64,000 bases of DNA, taken from positions 62,001 to 126,000 of the forward strand of contig NZ_JAUOSB010000001.1 of NCBI RefSeq assembly GCF_030548295.1, given 5' to 3'. A program made the translations under genes and the position numbers. The notes under the pieces are model-generated. The model saw only the letters and a list, made by a program, of their open reading frames with translations, was not told the DNA's origin and did no database searches. Within the stretch, counting starts at the first letter, position 1. Each line of letters begins with the position of its first letter. This DNA comes from Wenyingzhuangia sp. 2_MG-2023. GTDB lineage: Bacteria; Bacteroidota; Bacteroidia; Flavobacteriales; Flavobacteriaceae. This document shows, piece by piece, positions 1 through 64,000 of the stretch.

Positions 1-122
1 AATTCACTTGCTTTTACAACTGTAAATTGAATAAAAACAAAAAACATCGTAAAAAACAATGTCTTGCTTGGTTTTAAAAAAAATGGAAGCTTACTTCTCA
101 TTTTTTGTTTTTGTTCTCTCAT
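1..122 (-). CDS. N-terminus of a secreted protein, possibly a SusC-type TonB receptor (partial, cut by window edge)
   Basis: Forty codons are open from an ATG at 120-122 to the window edge. The reading is a basic start (MREQKQKMRSKL), then a hydrophobic stretch rich in Phe and Val, then AS, as in a Sec signal peptide. A second in-frame ATG at codon 8 could be the true start. Long basic leaders of this kind are common on SusC-family outer-membrane receptors, and a SusC/SusD pair is the expected neighbour of a glycan-degradation region, but no receptor domain is visible here. The SusC call is inference; that a secreted protein starts here is fairly well supported. It is divergent from the GH29 gene. 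Confidence 0.5.
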   Translation of the reverse strand, partial: MREQKQKMRSKLPFFLKPSKTLFFTMFFVFIQFTVVKASE

Positions 123-760
123 AAGTAATTATAATTTGGTTAGTGTTAGCTGAATAATCATATAATGAAATTTCATGAGGTATTCTCTCAATAATCAAAA
201 TACACTATTCTCAATAAAAATTCTAAACATCACAAGCATTTTAAAACAAATACTCATTTATAAAAAAAATTCATTAATTTAATGCGAATATATTATCAAC
301 AACACAAAACACCGTTTCTTATTTCACTCGTTCTTTTACTCATTTCATGCATTAGCCTAAAGAATGCATAAATACTAGGTTTGTCAATACAAAATATTCA
401 AAATCATCTTTAATTTTATACCCTATACACATTCTCTCACTCACTACGTATCCCATCCTTCTATCAATCCATTCTCAATTATCTAAAGTCATTTCTGTAA
501 AAGTTACTCCTGTTAAGTTAGTACAATTTCTTTTGTAGTCTGTTTTTATCCTTTTTACAAACTATTTTCCCCTACCTCATCGTAAAACCTAGATAGAATT
601 ACTTTTTATAGATGCAAGCTAATTCTTTAAACAAGTAATATTACAGAATCAAACGGAATTCTATAGTACAAAAACACTTAACAATGAAGTTTTAATTCTT
701 AATAAAACCAACACTTCTACAGCATTTTATTTTCAAATTTTTATTGTTAAAACAACCATC
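123..760. other. Divergent intergenic region, no gene seen
   Basis: About 640 bases lie between the leftward partial gene and the operator of the rightward GH29 gene. Stops are frequent in all frames and no coding stretch is convincing. The one local structure is an inverted repeat, ATGCATT at 347-353 and AATGCAT at 363-369, with a 9-nt loop. An 18-mer at 678-695 recurs exactly at 26768-26785. Both promoters of the divergent pair must lie between 123 and 852. Confidence 0.5.
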
Positions 761-791
761 TGCTTAATTATAGCAAGTTTTTGCTTAATTA
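761..791. promoter_or_regulatory. Direct-repeat operator, two TGCTTAATTA copies 21 bp apart
   Basis: TGCTTAATTA occurs at 761-770 and 782-791, a 21-bp period or two helical turns. The match extends to TGCTTAATTAnAG. AraC-family activators classically bind direct half-sites at this spacing, and an HTCS with an AraC-type output domain is encoded at 58125-62267. The site ends about 60 bp before the GH29 start and 28 bp before a -7 box. Related repeats with the same 21-bp period sit upstream of two T9SS genes (33971-34000 and 57301-57330). Regulator assignment is inference. Confidence 0.6.
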
Positions 792-819
792 GAGTAACAG
801 CAAAACTTCTATTGACATC

Positions 820-827
820 TATTTTTG
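820..827 (+). promoter_or_regulatory. Bacteroidetes -7 box (TATTTTTG) for the GH29 gene
   Basis: TATTTTTG fits the Bacteroidetes consensus TAnnTTTG. It lies 25 nt before the proposed GH29 start codon and 28 nt after the direct-repeat operator. I see no good -33 TTTG at the usual spacing, which would suit an activator-dependent promoter. Confidence 0.45.
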
Positions 828-852
828 TAAATACAATCAAACAAATAACATT

Positions 853-2385
853 TTGATAAACAAAAATTACACAAACCCACTTATCATTCTGTTTTTATCA
901 ACTTTATTGGCTTTTGGTCAAAAAAAACAAAATGAGATTAAGAAAGATAAAATAGCTGCTAACTGGGAATCTATGACTGATAACTATCATGTACCTGAGT
1001 GGTTTCAAGATGGAAAGTTTGGAGTTTGGTTTCATTACGGAATTCCTTCTTCAATAGATGAAAACAGACCCAATGACGGTTCTCATTACGGACGAAGAAT
1101 GTATGGTGCTATAGACGGAGAAAAAGAAGGTCAACTTAAAATGACTGAAACATTGACTGAATGGCATGTTAAAGAATATGGAGAATTATCCGAATTTGGA
1201 TATGAAGATTTTATCCCTAAGTTTAAAGCTGAAAATTTTGATGCCAATAAATTAACAGCATACATTAAAAGTATAGGAGCTAAATTTATTATGCCCGTTG
1301 GTACACATCATGATAATTTTGACATGTATGATTCTTTTTTTGAATGGAACTCTGTAAAAATGGGACCCAAAAGAGATTTTCTTAAAGAATGGAAATTAGC
1401 CGCAGAAAAACATGATTTAAAATTTGGAGTTTCCACCCATTTGTATTGGTCACCTCGCTTTTTTGCCACTGCTCGTAAATATCAAAAAAAAGGGACTCCA
1501 GAATGGGATTTTTTCAACATGGATTATCACCCAAAAGAGTTTGCAAAACAGGATTCATGGAATCAGTTTTGGTATCAGCGTTGTTGGGATATTATACAAA
1601 AATACGACCCTGATATGTTTAATATTGATTCTTCTTACCCTAAAGAAAAAGGTAAAGATGAATCTGGATTAGGTCTTGAGTTATTTGCTAATTTTATTAA
1701 TAAAAATTTAGAAAAAAATTCTGGAAAACAAGATGTAGTACTCTCTCTAAAGGTTGGGCCTACCAATAAAGCAGCTTTTACCTATAACTTAGAAAGAGGT
1801 GGTGCCGCCACTATAAAACCAAACCCATGGATGTGGGCTACGGATTTGTCTGGAAATTGGTTTTACAGAAAAAATGCTATTAACAGAATGACGGTCCCTG
1901 TAATGATTGCTAATGGAGTAGATGCGATTAGTAAAAATGGAGTTGTTATGCTTAATGTTGCCCTTACTTCCGATGGAGTAATTCCAGAAAAACAAAAAAA
2001 ATATCTTTCTGCTTTTAAAGATTTGTTTGACGTGAATGGTGAAGGATTATATGGCACTAGACCTTGGAAAATATATGGAGAAGGTCCTCTAAAAATAAAA
2101 GAGGGTCGTCAAGGAGAAAATCATAAAGAATTTTCACAAAAAGACATTCGTTTTACCACAAAAGACGGGAATCTTTATGCTTTTGTATTGGCAACTCCTA
2201 CTGAAGATATTATCATTAAAACCCTAAAGAAAGGCGGAAAACTAGATAAGCAAATCAAAAAAATATCCCTGTTAGGAAGCAATGAAACCATTTACTGGGA
2301 ACAAAACACAAATGAATTAAAAATCACATGCCCTAAACAAATGCCTAATCAACCCATTATTGCATTTAAATTATTGTTAAAATAA
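853..2385 (+). CDS. GH29 alpha-L-fucosidase, secreted
   Basis: A 510-residue exo-enzyme that should release terminal alpha-L-fucose in the periplasm with retention of configuration. A signal peptide covers about residues 1-22 (hydrophobic core IILFLSTLLAF, then GQ). The GH29 TIM barrel starts near residue 48 with WFQDGKFGVWFHYG. THHDNF (151-156) matches the family's KHHDGF motif, and Asp259 in MFNIDSS is the expected nucleophile. The C-terminus is a short beta-sandwich. The start is a TTG; no ATG lies upstream in frame before a stop and this start gives a proper signal peptide. It is the first gene of the rightward cluster, 13 bp before the next gene, and is preceded by a direct-repeat operator and a -7 box. 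Fucosidase family membership is confident; linkage specificity cannot be read. Confidence 0.9.
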   Translation: MINKNYTNPLIILFLSTLLAFGQKKQNEIKKDKIAANWESMTDNYHVPEWFQDGKFGVWFHYGIPSSIDENRPNDGSHYGRRMYGAIDGEKEGQLKMTETLTEWHVKEYGELSEFGYEDFIPKFKAENFDANKLTAYIKSIGAKFIMPVGTHHDNFDMYDSFFEWNSVKMGPKRDFLKEWKLAAEKHDLKFGVSTHLYWSPRFFATARKYQKKGTPEWDFFNMDYHPKEFAKQDSWNQFWYQRCWDIIQKYDPDMFNIDSSYPKEKGKDESGLGLELFANFINKNLEKNSGKQDVVLSLKVGPTNKAAFTYNLERGGAATIKPNPWMWATDLSGNWFYRKNAINRMTVPVMIANGVDAISKNGVVMLNVALTSDGVIPEKQKKYLSAFKDLFDVNGEGLYGTRPWKIYGEGPLKIKEGRQGENHKEFSQKDIRFTTKDGNLYAFVLATPTEDIIIKTLKKGGKLDKQIKKISLLGSNETIYWEQNTNELKITCPKQMPNQPIIAFKLLLK

Positions 2386-2398
2386 ATTTATTTCTAAA

Positions 2399-3619
2399 AT
2401 GATGGATTTCAAATACTCATTTTCATTTATCGTCATATCACTTCTTATATCTTGCAATGTGTCTAATAAAGCACTAGACACCAAAGAAGAGGATTCAGAA
2501 ACCATGTCAATTGTTGAAGAAAATAAAAACTTTCCAGAATTTTCTTGGGACAAAATACCTTTGTATATGCATGTCCGTAAAAAAACAGCATACACAAATG
2601 ATGAAATAGAATATCTTTCAAAATTCCCTTTAATTACAATAGAAAAATCTACAGGATATGAAACTTTTGGATCTAATGAAGCAGGAACGCTAGAAACTGC
2701 TAAAGCAATCAAATCTATCAATCCAAACACAAAAATATTGTATTATAAAAATGTAGTTATCAATTGGGGAAACTACGAAGAAGATGAACTTTTTTTGGAA
2801 GAACATCCTGAAGCTTATTTAAGGAATGATGATGAAGAAAAGTCTTTGATGCCAAATGGCGTTACACCTTTTTTTGATATTTCTCAAGAAATAGTACAGA
2901 ATTACTGGCTTAGTCATGTAAAAAGAATCACGGAAAGTACGTTTATTGATGGAGCTTTTTTAGATGCCAATATTAAGGTATTGGTTCCTAGCTTCTTTGG
3001 AAATAAGGTAGGAGAAGACAAACAGCAAGAAATAGAAGCAGGTTACTTTACAATGCTGCAAAATTTAAACACCCAAATAGGAGAGGAGAATCTACTAATT
3101 GCCAACATTATTCGTGTTCGTCCTGAATTTGAAGACACAGGTAGGGAATTCTTGAAATACTTTAACGGATCTTATATAGAAGGTTTTGATAATGAAAGTT
3201 TTGGAATGACCTATGCCGATTATTTGGTAGCGGGAATAGAAGCTGTTCAGAAATCAGCCAGAGAAGGAAATGTAATTGCTATGTCTCTAGGAATTGGTGA
3301 AGCCATTGATGGATCTACAATAGGTATTGATGATGTTAGAGAATCCGTTGAATTGGAAGGAAATCTTAATGACAGGATAGATTACTTACTCGCTATTTTT
3401 CTAGTATGTGCTGAAAAATACAGCTATATCTATCCACATGATGGTTTTAATAGTTTGACATCTGCGGTTTGGTTAAAAACATTTTCTCAGTACGAAAAGA
3501 ACTTAGGAGAACCCACAGGCTATGCAATACAAGATGGATATATCTATACTAGGTCTTTTGAATATTTAGATGTTTGGTTAGATATAGAAAACCAACAAGC
3601 CAAATTAAATTGGAAATAA
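2399..3619 (+). CDS. GHL15-like putative glycoside hydrolase, lipoprotein
   Basis: This 406-residue protein has a lipobox (LLISC, Cys19), so it is probably a lipoprotein. The body resembles the hypothetical glycosyl hydrolase group GHL15 (Pfam PF14885-like). After the linker it reads FPEFSWDKIPLYMH, then a barrel-like alternation of strands and helices (ILYYKNVVINW; FIDGAFLDAN; NGSYIEGF). Asp189 in FLDAN and Glu261 in YIEGF are the best catalytic candidates and are kept in the paralogue at 36471-37673. No activity is known to me. The setting among fucosidases and sulfatases suggests action on a fucan or its oligosaccharides. It lies 13 bp after GH29, so is probably co-transcribed. Family call is moderate; substrate is inference. 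Confidence 0.65.
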   Translation: MMDFKYSFSFIVISLLISCNVSNKALDTKEEDSETMSIVEENKNFPEFSWDKIPLYMHVRKKTAYTNDEIEYLSKFPLITIEKSTGYETFGSNEAGTLETAKAIKSINPNTKILYYKNVVINWGNYEEDELFLEEHPEAYLRNDDEEKSLMPNGVTPFFDISQEIVQNYWLSHVKRITESTFIDGAFLDANIKVLVPSFFGNKVGEDKQQEIEAGYFTMLQNLNTQIGEENLLIANIIRVRPEFEDTGREFLKYFNGSYIEGFDNESFGMTYADYLVAGIEAVQKSAREGNVIAMSLGIGEAIDGSTIGIDDVRESVELEGNLNDRIDYLLAIFLVCAEKYSYIYPHDGFNSLTSAVWLKTFSQYEKNLGEPTGYAIQDGYIYTRSFEYLDVWLDIENQQAKLNWK

Positions 3620-3672
3620 CGTTTATAAAAAAGAATTATTCACAAGGAAAAGATCAGCAGTAAACAGTCAAG

Positions 3673-5172
3673 ATGAAGCTGATTACAATTAATCATCGTT
3701 TTATGAAACCTTTATTTTTTTCGATATTATCATTTTGTTTATGTAGCTATGCAAAAGTATCTCCTCCCTTAAGCAATAGCCAACCTAACATCATTTTTGT
3801 AATGACAGATGACCAAGGTATGGGAGACTTTTCTTGCATGGGCAACCAAGTAGTAAAAACACCTAACATTGATGCTTTTTACAAAAAATCTACACGCTTT
3901 ACGGAATACCATGTAAGCCCTACTTGTGCACCAACCCGTGCTGCTTTAATGAGTGGTGGACACGAGTTTAGAGCTGGAGTAACACATACCATTTTAGAGC
4001 GTGAAAGAATGGCTTTAGACATTTTTACCATGCCACAAGCTTTAAAATCTGTTGGGTATAAAACAGGGATTTTTGGAAAATGGCACTTAGGTGATAGTGA
4101 TGAATACTTACCAACACATCGTGGTTTTGATGAAGTTTTAATACATGGAGCTGGTGGAATTGGGCAAATTGGTTTAGGTGATTTTCCTCCCAATAAGGAA
4201 AATATATATTTTGATAATGTGCTTTTACACAACAATACCATTGTAAAAACAAAAGGTTTTTGTACGGATGTGTTTTTTGACGCAGCATTAGCGTGGACAA
4301 AACAAAAAATAGAATCCAAAGAAAGATATTTTACTTATATTTCTTTAAACGCTCCTCATGCACCATTGGTAGCTCCAGAAGCATATAAAAAAAGATTCTT
4401 AGACTTAGGCTATGATGAAGGAACCGCAGGTAGATATGGAATGATAGAAAATATAGACGACAACTTTGGTCGCTTAATAAAAAAATTACAAGAGTGGAAT
4501 GCGTTAGACAATACCTTGGTCATTTTTACCACAGACAATGGTGCTACTCATCTAGGCGGAACTTTAAACGGAAAAAAAGTAAAACATTTTAACGCCAATT
4601 TAAAAGGAGGAAAAAACTCTTCATATGAAGGCGGAAATCATGTTCCTTTTTTTTGGTATTGGAAAAATGTATTAGCAGAAGGTCGTGATATCAATGAATT
4701 AACAGCACATATAGATATCTACAAAACATTTGTTGATTTGGTTGGAGCTAAACTTCCAAAAAAAATGCAGAAATTAGAGGGACGTTCTTTACTCCCCTTG
4801 TTAGAAAACAAATCCAATTTAGCATGGGATGATCGTATGTTGTTTGTTCACTGTGGGCGATGGCCATCTGGAAAAATTAATGAAGCTAAATTTGATAATT
4901 TTGCCGTTAGAACGCAACAATGGAGATGGGTAAACACCGATCAATTATATGATGTTTCTATTGATCCAGGAGAAAAAAACAATGTAATTGCAGAACATCA
5001 AGATGTTGTAGACCAGCTAAAAAAACCTTATGATAATTGGTGGAGCAACTCTATTCCATTAATGGTAAATGAGAACCGTAAAAAAATCAAAAAACAACCA
5101 TTACACACCAAATATTATGAACAATTAAAAGCAAAAGGTATTCCTTCTTGGAGTCCAAAACCTATAAAATAA
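3673..5172 (+). CDS. S1 family sulfatase (CAPTR type)
   Basis: A 499-residue formylglycine-dependent sulfatase for hydrolysis of a sulfate ester on the glycan, in the periplasm. A signal peptide is visible; the Met at residue 11 (3703) is an equally good start. The metal-binding start is IFVMTDDQGMGD. Cys85 in CAPTR is the residue converted to formylglycine, and GKWHLG follows near residue 138. NAPHAP and FTTDNGAT complete the active-site motifs. It is shorter than the 600-residue sulfatases further along and is of a different subtype from its immediate downstream neighbours. A broken relative of it lies at 41726-41981. It is 53 bp downstream of the GHL15-like gene on the same strand. Confidence 0.9.
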   Translation: MKLITINHRFMKPLFFSILSFCLCSYAKVSPPLSNSQPNIIFVMTDDQGMGDFSCMGNQVVKTPNIDAFYKKSTRFTEYHVSPTCAPTRAALMSGGHEFRAGVTHTILERERMALDIFTMPQALKSVGYKTGIFGKWHLGDSDEYLPTHRGFDEVLIHGAGGIGQIGLGDFPPNKENIYFDNVLLHNNTIVKTKGFCTDVFFDAALAWTKQKIESKERYFTYISLNAPHAPLVAPEAYKKRFLDLGYDEGTAGRYGMIENIDDNFGRLIKKLQEWNALDNTLVIFTTDNGATHLGGTLNGKKVKHFNANLKGGKNSSYEGGNHVPFFWYWKNVLAEGRDINELTAHIDIYKTFVDLVGAKLPKKMQKLEGRSLLPLLENKSNLAWDDRMLFVHCGRWPSGKINEAKFDNFAVRTQQWRWVNTDQLYDVSIDPGEKNNVIAEHQDVVDQLKKPYDNWWSNSIPLMVNENRKKIKKQPLHTKYYEQLKAKGIPSWSPKPIK

Positions 5173-5215
5173 TCTAAGAACACCTCGTTATACAAATTCA
5201 TAAAAACTTAATAAA

Positions 5216-6805
5216 ATGCTTAAAAGAACATACCAAAGAAATACGTTTATTTTAACAATCATATTGCAATGCATCTGTTTTCAAAACAATATGTATTCTC
5301 AAGATAAAAAACCAAACATTATCTACATTTTAGCAGATGATTTGGGTATTGGTGATGTAAGCATCTATAATGAAAACAGTAAAATTCAGACTCCGCATTT
5401 AGATCAAATGGGTAAAGAAGGTATGATGTTCACAGACGCACATACTTCTTCTGCGGTTTGTACACCTACACGATACGGTATTTTAACCGGAAGATACAAT
5501 TGGCGAACCCCTTTAAAGGAATTTGTGACTTGGGGAAACTCACCTAGTTTAATCCAAAAAGATAGATTAACCGTTGCGCAAATGCTAAAAGAAAAAGGCT
5601 ATACAACAGCTAGTATTGGAAAATGGCATTTGGGTTTAAATTGGACGATGAAAAACAACAGTACGGAGTTTGATCATTTTTCAGACACATCAAATCGTTT
5701 GAATTTCAAAGATATCGATTATAGCCAACCTTTAAAATTTGGACCTAATGATATGGGGTTTGATTATTCGTATATGATAGCAGCATCCTTAAACATGCCT
5801 CCTTTTGTCTATATCGAAAATAATAAAGCGACCATGGTACCAACAGGTATTTCCGCACAAACTAAAAAACAAGCACCTTATGCAACTTGGATAAGAGGTG
5901 ACATTGCAGATGATTTTAAACACGAGGAAGTACTACCAAATGTTGTAAATAAATCTATTTCATTTATTAAAGAGAATGCCAATAAAGAAAAACCTTTTTT
6001 TATGTACATTCCATTGCCTTCTCCGCATAATCCTGTTTTACCAATTGCACCATGGAAAGGACAAAGTGAAATTGGCAGTCCTTATGCCGATTTTGTAATT
6101 ATGATTGATGATTTAATGGGTACTATCTTTAAAACATTAAAAGAAAAAGGGATTGATAAGAATACACTAGTTGTGTTTACAAGTGATAATGGATTTGCTA
6201 CTACAAACGATTTAAATACATTAAAAAAAGAAAAACACAGTCCAAGTTATATTTACAGTGGTTATAAAGGAAGTTATTTAGAAGGTGGACACAGAGTACC
6301 TTTTCTAGTAAAATGGCCAGGAACAATTAAACCAAATTCCATTTCAAACGCAACCATTTGTACAACAGATTTTATGGCAACTTGTGCAGAAATCATTAAT
6401 TATGACTTTAAAGATAATGAAGCAGAAGATAGCTTTAGTATGTTACCATTATTAACCAATGAAGGAGATTATTTAAGAGAAGTAACTATTCATCATGATA
6501 AATATGGTGTTTTCGCCATTAGAAAAGGAGATTGGAAATTAATTGTATCACCAAACTCTGGAATTATGGCATCCGGAGCTACAAAAAAACATAAAGATGT
6601 TACAGCAGAAGAGATTCTGTATAATTTAAAAAAGGATGTTAAAGAGAGAAATAATGTTGCCGATCAATTCCCTGAAAAGGTAGAAGAATTAAAAGAACTA
6701 TTAGGCCAACAAATTAGAAACGGAAGAAGTACTCCTGGAAAAAAACAAGATAACGATGCTATTACAGGCGAATGGCCACAAGCTAGTTTTGCATTTAAAA
6801 AATAA
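5216..6805 (+). CDS. S1 family sulfatase (CTPTR type)
   Basis: A 529-residue sulfatase with an N-terminal signal (hydrophobic FILTIILQCICF). Metal ligands are in IYILADDLGIGD, and the formylglycine precursor is Cys82 in VCTPTRYG, followed by the GRYNWR signature of this subgroup. GKWHLG, LPSPHNP and FTSDNG are present. It ends in a short basic/acidic tail with no sorting domain, so it should be periplasmic. It is closest in layout to the sulfatases at 6839, 9499, 11296, 25039 and 43223, which suggests local duplication. The spacing to the gene before is 43 bp and to the broken copy after it 33 bp. Confidence 0.9.
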   Translation: MLKRTYQRNTFILTIILQCICFQNNMYSQDKKPNIIYILADDLGIGDVSIYNENSKIQTPHLDQMGKEGMMFTDAHTSSAVCTPTRYGILTGRYNWRTPLKEFVTWGNSPSLIQKDRLTVAQMLKEKGYTTASIGKWHLGLNWTMKNNSTEFDHFSDTSNRLNFKDIDYSQPLKFGPNDMGFDYSYMIAASLNMPPFVYIENNKATMVPTGISAQTKKQAPYATWIRGDIADDFKHEEVLPNVVNKSISFIKENANKEKPFFMYIPLPSPHNPVLPIAPWKGQSEIGSPYADFVIMIDDLMGTIFKTLKEKGIDKNTLVVFTSDNGFATTNDLNTLKKEKHSPSYIYSGYKGSYLEGGHRVPFLVKWPGTIKPNSISNATICTTDFMATCAEIINYDFKDNEAEDSFSMLPLLTNEGDYLREVTIHHDKYGVFAIRKGDWKLIVSPNSGIMASGATKKHKDVTAEEILYNLKKDVKERNNVADQFPEKVEELKELLGQQIRNGRSTPGKKQDNDAITGEWPQASFAFKK

Positions 6806-6838
6806 GTTCAGTTCTAAATACTAAAATTAAAGACACAA

Positions 6839-8336
6839 ATGAAAGCATTCAAATTTGTTTTAATACTATTTTTAGCAACCTCTTGTAAGTCTAATGCGAC
6901 TATCCAAAAACAAGATACTATTGTTAAAAAAACCACTCCTAATATTGTTTATATTTTTAGCAGATGATATGGGGTATGGAGACCTTTCCTCTTTAAATTC
7001 AGAATCTGGAATTCAAACACCTAACATGGATAAAATCATAAAAGAAGGGGTTCATTTTACAGATGCACACACAAACTCTTCTGTCTGTACTCCTACTCGA
7101 TATGGTATCATTACAGGACGTTATGCTTGGAGAAGCTCTTTAAAAAAAGGGGTTTAAAATGGTTATAAACCAGCATTAATAGAAGAAAGTAGACCAACAG
7201 TTGCCTCTTATCTAAAAAGCAATGGCTATACAACAGCATGTATTGGAAAATGGCACATCGGTTTAGGTCTACAGCCAAAAGATGGAGACAAAACGATAAA
7301 GGCGAAAGATGGATTGAGTAATGTGGATTTTTCTAAAAGAATAAAAGATCCAAGTGATTTAGGATTTGACTATTCGTACATTATTCCCGCTTCTTTAGAC
7401 ATTCCCCCTTATTTATATATTCAAAATAGAAAAGCTGTAGAATTACCAACCGAATATACAACAGTTAAAAGAAAAGGTCGAGGTCTTAGTTGGAGGCCAG
7501 GAGAAAAAGCACCCAATTTTGTATTTGATCAAGTATTAGACAATTTTACAAAAAAATCTGTTTCTTTTATTGATGATCAAAAAGAAACAGATGCTCCTTT
7601 CTTTCTTTATTTTGCATTAACAGCACCTCATACACCTTGGTTACCTGTAGGTAAAGCCGTTGGTAAATCTAAAGCTGGCGATTATGGTGATTATGTTACA
7701 ATGGTAGATGATGCTGTAGGTGCAGTGGTTGCTTCTTTAGAAAAATCAGGTCAGCTAGAAAACACATTGATTATTGTTACTTCTGATAACGGGTCTAATT
7801 GGACAGATAGAGATAAAGAAAAATTTGCCCATCGTGCAAACTATATTTACAAAGGTCAAAAAGCAGATATTTACGAAGGAGGTCATAGAGTACCTTACAT
7901 TGCGCAGTGGCCAGGTGTAATTCCTGCAGGACTAGTATCCAATCAATTAATGTGTACCACCGATTTGTTTGCTACGTTATCTGGTATATTAAATCAACCA
8001 AGAATAGAAAATGCTGCGGAAGACAGTTATAACATGTGGCCTGCTTACACGGCAAATATCAAAACCCCAATTAGAGAAGCTGTAGTACACCATTCAATGT
8101 TTGGTATGTTTTCCATCAGAAAAGATAAGTGGAAATACACGCCAAACTTAGGTTCAGGTGGTTTTACAAAACCAAAAGATATAGAACCTAAGCCTAACGA
8201 AGCATCAGGAACGTTATATGATATGATAAATGATCCTGAAGAAAAAAACAATTTGTATAAAGAACATCCAGAAGTGGTTGCAGAATTAAGTAGTCTTTTA
8301 GAAAAGTACAAGAAACAAGAGTATAGTAATAAATAG
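6839..8336 (+). pseudogene. S1 sulfatase (CTPTR type), broken by a frameshift and a nonsense codon
   Basis: The gene would start at ATG 6839-6841 with a lipobox-like leader (LATSCK) and read to PNIVYIF. One extra T in the T-run at 6954-6958 then shifts the frame. In the next frame the protein resumes with ADDMGYGD and keeps the CTPTRYG motif. An in-frame TAA at 7155-7157 stops it after KKGV. The rest continues in the same frame to 8336 with GKWHIG, APHTPW and VTSDNGSN. Two independent lesions favour true decay over one sequencing error. All catalytic motifs are still readable, so inactivation looks recent. It sits in the sulfatase run, with an esterase 10 bp downstream. Confidence 0.85.
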
Positions 8337-8346
8337 GAATAGAATT

Positions 8347-9489
8347 ATGTCAATATTTAGAGAAATTAAATTAAATCCTTTATTCGTAATCCTATTCATC
8401 ACATTTCCATTATTAAAAGGAGTTGCACAAAAAGACGATCAATCAAATGGAGCGTATCTCGATATTTACATCCAAAAATCTTGGGAAAAATTAGACAAGA
8501 ATAAGGATGGTCAATTTTCTGAAAGTGAAAACGAGCGTAGCTGGAAAAAATTAAAACGATTTGATGTTAATATAGACAATCAAGTAAGTTTCAAGGAGTA
8601 TGCTAGTAAAATTCAAGTTCCTTATCTAAACACCGTAGAAAAAAGGAAACTAAATGTATTGTATAAAACAACCAAAGAACAAGATTTATACTTAGATATT
8701 TATTACCCTAAAAATGCAAAAGAAACAGATAAGTTACCTGTGGTTATTTATACTCACGGTGGTGGTTGGACAGCAGGTAGCAGACATGGAGCAGCTAATG
8801 CTTCTTTTAAAACGGTACATACAGCACTTTTAGAAAAAGGATTTTGTGTGGTATCTGTAAGTTATAGACTTTGGAAAAATGGTGGAAATATTACCATGAG
8901 AGATTGTGTGATAGATTGTAAAGATGCCTTACGTTATTTGTCTAAACATAACGAAACATTAGGAGTTGATGTGAATCGTTTCTATTCTTTTGGAGATTCT
9001 GCTGGTGGTCAAATTTCCCAAATGTTATTATTAAGTGCTCCAGAAACTTTAAAAGGAGATCCTGATTTAGCTTCTTACACTTATAACATGGTTGCTGGAG
9101 TTTCTTGGTATGGCCCTTGTGATTTTGAAAAGTCTGATTTATTTAATCATGATGATCGCGCAAATTTTCACGACAGATTTGGACCTAGAATTTTAATGTC
9201 TGATACGAAAGAAAGAGATAAATTGGGATTGTATAGAGAAATGAGTCCTATTAATTACTTAACTAAAAACAGTGCTCCTTTATTAATGATTCAAGGAGAT
9301 AGCGACACAACTATTCCTGTAAAACATGCTTATTATATGCATGAAAAAGCAACTAAAGTAAAAGCTTCTTTGTCTGTTATTATTGTTAAAAATGCAGGTC
9401 ATAACTGGAGAAAAGTAGGAGCTGATATTGATCCCACAAAAGAGCAAATAGAACAGACTACTATTGATTACTTTGTTTCACACCTATAA
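8347..9489 (+). CDS. Secreted alpha/beta-hydrolase esterase with N-terminal EF-hand-like pair
   Basis: A 380-residue protein with a signal peptide (about 1-28). It has two EF-hand-like loops (DKNKDGQ at 50-56 and DVNIDNQ at 73-79) and a carboxylesterase fold from about residue 105. The oxyanion motif is HGGGW (137-141), the nucleophile Ser218 in GDSAGG, the acid Asp320 in GDSDTTIP and the base His352 in AGHNW. It should remove acyl groups, most likely acetate, from the glycan before glycosidases act. The calcium-binding module is unusual for this esterase type. It sits 10 bp before a sulfatase in the same operon. Esterase is confident; deacetylation of fucoidan is inference. Confidence 0.8.
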   Translation: MSIFREIKLNPLFVILFITFPLLKGVAQKDDQSNGAYLDIYIQKSWEKLDKNKDGQFSESENERSWKKLKRFDVNIDNQVSFKEYASKIQVPYLNTVEKRKLNVLYKTTKEQDLYLDIYYPKNAKETDKLPVVIYTHGGGWTAGSRHGAANASFKTVHTALLEKGFCVVSVSYRLWKNGGNITMRDCVIDCKDALRYLSKHNETLGVDVNRFYSFGDSAGGQISQMLLLSAPETLKGDPDLASYTYNMVAGVSWYGPCDFEKSDLFNHDDRANFHDRFGPRILMSDTKERDKLGLYREMSPINYLTKNSAPLLMIQGDSDTTIPVKHAYYMHEKATKVKASLSVIIVKNAGHNWRKVGADIDPTKEQIEQTTIDYFVSHL

Positions 9490-9498
9490 TTATTTTCT

Positions 9499-11016
9499 AT
9501 GAATTTTAAACCTTTTTTACTTTTTCTCATATCTATTTCATTAATAAGTTGTAAGAAAAAATTATTAACAAAAAGAGAAACTCTCCCAAATGTAATTTAT
9601 ATACTAACGGATGATTTAGGCTATGGCGATGTTAAATATTTAAACCCTGATGGTAAAATAGATACTCCTCAAATGGATCACTTGGCTTCTCAAGGTATGA
9701 TTTTTACAGATGCTCATACAAGTTCATCTGTATGTACTCCTAGTAGGTATAGTATTATTACCGGTAGGTATAATTGGCGAACCAAATTGCAAAAAGGTGT
9801 TCTATGGGGCTTTAGCCCTCCTTTAATAGAAAACAATCGTTTAACTGTTGCTAATTTTCTACAAAACCAAGGATATCATACAGCTTGTTTTGGAAAATGG
9901 CATCTTGGGATGGATTTACCTTTTAATGGAACCCCTGCCGTAGGTAGATACCCTAAAAAACCTAATGTAAATTGGAAAGGAACTATAAAAAACGGACCTA
10001 CAGACAGAGGTTTTGATACTTTTTATGGTATCTCGGCTTCATTAGACATGCCTCCTTATATTTATATTCAAGATGATAAATTTATAGGAGAATGTGAAAT
10101 GACTCTTAGCGGAAAAAAATTATCTCCTAAAAATCCAGAATTTAAAGCTGTAGATGTACTTTCAAAAATTGGAGAAAAAACTATTGATTATATTAAAAAC
10201 TACAAAGGTGATAAGCCATTTTTCACATATGTAGCTTTTACATCTCCACACACCCCTATCCTCCCCTCTAAAGAATGGGTTGGTAAAAGTGAATTAGGAA
10301 AATATGGAGATTTTGTCATGCAAACAGATGATGTTATTGGTAAGATTGTAAACGCTGTTGATGAAATGGGCTTGACCGAAAACACTATTATAATTGTTAC
10401 TAGTGACAATGGCTGTTCAAAACATGCTGGAATTTCCGATATGATTCAAAAAGGTCATTATCCAAGTGGAAAATTCAGAGGATCTAAAGCAGATTTGTGG
10501 GAAGGTGGACACAGAGTGCCTTTTATTGTTCGTTGGCCTAAAGAAGTTACTGCAGGTACTAAAAGCAACGAAACAATCTGTTTAACTGATTTTTTCTCTA
10601 CCATGTCTGAAATTACGAAACAAAATATTCCTAATGGATTTGCGGAGGATAGTTATAGCTTTTTACCAGCATTAAAAGGGAAAAAAATAATTTCTAATCG
10701 TAAAGGAATTATACACCACTCAGTTAGTGGTCATTTTGCTTATCGTCAAGGGAAATGGAAACTTTTATTAGCAAAGGGATCTGGAGGATGGTCATCACCT
10801 AGAGAAAACGAGGCAAAAACAGCTCCTAAAGTACAGTTATACAACTTAGAAAATGATCCTGGAGAAACTACAAATTTGTATAAAAAACATCCTGAAATTG
10901 TTGAAAAATTATTGGAGCAATTAAAATCTGATGTTTACAACGGTCATACTACAAAAGAATCTCAATTTAAAAACGATATAGAAGATATTGTTTTATGGAA
11001 AAGTGGCAACCAATAA
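9499..11016 (+). CDS. S1 family sulfatase (CTPSR type), lipoprotein
   Basis: A 505-residue sulfatase. The leader ends in a lipobox (SLISC, Cys18), so it is probably membrane-anchored rather than soluble. IYILTDDLGYGD carries metal ligands, Cys79 in VCTPSRYS is the formylglycine precursor, and GKWHLG, SPHTP and VTSDNGCS follow. It starts 10 bp after the esterase, which implies one transcript. The C-terminal end (IVLWKSGNQ) is recognisable in the decayed remnant at 26842-27135. Sulfatase is confident; the sulfate position it attacks is unknown. Confidence 0.9.
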   Translation: MNFKPFLLFLISISLISCKKKLLTKRETLPNVIYILTDDLGYGDVKYLNPDGKIDTPQMDHLASQGMIFTDAHTSSSVCTPSRYSIITGRYNWRTKLQKGVLWGFSPPLIENNRLTVANFLQNQGYHTACFGKWHLGMDLPFNGTPAVGRYPKKPNVNWKGTIKNGPTDRGFDTFYGISASLDMPPYIYIQDDKFIGECEMTLSGKKLSPKNPEFKAVDVLSKIGEKTIDYIKNYKGDKPFFTYVAFTSPHTPILPSKEWVGKSELGKYGDFVMQTDDVIGKIVNAVDEMGLTENTIIIVTSDNGCSKHAGISDMIQKGHYPSGKFRGSKADLWEGGHRVPFIVRWPKEVTAGTKSNETICLTDFFSTMSEITKQNIPNGFAEDSYSFLPALKGKKIISNRKGIIHHSVSGHFAYRQGKWKLLLAKGSGGWSSPRENEAKTAPKVQLYNLENDPGETTNLYKKHPEIVEKLLEQLKSDVYNGHTTKESQFKNDIEDIVLWKSGNQ

Positions 11017-11295
11017 CCTTTCCTAAACCCAAAATTTTCCGAAACTAAAAACACAACTGATTAAGGTTAATACATGACAATTAAAACACCCCCGTGTCTA
11101 TAAAAAGTAAAGAAATAAGTGCTCATATAACTAATATGATTGATTAAAGTAAGAAAAAAAAAGAATACAGAAAACGTAGTTTTAAATATCGATTTAATTT
11201 TGTCTAAGTGAACTTCACTCTTATGATGATTCAATCAAAAATATTTTATTATATGAATCTGTTTACACCTAAAAAAACCTAAAAATTAAATACTC

Positions 11296-12834
11296 ATGAA
11301 TACATTTATTTTTTTTAATAAGAGAATAGTTTTTATCCTATTGATGTCTGCCATTTGGTTTTCAAATGCCCAAACAAATTCAGAAAAACCTAATATCGTT
11401 TTTATATTATGTGATGATTTAGGCTATGGAGATGTACAAAGTTTGGCTCCAGAAACAAGTAAAATTAAAACACCACATATAGATAAACTAACAGAGCAAG
11501 GGATGGTTTTTACAGATGCACATTCAGGGTCTTCTGTCTGTACACCAACTCGTTATGGAATTATGACAGGGCGTTATAGCTGGCGATCTAAGCTACAAAG
11601 CGGAGTAGTATCTGGTTTTGCTCCAGATTTAATTAAAGAAGACCGTCCAACGGTTGGAAATTTCCTTGGTAATCAAGGATATAATACAGCAATCATCGGA
11701 AAATGGCATTTGAATTTTCAATATATAGATTCTATTTCGAAAACAACGATTCGAAAAAAGGGTAGAAATTTGCCTCCTGTAGGTTCAACCATACCAGATG
11801 GACCAATTCATAGAGGATTTGATTATTACCATGGTTTTCACCATGCTGGTAGTATGAAAGCAGTTATAGAAAACGACAAAGTAATTCTTCATGAAGACGA
11901 AATAAATATGTTACCTCGTTTGACCAGTAAATCTGTAGCTTATATTAATGACCAAGCAAAAAATAAAGATGGTAAACCATTTTTTCTATATGTTCCTTTA
12001 GGTTCTCCACATACACCAATACTCCCTTCTAAAGAATGGCAAGGTAAAAGTGGACTTGGAGCCTATGCCGATTTTGTAATGCAAACAGATGCTACAGTAG
12101 GAGCAATTACAAAAGCACTAAAAGATAATGGATTTTCTGAAAACACATTGGTGATTTTTAGTAGCGATAATGGAACTTCTAAAGCAGCAAATATAAAAGG
12201 ACTTGAGAAAAAAGGACATATTGTAAGTGCAGGTTTTAGAGGATCTAAATCTGATTTATGGGATGGAGGTCACCGTGTTCCTTTTATTGTAAGATGGCCT
12301 GGTAAAGTAGAATCGGGTTCTGTAAATCATAACTTAATCTGTTTAACAGATGTATTTGCTACTTTTTCAGACATTATAAATGTAGCTGTACCTAGTAATA
12401 GTGGTGAAGACAGTGTTAGTTTCTTACCAGCCTTAAAGGGTCATAAAATAAAGAGTACTAGAACTGGTGTGATACATCATTCAATTAGTGGACATTTTGG
12501 ATATAGACAAGGAAAATGGAAGTTGTTATTAGCTAGAGGATCAGGAGGTTGGAGCTCGCCACAAGAAGATGATACTACATTAGACAATATGCCTATTGCT
12601 CAGTTATATGACATGGAAAACGATGCAGCCGAAACAAATAATTTATACTTAGAGCGTCCAGAAATTGCAGAAAAGCTATTACAACTTTTAGAAAATGATA
12701 TTAAAAATGGAAGAGGTACAACAGGAGAATTTTCTCAAAATGATATTGATGATATTATTTTATGGAAAAAAAGAACTGTTAATAGAAGTCAAAAGGCTAA
12801 AAATAAAATGAAAAAGAAGAAATCTAAAAAATAA
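11296..12834 (+). CDS. S1 family sulfatase (CTPTR type) with lysine-rich tail
   Basis: A 512-residue sulfatase with a signal peptide ending near WFSNAQ (residue 26). VFILCDDLGYGD, Cys82 in VCTPTRYG, GKWHLN, SPHTP and FSSDNGTS are all present. It resembles the preceding sulfatase through the C-terminal half (SGHF, YRQGKWKLLLA, GSGGWSSP), so the two look like duplicates. Unlike its neighbour it ends in a run of about twenty mostly basic residues (KKKKSKK at the very end). A 279-bp gap upstream may hold its own promoter; a TAATTTTG box is present in that gap. A strong terminator follows at 12874-12920. Confidence 0.9.
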   Translation: MNTFIFFNKRIVFILLMSAIWFSNAQTNSEKPNIVFILCDDLGYGDVQSLAPETSKIKTPHIDKLTEQGMVFTDAHSGSSVCTPTRYGIMTGRYSWRSKLQSGVVSGFAPDLIKEDRPTVGNFLGNQGYNTAIIGKWHLNFQYIDSISKTTIRKKGRNLPPVGSTIPDGPIHRGFDYYHGFHHAGSMKAVIENDKVILHEDEINMLPRLTSKSVAYINDQAKNKDGKPFFLYVPLGSPHTPILPSKEWQGKSGLGAYADFVMQTDATVGAITKALKDNGFSENTLVIFSSDNGTSKAANIKGLEKKGHIVSAGFRGSKSDLWDGGHRVPFIVRWPGKVESGSVNHNLICLTDVFATFSDIINVAVPSNSGEDSVSFLPALKGHKIKSTRTGVIHHSISGHFGYRQGKWKLLLARGSGGWSSPQEDDTTLDNMPIAQLYDMENDAAETNNLYLERPEIAEKLLQLLENDIKNGRGTTGEFSQNDIDDIILWKKRTVNRSQKAKNKMKKKKSKK

Positions 12835-12873
12835 CTTATTTAGAATTTTTGAAATATAATTTCTCACAAATAC

Positions 12874-12920
12874 AAACTGAGCAACACATAAAAATTATGA
12901 TGTATTGCTCAGTTTTTTTT
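12874..12920 (+). terminator. Rho-independent terminator after the sulfatase run
   Basis: Perfect arms AAACTGAGCAA and TTGCTCAGTTT flank a 20-nt loop, followed by a T tract. It closes the first rightward transcription unit. Confidence 0.8.
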
Positions 12921-13204
12921 ATGCTTTTTTATATAAAAAAGAAGAATTCTTATACAAGTAAGATTTATCATCCACTTCTCACAAACACATAAACAACTAA
13001 AAACAAACACCTTAATCAATGTATATTGATTATTCTTGTTGCTTTATAATTGAAAAGAGATAGTAAAAGACCTAAATAAGCATGAGTTATAAGAAAAAAA
13101 AGGCAAAATTGTGAACTATATATTAAGAAGGAATATTTTTTTTTCAATCTGAAAAGTAAAAATGTTAAAAACAAATATCAGTTCTTATAGTAAAAAAACA
13201 CAAA
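12921..13204. other. Intergenic region before the first T9SS glycanase
   Basis: About 280 bases with no coding potential seen. It must hold the promoter of the downstream gene, but I find neither a clear TAnnTTTG box nor the 21-bp repeat there. Confidence 0.4.
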
Positions 13205-15214
13205 ATGTCAAAGCTAAAGATATTATTAATGTCACCTCTTTTCCTTTTGTTAGGAAACAAAATTCATGCACAACATCTTTGGTATGAAAACGAAACTGAA
13301 ACGGAAAACATTACATTTACAAGAACAGTAGATGGTACTTTTACTACAGATGAAACCAATCCAGATGTTAGCGGTATAAATATAAACACAACAAGTTCTA
13401 AGTTTGTTAGAAATGCAGATGTAAATAGAGGATTCACCTATTTTGATTTATTTACCCCACTAACAACTGCTTCAAAATATACAATTACCTTAAAAGCCTA
13501 TACAGATGTTGCCACTTCAGACTTATCGTCTGAACCAAATCGACTACGTATCTATTTACGAAATACAACTACTGGAGATTTTAAACAGATAACAAAAAAA
13601 TTCACAATAGGTCAGGCATGGGAAGAGTTTTCTTTTGTTTTTGATAAAGCTGATTTCACAACAGAAGGCTTAGGAAGTGGAGGTTATAATCAATTAGATA
13701 TAGGTTATGGAAATGGACAAGAATCAACATCTACAATAACTTATTATATAGATCAGATTCACGGATCCATACCACAAATACCTCTTGAAGAAGTTCTTAA
13801 AGGATCTTGGGGTGGTCGTTTTTACATAAGAGCTGGGGAGGATTTAGATGACTATGTGGATAATAGAGGCTATGATTATATTGCAGGAGCGCAAGAAATT
13901 GCTGACAGTTATCCTACAATGGGGCATGTAATAACCAATGCTACCAATAATGCAAATTCACAATTATGGACTTTAAGAACAAATCCTAATGTAGATACTG
14001 TAATGGGAGCTACAGGTTCAGTTGTAGATGAAGAATTTGTACCTAGTTTAGCTAATGAACAAATCATTATTGATGTTATTGATATCTTTAAAAATTCAGG
14101 TAAAAAAGTTATTTTATATGTAAATACGCAAAGTCCAGCAAATAGAGCTACAGCAGCAGGAGCAGTAGCTTGGAATAATTATGTAGATACTTATTTTGCT
14201 GGTGATGGTCATGCAGCATGGATGAACTATTGTGAAGGTTACATCAAACGTTTTACAGAAATAGGAGTTGATGGATATTGGTTTGATTCATTTGGAAGTT
14301 ATAATATAAATAATAGTCTTGGAGCTAATGATGTTGCTAGCACTACTGAACAAAAAGCTGAATTTGTAGCAATGATTCGTAATGCAGCTCCTAATGCTAT
14401 CATAACAACCAATATTGATAAAGATTCTTTTGTTGATGAAAATGGAGATTTAATATTGGTAGATACTGATGGAGTTGATGAATTGGTAGGTGTTGATGGA
14501 ACTGGTGATGATCCTAATAGAGATTATGCTATTATAAAGATGACAGCAACTAACCCTTGGTCAGACCTTACAGCAGGGCATATTACACCTTTAGGGCAAG
14601 GAGCTCCTCCTAATTCTTGGGCGTATGAAGAATTCACAGTAACAGATATTGAAGAATCATCAATATCTATATATGAAGAAAACTCTAAACAAACATTAAA
14701 GCATTTGTTTTTACCTATAAGATCTACTTGGTCTAGCGAAAGGTCTGACTTAATGTTTGATGATGAACAAGCGTATCGTTTTGCGAAAAGAATTACAGAT
14801 GCAGGAGGATCCGTTACATTTTCAAACACAACAGCTACAGATGGTACCACATCAGAAGATGAAGTAGAAATATTAACATTTATAGATCAACAATTTGCTA
14901 TCAATGCGGATGCTACAGTTTATGTACGTCCAGAGGGAGCATTTCTTGTTGGAGAAGATCAAAACCTCTCTATAGAAACTAGCCTGAAGGATGATTTACC
15001 TCTTAGAGCATTTCCTAATCCTGTAAAAGATGTTTTTAGTCTTACAAAGGAGGTAGCATCTGGTGTTTTGTATAATGCACTAGGAGCTAAATCATATCAA
15101 TTTAATAATCAATATAAAAACATAGATATATCAAATCTAAGTGTTGGTTTGTATTTATTACAGGTAAATTATAAGGATGGACGTAAAGAACATTTGAAAC
15201 TATTAAAAGAGTAG
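13205..15214 (+). CDS. T9SS-exported putative glycanase of unassigned family
   Basis: A 669-residue multidomain protein. It has a signal peptide to about residue 23 and a beta-sandwich, carbohydrate-binding-like domain (about 25-188). A barrel-like catalytic candidate begins SWGGRFYIRAGEDLD (about 200-530). A T9SS type A sorting domain (about 600-669) starts with FPNPVKDVFSL and ends HLKLLKE. Candidate acids are Asp361 in DGYWFDS and Glu475/Glu476 in WAYEEF; all align with the homologue at 27249-29231. The overall plan is that of an extracellular endo-acting enzyme. I cannot place it in a GH family. Export is well supported, glycanase is inferred from context and motif style. Confidence 0.65.
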   Translation: MSKLKILLMSPLFLLLGNKIHAQHLWYENETETENITFTRTVDGTFTTDETNPDVSGININTTSSKFVRNADVNRGFTYFDLFTPLTTASKYTITLKAYTDVATSDLSSEPNRLRIYLRNTTTGDFKQITKKFTIGQAWEEFSFVFDKADFTTEGLGSGGYNQLDIGYGNGQESTSTITYYIDQIHGSIPQIPLEEVLKGSWGGRFYIRAGEDLDDYVDNRGYDYIAGAQEIADSYPTMGHVITNATNNANSQLWTLRTNPNVDTVMGATGSVVDEEFVPSLANEQIIIDVIDIFKNSGKKVILYVNTQSPANRATAAGAVAWNNYVDTYFAGDGHAAWMNYCEGYIKRFTEIGVDGYWFDSFGSYNINNSLGANDVASTTEQKAEFVAMIRNAAPNAIITTNIDKDSFVDENGDLILVDTDGVDELVGVDGTGDDPNRDYAIIKMTATNPWSDLTAGHITPLGQGAPPNSWAYEEFTVTDIEESSISIYEENSKQTLKHLFLPIRSTWSSERSDLMFDDEQAYRFAKRITDAGGSVTFSNTTATDGTTSEDEVEILTFIDQQFAINADATVYVRPEGAFLVGEDQNLSIETSLKDDLPLRAFPNPVKDVFSLTKEVASGVLYNALGAKSYQFNNQYKNIDISNLSVGLYLLQVNYKDGRKEHLKLLKE

Positions 15215-15301
15215 TTTTCTACAAACGATATTGATAAAACCCTTTTTATGAGAAAGGGAAGCACTATCCAAATTACGCAAATAAAATAATCGAACAAAAT
15301 T

Positions 15302-17140
15302 ATGAAAAAAGTATTTCTATTAGTAATGGCTTGTTTAATTACATCAAGCAGTTTTGCACAAGAAAGACCAAAAAAGCCAAATGTAGTATTAATTTTAACC
15401 GATGATTTAGGTTGGCAAGATGTAAAGTGTTACGATATTGACGAACCTTCTCCATTCGAAACACCAAATATTGATAAATTAGCTACAGAAGGCGTTCTTT
15501 TTTGGCAAGCTTATTCTGCTGCAACTGTTTGTTCTCCTTCTAGAGGAGCTATTTTATCAGGTAAACATCCTGTTCGTCTAGAAAGAACTAGTGTTAGAGG
15601 AGGTCATCCACCATTGCCTTTTAATTATGGATCCTCATTAATAAGTCCCTGGATGAGAGGTGCTTTAGACACATCAGAAGTTACAATTGCCGAATCTCTT
15701 AAAACCAATGGTTACAAAACTGGACATTCTGGTAAATGGCATGTAGGTATTGCAGTAACAGACTATCCAGAACCGAAAGATCAAGGTTTTGATTTCTCAA
15801 AGCATGGTTTTGGATCTCATAAAAGAATGGAGGATCGCACAAAAGGGTTCTCAACTGCCGACAAATCTGATCCCTTTTATTTAGATGAAGAAGGTTTTCC
15901 GTTTGATGACATTACTCAAGATGGTATTGATTTTATGGATGGAAACAAAAAAGATCCATTTTTTCTTTTTTATGCTTCTCGTTTAGTGCATACACCAATT
16001 CATACAAGAAGTGAAGCATTGTTAAAAAAATACTACCAGAAGTTAGGAATAGATTATCCTAAAGAAAAGGATCTTTGGGAAGAAAAAGGACAAAGAAATG
16101 CCTATTATGCTGCCATGGTAGAAACGATTGACCATTATACAGGTTTATTGATTAAGTACCTTGAGCAAACAGAAGATCCTAGATGGCCTGGACATATGTT
16201 AATTGAAAACACCTATGTGATTTTTACTTCTGATAATGGTGGTATGGAGCAACATACTGGTGAAATTATTACAGACAACTATCCATTAGATAAAGGGAAA
16301 ATCAATGCTAAAGAAGGAGGTACCAGAGTTCCTTTTATTGTAAAAGGTCCAACAATTTCTTCAAATATAGAATCTAACGTAATGGTAAATGGTCTTGACC
16401 TTTATCCTACAATATTGAGTTGGACAGGAACCCAAAAAGAAGACAATCAAATATTAGATGGTGCCGATTTATCTACATTGTTAGATAAAGACCCAACAGA
16501 TGCTAAACTAGTTATAGATACGGAAACAGGAGCACCTAGAAATACGATGATGTGGCACTTTCCAAACAGTTCTATGCAATCTACTTTGCGTGTTGATGAT
16601 TATAAATTAGTCCGTCAATATACCGATACCGAAAAAAAAGCTACTTTAGAATTGTATCAGCTTTATGAAAACGGTTTAAAACGTGTCGATATTGAGGAAT
16701 CTAAAAATCTAGCAACTCAAATGCCAGAAAAAGCAAAAGAAATGGATCTTCTTTTGAAACAGCGATTAGAAAAATTAAATGCGAGGTATCCTTTTTTAAA
16801 CCCTACAAGTAAAGCACAATTACCTAACAAAGCTAAAATACCTACTGTTGTTAAAAATGGTGTGGATGGAAAAGAAGTTTGGTTAGAATACAAAAACAAT
16901 GGTGCTAAAGTTGTAAAAGCAGAGTTAATATATACTAAAAATGGAGGGGTAAAAGGTGAAATTTGGTTTCCTATTACCATGAGGCTTATTGGTAATAAAG
17001 TTTGCGTAAAATTACCTAAAGGAACCACACATTATGTCTTTAATTTGGTTGACGAAAACAATTTTTTAATTAGTTATCCAGATGCCGGTTACCAAAAAAC
17101 CACAAAAATATTTGCAACGAAAGCAATACAAGTTAAATAA
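15302..17140 (+). CDS. S1 family sulfatase, long type (CSPSR)
   Basis: A 612-residue sulfatase of the longer subtype seen also at 37706, 39630 and 53094. A signal peptide ends at SSFAQ (residue 20). VLILTDDLGWQD holds the metal ligands and Cys77 in VCSPSRGA is the formylglycine precursor, where its relatives have CAPSR. GKWHVG, VHTPIHTR and FTSDNGGM follow. About 100 residues after the catalytic part form an extra beta-rich C-terminal domain ending in a VDENNFLISYP-type motif shared by this subtype. It lies 87 bp after the T9SS glycanase. Confidence 0.9.
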   Translation: MKKVFLLVMACLITSSSFAQERPKKPNVVLILTDDLGWQDVKCYDIDEPSPFETPNIDKLATEGVLFWQAYSAATVCSPSRGAILSGKHPVRLERTSVRGGHPPLPFNYGSSLISPWMRGALDTSEVTIAESLKTNGYKTGHSGKWHVGIAVTDYPEPKDQGFDFSKHGFGSHKRMEDRTKGFSTADKSDPFYLDEEGFPFDDITQDGIDFMDGNKKDPFFLFYASRLVHTPIHTRSEALLKKYYQKLGIDYPKEKDLWEEKGQRNAYYAAMVETIDHYTGLLIKYLEQTEDPRWPGHMLIENTYVIFTSDNGGMEQHTGEIITDNYPLDKGKINAKEGGTRVPFIVKGPTISSNIESNVMVNGLDLYPTILSWTGTQKEDNQILDGADLSTLLDKDPTDAKLVIDTETGAPRNTMMWHFPNSSMQSTLRVDDYKLVRQYTDTEKKATLELYQLYENGLKRVDIEESKNLATQMPEKAKEMDLLLKQRLEKLNARYPFLNPTSKAQLPNKAKIPTVVKNGVDGKEVWLEYKNNGAKVVKAELIYTKNGGVKGEIWFPITMRLIGNKVCVKLPKGTTHYVFNLVDENNFLISYPDAGYQKTTKIFATKAIQVK

Positions 17141-17190
17141 TATATTTAACTCATCATTATATTACCTGAAAAGATTCCGTATTGGATAGT

Positions 17191-17409
17191 CCTGTTAAAT
17201 ATATTCGTTCATTTAGTAAAGAAAACGACAGAGATAAATATGTTCCTAATCAATCTTCAAACAATAACGAACAACCTATTTACGAGGAATTATTCGATAT
17301 TATTAAAGACTCAAAAGGACAAAATAATTTAGCATGAGATAAAAACTATATCAAAGTTTTAAACGAATACAGACAAAAGTGTAAAACCTTAGTATCAGAA
17401 TTGAATTAA
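17191..17409 (+). pseudogene. C-terminal remnant of a CGPSR-type sulfatase
   Basis: The reading KYIRSFSKENDR, PIYEELFDIIKD and LVSELN, in frame over 73 codons, matches the last 70 residues of the intact sulfatase at 51051-52580 (KYIRSFSKTNDR, PIYEELFDIVKD, LVEELY). An in-frame TGA at 17335-17337 interrupts it, and nothing upstream encodes the rest of the protein. It is the tail of a lost gene. Confidence 0.8.
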
Positions 17410-17434
17410 ATTTTCACCTACAATTATATACCTC

Positions 17435-17548
17435 ATGAAAAAACTGTTATTTATAATACTAGTCAAAATCTCAAAACCTAAATACATTCGTTATGCTTTT
17501 ATAGCTAAACCAGAAGTAAATTTGGCTAATATATTAAAGCTACCTTGA
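17435..17548 (+). pseudogene. C-terminal remnant of a sialate O-acetylesterase-like gene
   Basis: A 37-codon frame reads a leader-like MKKLLFIILV fused to KYIRYAFIAKPEVNLAN, then stops. This matches the C-terminus of the intact acetylesterase at 49295-50857 (KYVRYAFTGKPNVNLVN). It appears to be an internal deletion joining the signal-peptide region to the tail of such a gene, 25 bp after the sulfatase remnant. Confidence 0.65.
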
Positions 17549-17844
17549 TGAAAAAAACCCAACAAAATAAATATCCTTTGTCTATAAATTTAGAAATGTA
17601 TGAGGATGTTTCTGTTTCTCTAGAGTCATTTGAATTATTGAAAAAGTTAAAAACAATAATTCACAAATAATTTTATAATACAAAAACAAAAGGGAAAACA
17701 GTGGAGTTATATTAATATACCCATTTATAGGCCTAAATATAGTTTTTGATACTTCACCTCGTTAAATAGATCATAGTGAACATAATCTACAATTGATCTG
17801 TTTATAGAAAGCTGTTAAAATATAATTCTATTTTGATAAAAAAC
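17548..17844. other. Gene debris and spacer with a 40-codon ORF of unknown origin
   Basis: An ORF at 17548-17670 (+) reads MKKTQQNKYPLSINLEM onward for 40 residues; I do not recognise it and it is probably another gene tail. From 17671 to 17844 I see no coding stretch. Confidence 0.3.
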
Positions 17845-17880
17845 AAAAACCTCAACTGGATATTTCCAATTGAGGTTTTT
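17845..17880. terminator. Bidirectional terminator between converging units
   Basis: AAAAACCTCAA and TTGAGGTTTTT arms with a near-complete inner stem and T/A tracts on both sides. It serves the leftward operon that ends at 17966 and anything arriving from the left. Confidence 0.75.
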
Positions 17881-17965
17881 ATATTTAATAGATACAGGTC
17901 TATTATTTAATGTTTTTCAAATCTAAATAGACCTGTTTTAGGTTTTATTAGAAATAAAAAGACCG

Positions 17966-20788
17966 TTAAGGAATGGTTACCTCAAAAACTTTAGTACCAT
18001 AATCTCTTGCAGCAGTAATTTTTACGGTTTGTCCAGAGTATTTTTTAAGGAACTTTTGTAAATGTGCTATATGTACAATTTTATGTTTATTTAATTTTTG
18101 AATCACCCAATCTTTGTTCAACCCAGCATCTAACCACATTTGTCCTTTTTTATTATCTAATGATTCAATATAACAACCAAAATTATATCCACCTGTAGCA
18201 TCTATTAAATCTGGATCATCAGCAATATTTATTAACAAAGCTCCTTTTACTTCTTTCTGAAGTGCTTTTTTAGTTTTAGCAGTCTTTCCTACAGCAACAG
18301 TTTCTCCTGCATACTTACCAGCTAATAGTGTTGCTAACCAACTAGGGTAGGTGACTTCTTTAACTTTTGTGAATTCAACTTCGTTTGTAAAACCAACTGG
18401 AATTCCATTAGCATCAAACGTTCTAGCATTCAAAAATGTTGATTGATTAATTTTAAATGGCTTTGTATATTTTATAGAACTCATTGTTGGTTCTGAACCA
18501 TCTGTAGTATAATAAATATTAGATTTTTTTCCTGCTCTAACATCTGCTTTTAAGCTTACTGTAGTTTCGTTTTCAAAATCACCTCCAAAGGGTAATATAC
18601 GAGTCATTGTATGACCGAACTGATCCATTGGGAAGTTTTTAAATCCTGTTTTTAATGCAGGAGAATTTTCTTCAACTTGATAATTACCGTTGATTGGATC
18701 TACAAAATTTGGATTTGCTGAAACAGCGTTTAAATCATATCCTTCTTTATTCCAAGCTTCCATGTTCTGATTTGGGGACATCTCAAAATTATCAGGAAAA
18801 TTAACGTTCCAATACGTATTATTGTCATAATTTTCACTCCATTTAACTTTTTTAGACAATCCCACTCCGCGGATAAAGTTTTTTGTAGGTTCATTTTTAC
18901 CTGGCAATGTACCAGCAATCACAAAAATGTTTTTATAAATTTCATCTTCTGAATGTTCAGGCCATACGTGCCATCCTGAAGGAACTGCACTTACCGTGAT
19001 GTTGTTGTACACTTTACGTCCCATACCATCTCTTAACTTAATGGTAGAACCTAAGTTTAAGTTGTTGTAGATTTCGTAATAACTAGAACCATCATCTAAA
19101 TCAATCGTCCAATTTCCTGCACTAATAGATTTTCTGTAATTGGCTATTTTGTTATTTCGTAAAATAGTGTTGTCAATAGCATCCAATCTTGTCAATTCCT
19201 TTATAAAATGCTCATTCGTTCCTCTACCACCTTTCCATTGTCTTTCACGTCCCCAAGAATTAAAAGGTCCATGTTCTCCTGTTTCTCTAACGGTTTCCCA
19301 AATATCATTAAATTCAATAAGGTGTCCTCCCCAAGTACCATCGTTGATACATATTCCTGCACGCGGACAGTTATAAATGGTATTATGTGAAGCTGTTATT
19401 TTATGACTCATAGAAATGTAAACACCCGCCACTTGTTTACCAACATCACCAAAATCGTGCATGATACTATTTTCAACCACACATTCTTTTGGATAATCAG
19501 GTGTTTTAGGTCCTGCTTCTAAATCCATGTTCTCACGCATGTGATTCCAATTCTTTCCATCCATTAATCTATCATCCCATGTTTGATAAAAACGAACTGC
19601 TTCGGGAGAACCAACAAAACATACGGCACTTTCTCCTGTATGAACAAATCTACAACCGCTTACTTTATTGTTACGATTGTAAGCACTCATAAATACACCA
19701 TTTCCTCCTACATACTCAAAATTACAGTCTTCAATTAACAGGTTTTCTGTCCCTTCCATAAAAATGGTACCACCTCTGTGAATAGCCCAGTCTCCACGAG
19801 CAACAGGCTCATAAGCCTCCATAAAGGTATAATTGGTTTGTGTAAAATGGAATCCTTTAAACTGAATGTTTTTTACAGGTGCTTCTTTCGTTCCTTTTAA
19901 TTGAATGATATCTGCTATAACGGGTACCTCAATTTTAACGTCACTTAATTTTACGTCTCGCATCGGATAATAGTAAAGAGTGCTAGTTTTGGTATCTAAA
20001 AACCATTCACCAGGAACATCCAATTCCTCAAAAATATTTTCTACAAAATAATAAGAAGCATGACTTTTTTTACCTCCAATACCATGTGTTCTCTGTAGTT
20101 GCCAACCACCTTCGTTAAGGTATATTCTACTTTCTTCTTTATTGATTGATTTAAGTCTGTACTGCATATTTCCCCAGTTATGACTTTGGAAACCATGCAC
20201 AATTCCTGTTTCTGGATTGCTCCATGTTTTATCCGAAAAAGTTTTAGGATCGTAGGAAAACCATTTATCATATCGTTTGTCTGTACCACCTGTTACTTGA
20301 AGGTATCCTTTTCCGTCACGAAGTGGGTTTTCGTAATCATAATTAGGAAAACGTGCTCTTACCTGACGAACATCATCAACAAATAATTGATCCATAGACA
20401 ATCCTTCTGGAACTTGAGTTTTATAAATCCCTCCTTTGTGTTTTTCCCATTTTAAAGATGCTAATTGACGAGAGCCTTTTATAACAACCTTTTCTCCTGG
20501 AATTGCAGAAAATACAACTGGTTTTTTTGTTGTTCCTGAGTACTCGTTACCTAATGTAAGCGTTTCATCAATATAATATTCACCTGCAGAAAACCATACG
20601 GTTACAGTTTCTTTACTCGCATATTTTTTTACTTCTTGTAAAGCTCTTTTAAAGCTTACATAAGGACTGTTTTTTGCCCCTGAATTTACATCATCCCCCT
20701 TGGGAGAAACATAGATATCTTTTGCAAAAGAGTTTCCAAGTATTAACAGAACAGCAAGAGCTGTTAATAAATTTCTGGTTATTATCAT
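17966..20788 (-). CDS. GH141-like right-handed beta-helix protein with chitobiase C-terminal domain
   Basis: A 940-residue secreted protein. A signal peptide runs to about residue 22, followed by the family opening DIYVSPKGDDVNSG and the motif MDQLFVDDVRQVRARFPNY. A long parallel beta-helix reaches about residue 735 and contains NGVFMSAYNR and HGPFNSWGRERQW. Next comes a chitobiase/FN3-like domain (YYTTDGSEPTMSS, about 750-815), then a C-terminal domain of about 100 residues I do not recognise. GH141 includes an alpha-L-fucosidase and a xylanase; other beta-helix families (for example GH174) cannot be excluded. It is the last gene of a tight leftward operon and is intact, unlike its homologue at 22464-25020. 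Confidence 0.7.
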   Translation of the reverse strand: MIITRNLLTALAVLLILGNSFAKDIYVSPKGDDVNSGAKNSPYVSFKRALQEVKKYASKETVTVWFSAGEYYIDETLTLGNEYSGTTKKPVVFSAIPGEKVVIKGSRQLASLKWEKHKGGIYKTQVPEGLSMDQLFVDDVRQVRARFPNYDYENPLRDGKGYLQVTGGTDKRYDKWFSYDPKTFSDKTWSNPETGIVHGFQSHNWGNMQYRLKSINKEESRIYLNEGGWQLQRTHGIGGKKSHASYYFVENIFEELDVPGEWFLDTKTSTLYYYPMRDVKLSDVKIEVPVIADIIQLKGTKEAPVKNIQFKGFHFTQTNYTFMEAYEPVARGDWAIHRGGTIFMEGTENLLIEDCNFEYVGGNGVFMSAYNRNNKVSGCRFVHTGESAVCFVGSPEAVRFYQTWDDRLMDGKNWNHMRENMDLEAGPKTPDYPKECVVENSIMHDFGDVGKQVAGVYISMSHKITASHNTIYNCPRAGICINDGTWGGHLIEFNDIWETVRETGEHGPFNSWGRERQWKGGRGTNEHFIKELTRLDAIDNTILRNNKIANYRKSISAGNWTIDLDDGSSYYEIYNNLNLGSTIKLRDGMGRKVYNNITVSAVPSGWHVWPEHSEDEIYKNIFVIAGTLPGKNEPTKNFIRGVGLSKKVKWSENYDNNTYWNVNFPDNFEMSPNQNMEAWNKEGYDLNAVSANPNFVDPINGNYQVEENSPALKTGFKNFPMDQFGHTMTRILPFGGDFENETTVSLKADVRAGKKSNIYYTTDGSEPTMSSIKYTKPFKINQSTFLNARTFDANGIPVGFTNEVEFTKVKEVTYPSWLATLLAGKYAGETVAVGKTAKTKKALQKEVKGALLINIADDPDLIDATGGYNFGCYIESLDNKKGQMWLDAGLNKDWVIQKLNKHKIVHIAHLQKFLKKYSGQTVKITAARDYGTKVFEVTIP

Positions 20789-20837
20789 CTGATAAAATTT
20801 AATTTTCGTTTTAAATACGAGTGTTGATTTTTAAATC

Positions 20838-22421
20838 TTATTCCTCAAATGAAACAACTACCTTATCTAAAATTGGTTTTGATTCATTTTCTGTTGTATC
20901 CGTCATTTTAACCTCAAATTGAAAACCGTATCCTTTAGGTAAGTCAGAAAAATTCATTTGCGCAGGAGTTTTTTCAATTTGCTTAGAGAAACCTTTGATA
21001 TAATCATACTGTTCTTTCACAACTTGCCAATCACTCCACTCATTAACGAGTCCATCATTAGTGGTATCTACACCCATTCTTACTTTTACGGTTTCTACCC
21101 AAGGACCAGTACTTACATAATCATTTCTTGTTTGGGTAAGCAAGTAATATTTACCTTCTGCAAACATGATATCTGGATCTGGATGTCCTTGACCTATATT
21201 TCCACAAAACTCAAATTGTTTATTGATATTATCAGAAGTAAACCAAGCAACACTCATATGTTTACCACCTGTCTTACCTGCTGGATCATAATCTGCGAAT
21301 AAATAATATTGACCACCAATAGAAATAGAAGCCCAATCTCCAAAAGAATTTTGTTCTGGCTCATGGATTTCGTATTTACCAAAAGAAACGACGTCTCCTT
21401 TTTTGATTCTTTGTCTCGGAATATCAACAGGTGACGGTTTTCCAGGATAGTTATTAGGGTCTTCCTTAAACCAATGTGGATGTGCATATTCAGCAAATTT
21501 ACCAGTTGGTTTGGTGCGTTCATCTACAGGAGGGTTTAAAATTTTAAAATCATTAAAACCATCTTTACTAACAGCATGAATTGCTAAAGGCGAATCCCAA
21601 GCATGCGTAGAAGCATCAATAGGTGACCAATCTTCACCTATAATATGAAAATTCCCTTCTAAATCTCTAATGACTGCACAATCAGAACCATCTGAAGGAT
21701 CTTTAAAAGCCATTCCCATTTTTTCACCAACAAGACCATCTGTTAAGTTGTCATCAATAAGTAAATGCGGATCTTGATCGTTTGGGAAATCGTAATAAAA
21801 ATAAAATTTCCCATCAATATATTCTGCAGAAGTTACCCAACGAGAAGACATGTCTGATATAGGTCCATAATGCACCCAGTTTTTCATATCGATACTATGC
21901 CAAGCATGATAACCCTTTAACGTTTTTTTTAATCCTGATGGAGCATCAAATTGATTTTTAAGATGTGTGGTTTTTAACGCAACATCATACCCTTTTAATA
22001 GGGTATCCTTACTCTTAAAATCTTTCGGTCGTTTATTATTCTTTCTAGTATCATATTTACCAAACATCCAATAATTTCCATCTCCTAACTGTAATGCTAC
22101 AGGAGCATCACCTAAATTTGCTGGTGCTGCAGTAGGGATTTGTTCCCAATTTAACCATTCTGATGATTGAGAAAATGTAATGGATTTTGCTGCTCTTTTT
22201 TTTGCAAACTTTTTCATAGAGCTTTGAAAAACGGCTTCTTTTTCAGTAGGAATTACTTTTCCTTTGCTGATTTCTAAATTTGTTTTTGTAGCTATACTCT
22301 CTTGCCAGTCTTTTTGAGACTCAATGATCCAATTATTTTGTGCTTGTAGCGTTCCACTTGCAGTAAATAAAGCAAATGTAAGCAGTAAAAAAGCTTTGTT
22401 TATTTGTGTTCTATTCTTCAT
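20838..22421 (-). CDS. Secreted five-bladed beta-propeller glycosidase, GH43/GH117-like
   Basis: A 527-residue protein with a signal peptide ending at TLQAQ (residue 28). Repeated blade motifs (GDGNYWMFGKYD, HAWHSIDMKNWVHYGP, AEYIDGKFYFYYD, GQYYLFADYD, EGKYYLLTQT) are those of GH43- and GH117-type propellers. Many Asp and Glu residues sit at blade starts, but I cannot assign the catalytic triad with certainty. Neighbours are 49 bp downstream (beta-helix) and 42 bp upstream (broken beta-helix), so it is in one operon. An exo-acting role on an oligosaccharide is likely by analogy; exact family and substrate are not established here. Confidence 0.65.
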   Translation of the reverse strand: MKNRTQINKAFLLLTFALFTASGTLQAQNNWIIESQKDWQESIATKTNLEISKGKVIPTEKEAVFQSSMKKFAKKRAAKSITFSQSSEWLNWEQIPTAAPANLGDAPVALQLGDGNYWMFGKYDTRKNNKRPKDFKSKDTLLKGYDVALKTTHLKNQFDAPSGLKKTLKGYHAWHSIDMKNWVHYGPISDMSSRWVTSAEYIDGKFYFYYDFPNDQDPHLLIDDNLTDGLVGEKMGMAFKDPSDGSDCAVIRDLEGNFHIIGEDWSPIDASTHAWDSPLAIHAVSKDGFNDFKILNPPVDERTKPTGKFAEYAHPHWFKEDPNNYPGKPSPVDIPRQRIKKGDVVSFGKYEIHEPEQNSFGDWASISIGGQYYLFADYDPAGKTGGKHMSVAWFTSDNINKQFEFCGNIGQGHPDPDIMFAEGKYYLLTQTRNDYVSTGPWVETVKVRMGVDTTNDGLVNEWSDWQVVKEQYDYIKGFSKQIEKTPAQMNFSDLPKGYGFQFEVKMTDTTENESKPILDKVVVSFEE

Positions 22422-22463
22422 TTTTATTATTTTTTTTAGATGAAAGGAATTTTATGGTATTAT

Positions 22464-25020
22464 TTATTTTGTAAAAGAAAATGTTTTTGAGTCTTGATGT
22501 CTCCATACTTTTACGGTATGTTGCTGATTAGCTAATTTTTTCATGATTTTAATAAAATCTTGTTCATTGGCTATTTTTTCCGAATTTAATTCAAATACGA
22601 CGTCATCCACTTCAAATCCCATTTTAGCCAATTTACTATTCTTAGGAACAGAAACCAGTAACACTCCGTAGGTGTCAAACATTCCTGTTGCAGAAAGTTC
22701 TGCTTCCGTTTCTAGTGTTTTAAATTTAGCTCCAAATAATACTTTCAACTTTGACTTCGCAAATACATTAGAGGCTACATCTTTAGGAGCAAGAATTTTA
22801 GGTTTCATTGCCAAATTTTTCAATTTATCAGAAGTAACACCAAAACCAGTCATCTCAAAGTTTTTAAAACCAAGACTTAATGCTGCTGATTTATTTGAGA
22901 CGGTAAAGTCGCCATGTTGAGGTTTTCCCGAAAAAAGAACATTACCATACAAACTTTCAGCATCATCCTGTGTTTGTTCTTGTGCACCGTAAGCAGGTAC
23001 AACATTTTCAGAATCAGGATTGTGAACGAAATTGAAATTTCTAGTTCCTCCCCAAAGTGTTGGATTACTAGAACGATATATTGGTGAACCCCATAGAATA
23101 TTTCTTTCAAAAATATCATGTGTTGGTTTTGGATAGGGCACATTACAGGTGTATCCTTTTCCGAGGATTACATTATTTGTAACGGTACGGTGATATCCTT
23201 CACGTGTTTTTATACCACCTGATAGACTTATATTATTGTAAATCTCATAATTGGTAGATCCATCATCCAAGTCGATATCCCAACCATGATCACATTGCAT
23301 TCTGTTATTTCTAATAGTAGTTGTCTGATAAGCATCCCACAAAGGAGCATTTGGATATTTCTCTATATAATAACTAATCATTGCTTTTCCATTCTTATCT
23401 CTAAAGTCAGGTCCAGAAGGTCCAGCTCTAAACCAAATAACGATCTCTTCCCCAAGAATTAAAAGCTCCATGATCGTGTGTTTCTAAAACCGTTTCAAAA
23501 CAATCATTCCATTCTATAATATGACCTCCCCAAGTACCATCGCAAACGTTAATGGCAGCTCTTGGTGTGTGACTAATGGTGTTATGACGAAGTGTAATTC
23601 TTGATGACATAGAAATATTAATTCCTGAGGCTTGTTTTTCAAAACGACCACAAAGCATCATTAAATTATTTTCAACAATACAATCTGCTGGATACTCTTC
23701 AGATTTAGGTCCAATAGTAGTATCTATTTCATCCAATGGTGGAGGAAGATGTTGAAAACTAAATGAAGGATCACGAACTGCAGCAAAGGAACCAACAAAG
23801 TTCACATCCGTAGAACCATTATTTTGAAAAATATTTTCTTTTATTTGGATATTACGACTGTAGCTATCAACAAATACTGCATTTCCTCCCAATTCTTTAA
23901 AAGAACAATGATCGATGACAATATTTTCTGTTCCTCTCATATGGATGGCTCCACCACGGTATACACACCAATCACTTCTTAGTAAAGGCTCAATGGTTTC
24001 TCTTAAAGTTCTTTTAGTACCTGTAAAATGAATCCCTGTAATATGAACGTTTTTAACAGCTTTGTTTGTTTCGTAATTTTTAACAACGGTCTCTTTTTGT
24101 GCATTACCACTTTTGTGAATAACCATTTCTGCAACAGGTAGTTTATAATCTCCGTAAACTTCAATAAGGTGCTTAATTTGAAGCACAGCTTCAATTTTTG
24201 TGTTGTTAAGATTTACATGCGCTTCTGGCATATAATACAACCAACCGTCCTTAGTATTATGATACCATTCCCCAGGAACATCTAATTCTTCAAAAACGTT
24301 TTCTATCATTCGATACCCTTTGTGAGGTGGAGCAGAACGGTTGTTTTGCCAACCCCCTTCGTACACCAATTCGCCTTTATTGTTTTTACCAGTCACAAAA
24401 TAATGCTGACTTCCCCATAATCCTCTGTGCATACCGTTTAGAATGGCTCCGGTAGGATCTTTCCATTCAGCCGCTTTTTTAGCATCCCAAGCATCTGGAG
24501 CTGCTCCTGAAAAAGGAACTGTTCCTGCTTTTTTTCCACGTACAGAAGGATCACCATCTGTAGGTATAAAACCAGTATTAAAATTAGGATATCGTGCCAT
24601 GTGTTGTCTTTTCTGATCTACAAAAAGTTGATCAATTGCATTTAAATCTCCCACATGGGTACGATAAATACCATCTTTAAATTTTTCCCATTTAGAGGTG
24701 ATTAATTGTGCTCCTGTAATAACTACGTTTTCATTTTTAGCTGCCGAATAAACAACAGGAAATTGTTCACTACCACTATCTGCTGTGGTAATTTGTAAAG
24801 GTGTTTTTAATCTATAAACTCCCTCATGTATCATAATGTTACATGCTTCTTTTCCTATACGTCCACTAGCTCTTAATTTAGCTTGAGCTGCTTTTATAGT
24901 TAGCAAAGGTTTAGACTCTGTTCCATCATTGGCATCCGAACCATGGGGTGCGACATGAATATCTAGTGCATACATTGACACAACACACAAGATTAATAAT
25001 AAGGTAATTACTTTTTTCAT
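22464..25020 (-). pseudogene. GH141-like beta-helix protein with C-terminal PDZ domain, frameshifted
   Basis: The N-terminal 530 codons (signal peptide, then DIHVAPHGSDANDG and IDQLFVDQKRQHMARYPN) end at NSWGRDRYLV and a stop. In the next frame the protein continues from WFRAGPSGPDFR to 22464. The break is one extra base in a three-base run: AAA at 23435-23437 on the plus strand, TTT on the coding strand, where two would read RYWFRAG. The repaired product would be about 850 residues, ending in a PDZ-like domain (FEVDDVVFELNSEKI) instead of the chitobiase domain of its homologue. With only one lesion in a short homopolymer, sequencing error remains possible. Confidence 0.8.
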
Positions 25021-25038
25021 TCCTTTTTAAATAGTAAA

Positions 25039-26561
25039 TTATTTTGCTTTATCTTCTGCATATATATTTACTTCTCTATCATTTTGTTGAAGTTTTCCAG
25101 GAGTACTTCTTCCTTTGTCAACATAAGATTGAAGTAGTTGGGTTAATTCTTCTACTTTTTCAGGGTATTTATCATATAGATTGGTAGTCTCTGCAATATC
25201 ACTAGACAAATCAAATAACTGCAAACTAGGAGATCCTGCTGGAGTTTTACCAGCTCTTGGAGTACTCCAACCACCAGACCCAGGACAAAGTGCTAGTTTC
25301 CAATTTCCTTTTCTGATAGAAAAAGACCCATTAATAATATGACTAATGATGTCTTCTCTATTTGTTTTTGTTGGATTTTTTAACGTTGGTAAAAAAGAAA
25401 TGGCATCTACACCTGATGTTTCATCTAATGTTATCCCTGTAATATCAGAACAAGTAGCAATAAAGTCAGTCATACATGTTAGTCTATCTGTTTGCGTTCC
25501 TGCTTCTATAACTTCTGGCCAACGAATGATAAAAGGAACTCTATGTCCACCTTCGTAGATATCAGCTTTATTTCCTCTTAAATTTCCACTAGGTGAGTGT
25601 CCTTTCTTTTGTAAAGCAGGAATTTTTGCAGCAGGTGAACATCCATTATCCGTAGAAAATAAAACAATGGTGTTTTTGGCTAAATTCTGTTTGTCAAGTG
25701 CTTTTAATACTTCTCCTACAACCCAATCCGTTTCCATTAAAAAATCTCCATAAGGACCCAATTCAGATTTTCCTCTCCATTTTTCACTAGGAACAATAGG
25801 AGTATGCGGAGAAGTTAAAGGTAGGTATAAAAAGAAAGGTTCTTTTTCTCCAGCTCTCTCATTTATGTAATCAACAGATTTTTCTGCAAAAACTTGCAAA
25901 CATTCACCTGATTTAAAATTGGGAGCAGAAGGCCCTTTTCTAGAACGTACCTTTGGGTCACTCATAACCGAAGGAAGTTCTGTTACTTTTTCATTTTCAA
26001 TATATACATACGGAGGCATATCTAAAGAAGCTGCTATTCCATAAAAGTAATCAAAACCATTACTTGTAGGCGTTATGGCTGGTTTTGTATAATCTATATT
26101 CCATCCACTACCTATTTGCCATTTCTCTTTTTTGTAATTAGGTAACAATTCCCAACCAATACCTAAGTGCCATTTACCAACCATAGCTGTATGGTAATCT
26201 GCTTGCTTTAACAAATTTGCAACCGTTGTTTCCCCTTTTTTGATTAATGGTTTGGTCGTAGGTTTATTGATGACATGTTTAGCTAATGTTGTACGCCAAT
26301 TGTAACGTCCTGTTAAAAGAGAATAGCGAGACGGAGTCAAACAGAAGATGAAGTATGTGCATCCGTAAAACGAATGCCTTCTGCAGCCATACGATCTATG
26401 TTTGGTGTTGCAGCTTTCCCTGTAGTATGAGAAACATCACCTATCCCCATATCATCGGCATAAATAAAAATGATATTAGGACGACTTGTATCTGCTTTCT
26501 TTTGAGCCCATATATTTTTACCCAAAATTAAAACTATAACTGTAATTATTGATTTGTACAT
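25039..26561 (-). pseudogene. S1 sulfatase (CTPSR type), frameshifted inside the catalytic cysteine codon
   Basis: The first 74 codons (signal peptide to about residue 19, [21 protein letters not shown]) run into TGA. The remaining 430 codons (TPSRYSLLTGRYNWR, GKWHLG, SPHTP, FSTDNGCS) are intact in another frame. On the coding strand the sequence is GTTTGACTCCG where relatives have GTT TGT/TGC ACT CCG. A single base is missing next to plus-strand position 26337/26338, within the codon of the cysteine that becomes formylglycine. No other lesion is seen. It heads the leftward operon, 18 bp before the broken beta-helix gene. Confidence 0.85.
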
Positions 26562-26589
26562 TTAATACGTCTTATGTTTGTGAATATCA

Positions 26590-26597
26590 CAAAAATA
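26590..26597 (-). promoter_or_regulatory. Bacteroidetes -7 box for the leftward operon
   Basis: On the minus strand this reads TATTTTTG, the same box found before GH29 and the T9SS gene at 33059-33913. It ends 28 nt before the ATG of the broken sulfatase that heads the operon. No 21-bp repeat is seen upstream. Confidence 0.35.
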
Positions 26598-26841
26598 TAA
26601 CATACCACTAGTAAATATATTCTCTAACTCACCATTTCCTTGCTCTATATTAATAAAAACAAACTCTAGAACATGACAACTAAGAGTTCTGCTTCTATTT
26701 AACTAAAAGTATGTTACCTACTGATTTTAAACTAAATACCACGTAATATTCTAACCCAAAAAAATAATTAACAATGAAGTTTTAAGTCATTTAGAGCAAG
26801 TTTTTGACGATATAGAGAAAATACTATTGTTATATATATAG

Positions 26842-27135
26842 AGTAACTTTGAAGAAGTTTATCGGAAGAAAATAACTAAAGTAGGAAGAAGTACCAAAGG
26901 AGGATTTTCTAAAAATGACATAGATACCTCGTTGTATATTTTAGTAATCTTAAATGATAAAAAAAGTGCCAGTTCGAGTGATTTTTGATAGAAAATTGTA
27001 TCGAGAATCATTTTTTTCCTGAAATTAAGTTTTTGATTCAAAACTATTTTGAATTTCTTTCAAATTGATAAATTTCACTCTAAATGCACAACGGGTATAG
27101 CTAATATTATTCCATGGAAAAGTGAAAACAATTAA
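26842..27135 (+). pseudogene. C-terminal remnant of a CTPxR-type sulfatase split by an insertion
   Basis: The left part reads VGRSTKGGFSKNDID and the right part NIIPWKSENN then TAA at 27133-27135. Joined, they match the end of intact sulfatases nearby (NGRGTTGEFSQNDIDDII at the end of 11296-12834; IVLWKSGNQ at the end of 9499-11016). An in-frame TAG at 26839-26841 bounds it upstream. A 171-bp insertion at 26926-27096 separates the halves. Confidence 0.75.
26926..27096. mobile_element. MITE-like 171-bp insertion with inverted ends and target duplication
   Basis: The left end begins ACCTCGTTGTATA and the right end finishes TGCACAACGGGT, which are imperfect inverted repeats. Flanks are ATAGAT (26920-26925) and ATAGCT (27097-27102), a 6-bp target duplication with one mismatch. 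Removing the element plus one copy restores the reading frame of the sulfatase remnant exactly (NDID-NIIPWK). It encodes no transposase. A 60-codon minus-strand frame at 26859-27041 overlaps it but resembles nothing I know. Confidence 0.65.
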
Positions 27136-27248
27136 AACTCAATAAAATATTACAGGCTAAGGGGAAACCCGTTATTGGTCTAATTTATTTAAGAATAAAT
27201 AACATTTTGTATCTACGTTTTTAATTTGCTAACTAAGTAACTATAATC

Positions 27249-29231
27249 ATGAATAAATTTTTAACATTCTTTTTATCTTTCATCTTATTTTCACAGTTTG
27301 TGAATGCACAATTTTTGTGGCTAGAAGATGAAACAAATACGCGTAAAATTGAGTTTACAGCCGAAGAAGATGTACCTACAAATTTAACAGGAAACTTTCC
27401 AAACCCTAATACTTCAGGGATTAATACACACACCCTTGTCTCTAAATACAATAGACCTGCAGGGACTAGTAATTTTTTACCTTTTAACCTGTTCAATTAT
27501 GTGACCGATTTAACTGATTATACAGTTACGCTTAAAGCATATATAGACATACCTACTGAAGAGCTAACGTCTAACAACTCAAAACTTAGAGTGTTTTTTC
27601 AAAGTTCTGATGAAGGAACACGTGTTTATGAACAATTGAAATTCACAGTTGGGCAAGAATGGGAAACTTTTACGTTTCATTTTCAGGATGTTGCTATTCC
27701 ACAAAATGTACTAGATGTTGGAGGATACGACCTTATGATAATTGGTTTAGCCAATGGTAGTAAAGAAGAACCAGCTATGACTTACTATTTTGATGAAATA
27801 TATGGATCAACAGATCAAACAACAACTACTATAGGTCATCCAGCGGCGTGGTTAGCGGGTTCATGGGGAGGTACATTTCCTGTTTGGGGTGGAGAAAGAC
27901 TAGATGCAGAAGTAGCAAGTGGCCATGATGCTATAAGCGGTGTACAGGAGCTAGTAACAGAACTTCCTGCTCTAGGACATGTGATTACAAATCTTTCTTA
28001 TTTTGCTCATTCACATTATTTTACTATCAGAGATAATACCAATGTAGATGTAGCTACTGAAATACACGAAAGTTTAGTACCTAGTACTGAGAATCAAGAA
28101 ATTATGATTGAAGTTTTACAAACGCTAAAAAACTCTGGGAAGAAGATTATTTTATACATATCTACAAATTATTTAAATAGGGCAAGTGATGAAGCACAAG
28201 CTGCTTGGACAGCCTATTATACAGCAAATTTTGATGGAAATGAATATTTAGCTTATAAGGATTTAGTACAAGGATTTATTCCTGCTATAGCAGAATATGC
28301 TGATGGATATTGGTTCGATACAACCTCAACACTTCGTGACGATGGATATTTAGAAGATTTTGTACAAATGTTTAAAGATGCAGATCCTGGAGCTGCGATG
28401 TCAGTTTCTGAGTTTGGGCATTTACATTATATAGAGGGAGAAGCAGTTACTGTTGATTCTGATGGAATTGATGATGAAGACGAAAGAGATTATAATGTAT
28501 CCAATTTTAGAGGAAATAACTCTTATTCAGATTTTACAAGAGGTCATGTTTCTTCATTAGGTGGTGGTGCTCCTCCAAATTCATGGGGATATGAAGAGTT
28601 TACAATCCCTGCTATGGTTGGCAATCCATGGTCTATTTATGAAAAAAAACAAGTATTAAAACATGCATGGTTTCCCATTAGAGCTTCTTGGCATGGTACC
28701 AGATCTGATTTAATATTTGGAATAGAAGACGCTTACAGGTTTTCTAAAATTCTTATCGATGCCAAAGCTGGAGTTACATTTGCTAATACGGTATCTAGTA
28801 CTGCTGGAATTGCAGGATATATGACTCCTGACGAAATGGTGATTATGAAAACAATTAACGATAGATTGATGGCTAGTCCAATACCTGATTACGAACCCTA
28901 TGTAAGACCTGAAGGAGCTTTTCTAGTTGGGAATTCCGATGAAGTTCTTTTATCAACAGATGATTTTATTAACTCCTCATCTAATCCATCTCAAATTAAC
29001 TTGTTTCCTAATCCTGTAGTTGATGAGTTAACAATTACTAGTATAGGTACAGATGTTACCGATATGGAAATTTATACGATACTAGGTACTAGAGTATTCA
29101 CAAAAACATGGAACAATGGAACTTCAACCATAAAATTAGATTTGTCTACACTACATCCAGGAATCTATTTTGTAAACCTTTTAAGTGGTAACAACCATAA
29201 TATCACTAAAAAAATAATAATATCTAAATAA
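27249..29231 (+). CDS. T9SS-exported putative glycanase, homologue of the protein at 13205-15214
   Basis: A 660-residue protein with the same plan as its homologue. It has a signal peptide to QFVNA (residue 20), a binding-type beta-sandwich (about 22-186) and a barrel-like domain from AGSWGGTFPVWGGERLD (about 204-545). A T9SS sorting domain (about 583-660) begins FPNPVVDELTI and ends KKIIISK. Asp357 in DGYWFDT and Glu449/Glu450 in WGYEEF are conserved with the homologue, as are HVITN, NSGKKIILYI, GAPPNSW and YVRPEGAFLVG. These shared blocks mark the likely active site. No known GH family recognised. It begins a rightward pair with the broken T9SS sulfatase. Confidence 0.65.
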   Translation: MNKFLTFFLSFILFSQFVNAQFLWLEDETNTRKIEFTAEEDVPTNLTGNFPNPNTSGINTHTLVSKYNRPAGTSNFLPFNLFNYVTDLTDYTVTLKAYIDIPTEELTSNNSKLRVFFQSSDEGTRVYEQLKFTVGQEWETFTFHFQDVAIPQNVLDVGGYDLMIIGLANGSKEEPAMTYYFDEIYGSTDQTTTTIGHPAAWLAGSWGGTFPVWGGERLDAEVASGHDAISGVQELVTELPALGHVITNLSYFAHSHYFTIRDNTNVDVATEIHESLVPSTENQEIMIEVLQTLKNSGKKIILYISTNYLNRASDEAQAAWTAYYTANFDGNEYLAYKDLVQGFIPAIAEYADGYWFDTTSTLRDDGYLEDFVQMFKDADPGAAMSVSEFGHLHYIEGEAVTVDSDGIDDEDERDYNVSNFRGNNSYSDFTRGHVSSLGGGAPPNSWGYEEFTIPAMVGNPWSIYEKKQVLKHAWFPIRASWHGTRSDLIFGIEDAYRFSKILIDAKAGVTFANTVSSTAGIAGYMTPDEMVIMKTINDRLMASPIPDYEPYVRPEGAFLVGNSDEVLLSTDDFINSSSNPSQINLFPNPVVDELTITSIGTDVTDMEIYTILGTRVFTKTWNNGTSTIKLDLSTLHPGIYFVNLLSGNNHNITKKIIISK

Positions 29232-29459
29232 ACATAGTCTATAACAGACTTTTGTCTGTCCATACACTAGCCTTAGAGCATTTATACCCCCAGAAAGTCA
29301 TCTACCTAGTAGAATAAAAACCTATTGACTGATATGTTTACACACATGGTTGTTTTTGATATTTATAGTGTATTATTTGTATTTACATAAATAATTATCA
29401 TAGTTAGGAGTGTTTTTTTACGAAAACAGTGGATTTAAACAACGTTATGATTAAATACA

Positions 29460-29488
29460 GAAATGTTTTGCATTCCATAAAACATTTC
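29460..29488. promoter_or_regulatory. Perfect inverted repeat before the T9SS sulfatase
   Basis: GAAATGTTTT at 29460-29469 and AAAACATTTC at 29479-29488 are exact inverted copies around a 9-nt centre. The site ends 26 nt before the ATG at 29515. It could be an operator or a 5'-UTR hairpin; there is no T tract to make it a terminator. Confidence 0.4.
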
Positions 29489-29514
29489 TTTGTATAAAAT
29501 TTAAAATAATAATA

Positions 29515-32501
29515 ATGAGAAAAAATACTTTAATTTATTTATTTGCTATGTTTTTTATATCACAGATATATAGTCAAAACATAGTTAAACCAAATATTGT
29601 TTTTGTTTATGCAGATGATTTAGGTTGGCAAGATACTCAGTTAAATGATGTTGGGGATGTTGTTCCTTGGGAAACACCAAATATGTTAGCATTGGCTCAA
29701 AGTGGAGCTAATTTTTCACAAGCCTATGCTTCAGCACCAAGTTGTGCACCATCAAGAGGAGGTACCATGAGTGGTAGAATGCCTCTTAAAAATAAAATGA
29801 CTCATGTAGCTGGAGGTCAAATACCTGAAGGGAAAAATTCAAATAAAATCATACCTTCATATTTTCCGGGTAGATTACAACTTGACGAAGTTACCATAGC
29901 TGAAGCGTTGAAACCTTTAGGATATGTATCTGGTCATGTTGGTAAATGGCATATGGCAGCGAATCACAATATTTATCCAGAGGCCGTAGATCAAGGTTTT
30001 GATTACCAAGATACTGATAGAGGGATTACGAGAAGTATCGGTGACAGGTCTGTTGACTTTGCTACAGATGCTGAAGATGATCCTTATCGATTAGATGAAG
30101 ATGGAAGACCTTATGATGCGGTAACAGAACTTGCATTGGATTTTATGGCTGATAACAAAGAAGAACCCTTTTTTCTTTACATGGCTCATTGGTTGGTGCA
30201 CTCTCCTATTTAAACAAGAGATTTAGCATTGCTACAATATTATTGTGATAAATTAGGAATACCTCTACCAACATCGGATGCAAATATTACGACTTCTGGG
30301 CAAACAAATCCATATTATGGAGCAATGATTGCTAGTTTAGATTGGAGTTTAGGGAGAGTTGTAGATTATTTAAAAGAAACGGATGACCCAAGAAATCCAG
30401 GGAAAAAATTATTTGAAACGACGTACATTATTTTTTCATCAGATAATGGAGGTGCAGAAGTTCATGGGTCAGAAATTATTACAGATAACTATCCTTTAGA
30501 TTTAGGGAAAACAAACACCAAAGAAGGTGGTTTGCGTACTCCTCTTGTGATTGCTGGACCTGGTATTGTAGAAAATCAATTATATGATAATATGGTTTCT
30601 CATTTAGATTTTTACCCTACAATTATGGAGGTTACAGGAGCTGATGAGCATGCTGATAATACAGATGTAATAGCTAATTTAGATGGTGTCAGTTTATATC
30701 CGTTTTTAAGTGGAACTGAAACAGAAATAAAAAACAATGACGATACAGTAAGAACAGATCTTTTTTGGCATTTTCCTCATGGAACAGATGCAAGATCATC
30801 GTCAGCGATTAGAAGTGGAAATTATAAATTGTATAAATCTATGTTGATGGAGGTTATTATGAAGCTTATAAATTGTATAATGACGATGGATCTGATAATG
30901 ATATAGAGGAGATGTATGATGTGATAGATACGATGGATGCATCTCTTAAAAATGAAATGATCTTAAAATTAGAGACTCTTTTAGCAGAAAACAATGCAAG
31001 ATACCCAGTGTTTAATCCTGATTATAATGGTGATCCATTAGAAAATCAAGATATTGTTCCGTCTGTTGCTTCAACAGTTTTTGATCAGGATACAGGTGTA
31101 GCTACAGCAACATTAACTACTAATCCTGGAGATGCTATTATTGAAACGGCTTATTTACTATATAGGATAGTAGATGAAGATTCAAAAGAAATAGAGTGGT
31201 TTGAACTTCCTGCAACTATAAATGGCAATGTGATTACGGCTGAAGTGCCAGAAGTAGCCACAGGGATTATCTTTACGTTAGTAGATGAAAATAATTTTTT
31301 AGTAAAATCGGAAGCACTATCAATATTTAATCCTCATAAGATAACAATTAATAGTTCTGATGCTGTGCAGTCTTTTAAAATAGTAAGTGAATATGCTGAA
31401 TTGATAGGAAATACAACTGTAGGTGGTACAGCTTATTTACAAGCGAGGACTGAAGAAGGAGGAGATGGAGCTAAATTTTATGTAAAAGCTCCTGCTGATG
31501 TTGCATCTATAACTTGTGATAAAATTACATTGGGTATTATATCTCAAGCAGGAGATGTAGTAAATGTAGATATTAAAATTGCGGGTGAAACACAAAGTTT
31601 TACGTATATAAGTACCAATAATAATACTCCTGAATTATTCGAATTTGATACTCCAATTACATTTACACAAGCATCTCAAGAGATAGAAATTATAACAACA
31701 TCACTTTCTAATTCAGATGAGTTAACACCGAGAGTGAGATTTGTAGATCTTATATTTAATGTTTCAGAAGTTGTAGAACCACTTCATGAAATAACGCTGA
31801 ATAGTTCAGATTTGGAACAAACTTTTCTTGCTTTAGATAATTACTCTGAATTGATTGGAAACACAACCGAAGGTAGTAGTTATTTACAAACTAGAACAGA
31901 AATTGATCCAGATGATAATGTTGAGGGAGATGGAGTTAAATTTCTTGTAAAATCAGAAGAAGGTTATGAGATGGCTCTAAATAAAGTTGCATTTGATGTT
32001 ATTTCTCAAAAGGAGGATGTTGTAGATGTTGCCATTACCATTAATGGAAATACTCAACAACCACCTACATATACAAGTGGAGGGAATAGAGAAGGAAACA
32101 GTTTTGAATATGTATTTGATACTCCAATTACATTAACAAACAGTGAAGCCATAGAAATCAAAATTGTAACTACAGGACTTACAAATCCAGTAGAGTCAGC
32201 ACCAAGATTCAGAATTGAAGATATTGTCTTTAGTCTAAAAGAAGTTACTTTAGGAATTGATGATGTTGATAAAGAGAGTAATGAAAGTTTAAGTCTATAT
32301 CCCAATCCGGTGAAGAATGCTTTTAGTCTTACAAAGGAAGTAGTATCAGGTACCTTATACAACGTGTCTGGAGCCAAAGTATATGAATTTACTAACACTT
32401 ATAGAGATATTAATATATCGAATCTACCATCAGGCTTATACATCTTAAATGTGATGTTTAAGGATGGTAGTAACAGAAGAATAAAACTATTAAAAGAATA
32501 G
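29515..32501 (+). pseudogene. Multidomain T9SS sulfatase (CAPSR type) with tandem beta-domains, broken twice
   Basis: Frame 1 encodes a signal peptide (ending QIYSQ), IVFVYADDLGWQD, the CAPSR motif, GKWHMA and HWLVHSPI. A TAA at 30211-30213 follows, where relatives have His (VHSPIH). The same frame resumes and runs to about 30840. There one base is missing after YKLYKS, and the rest lies in another frame. That rest holds the usual C-terminal sulfatase domain, two tandem about 150-residue beta-domains (about 31336-31775 and 31785-32235, both opening with an INSSD/LNSSD strand and SELIGNTT-like motif), and a T9SS sorting domain ending RIKLLKE. A surface or secreted sulfatase of about 995 residues would have been the product. 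Confidence 0.85.
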
Positions 32502-32518
32502 TTTATTATTTCCCAATT

Positions 32519-32554
32519 AACGAACCCCCTCTAATTTTAGAGGGGGTTCGTTTT
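32519..32554. terminator. Strong G+C-rich terminator
   Basis: Exact 16-nt arms AACGAACCCCCTCTAA and TTAGAGGGGGTTCGTT around a TT loop, followed by T-rich sequence, 17 bp after the T9SS sulfatase stop. Confidence 0.9.
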
Positions 32555-32905
32555 ATATAAAATTGTTAGAAAATAAAGTTATTGTATTTACTTAGTTTGA
32601 TTTCCATATATCATAATTCTTCATTCATGTTTAGTAATAATTTTTTAATGATCTAGACACAAGTAGAGTTAAAAGACTAGAAATATTAGAAATGCAACAA
32701 GTCAACTCCTTTAGATATAAAAAACACCCTGAAATTTAATTTTGAGGTGCTTTTATATATTAGAAAATAATAGTAATGGTTCAGTTATATTTAAACGAGG
32801 TATAGGTTCCTTAAATAGCATATATCTTTAGTACACAATAAAAATACCAAGTAGTTTTAATACATGAGAACCTGGTTTAAAGAAGAGATTTTTATAGCTA
32901 TAAGA
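32555..32905. other. Convergent intergenic spacer, no gene seen
   Basis: About 350 bases, A+T-rich and stop-dense on both strands. A weak hairpin (CACC...GGTG around 32728-32753) is the only structure noticed, apart from an ACCTCGTT-type octamer on the minus strand near 32794-32801. Confidence 0.4.
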
Positions 32906-33040
32906 AGAGTTGTTGAACTTTATCATTTCTATAAAGCTATAATAGATAAGATATAGCATAAGAAGGACTCTCTACAAATATGTAAATCAATAAAAGCAAA
33001 AAAGGTTCCTTAGTTAAATATAACTAAGGAACCTTTTTTT
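32906..33040 (-). repeat. Dispersed 3'-UTR repeat, copy 1
   Basis: The stretch from AGAGTTGTTGAACTT through a hairpin terminator resembles 34024-34155 along its length (shared GTTGAACTTT, TCATTTCTATAA, ATAGATAAGAT, TGTAAAT, then a terminator). Both copies lie directly after the stop codon of a leftward T9SS gene, so the downstream region was duplicated with the gene. Confidence 0.6.
32998..33040. terminator. Terminator of the leftward T9SS binding-protein gene
   Basis: AAAAAAGGTTCCTTAGTTA pairs with TAACTAAGGAACCTTTTTT across a 4-nt loop, with tracts on both sides. It begins 18 bp past the stop codon. Confidence 0.9.
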
Positions 33041-33058
33041 ATTGGATGAATGCGTTAC

Positions 33059-33913
33059 TTACTGTTTAATAAAACGTACCGCTTGTTTAGTTCCATTACT
33101 TAATTGAACCTTAAATAAATACAAACCTGTTGCTAGATTTGAAACATTAAATTCTTTTTGAGATCCAAATGTTTTAACTTTTTGTCCAGTTAAATTAAAT
33201 ATTTCAGCAGAAAGAATATCTTTTGAAATTTCAAAAGTATTCACTACGTTGGTAGGGTATATTGCTAATGTAGAATCGTTTAATTCTTGACCATCAACGG
33301 ACAATGATGTAATAGGAGCTATTTCTTTATTGCTAGAAACGGTATCAATATAATAATTAAGATCGTTATCTAAATTCGTAAATCTAGCACTTTGATATAT
33401 TGTTCTAAGCTCTGCACTAACGATGTCTGTTTCTGGAGTTGCCCCAGAAAATGAGCTAAAATCAAAGTTCAATTGATGCCAACCAGCTTCTTTATCTTCT
33501 TGAAATTTAACCTGTACATAAGATGTATTCCCATTAGCATCAAATAAAAATAGTCTAAAACGTACAGCACTATCATAATTTTTGATATAATCGAATTCAG
33601 GAAAATATGCGCGTACAGTTACTTCTAAAGTAGAAACATCCTCTATAGGAATACCATACCCAGAGTTAAAATCTAACTTAACTTGTTTGTTTTCTGCAGT
33701 AGAATTAGCAGCTACTTTCCATAAGGTTACATTTGTAGTACTTGTTGGGTCTGTCGCATCAGGATTTGCTACTGTTGTTATAGAACAACCATCACATGGA
33801 GTTGTTAATGTTAAATCAGTAACAGCGTTGTCAACATCATACCAAACTTCTTGCGAAAAGGTTACTACTGTTGTTAATAAAGTTAGAGTAATTGTAAGTA
33901 ATTGTTTTTTCAT
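33059..33913 (-). CDS. Secreted T9SS-sorted protein with a carbohydrate-binding-like domain
   Basis: A 284-residue protein from the Met that gives a clean signal peptide (MKKQLLTITLTLLTTVVTFS). One beta-sandwich domain follows (about 22-200), with the signature pattern LEVTVRAYFPEFD, VRFRLFLFDANG, GWHQLNFDFSSF and NYYIDTVSS. That pattern is the same as the N-terminal domain of the T9SS glycanases. A T9SS type A domain (about 215-284) ends AVRFIKQ. No catalytic domain is present, so it is probably a secreted glycan-binding protein. A 21-bp direct repeat and -7 box lie upstream, and a terminator downstream. Binding is inferred. Confidence 0.7.
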   Translation of the reverse strand: MKKQLLTITLTLLTTVVTFSQEVWYDVDNAVTDLTLTTPCDGCSITTVANPDATDPTSTTNVTLWKVAANSTAENKQVKLDFNSGYGIPIEDVSTLEVTVRAYFPEFDYIKNYDSAVRFRLFLFDANGNTSYVQVKFQEDKEAGWHQLNFDFSSFSGATPETDIVSAELRTIYQSARFTNLDNDLNYYIDTVSSNKEIAPITSLSVDGQELNDSTLAIYPTNVVNTFEISKDILSAEIFNLTGQKVKTFGSQKEFNVSNLATGLYLFKVQLSNGTKQAVRFIKQ

Positions 33914-33940
33914 AATATATATATTAAAGATTAATACATT

Positions 33941-33948
33941 CAAAAATA
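33941..33948 (-). promoter_or_regulatory. Bacteroidetes -7 box of the T9SS binding-protein gene
   Basis: TATTTTTG on the coding (minus) strand, 27 nt before the ATG. It lies exactly 22 nt from the proximal TGCTT half-site, the same distance as in the 57271-57326 promoter. Confidence 0.5.
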
Positions 33949-33970
33949 GAAGGATAGAATGATGTTTTCT

Positions 33971-34000
33971 TGCTTGATTCAGTCAATAACATGCTTTATT
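33971..34000. promoter_or_regulatory. Direct-repeat operator, TGCTTGATT and TGCTTTATT 21 bp apart
   Basis: Half-sites at 33971-33979 and 33992-34000 on the plus strand match the TGCTTAATT pair upstream of GH29 with the same 21-bp period. Likely a binding site for an AraC-type output domain such as that of the HTCS in this window. Confidence 0.55.
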
Positions 34001-34023
34001 CTTGTGGTTTTTTTTATAGTTTA

Positions 34024-34155
34024 AGAGTTCGTTGAACTTTGTCATTTCTATAAGCTAAAAATAGATAAGATCTAGAATAAGCAGAGTTCCTCTATGAATT
34101 TGTAAATTATAAAAACAAAAAAGTTTCTTAGTAAATGAATACTAAGAAACTTTCT
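34024..34155 (-). repeat. Dispersed 3'-UTR repeat, copy 2
   Basis: Diverged copy of 32906-33040, placed after the stop of the broken T9SS gene at 34188-35790 and ending in a terminator of related but distinct sequence (34117-34155). Confidence 0.6.
34117..34155. terminator. Terminator within repeat copy 2
   Basis: AAAGTTTCTTAGT pairs with ACTAAGAAACTTT across an 8-nt loop, with an A tract on the left that gives T residues on the leftward transcript. Confidence 0.75.
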
Positions 34156-34187
34156 TATGATCTAATCTGTTATTTTAATGCAAATAT

Positions 34188-35790
34188 TTACTCTTTTATA
34201 ACTTTTAATGTTTTAAAACCAAATGGAGTCTTAATCTTTGCAAAGTAAATTCCTGTTGCTAAATCACTAACATCGTAGTTTCCATTACCATTAAATGTTT
34301 TTAATAAACGACCAGTAATATTATATAATTTTACATTTTCAATAGCTATACTAGAGTCTATTTGAAAACTGCTTGTTACAGGATTAGGATAAGCAACCAT
34401 AGAAGCATTAACGAATTCAATGTTATCTGTTGGTAACGTAAGCTGAAGAAGGACCTTGAAAAGCATCTAGATAATATATATTTCCTGTAGCAAGAAAATC
34501 CGCATCAGGTTGGTCAATTAATAGGTTTACAGTGCTATAAGATACACCTTCTGTAAGGTTTGTCTCTGAAAAATCAAAGGTGTATTCTTGCCATTGATCA
34601 AAAACAGTAACATCAATTGTAACGTTCTTTTGTCCTGCTGTTTCAGTTCCATCTCGTAAAAACAATCTTAATCTTCTACCAGAACTTCCATCTACATTAG
34701 TTGAAGGTGCATAGGCTCTTATTTTAAAAATAGCAGAGGATTGATTTGCTGTTGTAATAACACCTGGTAATTGAAACTTTATTTGCGAGTGTGCTTCATC
34801 TTCTTTTGTGAATTTGGCAACTAATGGACTGCTATTTCCAATAGTAGTTGGTGTAGTCACTGCTGATTCTTGTTCTAAAAACACACCACCTAGTACTTCA
34901 AAAATTGTTGCTCCAAATATATCTGAACTATAGTGATGATACCACTCATTTCCTGCATCCAAAACTGCTTCTGGATCTAAAGTATCTACAGGAACAACTT
35001 TATCAATAACATTAAAATTATATACTCTTACTGCAGTAACTGATTCTGAAGTACCTAAATCTAAATCTATAACTTCAAATTTAATAGGTGTTGGTGTTGT
35101 TGAAAATGTAACAGTTCCAGCATAAGTAGCAGTTAATGCTTGATATAGACCAGTACCACCTTCAGTCTCGCTATATGTAAAAGTTTGTGGTGTTTCATAT
35201 AAATATCCACATCCGTATACTGGTATTGAATAGTCAAAACGATTTGTCTATACCCGTAACTACATTTGTTAAAATGCTTTCCCAAGAAATCCATGTAATT
35301 CCAATATGATTGACATCTACGTGCGTTTTGAAATTTGGATCTCTTAACAAACTATTCACCAAGATTCCATCTGCAACCGCATGGTAAAGCCATTGTTCCT
35401 GTAATGGGCTGTCAACATCGTTAAAAAAATCATCCCTTTTAGGATCCTGCGTATTTAAAATTAGAATCCTTATCACAGACACCTGCTCCTCTAAAGCAAT
35501 GGCTATGCTATATATCCTTATTCACCCCATATAATAAAAGCATCTCCCCCCCCATGCATCAAATCTGCAACAGATATTTTTTTCCTTTTTTAATATGTTT
35601 AGCCCCACCACACCAACAACAAAAAAATTATCGATATTCTTTGCTTTGGCTAAAGGTAAACCCTCTATAAACAATCCTCGTATATTGGTAAAACAATTTA
35701 GAATTGTCATACGTTTTAAAAGTATCTACAAATTCATAATTAGGAGTTATAAATACTCCTTCTTTCTTTAAAATACTTTTACATATTTGG
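34188..35790 (-). pseudogene. Chimeric pseudogene: alpha/beta-hydrolase (acetyl-xylan-esterase type) fused to a T9SS protein tail
   Basis: Reading leftward across several frames, the first half is a decayed alpha/beta-hydrolase. Its blocks are GVFITPNYEFVDTF, GLFIEGLPLAKA, KKISVADLMHGGGGDAF, PLQEQWLYHAVADGILVN and HIGITWISWES. The last is a damaged GxSWG nucleophile site and is followed by VPVYGCG-like IPVYGCGYLYE. From about 35190 the sequence changes to a beta-sandwich binding domain (RRLRLFLRDG, WQEYTFDFSE, IYYLDAFQG) and a T9SS domain ending LKVIKE. Lesions include stop codons near 35500-35520, a frameshift at a T-run near 35250 and another at about 34435-34460. The fusion point suggests a deletion joined two neighbouring genes. 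Confidence 0.75.
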
Positions 35791-35885
35791 GATCTGCATA
35801 CTCCTCTTGAGCAAAAAAAACGAAGTGTACTAGTCTATAAAAAAGCAAACTTAACTTTGATAATTTCAAGAAATTTGCTTCCATC

Positions 35886-36122
35886 TTATTTATATACTTT
35901 AGAAATTTCCATTGCACAATCTTTCCCAAATGCCTCTACTAACAATTTAAAGTAAGTAACCCCAACCTCTTTTCTTTTTTGAGCAAGTTCTGGTTTGTCT
36001 TTAAATTCTTTAGTTACGTTCCAATGATTTTTAGTATGTACCAATTTTAACTCATATAGCTTCCGTTTTTCTACATCCTGTAACTTTATATTAGCCTCCA
36101 CTTTACTGATGTACTTTTTCAC
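35886..36122 (-). pseudogene. Truncated member of the small secreted-protein family
   Basis: A 78-codon frame with a GTG start and no signal peptide. Its second half (YFKLLVEAFGKDCAMEISKVYK in two adjoining pieces) aligns with the intact 115-residue secreted protein at 55118-55465 (LIKKLNDAFGKERATEIMNAG). A stop closes the frame just upstream, so the signal peptide has been lost. It could still be expressed but looks like a remnant. The function of the family is unknown. Confidence 0.5.
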
Positions 36123-36470
36123 ATTTACATCTAAATTGCTTTGTCAAAAAGCGGAGAAATTCATCAAAAAATCAAACGACAATGATAAAAACAATTGTTT
36201 TCTTGTCGTAAATTGTATTTTACAAACACTAAATCAACTCTTAACCAACAATAATTGTTTCTCTAATCTAGTAACGATTTGCTTAAACAAACTTCATAAT
36301 ACAGCAATAAAATGCTTAAAAACAGCAAAGATGAAGAACTCAAATCGTCTATTTTCACATATGCTAATAAAACCAAGAAATAGTCTTTATTCTAACAAAA
36401 GGTGTTTTCTTAAATTGAGGTATTTAATATTAAAAGTCACCTTTGAATTATGCAAAAAACGATATGTAAA
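36123..36470. other. Spacer upstream of the second GHL15-like gene, no gene seen
   Basis: About 350 bases. A 121-codon plus-strand frame covers it, but it is a run of basic and Asn/Lys-rich low-complexity residues without any recognisable domain, so I do not call a gene. It must contain the promoter for the gene at 36471. Confidence 0.4.
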
Positions 36471-37673
36471 ATGATAAACAAAATCTTATTTTCATTAATT
36501 ATTACCTGTTCATCCTTCTGTATAGCTCAAGAAAAAACAGCTGTTTCAACTAAACATAATTATCCCGAATTTTCATGGGACACCATGCCTTTGTATATGC
36601 ACCTACGTAAAACAACAGCTTTTACAAAAGAAGAAATTAAGTTTATAGCAAAACACCCATTAATTACTTTTGAAAAAACAACAGGAAGTAGAACTTATGG
36701 CTCTACAGAAGCAGGGACGATAAAAGCTGCGGAAGCAGTTAAAAAAACAAACCCCAATACAAAAATTTTGTATTATAAAAATGTAGTTATTAATTGGCCA
36801 AGTTATCAAGAAGATGAAGCTTTTTTAAAAAAACATCCTGAAGCAATTTTAGTAGATGAAAAAGGAAAAAAAGCTCTAATGACTAATAATAAGACTGGTT
36901 TTTTTGATTTATCTCAAGAAAATGTTCGTAATTATTGGATTGATCATGTTGCCAAGATAACAAGTAACCCATATATTGATGGTATATTCATGGATGCAAA
37001 CATCAAGGTATTAGTTCCTTCTTTTTTTAAAAGTCGTGTTGGTGATGCAAAACAAAAAGAGTTAGAAACAGGCTACTTATCAATGATGAACCAGTTAAAC
37101 ACAAGATTAGGAAAAGACAATTTATTGATTGCAAATATTTTAAGAGTTCGTCCAGAATTTAAAGATGTCGGTAGAGAATATTTAAAGTTTTTTAACGGAT
37201 CATATCTAGAAGGATTTGAACATGAAAGTTTTGGAATGAGTTATGCAGATTATTTAGCTAAAGGGATTGAAGCTGTTCAAAAATCAGCAAGAGAAGGCAA
37301 TGTTATTGCCATGTCTTTAGGTTTAGGAGAAGCAGGAGAGCATACAGTGGTAGGTTTTGATGATCAAAGAAAAGAAGTGGTTTTAGATGATTCCTTTTCT
37401 AATCGCTTAGACTATCTACTAGCTATCTTTTTAGTGTGTGCAGAAAAATATAGTTATGTATACCCTCATGACGGTTACAGTGTAAATGAACGTAGAGATG
37501 GCAAAGGAAACGATTCATCTGTGTGGTTAAAAACATTTCCTCAGTACAAAAAGAAATTAGGAGCTCCAAAAGGTCCAGCTCAAAAAGAAGGGTATGTATA
37601 TACTAGATCTTTTGAATATCTAGACGTCACCTTAGACATAGAAAAGAAAACAGCAACATTAGATTGGAAATAA
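36471..37673 (+). CDS. GHL15-like putative glycoside hydrolase, secreted paralogue
   Basis: A 400-residue protein taken from the Met that gives a signal peptide (MINKILFSLIITCSSFCIAQ). It aligns end to end with the lipoprotein at 2399-3619: YPEFSWDTMPLYMHLRK, ILYYKNVVINW, DGIFMDANIKVLVPSFF, NGSYLEGFEHESFGMSYADY and AEKYSYVYPHDGY. The proposed catalytic Asp (MDAN) and Glu (YLEGF) are both kept. It carries a short extra insert (about 10 residues) near residue 340 compared with the other copy. It heads the large rightward operon and lies 32 bp before two tandem sulfatases. Function not established; a glycosidase role is inferred. Confidence 0.65.
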   Translation: MINKILFSLIITCSSFCIAQEKTAVSTKHNYPEFSWDTMPLYMHLRKTTAFTKEEIKFIAKHPLITFEKTTGSRTYGSTEAGTIKAAEAVKKTNPNTKILYYKNVVINWPSYQEDEAFLKKHPEAILVDEKGKKALMTNNKTGFFDLSQENVRNYWIDHVAKITSNPYIDGIFMDANIKVLVPSFFKSRVGDAKQKELETGYLSMMNQLNTRLGKDNLLIANILRVRPEFKDVGREYLKFFNGSYLEGFEHESFGMSYADYLAKGIEAVQKSAREGNVIAMSLGLGEAGEHTVVGFDDQRKEVVLDDSFSNRLDYLLAIFLVCAEKYSYVYPHDGYSVNERRDGKGNDSSVWLKTFPQYKKKLGAPKGPAQKEGYVYTRSFEYLDVTLDIEKKTATLDWK

Positions 37674-37705
37674 ATAAAGTATACAAAACAATAACAATTA
37701 TAAAA

Positions 37706-39640
37706 ATGAAAACAATACATAGTTTTTTGATAGGAATTCTAGCAGTTTCTCTTTTCTCTATTCCCGTTCAGGGTCAGAAAAATAGCATACAACCCAATGT
37801 CATTATTTTTTATGCTGATGATTTAGGTTGGCAGGACACAGAAATAAATAATCTGGACGAACCAAGCCCATGGGAAACGCCTAATATTTCAAAATTAGCC
37901 AAAGATGCCATAAACTTTACGAACGGATATTCTCCTGCACCTACATGTGCTCCGTCTAGATGTGCTGTTTTAAGTGGGTTACATCCTACCAAAACAGGAG
38001 TAACACACGTTGCTGGGGGGCAAATGCCTAACGCAGAGCAAAGCCAAAATTATATATCACCTTTTTTTGAAGGAGGATTGTTTCCAAAACATTTTACAAT
38101 TGCGGAAGCTTTAAAAATGAATGGATATACAACAGGACATATTGGAAAATGGCATGCAGGACATGACGATTCTCAAAAATCAAAAAACCAAGGTTTTGAT
38201 TTTGTTCATGAATCTAGAGGAGCACATCAAGGGCCAAAAAAGCCAGACAATCGTTTGAATACATTTGCGACAAAAGCAAAGAATGATCCTTACCGTTTAA
38301 GTGATGAAAAATATCCTCCTTTTACCAAAGAATCTCCAGAAGGAATTTCATACCCATATGATGAAATTACAGAGAATGCTCTTAAATTTATTGATGAAAG
38401 CAAAAAAGAACCTTTCTTCTTATATTTAGCACATTGGATGGTACATTCTCCAATTCACACTAAAAACCGCGAGTTATTACAATACTACTGTGATAAGTTA
38501 GGAATTGATTTCCCAACAAAAGATGTACCTGTAACTACAGAAGGTCAAACCAATCCTTATTTTGGATCTATGGTAACCACTTTAGACTGGAGTTTAGGAC
38601 GTGTGGTAGACTTACTAAAGAAAACAGACGACCCTAGAAATCCTGGTAAAAAACTTTATGAAACTACATACATCTTTTTCTCTTCTGATAATGGAGCTGT
38701 TGAACACGTAGGTAAAGAAATTGTAACGGATAACTTTCCTTTAGATGAAGGAAAAAAATATGCTCAAGAAGGAGGTATTAGAGTGCCAATGCTAATTTCT
38801 GGACCAAATATACCAAAAGGGAAAGTATATGATGGATTGGTAAATCAATTAGATTTTTACCCAACAATTTTAGACCTTACAAATAGTAAGATACCTACTA
38901 AGTACAGTTCAGATTTAGATGGATCAGATATTTCCGGTGTTTTGTTAAATAATGAAACTGTTATCAAAAATAACAATGGAGAGCCAAGAGAAGATTTATG
39001 GTGGCATTTTCCTCATAATCGTGAATTTCAAATGCAATCTGCAATAAGAGCGGGAGATTATAAATTGTATAAAAACCATGTAAAAGGTAATTATGAATTA
39101 TACCGTTTGTACAAAAATGGTGAAAGAGCAGATTTAGAAGAGAAATTTGACATTGCAGAACAGTCTCCTGAGGTCGTTAAAGATTTATCTACCAGATTAG
39201 AAAAATATTTAAAAGATTACGATGCTAAATTCCCTTATAAAAATCCTTCAAAAATAAAAGGAGAACCAGAAAATGTAGCTGCTATTCCAAAAATTAAAAC
39301 AGATTCTTTTGATCCTTCATCACGTAAAATTACAGTTACATTAGAAAAAGGGAACTCTAAAGTTATTGAGTTTTATGGATTGATATCTTACAAAGATTTA
39401 CATGCCGTTTCAAAAAATGGAAAACAAAGAAAAGTTCACGAACCTTTTACAAAATTAGAAGGAGAATTTAATAAAAAGACCTCAGAATATACCTTAACAC
39501 TTCCAGTTGGAGTAACAGAAGCAGGTATCATTTTTATAGATGAAAACAGATTTATGGTTAAAAGTAAATTTCATGCTTTAAAAGCACCTAAAAAAGTTAA
39601 GAAAAACAGAAAAAATAAAACACTTACAAATGAAAAATAA
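37706..39640 (+). CDS. S1 family sulfatase, long type (CAPSR)
   Basis: A 644-residue sulfatase. The Met at 37706 starts a proper signal peptide (MKTIHSFLIGILAVSLF); an earlier in-frame Met would overlap the gene before. IIFYADDLGWQD, Cys81 in TCAPSRCA, GKWHAG, VHSPIH and FSSDNGAV are present. The last 120 residues form the beta-rich extension of this subtype and end in a basic stretch (KKVKKNRKNK). It is clearly a tandem duplicate of the next gene, which it overlaps by 11 bp, implying translational coupling. Confidence 0.92.
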   Translation: MKTIHSFLIGILAVSLFSIPVQGQKNSIQPNVIIFYADDLGWQDTEINNLDEPSPWETPNISKLAKDAINFTNGYSPAPTCAPSRCAVLSGLHPTKTGVTHVAGGQMPNAEQSQNYISPFFEGGLFPKHFTIAEALKMNGYTTGHIGKWHAGHDDSQKSKNQGFDFVHESRGAHQGPKKPDNRLNTFATKAKNDPYRLSDEKYPPFTKESPEGISYPYDEITENALKFIDESKKEPFFLYLAHWMVHSPIHTKNRELLQYYCDKLGIDFPTKDVPVTTEGQTNPYFGSMVTTLDWSLGRVVDLLKKTDDPRNPGKKLYETTYIFFSSDNGAVEHVGKEIVTDNFPLDEGKKYAQEGGIRVPMLISGPNIPKGKVYDGLVNQLDFYPTILDLTNSKIPTKYSSDLDGSDISGVLLNNETVIKNNNGEPREDLWWHFPHNREFQMQSAIRAGDYKLYKNHVKGNYELYRLYKNGERADLEEKFDIAEQSPEVVKDLSTRLEKYLKDYDAKFPYKNPSKIKGEPENVAAIPKIKTDSFDPSSRKITVTLEKGNSKVIEFYGLISYKDLHAVSKNGKQRKVHEPFTKLEGEFNKKTSEYTLTLPVGVTEAGIIFIDENRFMVKSKFHALKAPKKVKKNRKNKTLTNEK

Positions 39641-41570
39641 AACAAATCTTTTAGGTTTATTATTCTTATCACTATTTGTATCTAATACGATGAATAGTCA
39701 AAAGAATTCTAAATTAATAAAACCAAATGTCATCATTTTTTATGCAGATGATTTAGGTTGGCAAGACGTACAATTAAATGACCTGGATGAGCCGTGTGCT
39801 TGGGATACGCCAAACATTGCAAAACTGGCAAAAGATGCCATCAACTTTACGAATGCATATTCTCCAGCACCTACTTGTGCTCCATCAAGATCTGCACTTT
39901 TAAGTGGATTGCATCCTGCTAAAACAGGGATAACCAATGTGAGTGGAGGTGGAATTCCTAAGGCTCAAAGATCAGAACAATATATCAATCCTTATTTTCC
40001 AGAGGGATTAATGCCTGAAAACTTTACCATTGCTGAAGCTTTAAAAATGAATGGTTATAAAACCGGACATGTTGGAAAATGGCATGCAGGAGCAATGGAT
40101 ATACAGAGCTCTAAAAATCAAGGTTTTGATTTTGCGCATGAATCTAGAGGAGCACACCAAGGACCTAAAAAGCCAGATACTCGTTTGACTGCATTTGCAA
40201 CAAATGACGCTAATGATCCATATCGTTTAAGTAAAGAAAAATATTTTCCTTTTACAAAGGAGAACCCTAAAGGAATTTCTTATCCAACGGATGCGGTTAC
40301 AGAAAATGCACTTAAATTTATTACCGAAAGTAAAGAGGAACCTTTCTTTTTATATTTAGCACATTGGATGGTTCATTATCCAATTCACTCAAAAAACCGC
40401 GCATTATTAGACTATTATTGTGATAAATTAGGAGTAGAGCTTCCAGAAGTAGATGCTGAATGGACTAAAGAAGGTCAGAACAATCCTTATTTTGGGGCTA
40501 TGGTTACCACCTTAGATTGGAGTTTAGGTCGTGTGGTAGATTTGTTAAAGAAAACAGACGATCCTAGAAATCCTGGTAAAAAATTATACGAGACTACTTA
40601 CATTTTCTTTTCATCGGATAATGGTGGAGCAGAAACTCGTAAAGCTGAAGTAATGTCTGACAATGCTCCTTTAGATAAGGGTAAAAAATATAGCGAAGAA
40701 GGTGGTATTAGAGTCCCAATGCTTATTTCTGGACCAAGTATTCCAAAGGAAAAAACAAAAGATGTTTTAATCAATCAATTAGACTTCTATCCAACTATTT
40801 TAAACCTTACAAATAGTAAAATACCTTCTAAATACAGTGATGATTTAGATGGACTAGATATTTCTGATGTCTTGTTAAATAACGAAAGTGATGTAAAAGA
40901 TAACAAAGGAAAACCTAGAGAAGATTTATGGTGGCATTATCCTTATGGAGATGATGTTAAAAACCAATCGGCTATTAGATCTGGAGACTATAAATTGTAT
41001 AAAAACTTTAACTCAGGTAAATATGTATTACATCGTTTGTATAAAGACGGAAAACGATATGATTTAGAAGAGCAAAATGATATTGCAGCACAATCTCCCA
41101 AAATTGTTAAGAAATTAGCTACTAAGCTAGAAAAGTATCTTAAAGATTACGATGCTAAACTGCCTTATAAAAGTATCACAAATGTTAAAGACCCTTCAGA
41201 GAAAGAAAAATTAGCGTTAATTCCAGTAGTTGCAACGGATGTATATGATGCGAATTCTCGTACAGTTACTATTCAATTAGAAAAAGGAAAATCGAATGTG
41301 ATTGAAAGCTATGCGCTTATTAAAATTTCTGATAAACCAAGTGCTACAGGAAAGAAAAAATTACACACAACATACATAGAAGTACCTTTAGAGTCTAGTA
41401 AAGATAAATTAACATACACTGTTAATGTACCAAAAGATGCACATGCATGTGGTGTTGTTTTTATAGATGAAAATAGATTCATGGTAACAAGTAAATTTCA
41501 TGAATTAATAAAGGCACCAAAAAAGAAAAAGAAGGGTAAAAAAAAGAGTAAAAAGAAAAACAAAAAATAG
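39630..41570 (+). CDS. S1 family sulfatase, long type (CAPSR), with lysine-rich tail
   Basis: A 646-residue tandem duplicate of the previous sulfatase. A signal peptide is followed by IIFYADDLGWQD, Cys83 in TCAPSRSA, GKWHAG, VHYPIH and FSSDNGGA. The C-terminus ends in about 17 almost purely Lys/Gly/Ser/Asn residues, which could bind anionic sulfated glycan or hold the protein near it (inference). The start overlaps the upstream stop by 11 bp. The pair may attack two different sulfate positions. Confidence 0.92.
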   Translation: MKNKTNLLGLLFLSLFVSNTMNSQKNSKLIKPNVIIFYADDLGWQDVQLNDLDEPCAWDTPNIAKLAKDAINFTNAYSPAPTCAPSRSALLSGLHPAKTGITNVSGGGIPKAQRSEQYINPYFPEGLMPENFTIAEALKMNGYKTGHVGKWHAGAMDIQSSKNQGFDFAHESRGAHQGPKKPDTRLTAFATNDANDPYRLSKEKYFPFTKENPKGISYPTDAVTENALKFITESKEEPFFLYLAHWMVHYPIHSKNRALLDYYCDKLGVELPEVDAEWTKEGQNNPYFGAMVTTLDWSLGRVVDLLKKTDDPRNPGKKLYETTYIFFSSDNGGAETRKAEVMSDNAPLDKGKKYSEEGGIRVPMLISGPSIPKEKTKDVLINQLDFYPTILNLTNSKIPSKYSDDLDGLDISDVLLNNESDVKDNKGKPREDLWWHYPYGDDVKNQSAIRSGDYKLYKNFNSGKYVLHRLYKDGKRYDLEEQNDIAAQSPKIVKKLATKLEKYLKDYDAKLPYKSITNVKDPSEKEKLALIPVVATDVYDANSRTVTIQLEKGKSNVIESYALIKISDKPSATGKKKLHTTYIEVPLESSKDKLTYTVNVPKDAHACGVVFIDENRFMVTSKFHELIKAPKKKKKGKKKSKKKNKK

Positions 41571-41623
41571 TGTCTCATTTTTAGTTAAAAAATCAGGTCT
41601 ATTTTTAATAGATCAAAAATATA

Positions 41624-41655
41624 TTTATGTTTTAAGAATGATTCTAAAACATAAA
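41624..41655. terminator. Inverted repeat after the tandem sulfatases
   Basis: TTTATGTTTTAAGAAT and ATTCTAAAACATAAA form a long A+T stem with a one-base bulge. There is no clear T tract, so this is a possible, weak terminator or mRNA-protecting hairpin. Confidence 0.35.
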
Positions 41656-41681
41656 GAAATATAGATCTAAAAAGAATACCT

Positions 41682-41722
41682 AAAACAGGAGTCACGATAA
41701 TATTGTTTCTCCTGTTTTTTTT
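41682..41722 (+). terminator. Rho-independent terminator
   Basis: AAAACAGGAG pairs with CTCCTGTTTT across a 17-nt loop, followed by a T tract. It separates the tandem sulfatases from the next unit. Confidence 0.7.
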
Positions 41723-41725
41723 ATA

Positions 41726-41981
41726 GAAATAGCTGATGCACAAGAGAATTCAAAAAAACTTAAAAACAGTAAACCAAACATCATCTTGGTTATGACAGAT
41801 GATCAAGGTATGGATATTTTACACCAAATAATAAAACGTGTATTTTAATAATGTATTGTTACACAACCAAACAATTGTACAAACAAAAGATTCTAGAATA
41901 ATTGTATTAGATATCGTTTGGGTTGATTTAGATATGAACTTAACTAAAAAGAAACTACATATTAGTATCCTTGAAAATTAA
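41726..41981 (+). pseudogene. Remnant of a CAPTR-type sulfatase with internal deletions
   Basis: One frame reads KPNIILVMTDDQGMD, the metal-binding start of a sulfatase like that at 3673-5172 (QPNIIFVMTDDQGMGD). A shift later, another frame reads VYFNNVLLHNQTIVQTK, which matches IYFDNVLLHNNTIVKTK of the same gene about 160 residues further on. The active-site Cys region between them is missing, and the frame ends at a TAA at 41979-41981. Confidence 0.8.
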
Positions 41982-42041
41982 AACAAGTGGTAATCTATTC
42001 CAAAAATATTGAGTTGTTACCACTCTCTCAAGTATTTCATT

Positions 42042-43223
42042 ATGATGACACAAAACATACAAGACAATTTTTCCTCAGATTTAGCATTTCTTAAAAAACA
42101 CACAGATACTATTGTACTAAAGCAAGGCAACAGTGCTGTAGTAGTGGCTCCTTTATATCAAGGACGTGTTATGACCAGTACTACTAATATTGAAAAAGGT
42201 GCAGGTTTTGGATGGATTAATAAAAAGGTAATTAAAGCTGGTTTTTTATCAGACGAAGAACGTCAAGGAAAAATTGAAAACCAGATTTACGTTTTTGGAG
42301 GTGAAGAACGTTTTTGGCTAGGACCAGAAGGCGGACAATTTTCTATCTTTTTTAAACCCGGTGATACTTTTGATTTTTCGAATTGGAAAACTCCATCTGT
42401 AATAGACACAGATGCTTTTACATTAGTTTCTAAAACAGAAAGCAGTGCAGAATTTAAGCACAGTTGTGAATTGATCAATAAAAGTGGTACTATTTTTAAA
42501 ATGGGAATTGGTCGTACCGTAACTATTTTAAACAAGCAATCAGTAGAAGAAATTCTTAAAAAAGAACTATCAGATAAAATTGAGTTTGTGGCCTATCAAA
42601 CCAACAATCAAATCACAAATATAGGAGAAAAACCTTGGATTCCAGAAACAGGCTTGCCTTCTATATGGATGTTAGGAATGTACAATCCATCACCAGAAAC
42701 CACTATTGTAATACCTTTTGTAGAAGGAGAGGAAAGTGAATTAGGAGAAAAAGTTAACGACACTTATTTTGGAAAAATACCTGAAGATTATTTACAAACA
42801 AAAGACCATGTTTTGTTTATGAAAGGAGATGGAACCAAACGAGGAAAAATTGGGGTTGGACCTAAAAGAACTAAAGGGGTTGCAGGTAGTTATGATGCTA
42901 ATGGAGGAGTTTTAAATTTAGTGACTTACAATGAACAAGAAGCCGTTTGTGGTTATGTTAACTCTACCTGGGAAGAACAAAAAGAGCCTTTTGCAGGAGA
43001 TGTACTAAACGCATACAATGATGGTGCTCCAGAACCTGGAGTAGCTCCAATGGGTCCTTTTTACGAGCTAGAAACATCATCACCAGCAGCTGCCTTAAAA
43101 CCAAATGAAACGATGGTTCATATTCAAACAACCATACACTTACAAGGAGACAAAGAGGAGCTAAATACCATTGCTGAACAAATTTTAGGAGTAAGCCTAA
43201 ATGAGATCAAATCTACTTTTTAA
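42042..43223 (+). CDS. DUF6786-like protein, no signal peptide
   Basis: A 393-residue protein taken from the tandem ATG ATG at 42042; an in-frame TTG at 42009 is less likely. It reads as a beta-sandwich of the aldose-epimerase-like sort: VVVAPLYQGRVMTSTT, GFGWINKKVI, IYVFGGEERFWLGPEGGQF. It resembles proteins annotated DUF6786, often found with sulfatases and glycosidases. No signal peptide is visible, so it is probably cytoplasmic, unlike nearly all its neighbours. It overlaps the next sulfatase start in TAATG. Family call moderate, function unknown (mutarotase-like role possible). Confidence 0.55.
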   Translation: MMTQNIQDNFSSDLAFLKKHTDTIVLKQGNSAVVVAPLYQGRVMTSTTNIEKGAGFGWINKKVIKAGFLSDEERQGKIENQIYVFGGEERFWLGPEGGQFSIFFKPGDTFDFSNWKTPSVIDTDAFTLVSKTESSAEFKHSCELINKSGTIFKMGIGRTVTILNKQSVEEILKKELSDKIEFVAYQTNNQITNIGEKPWIPETGLPSIWMLGMYNPSPETTIVIPFVEGEESELGEKVNDTYFGKIPEDYLQTKDHVLFMKGDGTKRGKIGVGPKRTKGVAGSYDANGGVLNLVTYNEQEAVCGYVNSTWEEQKEPFAGDVLNAYNDGAPEPGVAPMGPFYELETSSPAAALKPNETMVHIQTTIHLQGDKEELNTIAEQILGVSLNEIKSTF

Positions 43224-44818
43224 TGAAGTTTGTAGTCAAAAATAAAAACGTAATTTGTTGGTTAACTTGTGCCATGATTGCATTTGTAGGAAATCTATAT
43301 GGACAGCAAATTCAGAAGCCAAACATTATTGTTATTTATACAGATGATCAAGGATTTGGAGATGTAAGTGCTTTAAACAAAGAAGCAAAATTTAAAACAC
43401 CAAATTTAGATCTTTTAGCAAAAGAAGGAGTTTTGTTTACAAATGGGCACAGTGCTTCTTCAATATGTACACCTTCTAGATATTCTTTGTTAACAGGACG
43501 CTATAGTTGGAGAACAACACTTAAAAATGGTGTGATGAAATCTGAAGCGACATGTTTGATAGAAGATGGAAGAGAAACATTGGCGTCACTTTTAAAAAAA
43601 CAAGGATACAATACAGGAATGGTTGGGAAATGGCATTTGGGAATGGATTTTCCAGGTACCCCAAAAAATCGTGATTGGTCTAAACCCATACAAGATATGC
43701 CTTTAGACAAGGGCTTTGATTATTTTTATGGAATTCCTGCTTCTTTAAATTTTGGGATTTTAGCTTGGTTTGAAGGAAGGTATGCTAAAGTACCTCCTAC
43801 ATTGTATACCAACAAAAAGAAAAATGACAGACATGTGGATTATAGAATTATGCCTCCATATGATACTACTCCACAAGAAACTAAAGAAAAATTAGGGAAA
43901 CATGGGTTTGAAGTTGCTCCTGATTTTACGGACGATCAATGTTTAACTCGCTTTACAGAAAAAGCAATAGATTGGATGAAGACGGTAGAAACTGAAGCTA
44001 AAAAAGACAAACCTTTTTTTCTGTATTTACCTTATACTTCTCCACATTATCCAGTAGCTCCACTACCAGAATTTAAAGGACAAGGAGATGCAGGTGCTTA
44101 TGGTGAATTTGTCATAGAAACAGATCATCATGTTGGACAAATTTTAGCGTATTTAAAAGAGTCAGGATTAGATGACAATACCTTGATTGTTTTCACCAGT
44201 GATAATGGTCCTGAAAATTCTTGGGATAAACGTATTACAGATTTTAATCACGATAGTAGAGGTGGTTTTAAAGAAGGAAAACGTTCAGTTTACGAAGGAG
44301 GTCATAGAGTCCCTTTTATTGTTCGCTGGCCAAAAGGAATTAAAAAACCTGGTAGAACATGGGAGCAGCCTGTAGGACAAGTAGATTTATTAGCTACTTT
44401 TGCTGGTTTATTGGACGTTCATATTTCTGACAATGCTGCAGAAGATAGTCAAAGTTTTGCTTCAGTTTTAACAACAACTCAAAGTACATATAACCGTTTA
44501 CCTATTATAAATAGAGGAGATAACGGAAAAAATGCCAGGTATGCTATTACCGAAGGAAACTGGAAATTGATTTTACCATCTGAAAAGGAAGAAGAAGGAA
44601 TTGAATTATATGACTTAGATAATGACCTTAGTGAGGAGACAAATTTAGCAAAGAAATACCCTAAAAAAGTAAAGGATTTAACAGCTAAAATAAATAAAAT
44701 TATTGCTAGTGGACGTACCACAGAAGGAACGTATCAAAAAAATGATACAGGGTATTGGTCTGATTTATCTTGGATGACAGCAAACGAATATGATGTGCTA
44801 GCAACAAAAACTAAATAA
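43223..44818 (+). CDS. S1 family sulfatase (CTPSR type)
   Basis: A 531-residue sulfatase whose ATG overlaps the previous stop (TAATG), so translation is coupled. Signal peptide ends near NLYGQ (residue 28). IVIYTDDQGFGD, Cys82 in ICTPSRYS, GKWHLG, SPHYPV and FTSDNGPE are present. Compared with the other CTPxR sulfatases it carries a longer insert between about residues 165 and 220, which could reshape the substrate site. It is followed 18 bp later by the second GH29 gene. Confidence 0.92.
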   Translation: MKFVVKNKNVICWLTCAMIAFVGNLYGQQIQKPNIIVIYTDDQGFGDVSALNKEAKFKTPNLDLLAKEGVLFTNGHSASSICTPSRYSLLTGRYSWRTTLKNGVMKSEATCLIEDGRETLASLLKKQGYNTGMVGKWHLGMDFPGTPKNRDWSKPIQDMPLDKGFDYFYGIPASLNFGILAWFEGRYAKVPPTLYTNKKKNDRHVDYRIMPPYDTTPQETKEKLGKHGFEVAPDFTDDQCLTRFTEKAIDWMKTVETEAKKDKPFFLYLPYTSPHYPVAPLPEFKGQGDAGAYGEFVIETDHHVGQILAYLKESGLDDNTLIVFTSDNGPENSWDKRITDFNHDSRGGFKEGKRSVYEGGHRVPFIVRWPKGIKKPGRTWEQPVGQVDLLATFAGLLDVHISDNAAEDSQSFASVLTTTQSTYNRLPIINRGDNGKNARYAITEGNWKLILPSEKEEEGIELYDLDNDLSEETNLAKKYPKKVKDLTAKINKIIASGRTTEGTYQKNDTGYWSDLSWMTANEYDVLATKTK

Positions 44819-44836
44819 ACAACAATTGAAATCAGA

Positions 44837-46693
44837 ATGAGAGTAAATAAAATCATTTATTGTGCATTTTTCATGGTCTTTTTAGGTCTAAATGGATGTA
44901 AACAAAAAGAGGAAACAAGCAAAGTTGAAACTCCCATTTTTGACCAAACTACAAATTGGGCTTTGTTAAATAAAGCTGATGCTGTGAAAAACGGAAATAG
45001 TTATGCATGGGATGTTGAGTTTGAGCATCCTGTAGATTATGTTGTGCAAGTTGTTTTTGATGCTCTACCAATAAATGAGACTATTGCAACAGTAACAATT
45101 AATGCTCAGGAGTTAGGTGGAAAAATTCAACAAAATTATACTACTTATGATCATAAAATAGTTTCTGAGTTTCAGAAAACGATTAAAATTAGTGACATCA
45201 CAAAAAAGCATGTTTTGACTATTGAAACAGAAGCAAATTTTAATCAAATAAGAATTATTCCTTCTTATAAAAACCCCATTGGTTCTGGAGTACATCACAA
45301 AGAATGGTTAAAAATGCACACATCTCCAGAAAAACAAGCTGCTTTAAAATGGTTTAAACAAGCTAAGTTTGGAATGTTTATTCATTGGGGATTGTATTCA
45401 GAAATAGGAGGTGTTTGGAAAGGAACCAAAATAAACAATTCTCCTTTTCCTGGTCCAAAAGTGGCAGAATGGTTAATGCATGCCTTTCAAATTTCTAGAG
45501 CTGAATATGCTGCTCTGGCAGAAACATTCAATCCCGACAAATCTTTTGCTAAAAATATCGCAAAATTAGCTAAAGATGCTGGAATGAAGTATGTTGTAAT
45601 TACCTCAAAACATCACGATGGATTTGCTTTGTTTGATTCAAAATGCTCCGAGTATGACATGGTAGATGCAACTCCTTACAAAGCAGATATTGTTAAAGAA
45701 TTGTACGAAGCTTGTTTAGAAGAAGGTTTGGATTTTGGAGTCTATTATTCTCACGGAAATGACTGGATGGATGGAACAGATGGAAACTATGCCAATGTAA
45801 AAAAAGTGAATGATTCTTTAGGTATTTATACACATTCATCTGGCAAAAACAGATGGGATCCCAGTCCCAACACGCATGTTTCTTATATAAAGAAAAAAGC
45901 AATGCCTCAAGTAGAAGAATTGATTCAATTGTTACCAAAACTAAAATTAATTTGGTTTGACGGTGAAGGTTTTGTAACAGAAGAGCAGTCTTTTGATTTC
46001 TATAAAAAAGTTTATGAATTAAATCCAAATATTTTAGTAAACCGAAGAGTGGGTTGGAATTTTGGAGATTATGAAGATGCAGGAGATAATAAAATTCCAT
46101 CTGCAGACGATGTGATTGAAAAGTACTGGGAAACTTGCGGAACAACCAATAATTCATGGGGATATAAATCTTATGATTACGATTGGAAAACCACTAAAGA
46201 AACTTTATATTACATTATTGATATTGCCTCAAAAGGAGGAAATTACTTGTTGAACATTGGACCTGATGGTAAAGGAAATGTTCCTTTAGAAAGTCAGAAT
46301 ATATTAAGAGAAGTTGGACAATGGATGCATACCAATGGTGAAGCTATTTATGGAACTACTCGTTGGAAAACAGCAAATGAAGGACAAAAAGAAACTTTGC
46401 TAAATGGTACAGGCCATAGAGCAGAAAAAAGTTTTCAGAAAGAATTTACTCCTAACGATTTTTGGTTTACAACTAAAGAGAATAATATCTATGCAATTTC
46501 CTTAGTAAAACCGAGAGAGACTACCATTATTCATGCTTTTAACAAGAATAATGTGGCAATTAAAAATGTATCTGTTTTAGGCTATAAAAAACCCATATCT
46601 TGGACACAAACAGAAAAGGGACTTGAAGTTGACACCTCAGGAATAACAACCGATGAAAATGGATTTGTTGTGGTTATCAATTTAACAAACTGA
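44837..46693 (+). CDS. GH29 alpha-L-fucosidase with N-terminal beta-domain, lipoprotein
   Basis: A 618-residue protein with a lipobox (LGLNGC, Cys21). An N-terminal beta-sandwich domain (about 35-140) precedes the GH29 barrel. The barrel carries AKFGMFIHWGLYS (176-188), SKHHDGFALFDS (257-268), YYSHGNDW and Asp375 in LIWFDGEG, the expected nucleophile. WGYKS and GGNYLLNIGPDG complete the family signature. It is larger than the GH29 at 853-2385 and matches the classical fucosidase motifs more closely, so the two probably differ in linkage preference. It lies in a sulfatase/GH29/GH95 operon with 18 bp to the gene before. Confidence 0.95.
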   Translation: MRVNKIIYCAFFMVFLGLNGCKQKEETSKVETPIFDQTTNWALLNKADAVKNGNSYAWDVEFEHPVDYVVQVVFDALPINETIATVTINAQELGGKIQQNYTTYDHKIVSEFQKTIKISDITKKHVLTIETEANFNQIRIIPSYKNPIGSGVHHKEWLKMHTSPEKQAALKWFKQAKFGMFIHWGLYSEIGGVWKGTKINNSPFPGPKVAEWLMHAFQISRAEYAALAETFNPDKSFAKNIAKLAKDAGMKYVVITSKHHDGFALFDSKCSEYDMVDATPYKADIVKELYEACLEEGLDFGVYYSHGNDWMDGTDGNYANVKKVNDSLGIYTHSSGKNRWDPSPNTHVSYIKKKAMPQVEELIQLLPKLKLIWFDGEGFVTEEQSFDFYKKVYELNPNILVNRRVGWNFGDYEDAGDNKIPSADDVIEKYWETCGTTNNSWGYKSYDYDWKTTKETLYYIIDIASKGGNYLLNIGPDGKGNVPLESQNILREVGQWMHTNGEAIYGTTRWKTANEGQKETLLNGTGHRAEKSFQKEFTPNDFWFTTKENNIYAISLVKPRETTIIHAFNKNNVAIKNVSVLGYKKPISWTQTEKGLEVDTSGITTDENGFVVVINLTN

Positions 46694-46854
46694 AGAAAAA
46701 ACAATGCAAAGCATTAAACCGAATGTTTTACATATAAATAGTTTAAAACTTTAAATGGGAGATTACAGAAAGGATTTGAAAGATACGAGAACGCAACAAA
46801 CAACTATATAGTAATATTTTTGAGTTCTAATCATTAACTCATAATTTAAACGTA

Positions 46855-49233
46855 ATGTTAAATTTTAAAACCGTAAAAACATTTATTCATGTTCTTATGT
46901 GCTTCTGTTTTTATACAAATTACACCAATGCACAATCTGTAGATGTTAAGGTAGATTACGAATCATTCTTATCTAAACATGATCTAGTTTGGGATCTAGT
47001 TCCAGACAAATGGGAAACTGCTCCTTATACAGGAAACGGAAATGTAGGTTTTCTTTTTCATCAAAATAAAGAAGAAGGAAACAATGTAATGTCTATTTAT
47101 GTAGGTAGACATGATTATTCCGACCATAGAGAAGCTCCTAAAACAAATCAAATGTTATGGATTAAGAGGGGACGTCTGCCTTTAGGATATTTTAACTTAA
47201 CTTCTAAAGGAAATATTACCGGAGTAAGTTTAAGATTAGACTTATGGAATGCCGAATTGGTTGGTAACGTAACTACAAACAAAGGAAGCTACAAAATCAA
47301 AGGATTATCTCATAGCGAAAAAGACCTTATTTATTTTGAAACCGACGCTAAGGATGAAAACATTAAAATTACTTGGCACCCTAGCAAACCCATCCCTCCT
47401 GTTTACAAAGTTTTAAGCAAAGGAAGAGGTCCCAAAGGAACTACTTGGGATAAAATGCGTGCAGAAAAATTAGAAATGCCAAATGCTCCTACTTTTAGCG
47501 AAAAAAACGGATACGAATTCTGTTTCCAGCCATTGGTACAGCACAGAGGAGAAACGACTACAGGATGGAAAATCTCTGGAAAATCTAATAAGAAACAACA
47601 ATTACTAACAAGTGTACATCATAGTTTCCCTGAAAAAACATCATTAGAAACAGTTACTAAAAATCTAGATTTAGGATTTAAATTACTAAAAGAAAATCAA
47701 TTTATAGAAACGCATCAAAATTGGTGGCATGAATACTATCCTAAAAGCTTTGTGACTTTTAACGATCCTGAAAAAGAATCTTTTTATTGGATACAAATGT
47801 ACAAGTTTGGTGCTGCTACTAGAGGAAATGGACCTATTATGGATTTGATGGGGCCTTGGTATCACGACACTTTTTGGCCAATGGTTTGGGGAGATTTAAA
47901 TGTAGAATTACAGTACTGGACACATTTAACCGCAAATCGTTTAGAAGTAGGAGAATCTTTAATTAACAATATTGATAAATATGCAAGTCACCTAGAAGGA
48001 AATGTACCTGATAGATGGAAAAACAGTGCTGCTATTGCGGCCTTGTTTCCTCAAAACATGGATGCTTACAATGGTGCTAAAGTGCCAGATATGTTGGTGT
48101 GGATTTTAAATAATTATTGGTTGCATTGTGAGTTTGCTGGAGATCATGAGCGCATGAAAACTGGTTTATTTCCTATTCTAAAAAAAGCTGTAAACAGCTA
48201 TCTTAATTATATCAAAGAAAATCCAGTTCCAAGTAATGATGGTAAAATACATATTAAAAACAGCTGGTCGCCAGAATACCCTAGTGGACATGGACAAGAC
48301 GTTAATTTTACGCTGGCCTTAATTCGTTGGGGCTGTCAAACATTGGTAAATATCAATGATGAATTTAACCTAAAAGATCCTTTAAAAAAAGAATGGCAAA
48401 ACTTACTTGACAATTTGGTTGAATTTCAGATTGATGAAAATGGATTGAGAATCGGTAAAGATATAGCTTTTCAAAAACCACATCGTCATTATTCTCATTT
48501 ATTAGGTTTTTACCCTTTGGCTGTAATTACACCCGAAACTAACGAAAACAAAGCCTTGTTAAAAAAATCTTTAGACCATTGGCTAGATGTTACTTTTAAC
48601 AGCAATATAAAAGTAACTGCTATGCCCGTAACAGGCTATACTGCTACAGGAGCTTCTTCTATGTATGCTTGTTTGGGAGATGAAACCAAGGCTTATTATT
48701 ATTTAGATTTTTTAATTAAACATAAAAATATTTCTCCGACCACCATGTATGCAGAAGGAGGAAATCCTGTGATTGAGAGCCCATTGTCTTTTGCTACTAG
48801 TGTGCACGACATGTTGTTACAAAGTTGGGGAGGAAAAATCCGCGTATTTCCTGCGACACCTAAAAAATGGGAAGACGTTGCTTTTAACAATCTTAGAACA
48901 CAAGGTGCCTTTTTAGTAAGTGCAAAAAAAACAAAAGGATCCACTGAATTTGTAGCTGTAAAAAGTTTGCAAGGAAAACAATGTTGGATTCAAACAGATC
49001 TTAAAAACCCTAATATATACATCAATAATCAAAAAGTAAATATCAAAAAAAATAAAAACGGATTTTACAACATTCCTTTAAAAACGAATGAGACAGCAAT
49101 TATCACAGACAAAAGTTTAGATAAAACTGATTTGACCATTAACGAATTACCCGTTAAAGAAAAAAACAAAAACCTATTTGGTTATAGCTCTAAAACAAAG
49201 AGATTACCTAGTCATTCCTATTATTCTAAATAA
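46855..49233 (+). CDS. GH95-like alpha-L-fucosidase/galactosidase
   Basis: A 792-residue protein with a signal peptide ending near NAQ (residue 27). The N-terminal beta-domain has APYTGNGNVGFLFHQ (about 56-70). The (alpha/alpha)6 barrel has WGDLNVELQYW (345-355), NSWSPEYPSGHGQDVNF (469-485) and HRHYSHLLGFYPL. The C-terminal domain has WEDVAFNNLRTQGAFLVSA. GH95 enzymes are inverting and release alpha-L-fucose or L-galactose. At the place where GH95 fucosidases carry the paired Asn residues I see Asn349 and Glu351, a possible specificity change. The 160-bp gap upstream may contain a promoter. Family call good, exact sugar uncertain. Confidence 0.8.
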   Translation: MLNFKTVKTFIHVLMCFCFYTNYTNAQSVDVKVDYESFLSKHDLVWDLVPDKWETAPYTGNGNVGFLFHQNKEEGNNVMSIYVGRHDYSDHREAPKTNQMLWIKRGRLPLGYFNLTSKGNITGVSLRLDLWNAELVGNVTTNKGSYKIKGLSHSEKDLIYFETDAKDENIKITWHPSKPIPPVYKVLSKGRGPKGTTWDKMRAEKLEMPNAPTFSEKNGYEFCFQPLVQHRGETTTGWKISGKSNKKQQLLTSVHHSFPEKTSLETVTKNLDLGFKLLKENQFIETHQNWWHEYYPKSFVTFNDPEKESFYWIQMYKFGAATRGNGPIMDLMGPWYHDTFWPMVWGDLNVELQYWTHLTANRLEVGESLINNIDKYASHLEGNVPDRWKNSAAIAALFPQNMDAYNGAKVPDMLVWILNNYWLHCEFAGDHERMKTGLFPILKKAVNSYLNYIKENPVPSNDGKIHIKNSWSPEYPSGHGQDVNFTLALIRWGCQTLVNINDEFNLKDPLKKEWQNLLDNLVEFQIDENGLRIGKDIAFQKPHRHYSHLLGFYPLAVITPETNENKALLKKSLDHWLDVTFNSNIKVTAMPVTGYTATGASSMYACLGDETKAYYYLDFLIKHKNISPTTMYAEGGNPVIESPLSFATSVHDMLLQSWGGKIRVFPATPKKWEDVAFNNLRTQGAFLVSAKKTKGSTEFVAVKSLQGKQCWIQTDLKNPNIYINNQKVNIKKNKNGFYNIPLKTNETAIITDKSLDKTDLTINELPVKEKNKNLFGYSSKTKRLPSHSYYSK

Positions 49234-49294
49234 ATTAGAGAACATATTCGTTTTATTTAACTTTGGAGTTACCATTATTATTTATAATCATATT

Positions 49295-50857
49295 ATGAAA
49301 ATCAGTTTACAACGTAGTTTATTCCTAATCTTATTTGCTATTATAGTTAACACCCAAAACTCTACTGCCTTTTATAAATCAACAACAAAAAACATTTCTA
49401 CAATACAATTGGCTTCTCTTTTTCAAGACCATATGGTGTTACAAAGAGATATGAAAATTCCCGTTTGGGGAAAAGGAATACCTGGAACTAAAATTACAGT
49501 TAATTTTGCTGGAACTACAAAAAACACTCTTGTAAGCACAAACGGAAAATGGTTGCTAAAACTGCCAGCTTTCAAAGCTAGTTTAGTACCTAGAACAATG
49601 ATTATTTCCTCTTCTTCTGATACAAATACTCTAGAAATAACAGATATTTTAGTTGGTGAAGTATGGATTTGTTCAGGGCAATCTAACATGCAATTTTCTA
49701 CCAATTCTGTTCCTGAAATAAAAAAACTAATTCCATCTGCAACAAATATCCGAAGCTTTAAAGTACAAAACACAGTTGCTTTTGAACCTCAAGACAACTG
49801 TGGAGGAACTTGGGTTGATGGACACCCAGATAGTGCTGTAGCTTTTTCTTTTGCCTATTTTCTAGAGGAAGCAATTGATATACCTATCGGAATTATTCAA
49901 ACTTCTTGGGGAAGTTCATCACTAGAAGCTTGGATGCCTCGTGACATGACCTCAACAGTACCTCATTTTAAAATGATGATGGATGAATTTGATGCTGATA
50001 CTATTAGTCAAAACAAAATTAACAACATACTTAACGGCCCTAAACCCTGGTCTAGGACTGATGATGTTTTCTTACGAAGACAATCTAACATTTTATACAA
50101 TGCAATGATGCACCCTTTAATACCTTACGCTTGTAGAGGTTTGGTTTGGTATCAAGGAGAACGCAATACACAATCTATGTTTGGAATGCTTAAAGAACCT
50201 TGGTTTTCTAGAAATTCTGGAATGTTAAAATATGGCACTACACTTAAAGAGTGGATTCTTAAGTATCGTAGTTCATGGAACCAAAAAGAAATGGATTTTC
50301 TAATCGTAATGTTGCCGGGCTATGGATCCATTTTAAAAGAAAGTACTGAGCAAAATCCTAAAAACCCAAATGCTTATTCTTGGGCTTGGATGCGTGAATC
50401 TCAACTAAAAGCACTAGAACTTCCAAATACATCTGTTGCCAATACTATTGATTTAGGAGATGTTAAAAACATTCACCCAAAAGACAAATTACCTGTAGGA
50501 CAAAGATTGGCTCTTTTAGCTCAACACAATGTGTTAAAAATGAAAGTAACCGCATCTGGACCTACTTTTAAAAAAGTCAAAACTAAAAACAATAGCATTA
50601 CTGTATTTTTTAAAAATGTTAAAAAACTAAAAACTACAGATGGCAAACCACCTAGGGAATTTTGGTTAGCAGACGATTCCAAAAACTGGGTTCCTGCAAA
50701 AGCTACAATCAAAGGAAAAACAGTGATTTTATCTTCTTCTAAACTTATACATCCAAAATATGTTAGATATGCATTTACTGGAAAACCCAATGTGAATTTG
50801 GTGAATGAAGCAAACTTACCAACCTATCCATTTAGAACAGATAATTTTAAACCTTAA
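49295..50857 (+). CDS. Sialate O-acetylesterase-like SGNH esterase
   Basis: A 520-residue protein from the Met that gives a signal peptide (MKISLQRSLFLILFAIIVN); an upstream in-frame extension overlaps GH95 and is unlikely. The opening ASLFQDHMVLQRDMKIPVWG and GEVWICSGQSNMQF are typical of the family; Ser130 in GQSNM is the nucleophile. LVWYQGERNT and HPKDKLPVGQRLALLA complete the SGNH pattern. Family members remove O-acetyl groups from glycans; here acetylated fucan is the plausible substrate (inference). A C-terminal remnant of a sister gene lies at 17435-17548. Confidence 0.88.
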   Translation: MKISLQRSLFLILFAIIVNTQNSTAFYKSTTKNISTIQLASLFQDHMVLQRDMKIPVWGKGIPGTKITVNFAGTTKNTLVSTNGKWLLKLPAFKASLVPRTMIISSSSDTNTLEITDILVGEVWICSGQSNMQFSTNSVPEIKKLIPSATNIRSFKVQNTVAFEPQDNCGGTWVDGHPDSAVAFSFAYFLEEAIDIPIGIIQTSWGSSSLEAWMPRDMTSTVPHFKMMMDEFDADTISQNKINNILNGPKPWSRTDDVFLRRQSNILYNAMMHPLIPYACRGLVWYQGERNTQSMFGMLKEPWFSRNSGMLKYGTTLKEWILKYRSSWNQKEMDFLIVMLPGYGSILKESTEQNPKNPNAYSWAWMRESQLKALELPNTSVANTIDLGDVKNIHPKDKLPVGQRLALLAQHNVLKMKVTASGPTFKKVKTKNNSITVFFKNVKKLKTTDGKPPREFWLADDSKNWVPAKATIKGKTVILSSSKLIHPKYVRYAFTGKPNVNLVNEANLPTYPFRTDNFKP

Positions 50858-50887
50858 TTCCATCCAAGTAACAACAATATCCAAACA

Positions 50888-50934
50888 AAAGCTATTAAAC
50901 AGTTCTAAACAAACTTTTAATAGCTTTATTTTTT
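50888..50934. terminator. Terminator after the acetylesterase
   Basis: AAAGCTATTAAA pairs with TTTAATAGCTTT across a loop of about 17 nt, followed by a T-rich tail. Confidence 0.7.
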
Positions 50935-51050
50935 AGCTACAGAAATAACAAACCGAATAGAGCAACAAATTGACAGAAATGAGAATCTAAAATTCACTTA
51001 ATAAGAATATTTTTGATAAGTAAATTAAGACTTATATTAAAAATAACAAA

Positions 51051-52580
51051 ATGTATTTTATAAATAATTTTCTAAAATTGACATGTTCTATTATTCTGAT
51101 AACAGTTCAATTATCTTTTGGTCAAAAAACAAAACCCAATGTGATTTTTATTTTTTCTGACGACCAAAGATTCAACTCTTTGAGCATGACAGGAGACCCT
51201 ATTACCCAAACTCCTCATATTGATCAACTAGCAAAAGAAGGTGTCTTTTTTAACAATGCCTATATTACAAGTCCTATCTGCGGACCAAGTAGAGCAAATA
51301 TTTTTACAGGACAATGGGAACGTAAAAATAAAATTGGATTTAATTACATTTCTAAAAACATCATCTCTAAAGAAACTTATCAAAACAGTTGGTTAGCACA
51401 ATTAAAAAAAGCGGGGTATTCTACTGCTTTTATTGGAAAGAGTCACACCAAAATTGCTGACAGAAAAAACACTCCATTAAATGAGAATACTGATTTTGCT
51501 TATTATGGAGAAGGTCACTTAGGATTTTATCCAGCAAAAAAGCACAAACAGTTTTCTAACTTAAAAAACGAGACACAAATAGAAGGACTGCTAGAGGCAA
51601 CTAAAGCTTATTTAACACAAGATAATAGCTATGATTATTTTTACAAAAATGCCCTTCCCTCTATTCAAAATCAATTAAAAAAAAGAGACCCTAAAAAACC
51701 CTTTTCTACATGGATTAATTTAAACCTTCCTCATGCATCTAGTATTGGAGGAATGGGATCACGCACTACAGACCCTGAGTATTACAAAACTCTTTACAAT
51801 GATGTAAAGAATAAAATTGATTTGCCAACAGGATATCCACAAGACATTAGTTTACCAGACAATGTCTACGCTACTAAAGATTTGATGAAGTACTACGTAA
51901 CATCTAACAAAAACAAATTGTTAAACGAGAAGCTTAAAATGGATAGAGCAATATATGCTATTGACCTTATGGTTGGGAACTTGCGTACTTATTTAAAAGA
52001 GATAGGTGAGGATAAAAACACAATCATTATATTTTGTTCTGATAACGGCTTGTTTCTAGGAGAACACGGCCTGGGTGGTAAAACCATTTTGTATGATGAG
52101 TCTGTACACGTACCTTTAATTGTTTACTCTCCTTATTTTGACAAAAAAACAAAAGGTAAAACAGTTAGCGAAATGGTTGTTGGTCAAGATATTCCTGCCA
52201 CTATTTTACAAATGTGTGGTATAGATATTCCTAAAACCTACCAAGGAAAAAGTCTGCTTCCTTTAATTGAGAACAAAAAATACAATTGGAGAAATGAAAT
52301 CTTTTTAGAAAACTTATTTACGGATCAAGGATATCCAAGACAAGAAGGAGTTCGTAGCAAACAATACAAATATATTCGTTCTTTTAGCAAAACCAATGAC
52401 AGAAAAAAATACCTACCTCATCAAACCTTCAAAACAAAAGAAGCACCTATTTACGAAGAATTATTTGACATTGTAAAAGACCCTAAAGAGCAAAATAACT
52501 TAGTTACAAACCCTGCTTACAAAAAGGAATTAGAGTATTATAGAGACCGATGTACAACCTTAGTAGAAGAACTTTATTAA
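51051..52580 (+). CDS. S1 family sulfatase (CGPSR type)
   Basis: A 509-residue sulfatase of a separate subtype from all others in the window. Signal peptide ends at LSFGQ (residue 25). VIFIFSDDQRFNSL carries the metal ligands, Cys77 in ICGPSRAN is the formylglycine precursor, and GKSHTK replaces the GKWH motif of the other sulfatases. LPHASS, FCSDNGLFLGEHG and PIYEELFD follow, as in iduronate-2-sulfatase- or choline-sulfatase-like proteins. It has its own gap of 193 bp after a terminator, so may be separately transcribed. A remnant of a second copy lies at 17191-17409. Confidence 0.9.
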   Translation: MYFINNFLKLTCSIILITVQLSFGQKTKPNVIFIFSDDQRFNSLSMTGDPITQTPHIDQLAKEGVFFNNAYITSPICGPSRANIFTGQWERKNKIGFNYISKNIISKETYQNSWLAQLKKAGYSTAFIGKSHTKIADRKNTPLNENTDFAYYGEGHLGFYPAKKHKQFSNLKNETQIEGLLEATKAYLTQDNSYDYFYKNALPSIQNQLKKRDPKKPFSTWINLNLPHASSIGGMGSRTTDPEYYKTLYNDVKNKIDLPTGYPQDISLPDNVYATKDLMKYYVTSNKNKLLNEKLKMDRAIYAIDLMVGNLRTYLKEIGEDKNTIIIFCSDNGLFLGEHGLGGKTILYDESVHVPLIVYSPYFDKKTKGKTVSEMVVGQDIPATILQMCGIDIPKTYQGKSLLPLIENKKYNWRNEIFLENLFTDQGYPRQEGVRSKQYKYIRSFSKTNDRKKYLPHQTFKTKEAPIYEELFDIVKDPKEQNNLVTNPAYKKELEYYRDRCTTLVEELY

Positions 52581-52594
52581 AAAACACCAATCCT

Positions 52595-52648
52595 ACTTCA
52601 TAAAAAAATGCGTTAACATTTATTTGTTAACGCATTTTTTTATGAAGT
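52595..52648. terminator. Terminator with 23-bp perfect arms
   Basis: ACTTCATAAAAAAATGCG plus TTAAC on the left is mirrored exactly by the right arm around an 8-nt loop (ATTTATTT). A and T runs lie inside the arms, so it can work on both strands. Confidence 0.85.
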
Positions 52649-52657
52649 AATCAATTG

Positions 52658-52880
52658 TTATTTTACGCTACTTCCTTTTATTATTTCCATAGCACGTGAT
52701 ACAGCTAAAGCTTCTTTTAATCTAAAATAAAACCTCCCATTACCTCCTGCTCTTTTTTCTTAAACGCTACAAGATCATTAATCTTTAACAATTTCTATAT
52801 GTTAAAAATTTTTCTTTCTCAGCATCATTCAGCTTTACTGTTTGCTCTATTTTTTCAACTTACTTCTTTGTAATATTTTC
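52658..52880 (-). pseudogene. Degenerate copy of the small secreted-protein gene
   Basis: Reading leftward, VEKIEQTVKLNDAEKEKFL appears first, then after stops and shifts KINDLVAFKKKE, and finally LKEALAVSRAMEIIKGSSVK before a TAA (52658-52660). These blocks match, in order, the 115-residue protein at 55118-55465 (IELIEKSIELSESEKETFI; LNDAFGKERATEIMNAG). The signal peptide is gone. Confidence 0.65.
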
Positions 52881-52979
52881 TGCACATACTTCTAGTTTAG
52901 ATTGTAATAAGCTATACTAGTTAACAAACCAAACGGCTAAAGTCTATAATTTTTTTTCATCTTTTAGAATTCCTTAAAA

Positions 52980-53011
52980 AAAAGCACTAACAAATTAATG
53001 TTAGTGCTTTT
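52980..53011. terminator. Terminator, GCACTAACA family
   Basis: AAAGCACTAACA and TGTTAGTGCTTT around AATTAA, with A and T tracts. The loop and arm sequence closely resembles the hairpin at 55054-55087. Confidence 0.8.
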
Positions 53012-53093
53012 GGCCATTTTATTTTTTACTAATAGCAAATAATTCACCTGCTTGTTTTGTTCTTTTCTAAAATGAAAACTCGTTTTACTTTAT

Positions 53094-55004
53094 CTAATGA
53101 ATAGCTGATAAAGCAAAACCTGAATATTTCTTTTTCTCTTTTCTAAGATCTCTTATAGCAGGCATTTCAGGGTAACTTACCAAAAAGTTGTTTTCATCAA
53201 TTAAGTTGATGATATAATGCGTTGTTCCTTTTGGCAAAATAGCCGTTACGGTAGCATCTGCATGTATTTTAGCATCTGTTTTAAACCATTCTTCATATTT
53301 ATTTCCTCCGTTTGTAGTGTAAATTAAATTGGCTTTCACAACCTTTGCTCCATTTTCTCTATACATAAAAGTAACCTTCTTCTTTTTCTTTGTCTCAGAA
53401 ATCACCGTTGGAACGGTTTCTTTATGTTCTATGTTACCTTTGTAGTTTGGGTTGTATGAAGGGTAGCTAGCATTCATTTCTGTCAACATAGCTGTAAGTT
53501 GAGCATTCATTTCAGCTGTTCTTTTAGGATCTATAGTCGCTAGGTTATTAGCTTCTTCTATATCCAACCGATTCATTGTTCCTTGAGTAGAATCATACAA
53601 TCTATAAAGTTCAAACTCAGTAGTTCTTGGATTGTTTTTGTAATCGTAATTTCTGATGAATTTATAGTCACCAACACGTAAAGTACTTTGGTAAGAAGAG
53701 TGAGGGAAATGCCACATCATAGTAGTTCTTTTATTTCCACTTTTATTTGTTACCAATTTTGGGTTTGTAGGATCTTTTAGTAGTAAGGTCGATAAATCAT
53801 CACCATCTAAAAGTTTTCCACTTGGTTTGTCAACATCTAATAAAGATAAAATAGTAGGATAAAAGTCAAGGCCATTTACTACAACATCAGACTGTATTCC
53901 TTTTTTAATTCCAGGTCCTGCAATAATTAAAGGGACTCTGGTTCCTCCTTCTTTGGCATTAATTTTACCTTTGTCTAAAGGATAGTTGTCAGTAAATACT
54001 TCTCCTGGATGCCCTTCCATTCCTCCATTGTCTGAAGTAAATATTATATAGGTGTTTTCGCTTAATGTATGTCCTGGCCAACGTGGATCGTCAGTTGTTT
54101 CTAAATAATTAAAAATTTGTCCAACATAATAATCCATCATTTCTACCATAGCACAGTAATAAGGATTGTTTTGACCTTCTAAATCCCAATGATTAGGGTC
54201 TGTTGGAAAAGCCACTCCTAACTTTTTACAATATTTTTCTAAAAGTGCTTTACTACGTGTGTGTATAGGTGCGTGTACTAAAAATGTAGCAAAATACAAG
54301 AAAAATGGATCTTGTTTGTTTTCTTTTATAAATGTTAATGCATCTTGACTGTTTTGATGAAAAGGAAATCCATTTTCATCCAATCGATAAGGATCTGACT
54401 TTTTATTTGTTGCAAAATCTGTAAGCCTATTTGGCTTTTGTGGAATTGTTACTCCACGATTTGCAGTTGAAACATCAAAACCTTGATCTGTAGGTTGTGG
54501 GTAGGCAAAGTGATCTATAGCCATGTGCCATTTTCCGGTATGACCTGTCGTATATCCTTTTTGTTGCAGCACTCTAGCCAATGTCATTTCATTTTCTGGC
54601 ATACGTCCACTATACCAAGGATCCATAACACGCTGTATGTCTTTGCTAGCATAAACCGTAGGAGGGGCACCACCTACAACATGTGTTTTTTGAGCTCTGG
54701 CTGGGTGTGTTCCACTCATAATGGCACATCTACTTGGTGCACAGGTAGGTGCAGGTGAATAGGCTTGCCAAAACTGAACCCCTTTTTTTGCAAAGGCATC
54801 AATATTTGGGGTTTCATATGGAGACGGTTCATCTATATCATAGACTTTTACATCTTGCCAACCTAAATCGTCCGTAAGTAAAAGTACAATGTTTGGTTCA
54901 GGTCTATTTCCTTTTAAATCTTTGTAGCTAGATGTTTTTTGAGCATTTGCAATAAAAGAAATACTAGATACAATAATTAATAATAGATGTTTTTTTAAAT
55001 GCAT
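53094..55004 (-). CDS. S1 family sulfatase, long type (CAPSR)
   Basis: A 636-residue sulfatase counted from the Met that starts a clean signal peptide (MHLKKHLLLIIVSSISFIANA); an upstream in-frame Met adds eight residues. VLLLTDDLGWQD, Cys88 in TCAPSRCA, GKWHMA, VHAPIHTR and FTSDNGGM are present. The C-terminal extension ends with VTAILPKGTTHYIINLIDENNF, the subtype hallmark also seen at 15302-17140, its closest relative here. It is the only intact sulfatase on the minus strand and is flanked by two hairpin terminators, so it is probably monocistronic. Confidence 0.92.
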   Translation of the reverse strand: MHLKKHLLLIIVSSISFIANAQKTSSYKDLKGNRPEPNIVLLLTDDLGWQDVKVYDIDEPSPYETPNIDAFAKKGVQFWQAYSPAPTCAPSRCAIMSGTHPARAQKTHVVGGAPPTVYASKDIQRVMDPWYSGRMPENEMTLARVLQQKGYTTGHTGKWHMAIDHFAYPQPTDQGFDVSTANRGVTIPQKPNRLTDFATNKKSDPYRLDENGFPFHQNSQDALTFIKENKQDPFFLYFATFLVHAPIHTRSKALLEKYCKKLGVAFPTDPNHWDLEGQNNPYYCAMVEMMDYYVGQIFNYLETTDDPRWPGHTLSENTYIIFTSDNGGMEGHPGEVFTDNYPLDKGKINAKEGGTRVPLIIAGPGIKKGIQSDVVVNGLDFYPTILSLLDVDKPSGKLLDGDDLSTLLLKDPTNPKLVTNKSGNKRTTMMWHFPHSSYQSTLRVGDYKFIRNYDYKNNPRTTEFELYRLYDSTQGTMNRLDIEEANNLATIDPKRTAEMNAQLTAMLTEMNASYPSYNPNYKGNIEHKETVPTVISETKKKKKVTFMYRENGAKVVKANLIYTTNGGNKYEEWFKTDAKIHADATVTAILPKGTTHYIINLIDENNFLVSYPEMPAIRDLRKEKKKYSGFALSAIH

Positions 55005-55053
55005 TAAGTTCAAATTTATTTCACACATAATAGTATGTATGGTTATTAGTAAA

Positions 55054-55087
55054 AAAATGCATTAACAAATTAATGTTAATGCATTTT
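55054..55087. terminator. Terminator, GCATTAACA family
   Basis: AAAATGCATTAACA and TGTTAATGCATTTT are exact inverted copies around AATTAA. It lies after the small secreted protein on the minus strand. Confidence 0.8.
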
Positions 55088-55117
55088 ATAACATTTCGAT
55101 TACTTCAATATGGTAAT

Positions 55118-55465
55118 TTATTTATTTTTCTTCTTTTTACCAGCATTCATTATTTCAGTTGCTCTCTCTTTACCAAAAGCATCATTTAATTTTTTTATTA
55201 AATTATTCTTGTTTGCTTTTACTTCGGTTTTGTATTTAGCAGGATCACTTTTTTTTAAGGCTCTTAAATCTAAATGCTTACTTATATAGGCTTTATTAAA
55301 TTCAATAAATGTTTCTTTTTCAGACTCGGATAGTTCAATGCTTTTTTCTATTAGTTCAATTTTGTTATTTGTTATTTTTATAGCACGTTTTTCATTTTTA
55401 GACTGTGCCATAGTAGATACACTAATTAATAACCCTAATACGACTGTTAATAAAATTTTTTTCAT
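55118..55465 (-). CDS. Small secreted protein of unknown function, 115 residues
   Basis: A signal peptide (MKKILLTVVLGLLISVSTMA, cleaved near Gln21) is followed by about 90 charged, helix-forming residues. The pattern has ELSESEKETFIEF and DAFGKERATEIMNAG and ends in GKKKKNK. I recognise no domain; the helical, charged body may form a coiled coil or bind an anionic polymer. It has a truncated relative at 35886-36122 and a degenerate one at 52658-52880, so the family has multiplied in this region. The upstream region has one TGCTTTATT half-site (55546-55554) but no clean partner at 21 bp. Confidence 0.65.
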   Translation of the reverse strand: MKKILLTVVLGLLISVSTMAQSKNEKRAIKITNNKIELIEKSIELSESEKETFIEFNKAYISKHLDLRALKKSDPAKYKTEVKANKNNLIKKLNDAFGKERATEIMNAGKKKKNK

Positions 55466-55807
55466 TTTTCTGTTTTTAAATTATTATTGAGTTACGAAAT
55501 AACAACGTTTTAGTGTTATTCATTGTCGGTAATCGTTTGAATCTTTGCTTTATTCTAGCATTTGGTCAATTTATTGCAATTTTTATTTTTAAAACCTCTT
55601 TTACCAGCTTTGGATATAGAATTAAACAATCATGTGTTTTCATATGTTCATTTGCTATTAAAGAGTTTATCTAATAATATGATTGCTGGGAGTTCTAATT
55701 AAAAAACATCAATAACAGTAATCTAATTAAAAATATTGAATAAAGGTTGTTTACCTAAACCAATCATAATACCCTTAGAGATTAGAATATAACACTATTC
55801 ACAAAAG
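55466..55807. other. Spacer upstream of the small secreted protein, no gene seen
   Basis: About 340 bases without coding potential. A TGCTTTATT half-site of the operator type lies at 55546-55554; the position 21 bp to its left is degenerate (TGTCGGTAAT nearby). Confidence 0.35.
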
Positions 55808-55842
55808 TCAAAAGGCAGCAATTTAAAATTGCTGCCTTTTGA
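55808..55842. terminator. Terminator with 17-bp perfect arms
   Basis: TCAAAAGGCAGCAATTT and AAATTGCTGCCTTTTGA flank a single central A. It ends the leftward T9SS gene, 43 bp past its stop. Confidence 0.9.
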
Positions 55843-55884
55843 TTATCAGTTATTAAGATTATAACGTTGCCTATAAAAAAATAT

Positions 55885-57240
55885 TTATTTTTTTACAATC
55901 TTTAACGTTTTAGAGCTTGATGGTGTCTTAACATTTACAAGATAAATTCCTGTTGCTAAATCACTAATATCATAATTATCTTTTGCATCAAATGTTTTTA
56001 ATAAACGACCTGTAATATTATATATTTTTACGTTTTCAATAGCTGTATTAGCATTTAATTGAAAAGTATTGGTTACAGGGTTAGGGTATGCTGTAATTGT
56101 TGTCTCTTGAGTAGTAAGATCATCTGTAGATAAAGTTTCAGCTGCTGGAGTCTGTACCGCATCTATATAAAAAACGGCACCATTTGAAGCCTCACTACTA
56201 TCACCTTGATTTACTAGAAATACAATTTCATCGTATAAATTATTAGGAACCCCTGAATCTGTTGGAGTTTCTGCTGATAAATCTATACTAACTTCATTCC
56301 ATGTATTGTATACAAGATCAGTTCTTGAAGTTACAATTTGACCATCACCTGAACTGTTAGCTCTAACACGAATTTGCACATTAGGATCTGCTACATCTGG
56401 ATTACATTCTGGATAAATTCTAAATTTTAAATTACCAGTTGTATAGTCAAAAGAATAGTTACCTGTTATTTTAGCTCCTGTTGATGATCTGTCATCACCT
56501 CTTGTTATTTTTAAAACAGTAGGGCTGCTATTACCATTAGTTGTTGGTGTAGCTTGAGCTTCTTCTACTGTAGAAGCAATAAAATCGCTTGCAGTTCCAT
56601 TAAAAGCATCAGGACTATTATTGTACAACCATTGATTTCCTGAATCTAAATCAGCTGTATCATCAGCAAGAACTGCAGGTAAAGATGTATTTACTCGTGA
56701 CCCTTCAAAAGCATCAATATACATAGGCTCAACTACAGCTGCTTGTAATGAATGTATAATTAACATTCTGTTATACCCACCAGCATCTGTAATACTTGCA
56801 GTAGCACTGTTTTCTGCAACTACTTCATCAATTATTTGCCATGAACCTCCTGTATTGTTTATTGCTACTACTTGATTTCTAGCATCTGATCCGTTTCCTA
56901 AAACGTCATTAAATAATCGAACACGTAATCTTCCTGATCCAACACCATTAGCTCCATCATTTGCTGTGTAATATTTCATTTTAAAAGTATCACCAGGAAA
57001 AAGAGCTTCTGGCAATATAAATGTAACTGTTTTACCTGCTGAACTTGCTTCAATACTCGTTACGTTTGTATTCATATTGTTTACATCTGGAGCTGGGTTT
57101 GCGACAGAATTAACTGTTGTTACCCCGTTGTTTGTGTCTTCTACAAAAAACACACATTCATCAGCAGCATGATAAGTGCTTTGTGAAAATCCAAACAATG
57201 ATGTAAGGGCTAATGTTAAAGTAAGTAATCTTTTTTTCAT
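55885..57240 (-). CDS. Secreted T9SS-sorted protein with two carbohydrate-binding-like domains
   Basis: A 451-residue protein. A signal peptide (MKKRLLTLTLALTSLFGFS) is followed by two related beta-sandwich modules (about 20-180 and 195-365). Each has the pattern of a receiver strand with RLRVRLFND or NVQIRVRANS, then SWQIIDEVVAE or WNEVSIDLSAE, then YIDAFEG or FYIDAVQT. A T9SS type A domain (about 380-451) begins YPNPVTNTFQL and ends LKIVKK; its text is nearly that of the broken gene at 34188-35790. No catalytic domain is seen, so surface glycan binding is the likely role. Upstream lie a -7 box and a 21-bp direct repeat. Confidence 0.75.
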   Translation of the reverse strand: MKKRLLTLTLALTSLFGFSQSTYHAADECVFFVEDTNNGVTTVNSVANPAPDVNNMNTNVTSIEASSAGKTVTFILPEALFPGDTFKMKYYTANDGANGVGSGRLRVRLFNDVLGNGSDARNQVVAINNTGGSWQIIDEVVAENSATASITDAGGYNRMLIIHSLQAAVVEPMYIDAFEGSRVNTSLPAVLADDTADLDSGNQWLYNNSPDAFNGTASDFIASTVEEAQATPTTNGNSSPTVLKITRGDDRSSTGAKITGNYSFDYTTGNLKFRIYPECNPDVADPNVQIRVRANSSGDGQIVTSRTDLVYNTWNEVSIDLSAETPTDSGVPNNLYDEIVFLVNQGDSSEASNGAVFYIDAVQTPAAETLSTDDLTTQETTITAYPNPVTNTFQLNANTAIENVKIYNITGRLLKTFDAKDNYDISDLATGIYLVNVKTPSSSKTLKIVKK

Positions 57241-57270
57241 AATTTAAATATTTTTAGATTAATAATATAG

Positions 57271-57278
57271 CAAAATTA
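57271..57278 (-). promoter_or_regulatory. Bacteroidetes -7 box of the two-module T9SS gene
   Basis: TAATTTTG on the coding (minus) strand, matching TAnnTTTG, 30 nt before the ATG and exactly 22 nt from the nearer TGCTT half-site. Confidence 0.5.
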
Positions 57279-57300
57279 AAGGACAATAGTTGTTTAAAGT

Positions 57301-57330
57301 TGCTTAAATCGGTCAATACTTTGCTTTTTT
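57301..57330. promoter_or_regulatory. Direct-repeat operator, TGCTTAAAT and TGCTTTTTT 21 bp apart
   Basis: Half-sites at 57301-57309 and 57322-57330 on the plus strand share TGCTT and the 21-bp period with the sites at 761-791 and 33971-34000. The spacer shares the CAATA block with the 33971 site (GTCAATA in both). Confidence 0.5.
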
Positions 57331-57428
57331 CTGCTTCACGCCGTTTATAAATTTCCGTAATAAAGCTATTTGTCTTTTATCATTATCTTTACTCAAAAAA
57401 CTGTTTTGAGAATAATATTTAAGTGATT

Positions 57429-58068
57429 TTACTTTTTCACAAAACGAAAAACTTCTGTTTCATTGTTATTTAAATCAGCCTGTAATATATATTCCTTTAG
57501 TTAAAACTGAAACATCAATATTTTTATTCTCTTTATAACTTCCTACCAACTGCCCAAGTATATTGTAAACTTTTATAGATTTAGTGTCTAAATTTATATT
57601 CAATACCTCTTGTACTGGATTTGGAGACAGAAAACTACGAACTAAAATATCATAAGTTAATTCTTGTTGAGTTGCTTCAGAAAAATCTAACGTGTATTCC
57701 ACCCATTTTTGACCAACACTTACTATTGAACTAATACAAATATTAGGATTGGTTTAAGATGTAGAAAAAACTCCTAAAGCTTAATTATTCACTGTTAAAA
57801 AACCTGATATTGTCTGATTGTAATATCATGAATTCCCTGCAATAAGCTAACCCACTTCAAGATCTTCCATACTTACATTTCTAGAGAATCCATCAAAATA
57901 ATAAGTAGCTGTTGGATTTGCTTGAGTTCCTTGATTAAAGAAAAATTGGATATCATCATACTTTGCATTAAAATTTTCTGAAGCATCTCCTGAAACAACA
58001 CTAAAAATAAAAGTATATTCTTTCCACACACCTTCGTCTGCAGCATCAAAATTTACATTACTAATCAC
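57429..58068 (-). pseudogene. Broken T9SS-sorted binding protein
   Basis: Reading leftward, a beta-sandwich fragment (VWKEYTFIFSVVSGD, TYYFDGFSRNVSM) is followed by stops. A second fragment then reads YTLDFSE and LSPNPVQEVLNINLD up to GIYITG, and after a one-base shift ADLNNNETEVFRFVKK ends at a TAA (57429-57431). The final part is a T9SS type A domain. No signal peptide is left: the upstream end abuts a terminator hairpin. Confidence 0.75.
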
Positions 58069-58072
58069 AACA

Positions 58073-58105
58073 AAAAAGCACAGCTATAGTATAGCTGTGC
58101 TTTTT
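58073..58105. terminator. Terminator of the HTCS gene
   Basis: AAAAAGCACAGCTATA and TATAGCTGTGCTTTTT are exact arms around a central G; tracts on both sides. It begins 20 bp past the HTCS stop. Confidence 0.9.
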
Positions 58106-58124
58106 AGATTTAAAGAAAATTGTT

Positions 58125-61100
58125 TTAAGAATTATTTTTTAAATAAACAGAAGGAGATACACCATATAGTTTTTTGAAGGAAGTAGAAAAATATGAGTTA
58201 GACTCAATTCCTATTTGATACATTACTTCTGCAACGTTATATCCGTTATTCCCCTTTAACAATTCTGCTGCTCGTTGCAACCTAAAGTTTCGTAAATACA
58301 CATTAGGAACTTGCCCCGTTAATTGTTTCAACCTACGATAGAATTGAGAAGTACTCAAACCTATTTTACCAGCCAATTCCTCTACTCCAAAATTAGAATC
58401 AGATAAATTTTCTTCCATAGCCTTAATAACATCGTCTAAAAACTCTTTGTCTCTTATAGGTAGTTCAATTATTTTTTCATCTGGGATAGAACTATTTTTA
58501 GAAAAATGATCTATTTTTTTAAGATTGTTTTTGATTAATTTATCAATCCTTAATTCAAGTTCTTTTAAAGAAAAAGGTTTTTTTATATACTCATCTGCCC
58601 CTAGTTCTAATCCTGAGATGGTATCTTCAACCTCTCCCAAAGCTGTTAACAAAACTAACGGAATGTGACACGTATCAGAATCTTTTTTAATTTTTTCACA
58701 AAACTGAAAACCATCCATTTCGTGCATCATTACATCACTAATGATTAAATGAGGTTCTTTTTCTTTCACCTTTTTCAACCCTTCAACACCATTACTAGCA
58801 AGTATAATGTTGTATTTTACGGATAAAGATTCTAATAAAAAATGTTGAATATCTTCTTCGTCCTCTACAATTAGAACATTGTACTTTTCAGATGTATTCT
58901 CAATTTCATTACTAGAAATTGACTCTGTTTTTGGTTTTATTAAAGGCACCCAATCTTTGATAAAAGACCTTCCTTCTTTAGTTACTTCATCTACATTGTA
59001 GTCATTTAACTTTTTTGAAGGCAATACTACTGAAAAACGTGTTTCTATTCCCGGTTTGCTTTTAGCTGAAATCTTACCTCCTAGCAATTCTATCAATGAT
59101 TTACAAAAAGCCAACCCAATACCACCTCCACTAATATTGTCTCCTTTTTTCCCTAACTGATAAAAGCGTTCAAAAATATTGTTTATTTTTTCTTTAGGAA
59201 TTCCTTTTCCTGTATCAACAACATCTATATGAATTATTTTTTCATCACCTATATTATTGATAAAAGTTTCAATACTGATACTTCCTTTTACATCTGTATT
59301 TTTAAAAGAATTAGAAAGTAAATTAAATAAAATACGTTCTGTTTTTTCTATATCAATTATAATTTCTTCGTTAGGAGAATTTACTTTGTAGAAGAAATTG
59401 ATGTTTTTTTCTATTGCATAATCTTCAAAAGCTTCTGTAATAGAGTAGATAAATTCACTCAATGTAGTTTGGGTAAGATTCAGGTTAACATACCCTTGTT
59501 CTGCTTGTCTAAACGTTATTAACTGATCTACCAAACTTAACAACCTCTTTGTATTCTTTTGAATAATTGCTAAATATTTGGCATTATTAGGATCGTTATT
59601 TTGTTCTATAACTCTATCTAACGGACCTGATATAAGAGAAAGTGGAGTTCTAAACTCATGAGAAATATTGGTAAAAAAACGAAACTTGTTTTGATTTACC
59701 ATATCCATTCTTTCTTTATCTAATTGCTCGTATTTTAAATTTTGTTTTAGCTTTTCTAATCTAATAAAATACGTAAATACTCCATAAATAGAAACCAAAA
59801 CAATAATTCCAAAAAGCAAGAAACTCCACCATGTTTTGTACCAAGAAGGCAAAACATCTATCTTTAAACTTGTTGCTTTTTCACTCCAGACACCATCATT
59901 ATTAGCTCCTTTTATTTTAAGCTCATAACTTCCTGGAGATAAGTTTGTATAGGTTATGGTTGTTTTACCTGTATTTTCTTCAATCCAATCATTGTTAAAG
60001 CCAACCAATTTATATGCTAATTTATTTTTAGTTGGTATAGCACTATGATCTACAAAAACATCTAAGGCAATAATCTGATCATTTTCATGAATACGAATTT
60101 CTTTTGTTTCAGATATTGATTTTGAAAGAATTGAATTAGATGGATTTGATTTATCCGCATTAATTGCTACTTTTTTATTTTTTACTTTTAACCCCGTAAT
60201 TACTACCCTAGGTTGTTTTGTGTTTAGTTTGATCTTTTTGGGGTTAAAAACAGTTAAGCCATTCAAACCTCCAAAATAAAAATAACCTGACTTGCCTTTA
60301 AAATAAGACGATTGTCTAAAGTTATTATTTGTCAAACCATCTCTAACATCAAAAAAATTGAGTTCTTCGGTATCAATATTAAATTTACAAATTCCAGTAT
60401 CAGTACTTATCCATAAATTATGTTCATCATCTTGTAAAATTCCATAAATAGCATTGTCTTTTAGCAAGTTGTTTTTATTATACGATTTGCTCTCTACAAT
60501 CTCATCATTCTCATCAATTTTCATTTTATTCAAACCATTCCCAAAGGTACCTTCCCACAAATTGCCTTGAGCATCTTCTTTTAAAGTAAAAACCTTATTG
60601 TGATTTATTCCAGAAGGCATATGTCCTATGTAACTTTTTTTTATGGCCAGTTCATTGTTATCATAACTTAATTGCAACAATCCTTTATCTGTTCCTAACC
60701 ATAATTTTTTCTTACTGTCTAACAAAACTTTATACGCTCTGTTGTTTCCGAGTTTTAAAAAACTTTCAACCTCTAAAACTTGTTGTTTTTCTTTTAAAAT
60801 TTTCTGCCAAGGATTGGTCACCAACGTAAAATCATTTCCACCAAACACCATAGTGTCCTTGTTAATTTGGTAAATTCCAAAACAAATACCTAGCGTCAAA
60901 ATATTGTTGTTGTTTTTTAACTGTATTTTTTGAAATGTGTCCGTTTTAGGGTTGTAAAACAGAATAGAACGATCTGTTCCTAACCAAATATATCCTTTTT
61001 CATCTTCATAAATAGACCTAACAACTTCTTTAGATGTTATTGGCAACTTCGCTTTTAAACTTTCAAACTCTATATTTTCTAATGTTGAGTCTGTAATTGT

Positions 61101-62267
61101 TTTTCTACTTCTACAAATAGAATTATTATAAGTTGCTACCCACAAATAACCTCTACTATCTTCTAAAATTGATGTTGTTAAATTTCCAGAAAGAGTATGT
61201 TTTATATAGGGGTTACTCTGATAGGAATAAAAAGGTTTTTGTGATACATTCAACTTATTCAACCCTCCTTGTCCTGTCCCAATCCACAAAACTCCATACT
61301 TATCTTCATAAATATTGTTGACAATCTGGCTACTAATTCCCTTTTTATTATCTACGCTGTACTCAAAAGACTTAAACTCCTCCGTATCAAACTCATAACA
61401 CCACAATCCGTTCCCTCTAGTTCCTATCCAAACATTACCATTTTTATCTTCGTATATGTAATTAATGAATAACGGATACTTGTTTTCAATAGCAAAAGAA
61501 TCTTTACTAAAATCTTTTAAAACATAGAGTTCTTTTTCATCAAGGCTCATTTTAAACAAGCCTAGTGAGCTTCCAACCCACAACACATTACCAATCAACT
61601 TGATTGATGAAATATGTCTCTGAGAATTTTTATAGAAATAAACATTACGTATTTTTATTTCTGCTAGTTGGTTGCTGTTTTCTATACTTAAATTCACCAA
61701 ACCTTTTTGGGTCCCTAAAACAATCGAATTTTCACTAAAAACAAAACTATTAATATTTAGAATTTCAGGATATTTTTCTAATAAATTATCTGACAATTCA
61801 AAGGTTCCTTTGTATTTATCAACCAACTTGCACACGTATAATTTATTTTCTCCAGTAATCCAAACATTCCCTTTTTCATCAGAAACAATATCACTTATTT
61901 TTAAGTTGCCATCTAAAGGAAGCTTGTATTTTTTATCTAGAGAAAGAACGTTTACCACAACACCTTCTTGGGTACCTATCCACAACTGGTTGTTTTTATC
62001 ATTATACAACTTAGTTATATGTGTGTTAAAATCGATCCTTACATTTTCAAAATCATACCCATCATATTTGATCAATCCGTTTGCTGTACCAATCCATAAA
62101 AAGCCATAAGCATCCTGTTCTATTGTATTTACCGTATTCTGATTGAACCCTTCTAGATTAGAAAACTTTTCTATTCTTTGGGCATAAGAAGTATATATAT
62201 TAAAAAACAAAATCATACTTAACTGAATAATAAGTATGATTTTATAGGAGTTTGTATTCTTAAGCAT
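58125..62267 (-). CDS. Hybrid two-component system sensor/regulator (HTCS)
   Basis: A 1380-residue one-protein signalling system. In order it has a signal peptide (about 1-29) and two regulator-type beta-propellers built of repeats such as DAYGFLWIGTANGL and DKYGVLWIGTGQGG. A Y_Y_Y domain (SPGSYELKIKGAN, about 740-795) precedes a membrane helix (about 813-833). The histidine kinase has His870 in ISHEFRTPLS, and the ATPase has NLLSNSFKNT, DTGKGIP and GGGIGLAF. The receiver has Asp1178 in IISDVMM, and an AraC-type HTH lies at about 1290-1378. HTCS proteins bind an oligosaccharide in the periplasm and activate the matching utilisation genes. Here the likely target is the 21-bp direct repeat before GH29 and the T9SS genes (inference). 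All phosphotransfer residues are present. Confidence 0.95.
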   Translation of the reverse strand: MLKNTNSYKIILIIQLSMILFFNIYTSYAQRIEKFSNLEGFNQNTVNTIEQDAYGFLWIGTANGLIKYDGYDFENVRIDFNTHITKLYNDKNNQLWIGTQEGVVVNVLSLDKKYKLPLDGNLKISDIVSDEKGNVWITGENKLYVCKLVDKYKGTFELSDNLLEKYPEILNINSFVFSENSIVLGTQKGLVNLSIENSNQLAEIKIRNVYFYKNSQRHISSIKLIGNVLWVGSSLGLFKMSLDEKELYVLKDFSKDSFAIENKYPLFINYIYEDKNGNVWIGTRGNGLWCYEFDTEEFKSFEYSVDNKKGISSQIVNNIYEDKYGVLWIGTGQGGLNKLNVSQKPFYSYQSNPYIKHTLSGNLTTSILEDSRGYLWVATYNNSICRSRKTITDSTLENIEFESLKAKLPITSKEVVRSIYEDEKGYIWLGTDRSILFYNPKTDTFQKIQLKNNNNILTLGICFGIYQINKDTMVFGGNDFTLVTNPWQKILKEKQQVLEVESFLKLGNNRAYKVLLDSKKKLWLGTDKGLLQLSYDNNELAIKKSYIGHMPSGINHNKVFTLKEDAQGNLWEGTFGNGLNKMKIDENDEIVESKSYNKNNLLKDNAIYGILQDDEHNLWISTDTGICKFNIDTEELNFFDVRDGLTNNNFRQSSYFKGKSGYFYFGGLNGLTVFNPKKIKLNTKQPRVVITGLKVKNKKVAINADKSNPSNSILSKSISETKEIRIHENDQIIALDVFVDHSAIPTKNKLAYKLVGFNNDWIEENTGKTTITYTNLSPGSYELKIKGANNDGVWSEKATSLKIDVLPSWYKTWWSFLLFGIIVLVSIYGVFTYFIRLEKLKQNLKYEQLDKERMDMVNQNKFRFFTNISHEFRTPLSLISGPLDRVIEQNNDPNNAKYLAIIQKNTKRLLSLVDQLITFRQAEQGYVNLNLTQTTLSEFIYSITEAFEDYAIEKNINFFYKVNSPNEEIIIDIEKTERILFNLLSNSFKNTDVKGSISIETFINNIGDEKIIHIDVVDTGKGIPKEKINNIFERFYQLGKKGDNISGGGIGLAFCKSLIELLGGKISAKSKPGIETRFSVVLPSKKLNDYNVDEVTKEGRSFIKDWVPLIKPKTESISSNEIENTSEKYNVLIVEDEEDIQHFLLESLSVKYNIILASNGVEGLKKVKEKEPHLIISDVMMHEMDGFQFCEKIKKDSDTCHIPLVLLTALGEVEDTISGLELGADEYIKKPFSLKELELRIDKLIKNNLKKIDHFSKNSSIPDEKIIELPIRDKEFLDDVIKAMEENLSDSNFGVEELAGKIGLSTSQFYRRLKQLTGQVPNVYLRNFRLQRAAELLKGNNGYNVAEVMYQIGIESNSYFSTSFKKLYGVSPSVYLKNNS

Positions 62268-62270
62268 TTA

Positions 62271-62284
62271 TTATAACGTTATAA
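62271..62284. promoter_or_regulatory. Perfect 14-bp palindrome at the HTCS start
   Basis: TTATAACGTTATAA lies 3 bp before the HTCS ATG, in the ribosome-binding region. A further inverted repeat (TTACAT...ATGTAA, about 62293-62312) and a TATTTTTG box on the minus strand (about 62327-62334) lie upstream. An autoregulatory or translational role is possible but unproven. Confidence 0.35.
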
Positions 62285-62567
62285 AGGTGAAGATTACATA
62301 TTTAAATGTAACTTTATATAAGTTCAACAAAAATAACTTCTATATTTTATCTTTAATATGTTTTTTGAAGATTTTATTTAATATTTTCAATATTCATCAA
62401 CAAATTATTCTAATTTCTCAAACATCTCTTTGTTTACATAAAAAAAGAGCATTATTTGTTAGTGCTTGTAAAATTTACAGTTATCATTTGAACAAAGTTT
62501 TTTAGATTATTTTTCTATTAATAAATTCTCTACTATTGATTTTTGTACTTTGTTTCTAATTGCCACA
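62285..62567. other. HTCS upstream region, no gene seen
   Basis: Stop-dense A+T-rich sequence. A 72-codon plus-strand frame is hydrophobic low-complexity sequence without a ribosome site and is not called. Confidence 0.4.
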
Positions 62568-62611
62568 AACAACCTTTTTGCTAGGTTGTTAGACTTAGCT
62601 AAAAGGTTGTT
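62568..62611. terminator. Terminator of the kinase / reductase-remnant unit
   Basis: AACAACCTTTTTGCTAGG pairs with CTTAGCTAAAAGGTTGTT with two mismatches, loop of 8 nt, 46 bp past the end of the reductase remnant. Confidence 0.6.
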
Positions 62612-62656
62612 CTTCTTGTGTTCTTACTAAAATTTATAAATCTACTCTTAAAAAGA

Positions 62657-62815
62657 TTACATAGCTAATTTGTAAATAGCAATACATTCTAATGTTACTT
62701 CTCTAGAGTTACCATACCAACATCAGATGGTGCTTTTTAAACATTTCCTCAAAATCACCTTCTTTAGCATCTAATTTTCTTAGACCAGAAGGAATTTCAA
62801 TAGCTTTTAATAATA
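62657..62815 (-). pseudogene. C-terminal remnant of an iron-dependent lactaldehyde reductase (FucO-like)
   Basis: Reading leftward, LLKAIEIPSGLRKLDAKE and GDFEEMFKKAPSDVGMVT appear across one shift, then NSREVTLECIAIYKLAM and TAA (62657-62659) after another. This is the C-terminal pattern of group III iron alcohol dehydrogenases (IPxGLxxLGVKEEDF, ending in E-x-I-x-x-IYKxAM). Lactaldehyde is the common product of L-fucose and L-rhamnose breakdown, so the remnant fits the adjoining sugar kinase. Nothing of the N-terminal NAD or iron sites is left here. Confidence 0.6.
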
Positions 62816-62851
62816 CGCTATGATAACTTATAAATCTCCTTAGGAGATTAT

Positions 62852-64000
62852 CTATAAATAGTCTTTCATTAACAAAGCAGCCCCTAGTGCACTTTCATTT
62901 TTACAGTTTGGTATTTTAACCTCTACTCCTTGTTTCATTTGGGCAATGAACTCAATAAACATTTCATTTCTATTAAACCCTCCAGAAACATAAATTTCTT
63001 TTAAAGCATTGTTCTGATCTAAAATCAAATCAATACCCGCAACAACCTTTTTACTTATTTCATATGTTAATTGATAATAAGCTTCCTTATAAGACGAAAA
63101 CTGAGATAAAAGACTTGGATTAGCCTCAAAATCAGTATCAATTCCTTCTGCTAAATACACTCTTTTACCTGTAGCAATTAACTCTTCACAATAAGATTTA
63201 TCTAATTCTAACTCTAAATGTGTATCAATATGCACATCAAAATAGGTAGCTAATGGTTCTAAATATACTTCATGAATACGACCTAAAAATTGCATAGATG
63301 ATTTTACCTGTTGCTTTTCTGGTGTCATAAAACACAAACAGTTATTGGTTAACTGGTGTTGTGTTAATTTTTCATGGCTATAAGGATTCATAGCAATAAT
63401 CCAAGTTCCTGTAGATAACAATACAAATTCTTTGTCATTACTATTTTGTAATACAGGAATAATAGACGAAGAACTATCATGCAAACCTGAACCTACAGCT
63501 ATTTTTTGACCGTTAATAGTTGACACTATTGCATCCTTACCATTACTTGGTTGAGGAAGTTTTATGTCTTTATCCTGAATCCATCGGTGATACTGCATGG
63601 TGTCAAAATCCCAAATTGCCGTATGTGCTCCAATAGATGTAAAATCCGCAGTTATTTTTTTGGTAAAAAGGTAACTTAAATACTGTGGATAATGTAAAAC
63701 AGCATCTACCCTATCCCAAAACTCTGGTTTTTCTTTTTGCAATCTTAGTATCTGAAGTCCAGCATTTAACATTCCGTAAGCAGGAGATGCCGTTTTTCTA
63801 GAAAACTCTTCTTTACCTCCATAAACCTCATAAAGTTCATTATACTCTTCTAAGTTTAATGGCTTTAAATAATTGTATAAAGGCGTAATTCTTTGCCCAT
63901 CCTTATCTAAATAGATAAGACTAGCTCCGTGAGTTGAGAAATTGATCGCTTTGATCGTGAATTCACCCTCTTCTTGTATTTTTTTTATTTCATTTTGAAT
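62852..64000 (-). CDS. FGGY-family sugar kinase (fuculokinase/rhamnulokinase type), C-terminal part
   Basis: The frame is open for 382 codons from the right window edge to a stop at 62852, so the N-terminus is missing. FSTHGASLIYLD and ASPAYGMLNAG belong to the first domain. GSGLHDSSSSI contains the likely catalytic Asp; STGTWIIAMNP and YVSGGFNRNEMF, then KNESALGAALL, are the ATP-binding second domain. FGGY kinases phosphorylate ketoses such as L-fuculose or L-rhamnulose in the cytoplasm. Given the fucosidases and the FucO-like remnant next door, L-fuculose is the likely substrate, but rhamnulose cannot be ruled out from this part. Confidence 0.8.
   Translation of the reverse strand: MQNEIKKIQEEGEFTIKAINFSTHGASLIYLDKDGQRITPLYNYLKPLNLEEYNELYEVYGGKEEFSRKTASPAYGMLNAGLQILRLQKEKPEFWDRVDAVLHYPQYLSYLFTKKITADFTSIGAHTAIWDFDTMQYHRWIQDKDIKLPQPSNGKDAIVSTINGQKIAVGSGLHDSSSSIIPVLQNSNDKEFVLLSTGTWIIAMNPYSHEKLTQHQLTNNCLCFMTPEKQQVKSSMQFLGRIHEVYLEPLATYFDVHIDTHLELELDKSYCEELIATGKRVYLAEGIDTDFEANPSLLSQFSSYKEAYYQLTYEISKKVVAGIDLILDQNNALKEIYVSGGFNRNEMFIEFIAQMKQGVEVKIPNCKNESALGAALLMKDYL

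Follow-up and report, generated by a model that had tools for sequence, protein, structure and literature searches.

A direct-repeat promoter element shared by genes of a flavobacterial fucoidan locus, probable operator of an HTCS regulator

Background

The loci by which bacteria consume fucoidan, a sugar of brown seaweeds, are large, with scattered genes. One such locus lies in a stretch of 64,000 nucleotides of the Wenyingzhuangia sp. 2_MG-2023 genome (contig NZ_JAUOSB010000001.1, positions 62,001 to 126,000; "the window", in whose positions features are given below). In a preliminary description of this DNA, pairs of TGCTT half-sites 21 bp apart were noticed at three promoters. This raises the question of whether the HTCS that the same window encodes has these repeats as its operator, and how far the set of genes under them extends.

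The element belongs to a known sort of operator, since direct repeats averaging 21 bp apart were predicted in 2013 for HTCS regulons of Bacteroides thetaiotaomicron, as the text of that report states (Ravcheev et al. 2013, PMC3878776). Going by the text, the logos being published as figures, the two have in common a pair of conserved sites at about 21 bp, their location before PUL operons and the neighbourhood of an HTCS with AraC-type output. The elements described here differ in that they occur in fucoidan loci of marine Flavobacteriaceae, with many promoters per locus and members outside it, and in that they stand at a fixed distance from a TAnnTTTG box. DNA binding by the HTCSs BT4124 and BT4663 was assayed by EMSA with promoter fragments (PMC11253607). 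The window HTCS resembles these proteins in domain order and in the CHIP part of the S/CHIP-DK receiver motif, whereas its operator is predicted from sequence. The xylan paper PMC12125979 deals with a XylR-type regulator and has no bearing on the fucoidan operator. A literature search, with most subscription papers outside its reach, found no operator for a fucoidan HTCS.

Results

All three TGCTT pairs are located exactly as described, with starts at 761/782, 33971/33992 and 57301/57322 (sites 1, 2 and 3), and the window holds no other TGCTT-N16-TGCTT pair without mismatch. Seventeen pairs at 21 bp were counted when up to one mismatch was allowed, versus 6.3 +/- 2.7 in 100 shuffles. Sites 2 and 3 had been read correctly, including the distance of 22 nt to TAnnTTTG. 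The proposed half-site TGCTTnATT proved too narrow, the real one being longer: literal TGCTTNATT-N12-TGCTTNATT occurs only twice in the 3.98-Mb genome, both times inside the window (761 and 33971), and the copy at 57301 has two mismatches to it. The pattern AAGCANNNTATTGACNGANTNAAGCAA, common to sites 2 and 3 and derived from them, has no third match genome-wide at up to three mismatches.

The 21-bp direct repeats are genuine, yet they form only part of a larger element. Its operator consists of two half-sites, approximately TGnnnGAWWnRAGMAA, spaced by exactly 21 bp and followed after 22 (sometimes 23) nt by TAnnTTTG. Counted by spacing in the non-coding DNA of 20 loci, one-mismatch AAGCA pairs are not enriched at 21 bp (14, against 6 to 23 at other distances) and exact pairs only slightly (4 against 0 to 3), so that the core alone is too short to reveal the spacing. 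An exact scan for AGCA-N17-AGCA-N{20,24}-TAnnTTTG in 14 HTCS genomes, which served as seed only, gave 25 matches, 11 of them at gap 22 and just four within HTCS neighbourhoods, compared with two matches for the reversed pattern.

A promoter profile was then trained solely on loci of relatives, with the own genome left out. The scan spanned 989 kb including the training loci; G367:C8 and G379 are near-duplicates. It revealed nine promoters in the window and one just outside (Table 1), so that the window has at least nine where three had been supposed. All ten are non-coding and score above 20, the best reversed-sequence control reaching 17.8 for the full profile and 16.8 for the operator alone. 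The seed was shaped partly by sites 2 and 3; the other eight promoters were unused for it. The ten precede genes for SusC, two GH29, GH95, four sulfatases and two T9SS-tail proteins of the fucoidan locus, which also carries two GH107 fucanases. The frame of the sulfatase behind 26590..26656 is interrupted (called ORF 25039-26184), with a start codon read by eye near downstream of the promoter.

Table 1. Promoter elements and associated features in the window (start-codon distances counted from the first ATG of the ORF)
Feature	Position	Strand	Description	Profile score	R1 E
SusC promoter	285..352	-	operator 314-352; -7 box TATATTCG 285-292; gap 23	26.8	0.0021
SusC gene	start 122, continues beyond window	-	Pfam		
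Site 1, GH29 gene 853-2385	760..827	+	operator 760-798; -7 box TATTTTTG 820-827; gap 23	23.1	0.0033
Promoter of sulfatase 11296-12834	11136..11202	+	operator and -7 box TAATTTTG	31.5	0.010
Doubtful operator-like stretch before GH107 fucanase 13205-15214	13046..13084	+	operator-only 14.3, below control (16.8); no good -7 box		
Sulfatase promoter	26590..26656	-	operator and -7 box TATTTTTG	27.8	0.0034
Candidate only, 397 nt before GH107 fucanase 27249-29231	26783..26851	+	operator 26783-26821, operator-only 21.6 (reversed control 16.8); TAACTTTG at gap 24, not within 21-23, hence outside the nine		
Promoter of sulfatase starting at 29515	29426..29492	+	operator and -7 box TTTCTTTG	26.9	0.016
Site 2, T9SS-tail protein 33059-33913	33941..34007	-	operator and -7 box TATTTTTG	28.6	8e-7
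Promoter of GH95 46855-49233	46755..46822	+	operator and -7 box TATTTTTG; gap 23	31.7	0.033
Promoter of sulfatase 51051-52580	50949..51015	+	operator and -7 box TATTTTTG	33.1	7.6e-7
Weak candidate before 115-aa protein 55118-55465	55495..55561	-	below best reversed control (17.8)	15.6	
Site 3, T9SS-tail protein 55885-57240	57271..57337	-	operator and -7 box TAATTTTG	39.4	8.7e-9
HTCS, proposed regulator	58125..62267	-	Pfam: propeller, Y_Y_Y, HisKA, HATPase, receiver, AraC-type HTH		

Site 1 is the weakest of the nine, and its operator part scores almost equally on both strands (15.0 on plus, 14.1 on minus). It had been taken as reversed relative to the GH29 gene, but only the plus strand has a rightly spaced -7 box, with which the total rises to 23.1, while the minus reading stays below 15. 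That this copy might serve the divergent gene at 1-122 was also rejected: the gene encodes the N-terminus of SusC and has its own, better operator on the minus strand.

The geometry is rigid in held-out sequences. Of 21 such promoters defined without the distal half-site, 20 have this half-site at the 21-bp spacing. In the operator-only test, the -7 box lies at gap 22 in 20 of 30 held-out operators and at gap 23 in four, the remaining six having no box at gap 22-23; for this spacing test, matches in the R1 search were the reason for including the outer portion of the M. fucanivorans stretch. The box itself is that of Flavobacterium psychrophilum sigma-A promoters, where TAnnTTTG occupies -12 to -5 (PMC9723704). 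Unlike there, it is here tied to an operator at fixed distance and the -33 TTG is absent, a count in which three of six offsets touch operator columns and are hence selected. An ECF sigma-factor promoter was rejected on account of these sigma-A-type boxes at fixed distance; since the TAnnTTTG box was in the seed, the rejection rests mainly on the held-out operator-only test.

Further, we examined the distribution of the element. Genome-wide it is not common at random A+T-rich sites: 10 of the 17 matches listed for the own genome (G000) in the R1 search (E up to 0.045) fall in 62 kb (P 1.6e-14). That these matches reflect chance likeness of A+T-rich promoters, or promoter-gene units spread by duplication, is hardly credible: loose TGCTT pairs are indeed common, one-mismatch AAGCA pairs are not in excess at 21 bp and site 2 as well as site 3 stands before a T9SS-tail gene, but the reversed-sequence controls, the genome-wide clustering, the unrelated downstream genes, operator-to-box stretches that differ from site to site and the held-out spacing already contradict it.

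Orthologues of the window HTCS were found in 14 of 397 family genomes, the own included. All seven HTCS genomes without training sites (G000, G248 and G440-G444) have matches at E<=5e-4; most HTCS genomes searched gave training sites, only these seven being free of them, and G215 was outside this R1 search. Among other family genomes one of 118 has a match at this threshold, in a search with stricter Infernal filters, by which weak matches are lost, and in a set that may include G215, whereas any further HTCS genome known to have strong matches would have stood out. The element is thus kept in genomes with an orthologous HTCS and rare elsewhere. Exceptions are G006, with two matches at E<=1e-4, and G044, with one at 2.6e-4, both despite the lack of a similar HTCS domain. 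Fresh HTCS loci beyond the earlier set carry the element in 10 of 10 cases. No match was found within the examined flank of the HTCS loci L189 (G252:C1) and L193 (G248); both genomes have matches elsewhere. The 59 scanned proteins downstream of the element comprise 19 sulfatases, nine T9SS tails, eight GH29, six TonB plugs, five GH43-like proteins and three GH95, and in one relative a GH107 fucanase lies behind the element.

Discussion

Very probably, the operator made up of these half-site repeats belongs to the membrane HTCS at 58125-62267, which has the full HTCS domain set with AraC-type HTH. This reading is based on sequence, rigid geometry, gene content and the element's occurrence together with the HTCS and with DNA-binding domains of its type. 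Since the same element recurs in relatives carrying that sensor type, the HTCS very probably switches the set on; we infer binding, ligand, activation and the assignment of paralogues to sites alike from such data. The central idea of the preliminary description, that this is the operator of the window's HTCS, thus has strong support from comparative genomics, while its motif breadth, number of sites and GH29 orientation had to be revised.

Since close paralogues exist, binders other than the window HTCS are conceivable. The own genome encodes HTCSs on contigs C189, C200 and C233 whose output domains are 63-77% identical to that of the window HTCS, compared with at most 41% in the control genomes G001, G006, G020 and G044. 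Six of seven off-locus matches, among those listed, are on these three contigs. Two matches directly adjoin the C189 HTCS and one, scoring 17.5, the C233 HTCS, in a region chosen because R1 had matches there. The matches C200:111543 and C233:13834, two of the 17 listed, have no fitting target. We nevertheless consider it unlikely that one of these paralogues, instead of or besides the window HTCS, binds the element, as it is the window HTCS whose gene lies within the 62-kb cluster and whose orthologues adjoin operator-bearing genes in many genomes. A broader notion, that several HTCS sensors (four here, with output domains 63-100% identical) share one operator across contigs, is possible and is put forward tentatively. 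If true, the shared code would make one multi-sensor fucoidan regulon across Flavobacteriaceae instead of a one-sensor one-locus circuit.

The binder might also be a one-component AraC-family regulator encoded just outside the window, by the L-fucose catabolic cassette (G000:C1:128934-129836). Its HTH is of the AraC type, its gene is nearby and fucose is the pathway product. This is still less probable, because no orthologue at E<=1e-30 is present in 5 of 13 HTCS genomes, all 13 of which have the operator. Moreover, the regulator is present in G020, where the best operator match has only E 0.078, and no match above 15 precedes the fucose cassette genes of the own genome.

With the window HTCS as regulator, periplasmic fucoidan oligosaccharides would engage the propeller sensor and the kinase would phosphorylate the receiver fused to it. 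A pair of AraC-type DNA-binding domains may then occupy the two half-sites, which at 21 bp, two helical turns, would lie on one face of DNA. The proximal half-site core, 22 nt before TAnnTTTG, would be at about -38 to -34, the usual place of the -33 box. Since the -33 TTG is absent from these promoters, bound HTCS most likely replaces it and recruits sigma-A polymerase. The predicted regulon would include SusC, GH29, GH95, sulfatases and T9SS-secreted proteins, and in a relative the GH107 fucanase.

A defined operator would join sulfatases, fucosidases, fucanases and secreted proteins of unknown function into one regulon, other contigs included, and insulation among HTCS paralogues within one cell becomes testable. 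The element can also be used directly to search other genomes for fucoidan genes. The promoter at position 183717 of genome G008 scores 22.0 with the final profile, though its register looked off by eye.

A probable bipartite operator with a fixed promoter distance

Orthologues (E<=1e-250) of the HTCS encoded in the window, a membrane sensor-regulator with AraC-type HTH, were found in 14 of 397 Flavobacteriaceae genomes, the own genome included, and their neighbourhoods were fetched. In two of these, an exact AGCA-N17-AGCA-N22-TAnnTTTG lies directly behind the HTCS gene. This skeleton was scanned over 433 upstream regions, from which a longer consensus emerged, and a weight matrix was refined on every locus except those of the own genome. 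The resulting element consists of approximately TGnnnGAWWnRAGMAA, present twice 21 bp apart (operator), with 22 nt between the AGMA core and the sigma-A box TAnnTTTG (-7 box).

The held-out set used for geometry comprised nine of ten new HTCS loci and 80 kb from M. fucanivorans. When promoters were picked from the -7 box and the proximal half-site, without regard to the distal one, 20 of 21 had a distal half-site spaced by 21 bp, and none was found in the remaining one. Operators picked without the box are followed by it at a gap of 22 nt (20/30) or 23 nt (4/30), the other six having no box at these two gaps. A TTG in the expected place of a -33 element (offsets -23 to -18 relative to the box) occurs in 2 of 84 distinct sites. 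If TAnnTTTG occupies -12 to -5, as stated in PMC9723704, this places the proximal AGMAA around -38 to -34. It is natural to infer that an activator would replace the -33 contact at these promoters.

Specificity of the element

The scan covered 989 kb of 89% coding DNA, the training loci among it. Scores >15 were reached at 59 places, of which 54 lie entirely outside coding sequence; the reversed sequence yields one such place (17.8). A further untrained 391 kb, picked for matches to R1 (a search profile of 35 sites of relatives), contain 50 such places, 46 wholly non-coding, with a maximum of 12.7 after reversal. The own genome, which lies outside the training set, has ten places >20, none of them in coding sequence. 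Nine lie in the window (see table), the tenth at position 57051 of the same contig (C1), preceding another GH29. The seed was shaped without eight of these ten. An element >18 was present at all ten previously unused HTCS loci picked by protein similarity alone, including that of Mariniflexile fucanivorans. The remaining eight loci with at least 50% identity from the same search carry it in six cases, none being found within the fetched flanks of loci L189 and L193; it is absent from two more distantly related HTCS loci, of 27 and 32% identity.

Among the R1 matches listed for the own genome (E up to 0.045), 10 of 17 fall within 62 kb of C1 (P 1.6e-14). Of the seven others listed, two adjoin a paralogous HTCS on contig C189. 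Three more precede a lipoprotein (C189; 51-66% identity over part length to operator-bearing relatives' genes), a GH43-like protein with Pfam score below cut-off (C200; 61-66% to operator-bearing genes in four relatives) and a sulfatase (C222; 45-48% to such genes). No fitting target lies behind C200:111543 and C233:13834.

Predicted target genes

The window represents a fucoidan-type polysaccharide utilisation locus (PUL) with many sulfatases, GH29, GH95, GH141-like, GHL15 and several T9SS-tail proteins. PDB entries 6m8n and 8bpd, matched by two of its proteins, are presumably GH107, judging from entry names. In ten chosen regions, 64 match-gene pairs score >20, and the 59 downstream proteins scanned include 19 sulfatases, 9 T9SS tails, 8 GH29, 6 TonB plugs, 5 GH43-like and 3 GH95. 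One operator-preceded gene in the relative G008 encodes a GH107 fucanase. In the window, the candidate operator of the second GH107 gene is nearly 400 nt upstream, with the -7 box two nt beyond the usual distance; the first has no operator scoring above control.

Features of the window and places with operator score >20
Feature	Position	Strand	Remark
SusC	starts 122	-	continues beyond window
GH107 endo-fucanase, T9SS-tail	13205-15214	+	match to solved endo-fucanases 6m8n (P5AFcnA), 8bpd
GH107 endo-fucanase, T9SS-tail	27249-29231	+	match to solved endo-fucanases 6m8n (P5AFcnA), 8bpd
HTCS	58125-62267	-	complete domain set
Places >20	285, 760, 11136, 26590, 29426, 33941, 46755, 50949, 57271		

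The TGCTT repeats of the preliminary description are indeed present with 21 bp spacing at 761/782, 33971/33992 and 57301/57322. Literal TGCTTNATT-N12-TGCTTNATT has two matches in the 3.98 Mb genome, both in the window, and the 57301 copy differs by two mismatches. A longer pattern, derived from and common to the second and third sites, has no third match genome-wide at up to 3 mismatches. The first copy had been read as reversed relative to GH29 and possibly serving the divergent gene, a reading that arose because 760-798 scores nearly equally on both strands as operator (15.0 and 14.1). Since the -7 box is correctly placed in the + reading only, and a separate element at 285-352 precedes SusC, we assign 760-827 to GH29 instead. 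It has the lowest profile score of the nine window promoters (23.1).

Candidate regulators

Matches at E<=5e-4 occur in all seven HTCS genomes free of training sites (the own genome, G248, G440-G444), in 1 of 118 other family genomes (G044), in one of 13 control genomes (G006, two matches) and in neither of two genomes with distant HTCSs. Twelve output domains in the own genome match at E<=1e-12; those of four HTCSs (C1, C189, C233, C200) are 63-100% identical, the remaining ones do not exceed 40%. C189, C200 and C233 together hold six of the seven off-locus matches listed. In G001, G006, G020 and G044, output domains reach only 41% identity.

An L-fucose cassette (FGGY kinase, L-fucose isomerase, class II aldolase, AraC regulator) adjoins the HTCS from 62852 (C1:124852-133929). 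Its AraC regulator might bind the element, but no orthologue at E<=1e-30 exists in 5 of 13 operator-carrying HTCS genomes, and G020, without a good operator match, does have one. The HTCS group, taken over all paralogues, is therefore the best candidate regulator. The G006 and G044 matches are exceptions. Both G006 places (L172, C18:17510; L173, C8:170843) are good operator matches in a genome without HTCS of similar output domain, perhaps remnants or sites of another regulator. No operator match >15 accompanies the own L-fucose cassette, whose control is thus probably separate and may rest with its AraC regulator.

Ravcheev et al. 2013 (PMC3878776) predicted direct repeats averaging 21 bp apart for 16 of 36 HTCSs of B. 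thetaiotaomicron. The present element resembles these in spacing, and we regard it as a further case of such predicted operators. No fucoidan HTCS operator appeared in the literature listings searched.

Minor observations

In several PUL genes (25039-26560, -; 29515-32501, +; 22464-25020, -), frames are interrupted or overlap, representing pseudogenes or sequencing errors: the N-terminal part of one sulfatase is encoded in a different frame, a second sulfatase, which has a T9SS tail, extends over three frames, and two ORFs overlap. The T9SS-tail protein 55885-57240 has a relative that is broken across two frames (34194-34439 and 34441-35007, -). Relatives of an exported 115-aa protein (55118-55465, -) adjoin the HTCS in G008 (59%) and G004 (35%), and small ORFs resembling it by eye also occur in G218, G367 and G389.
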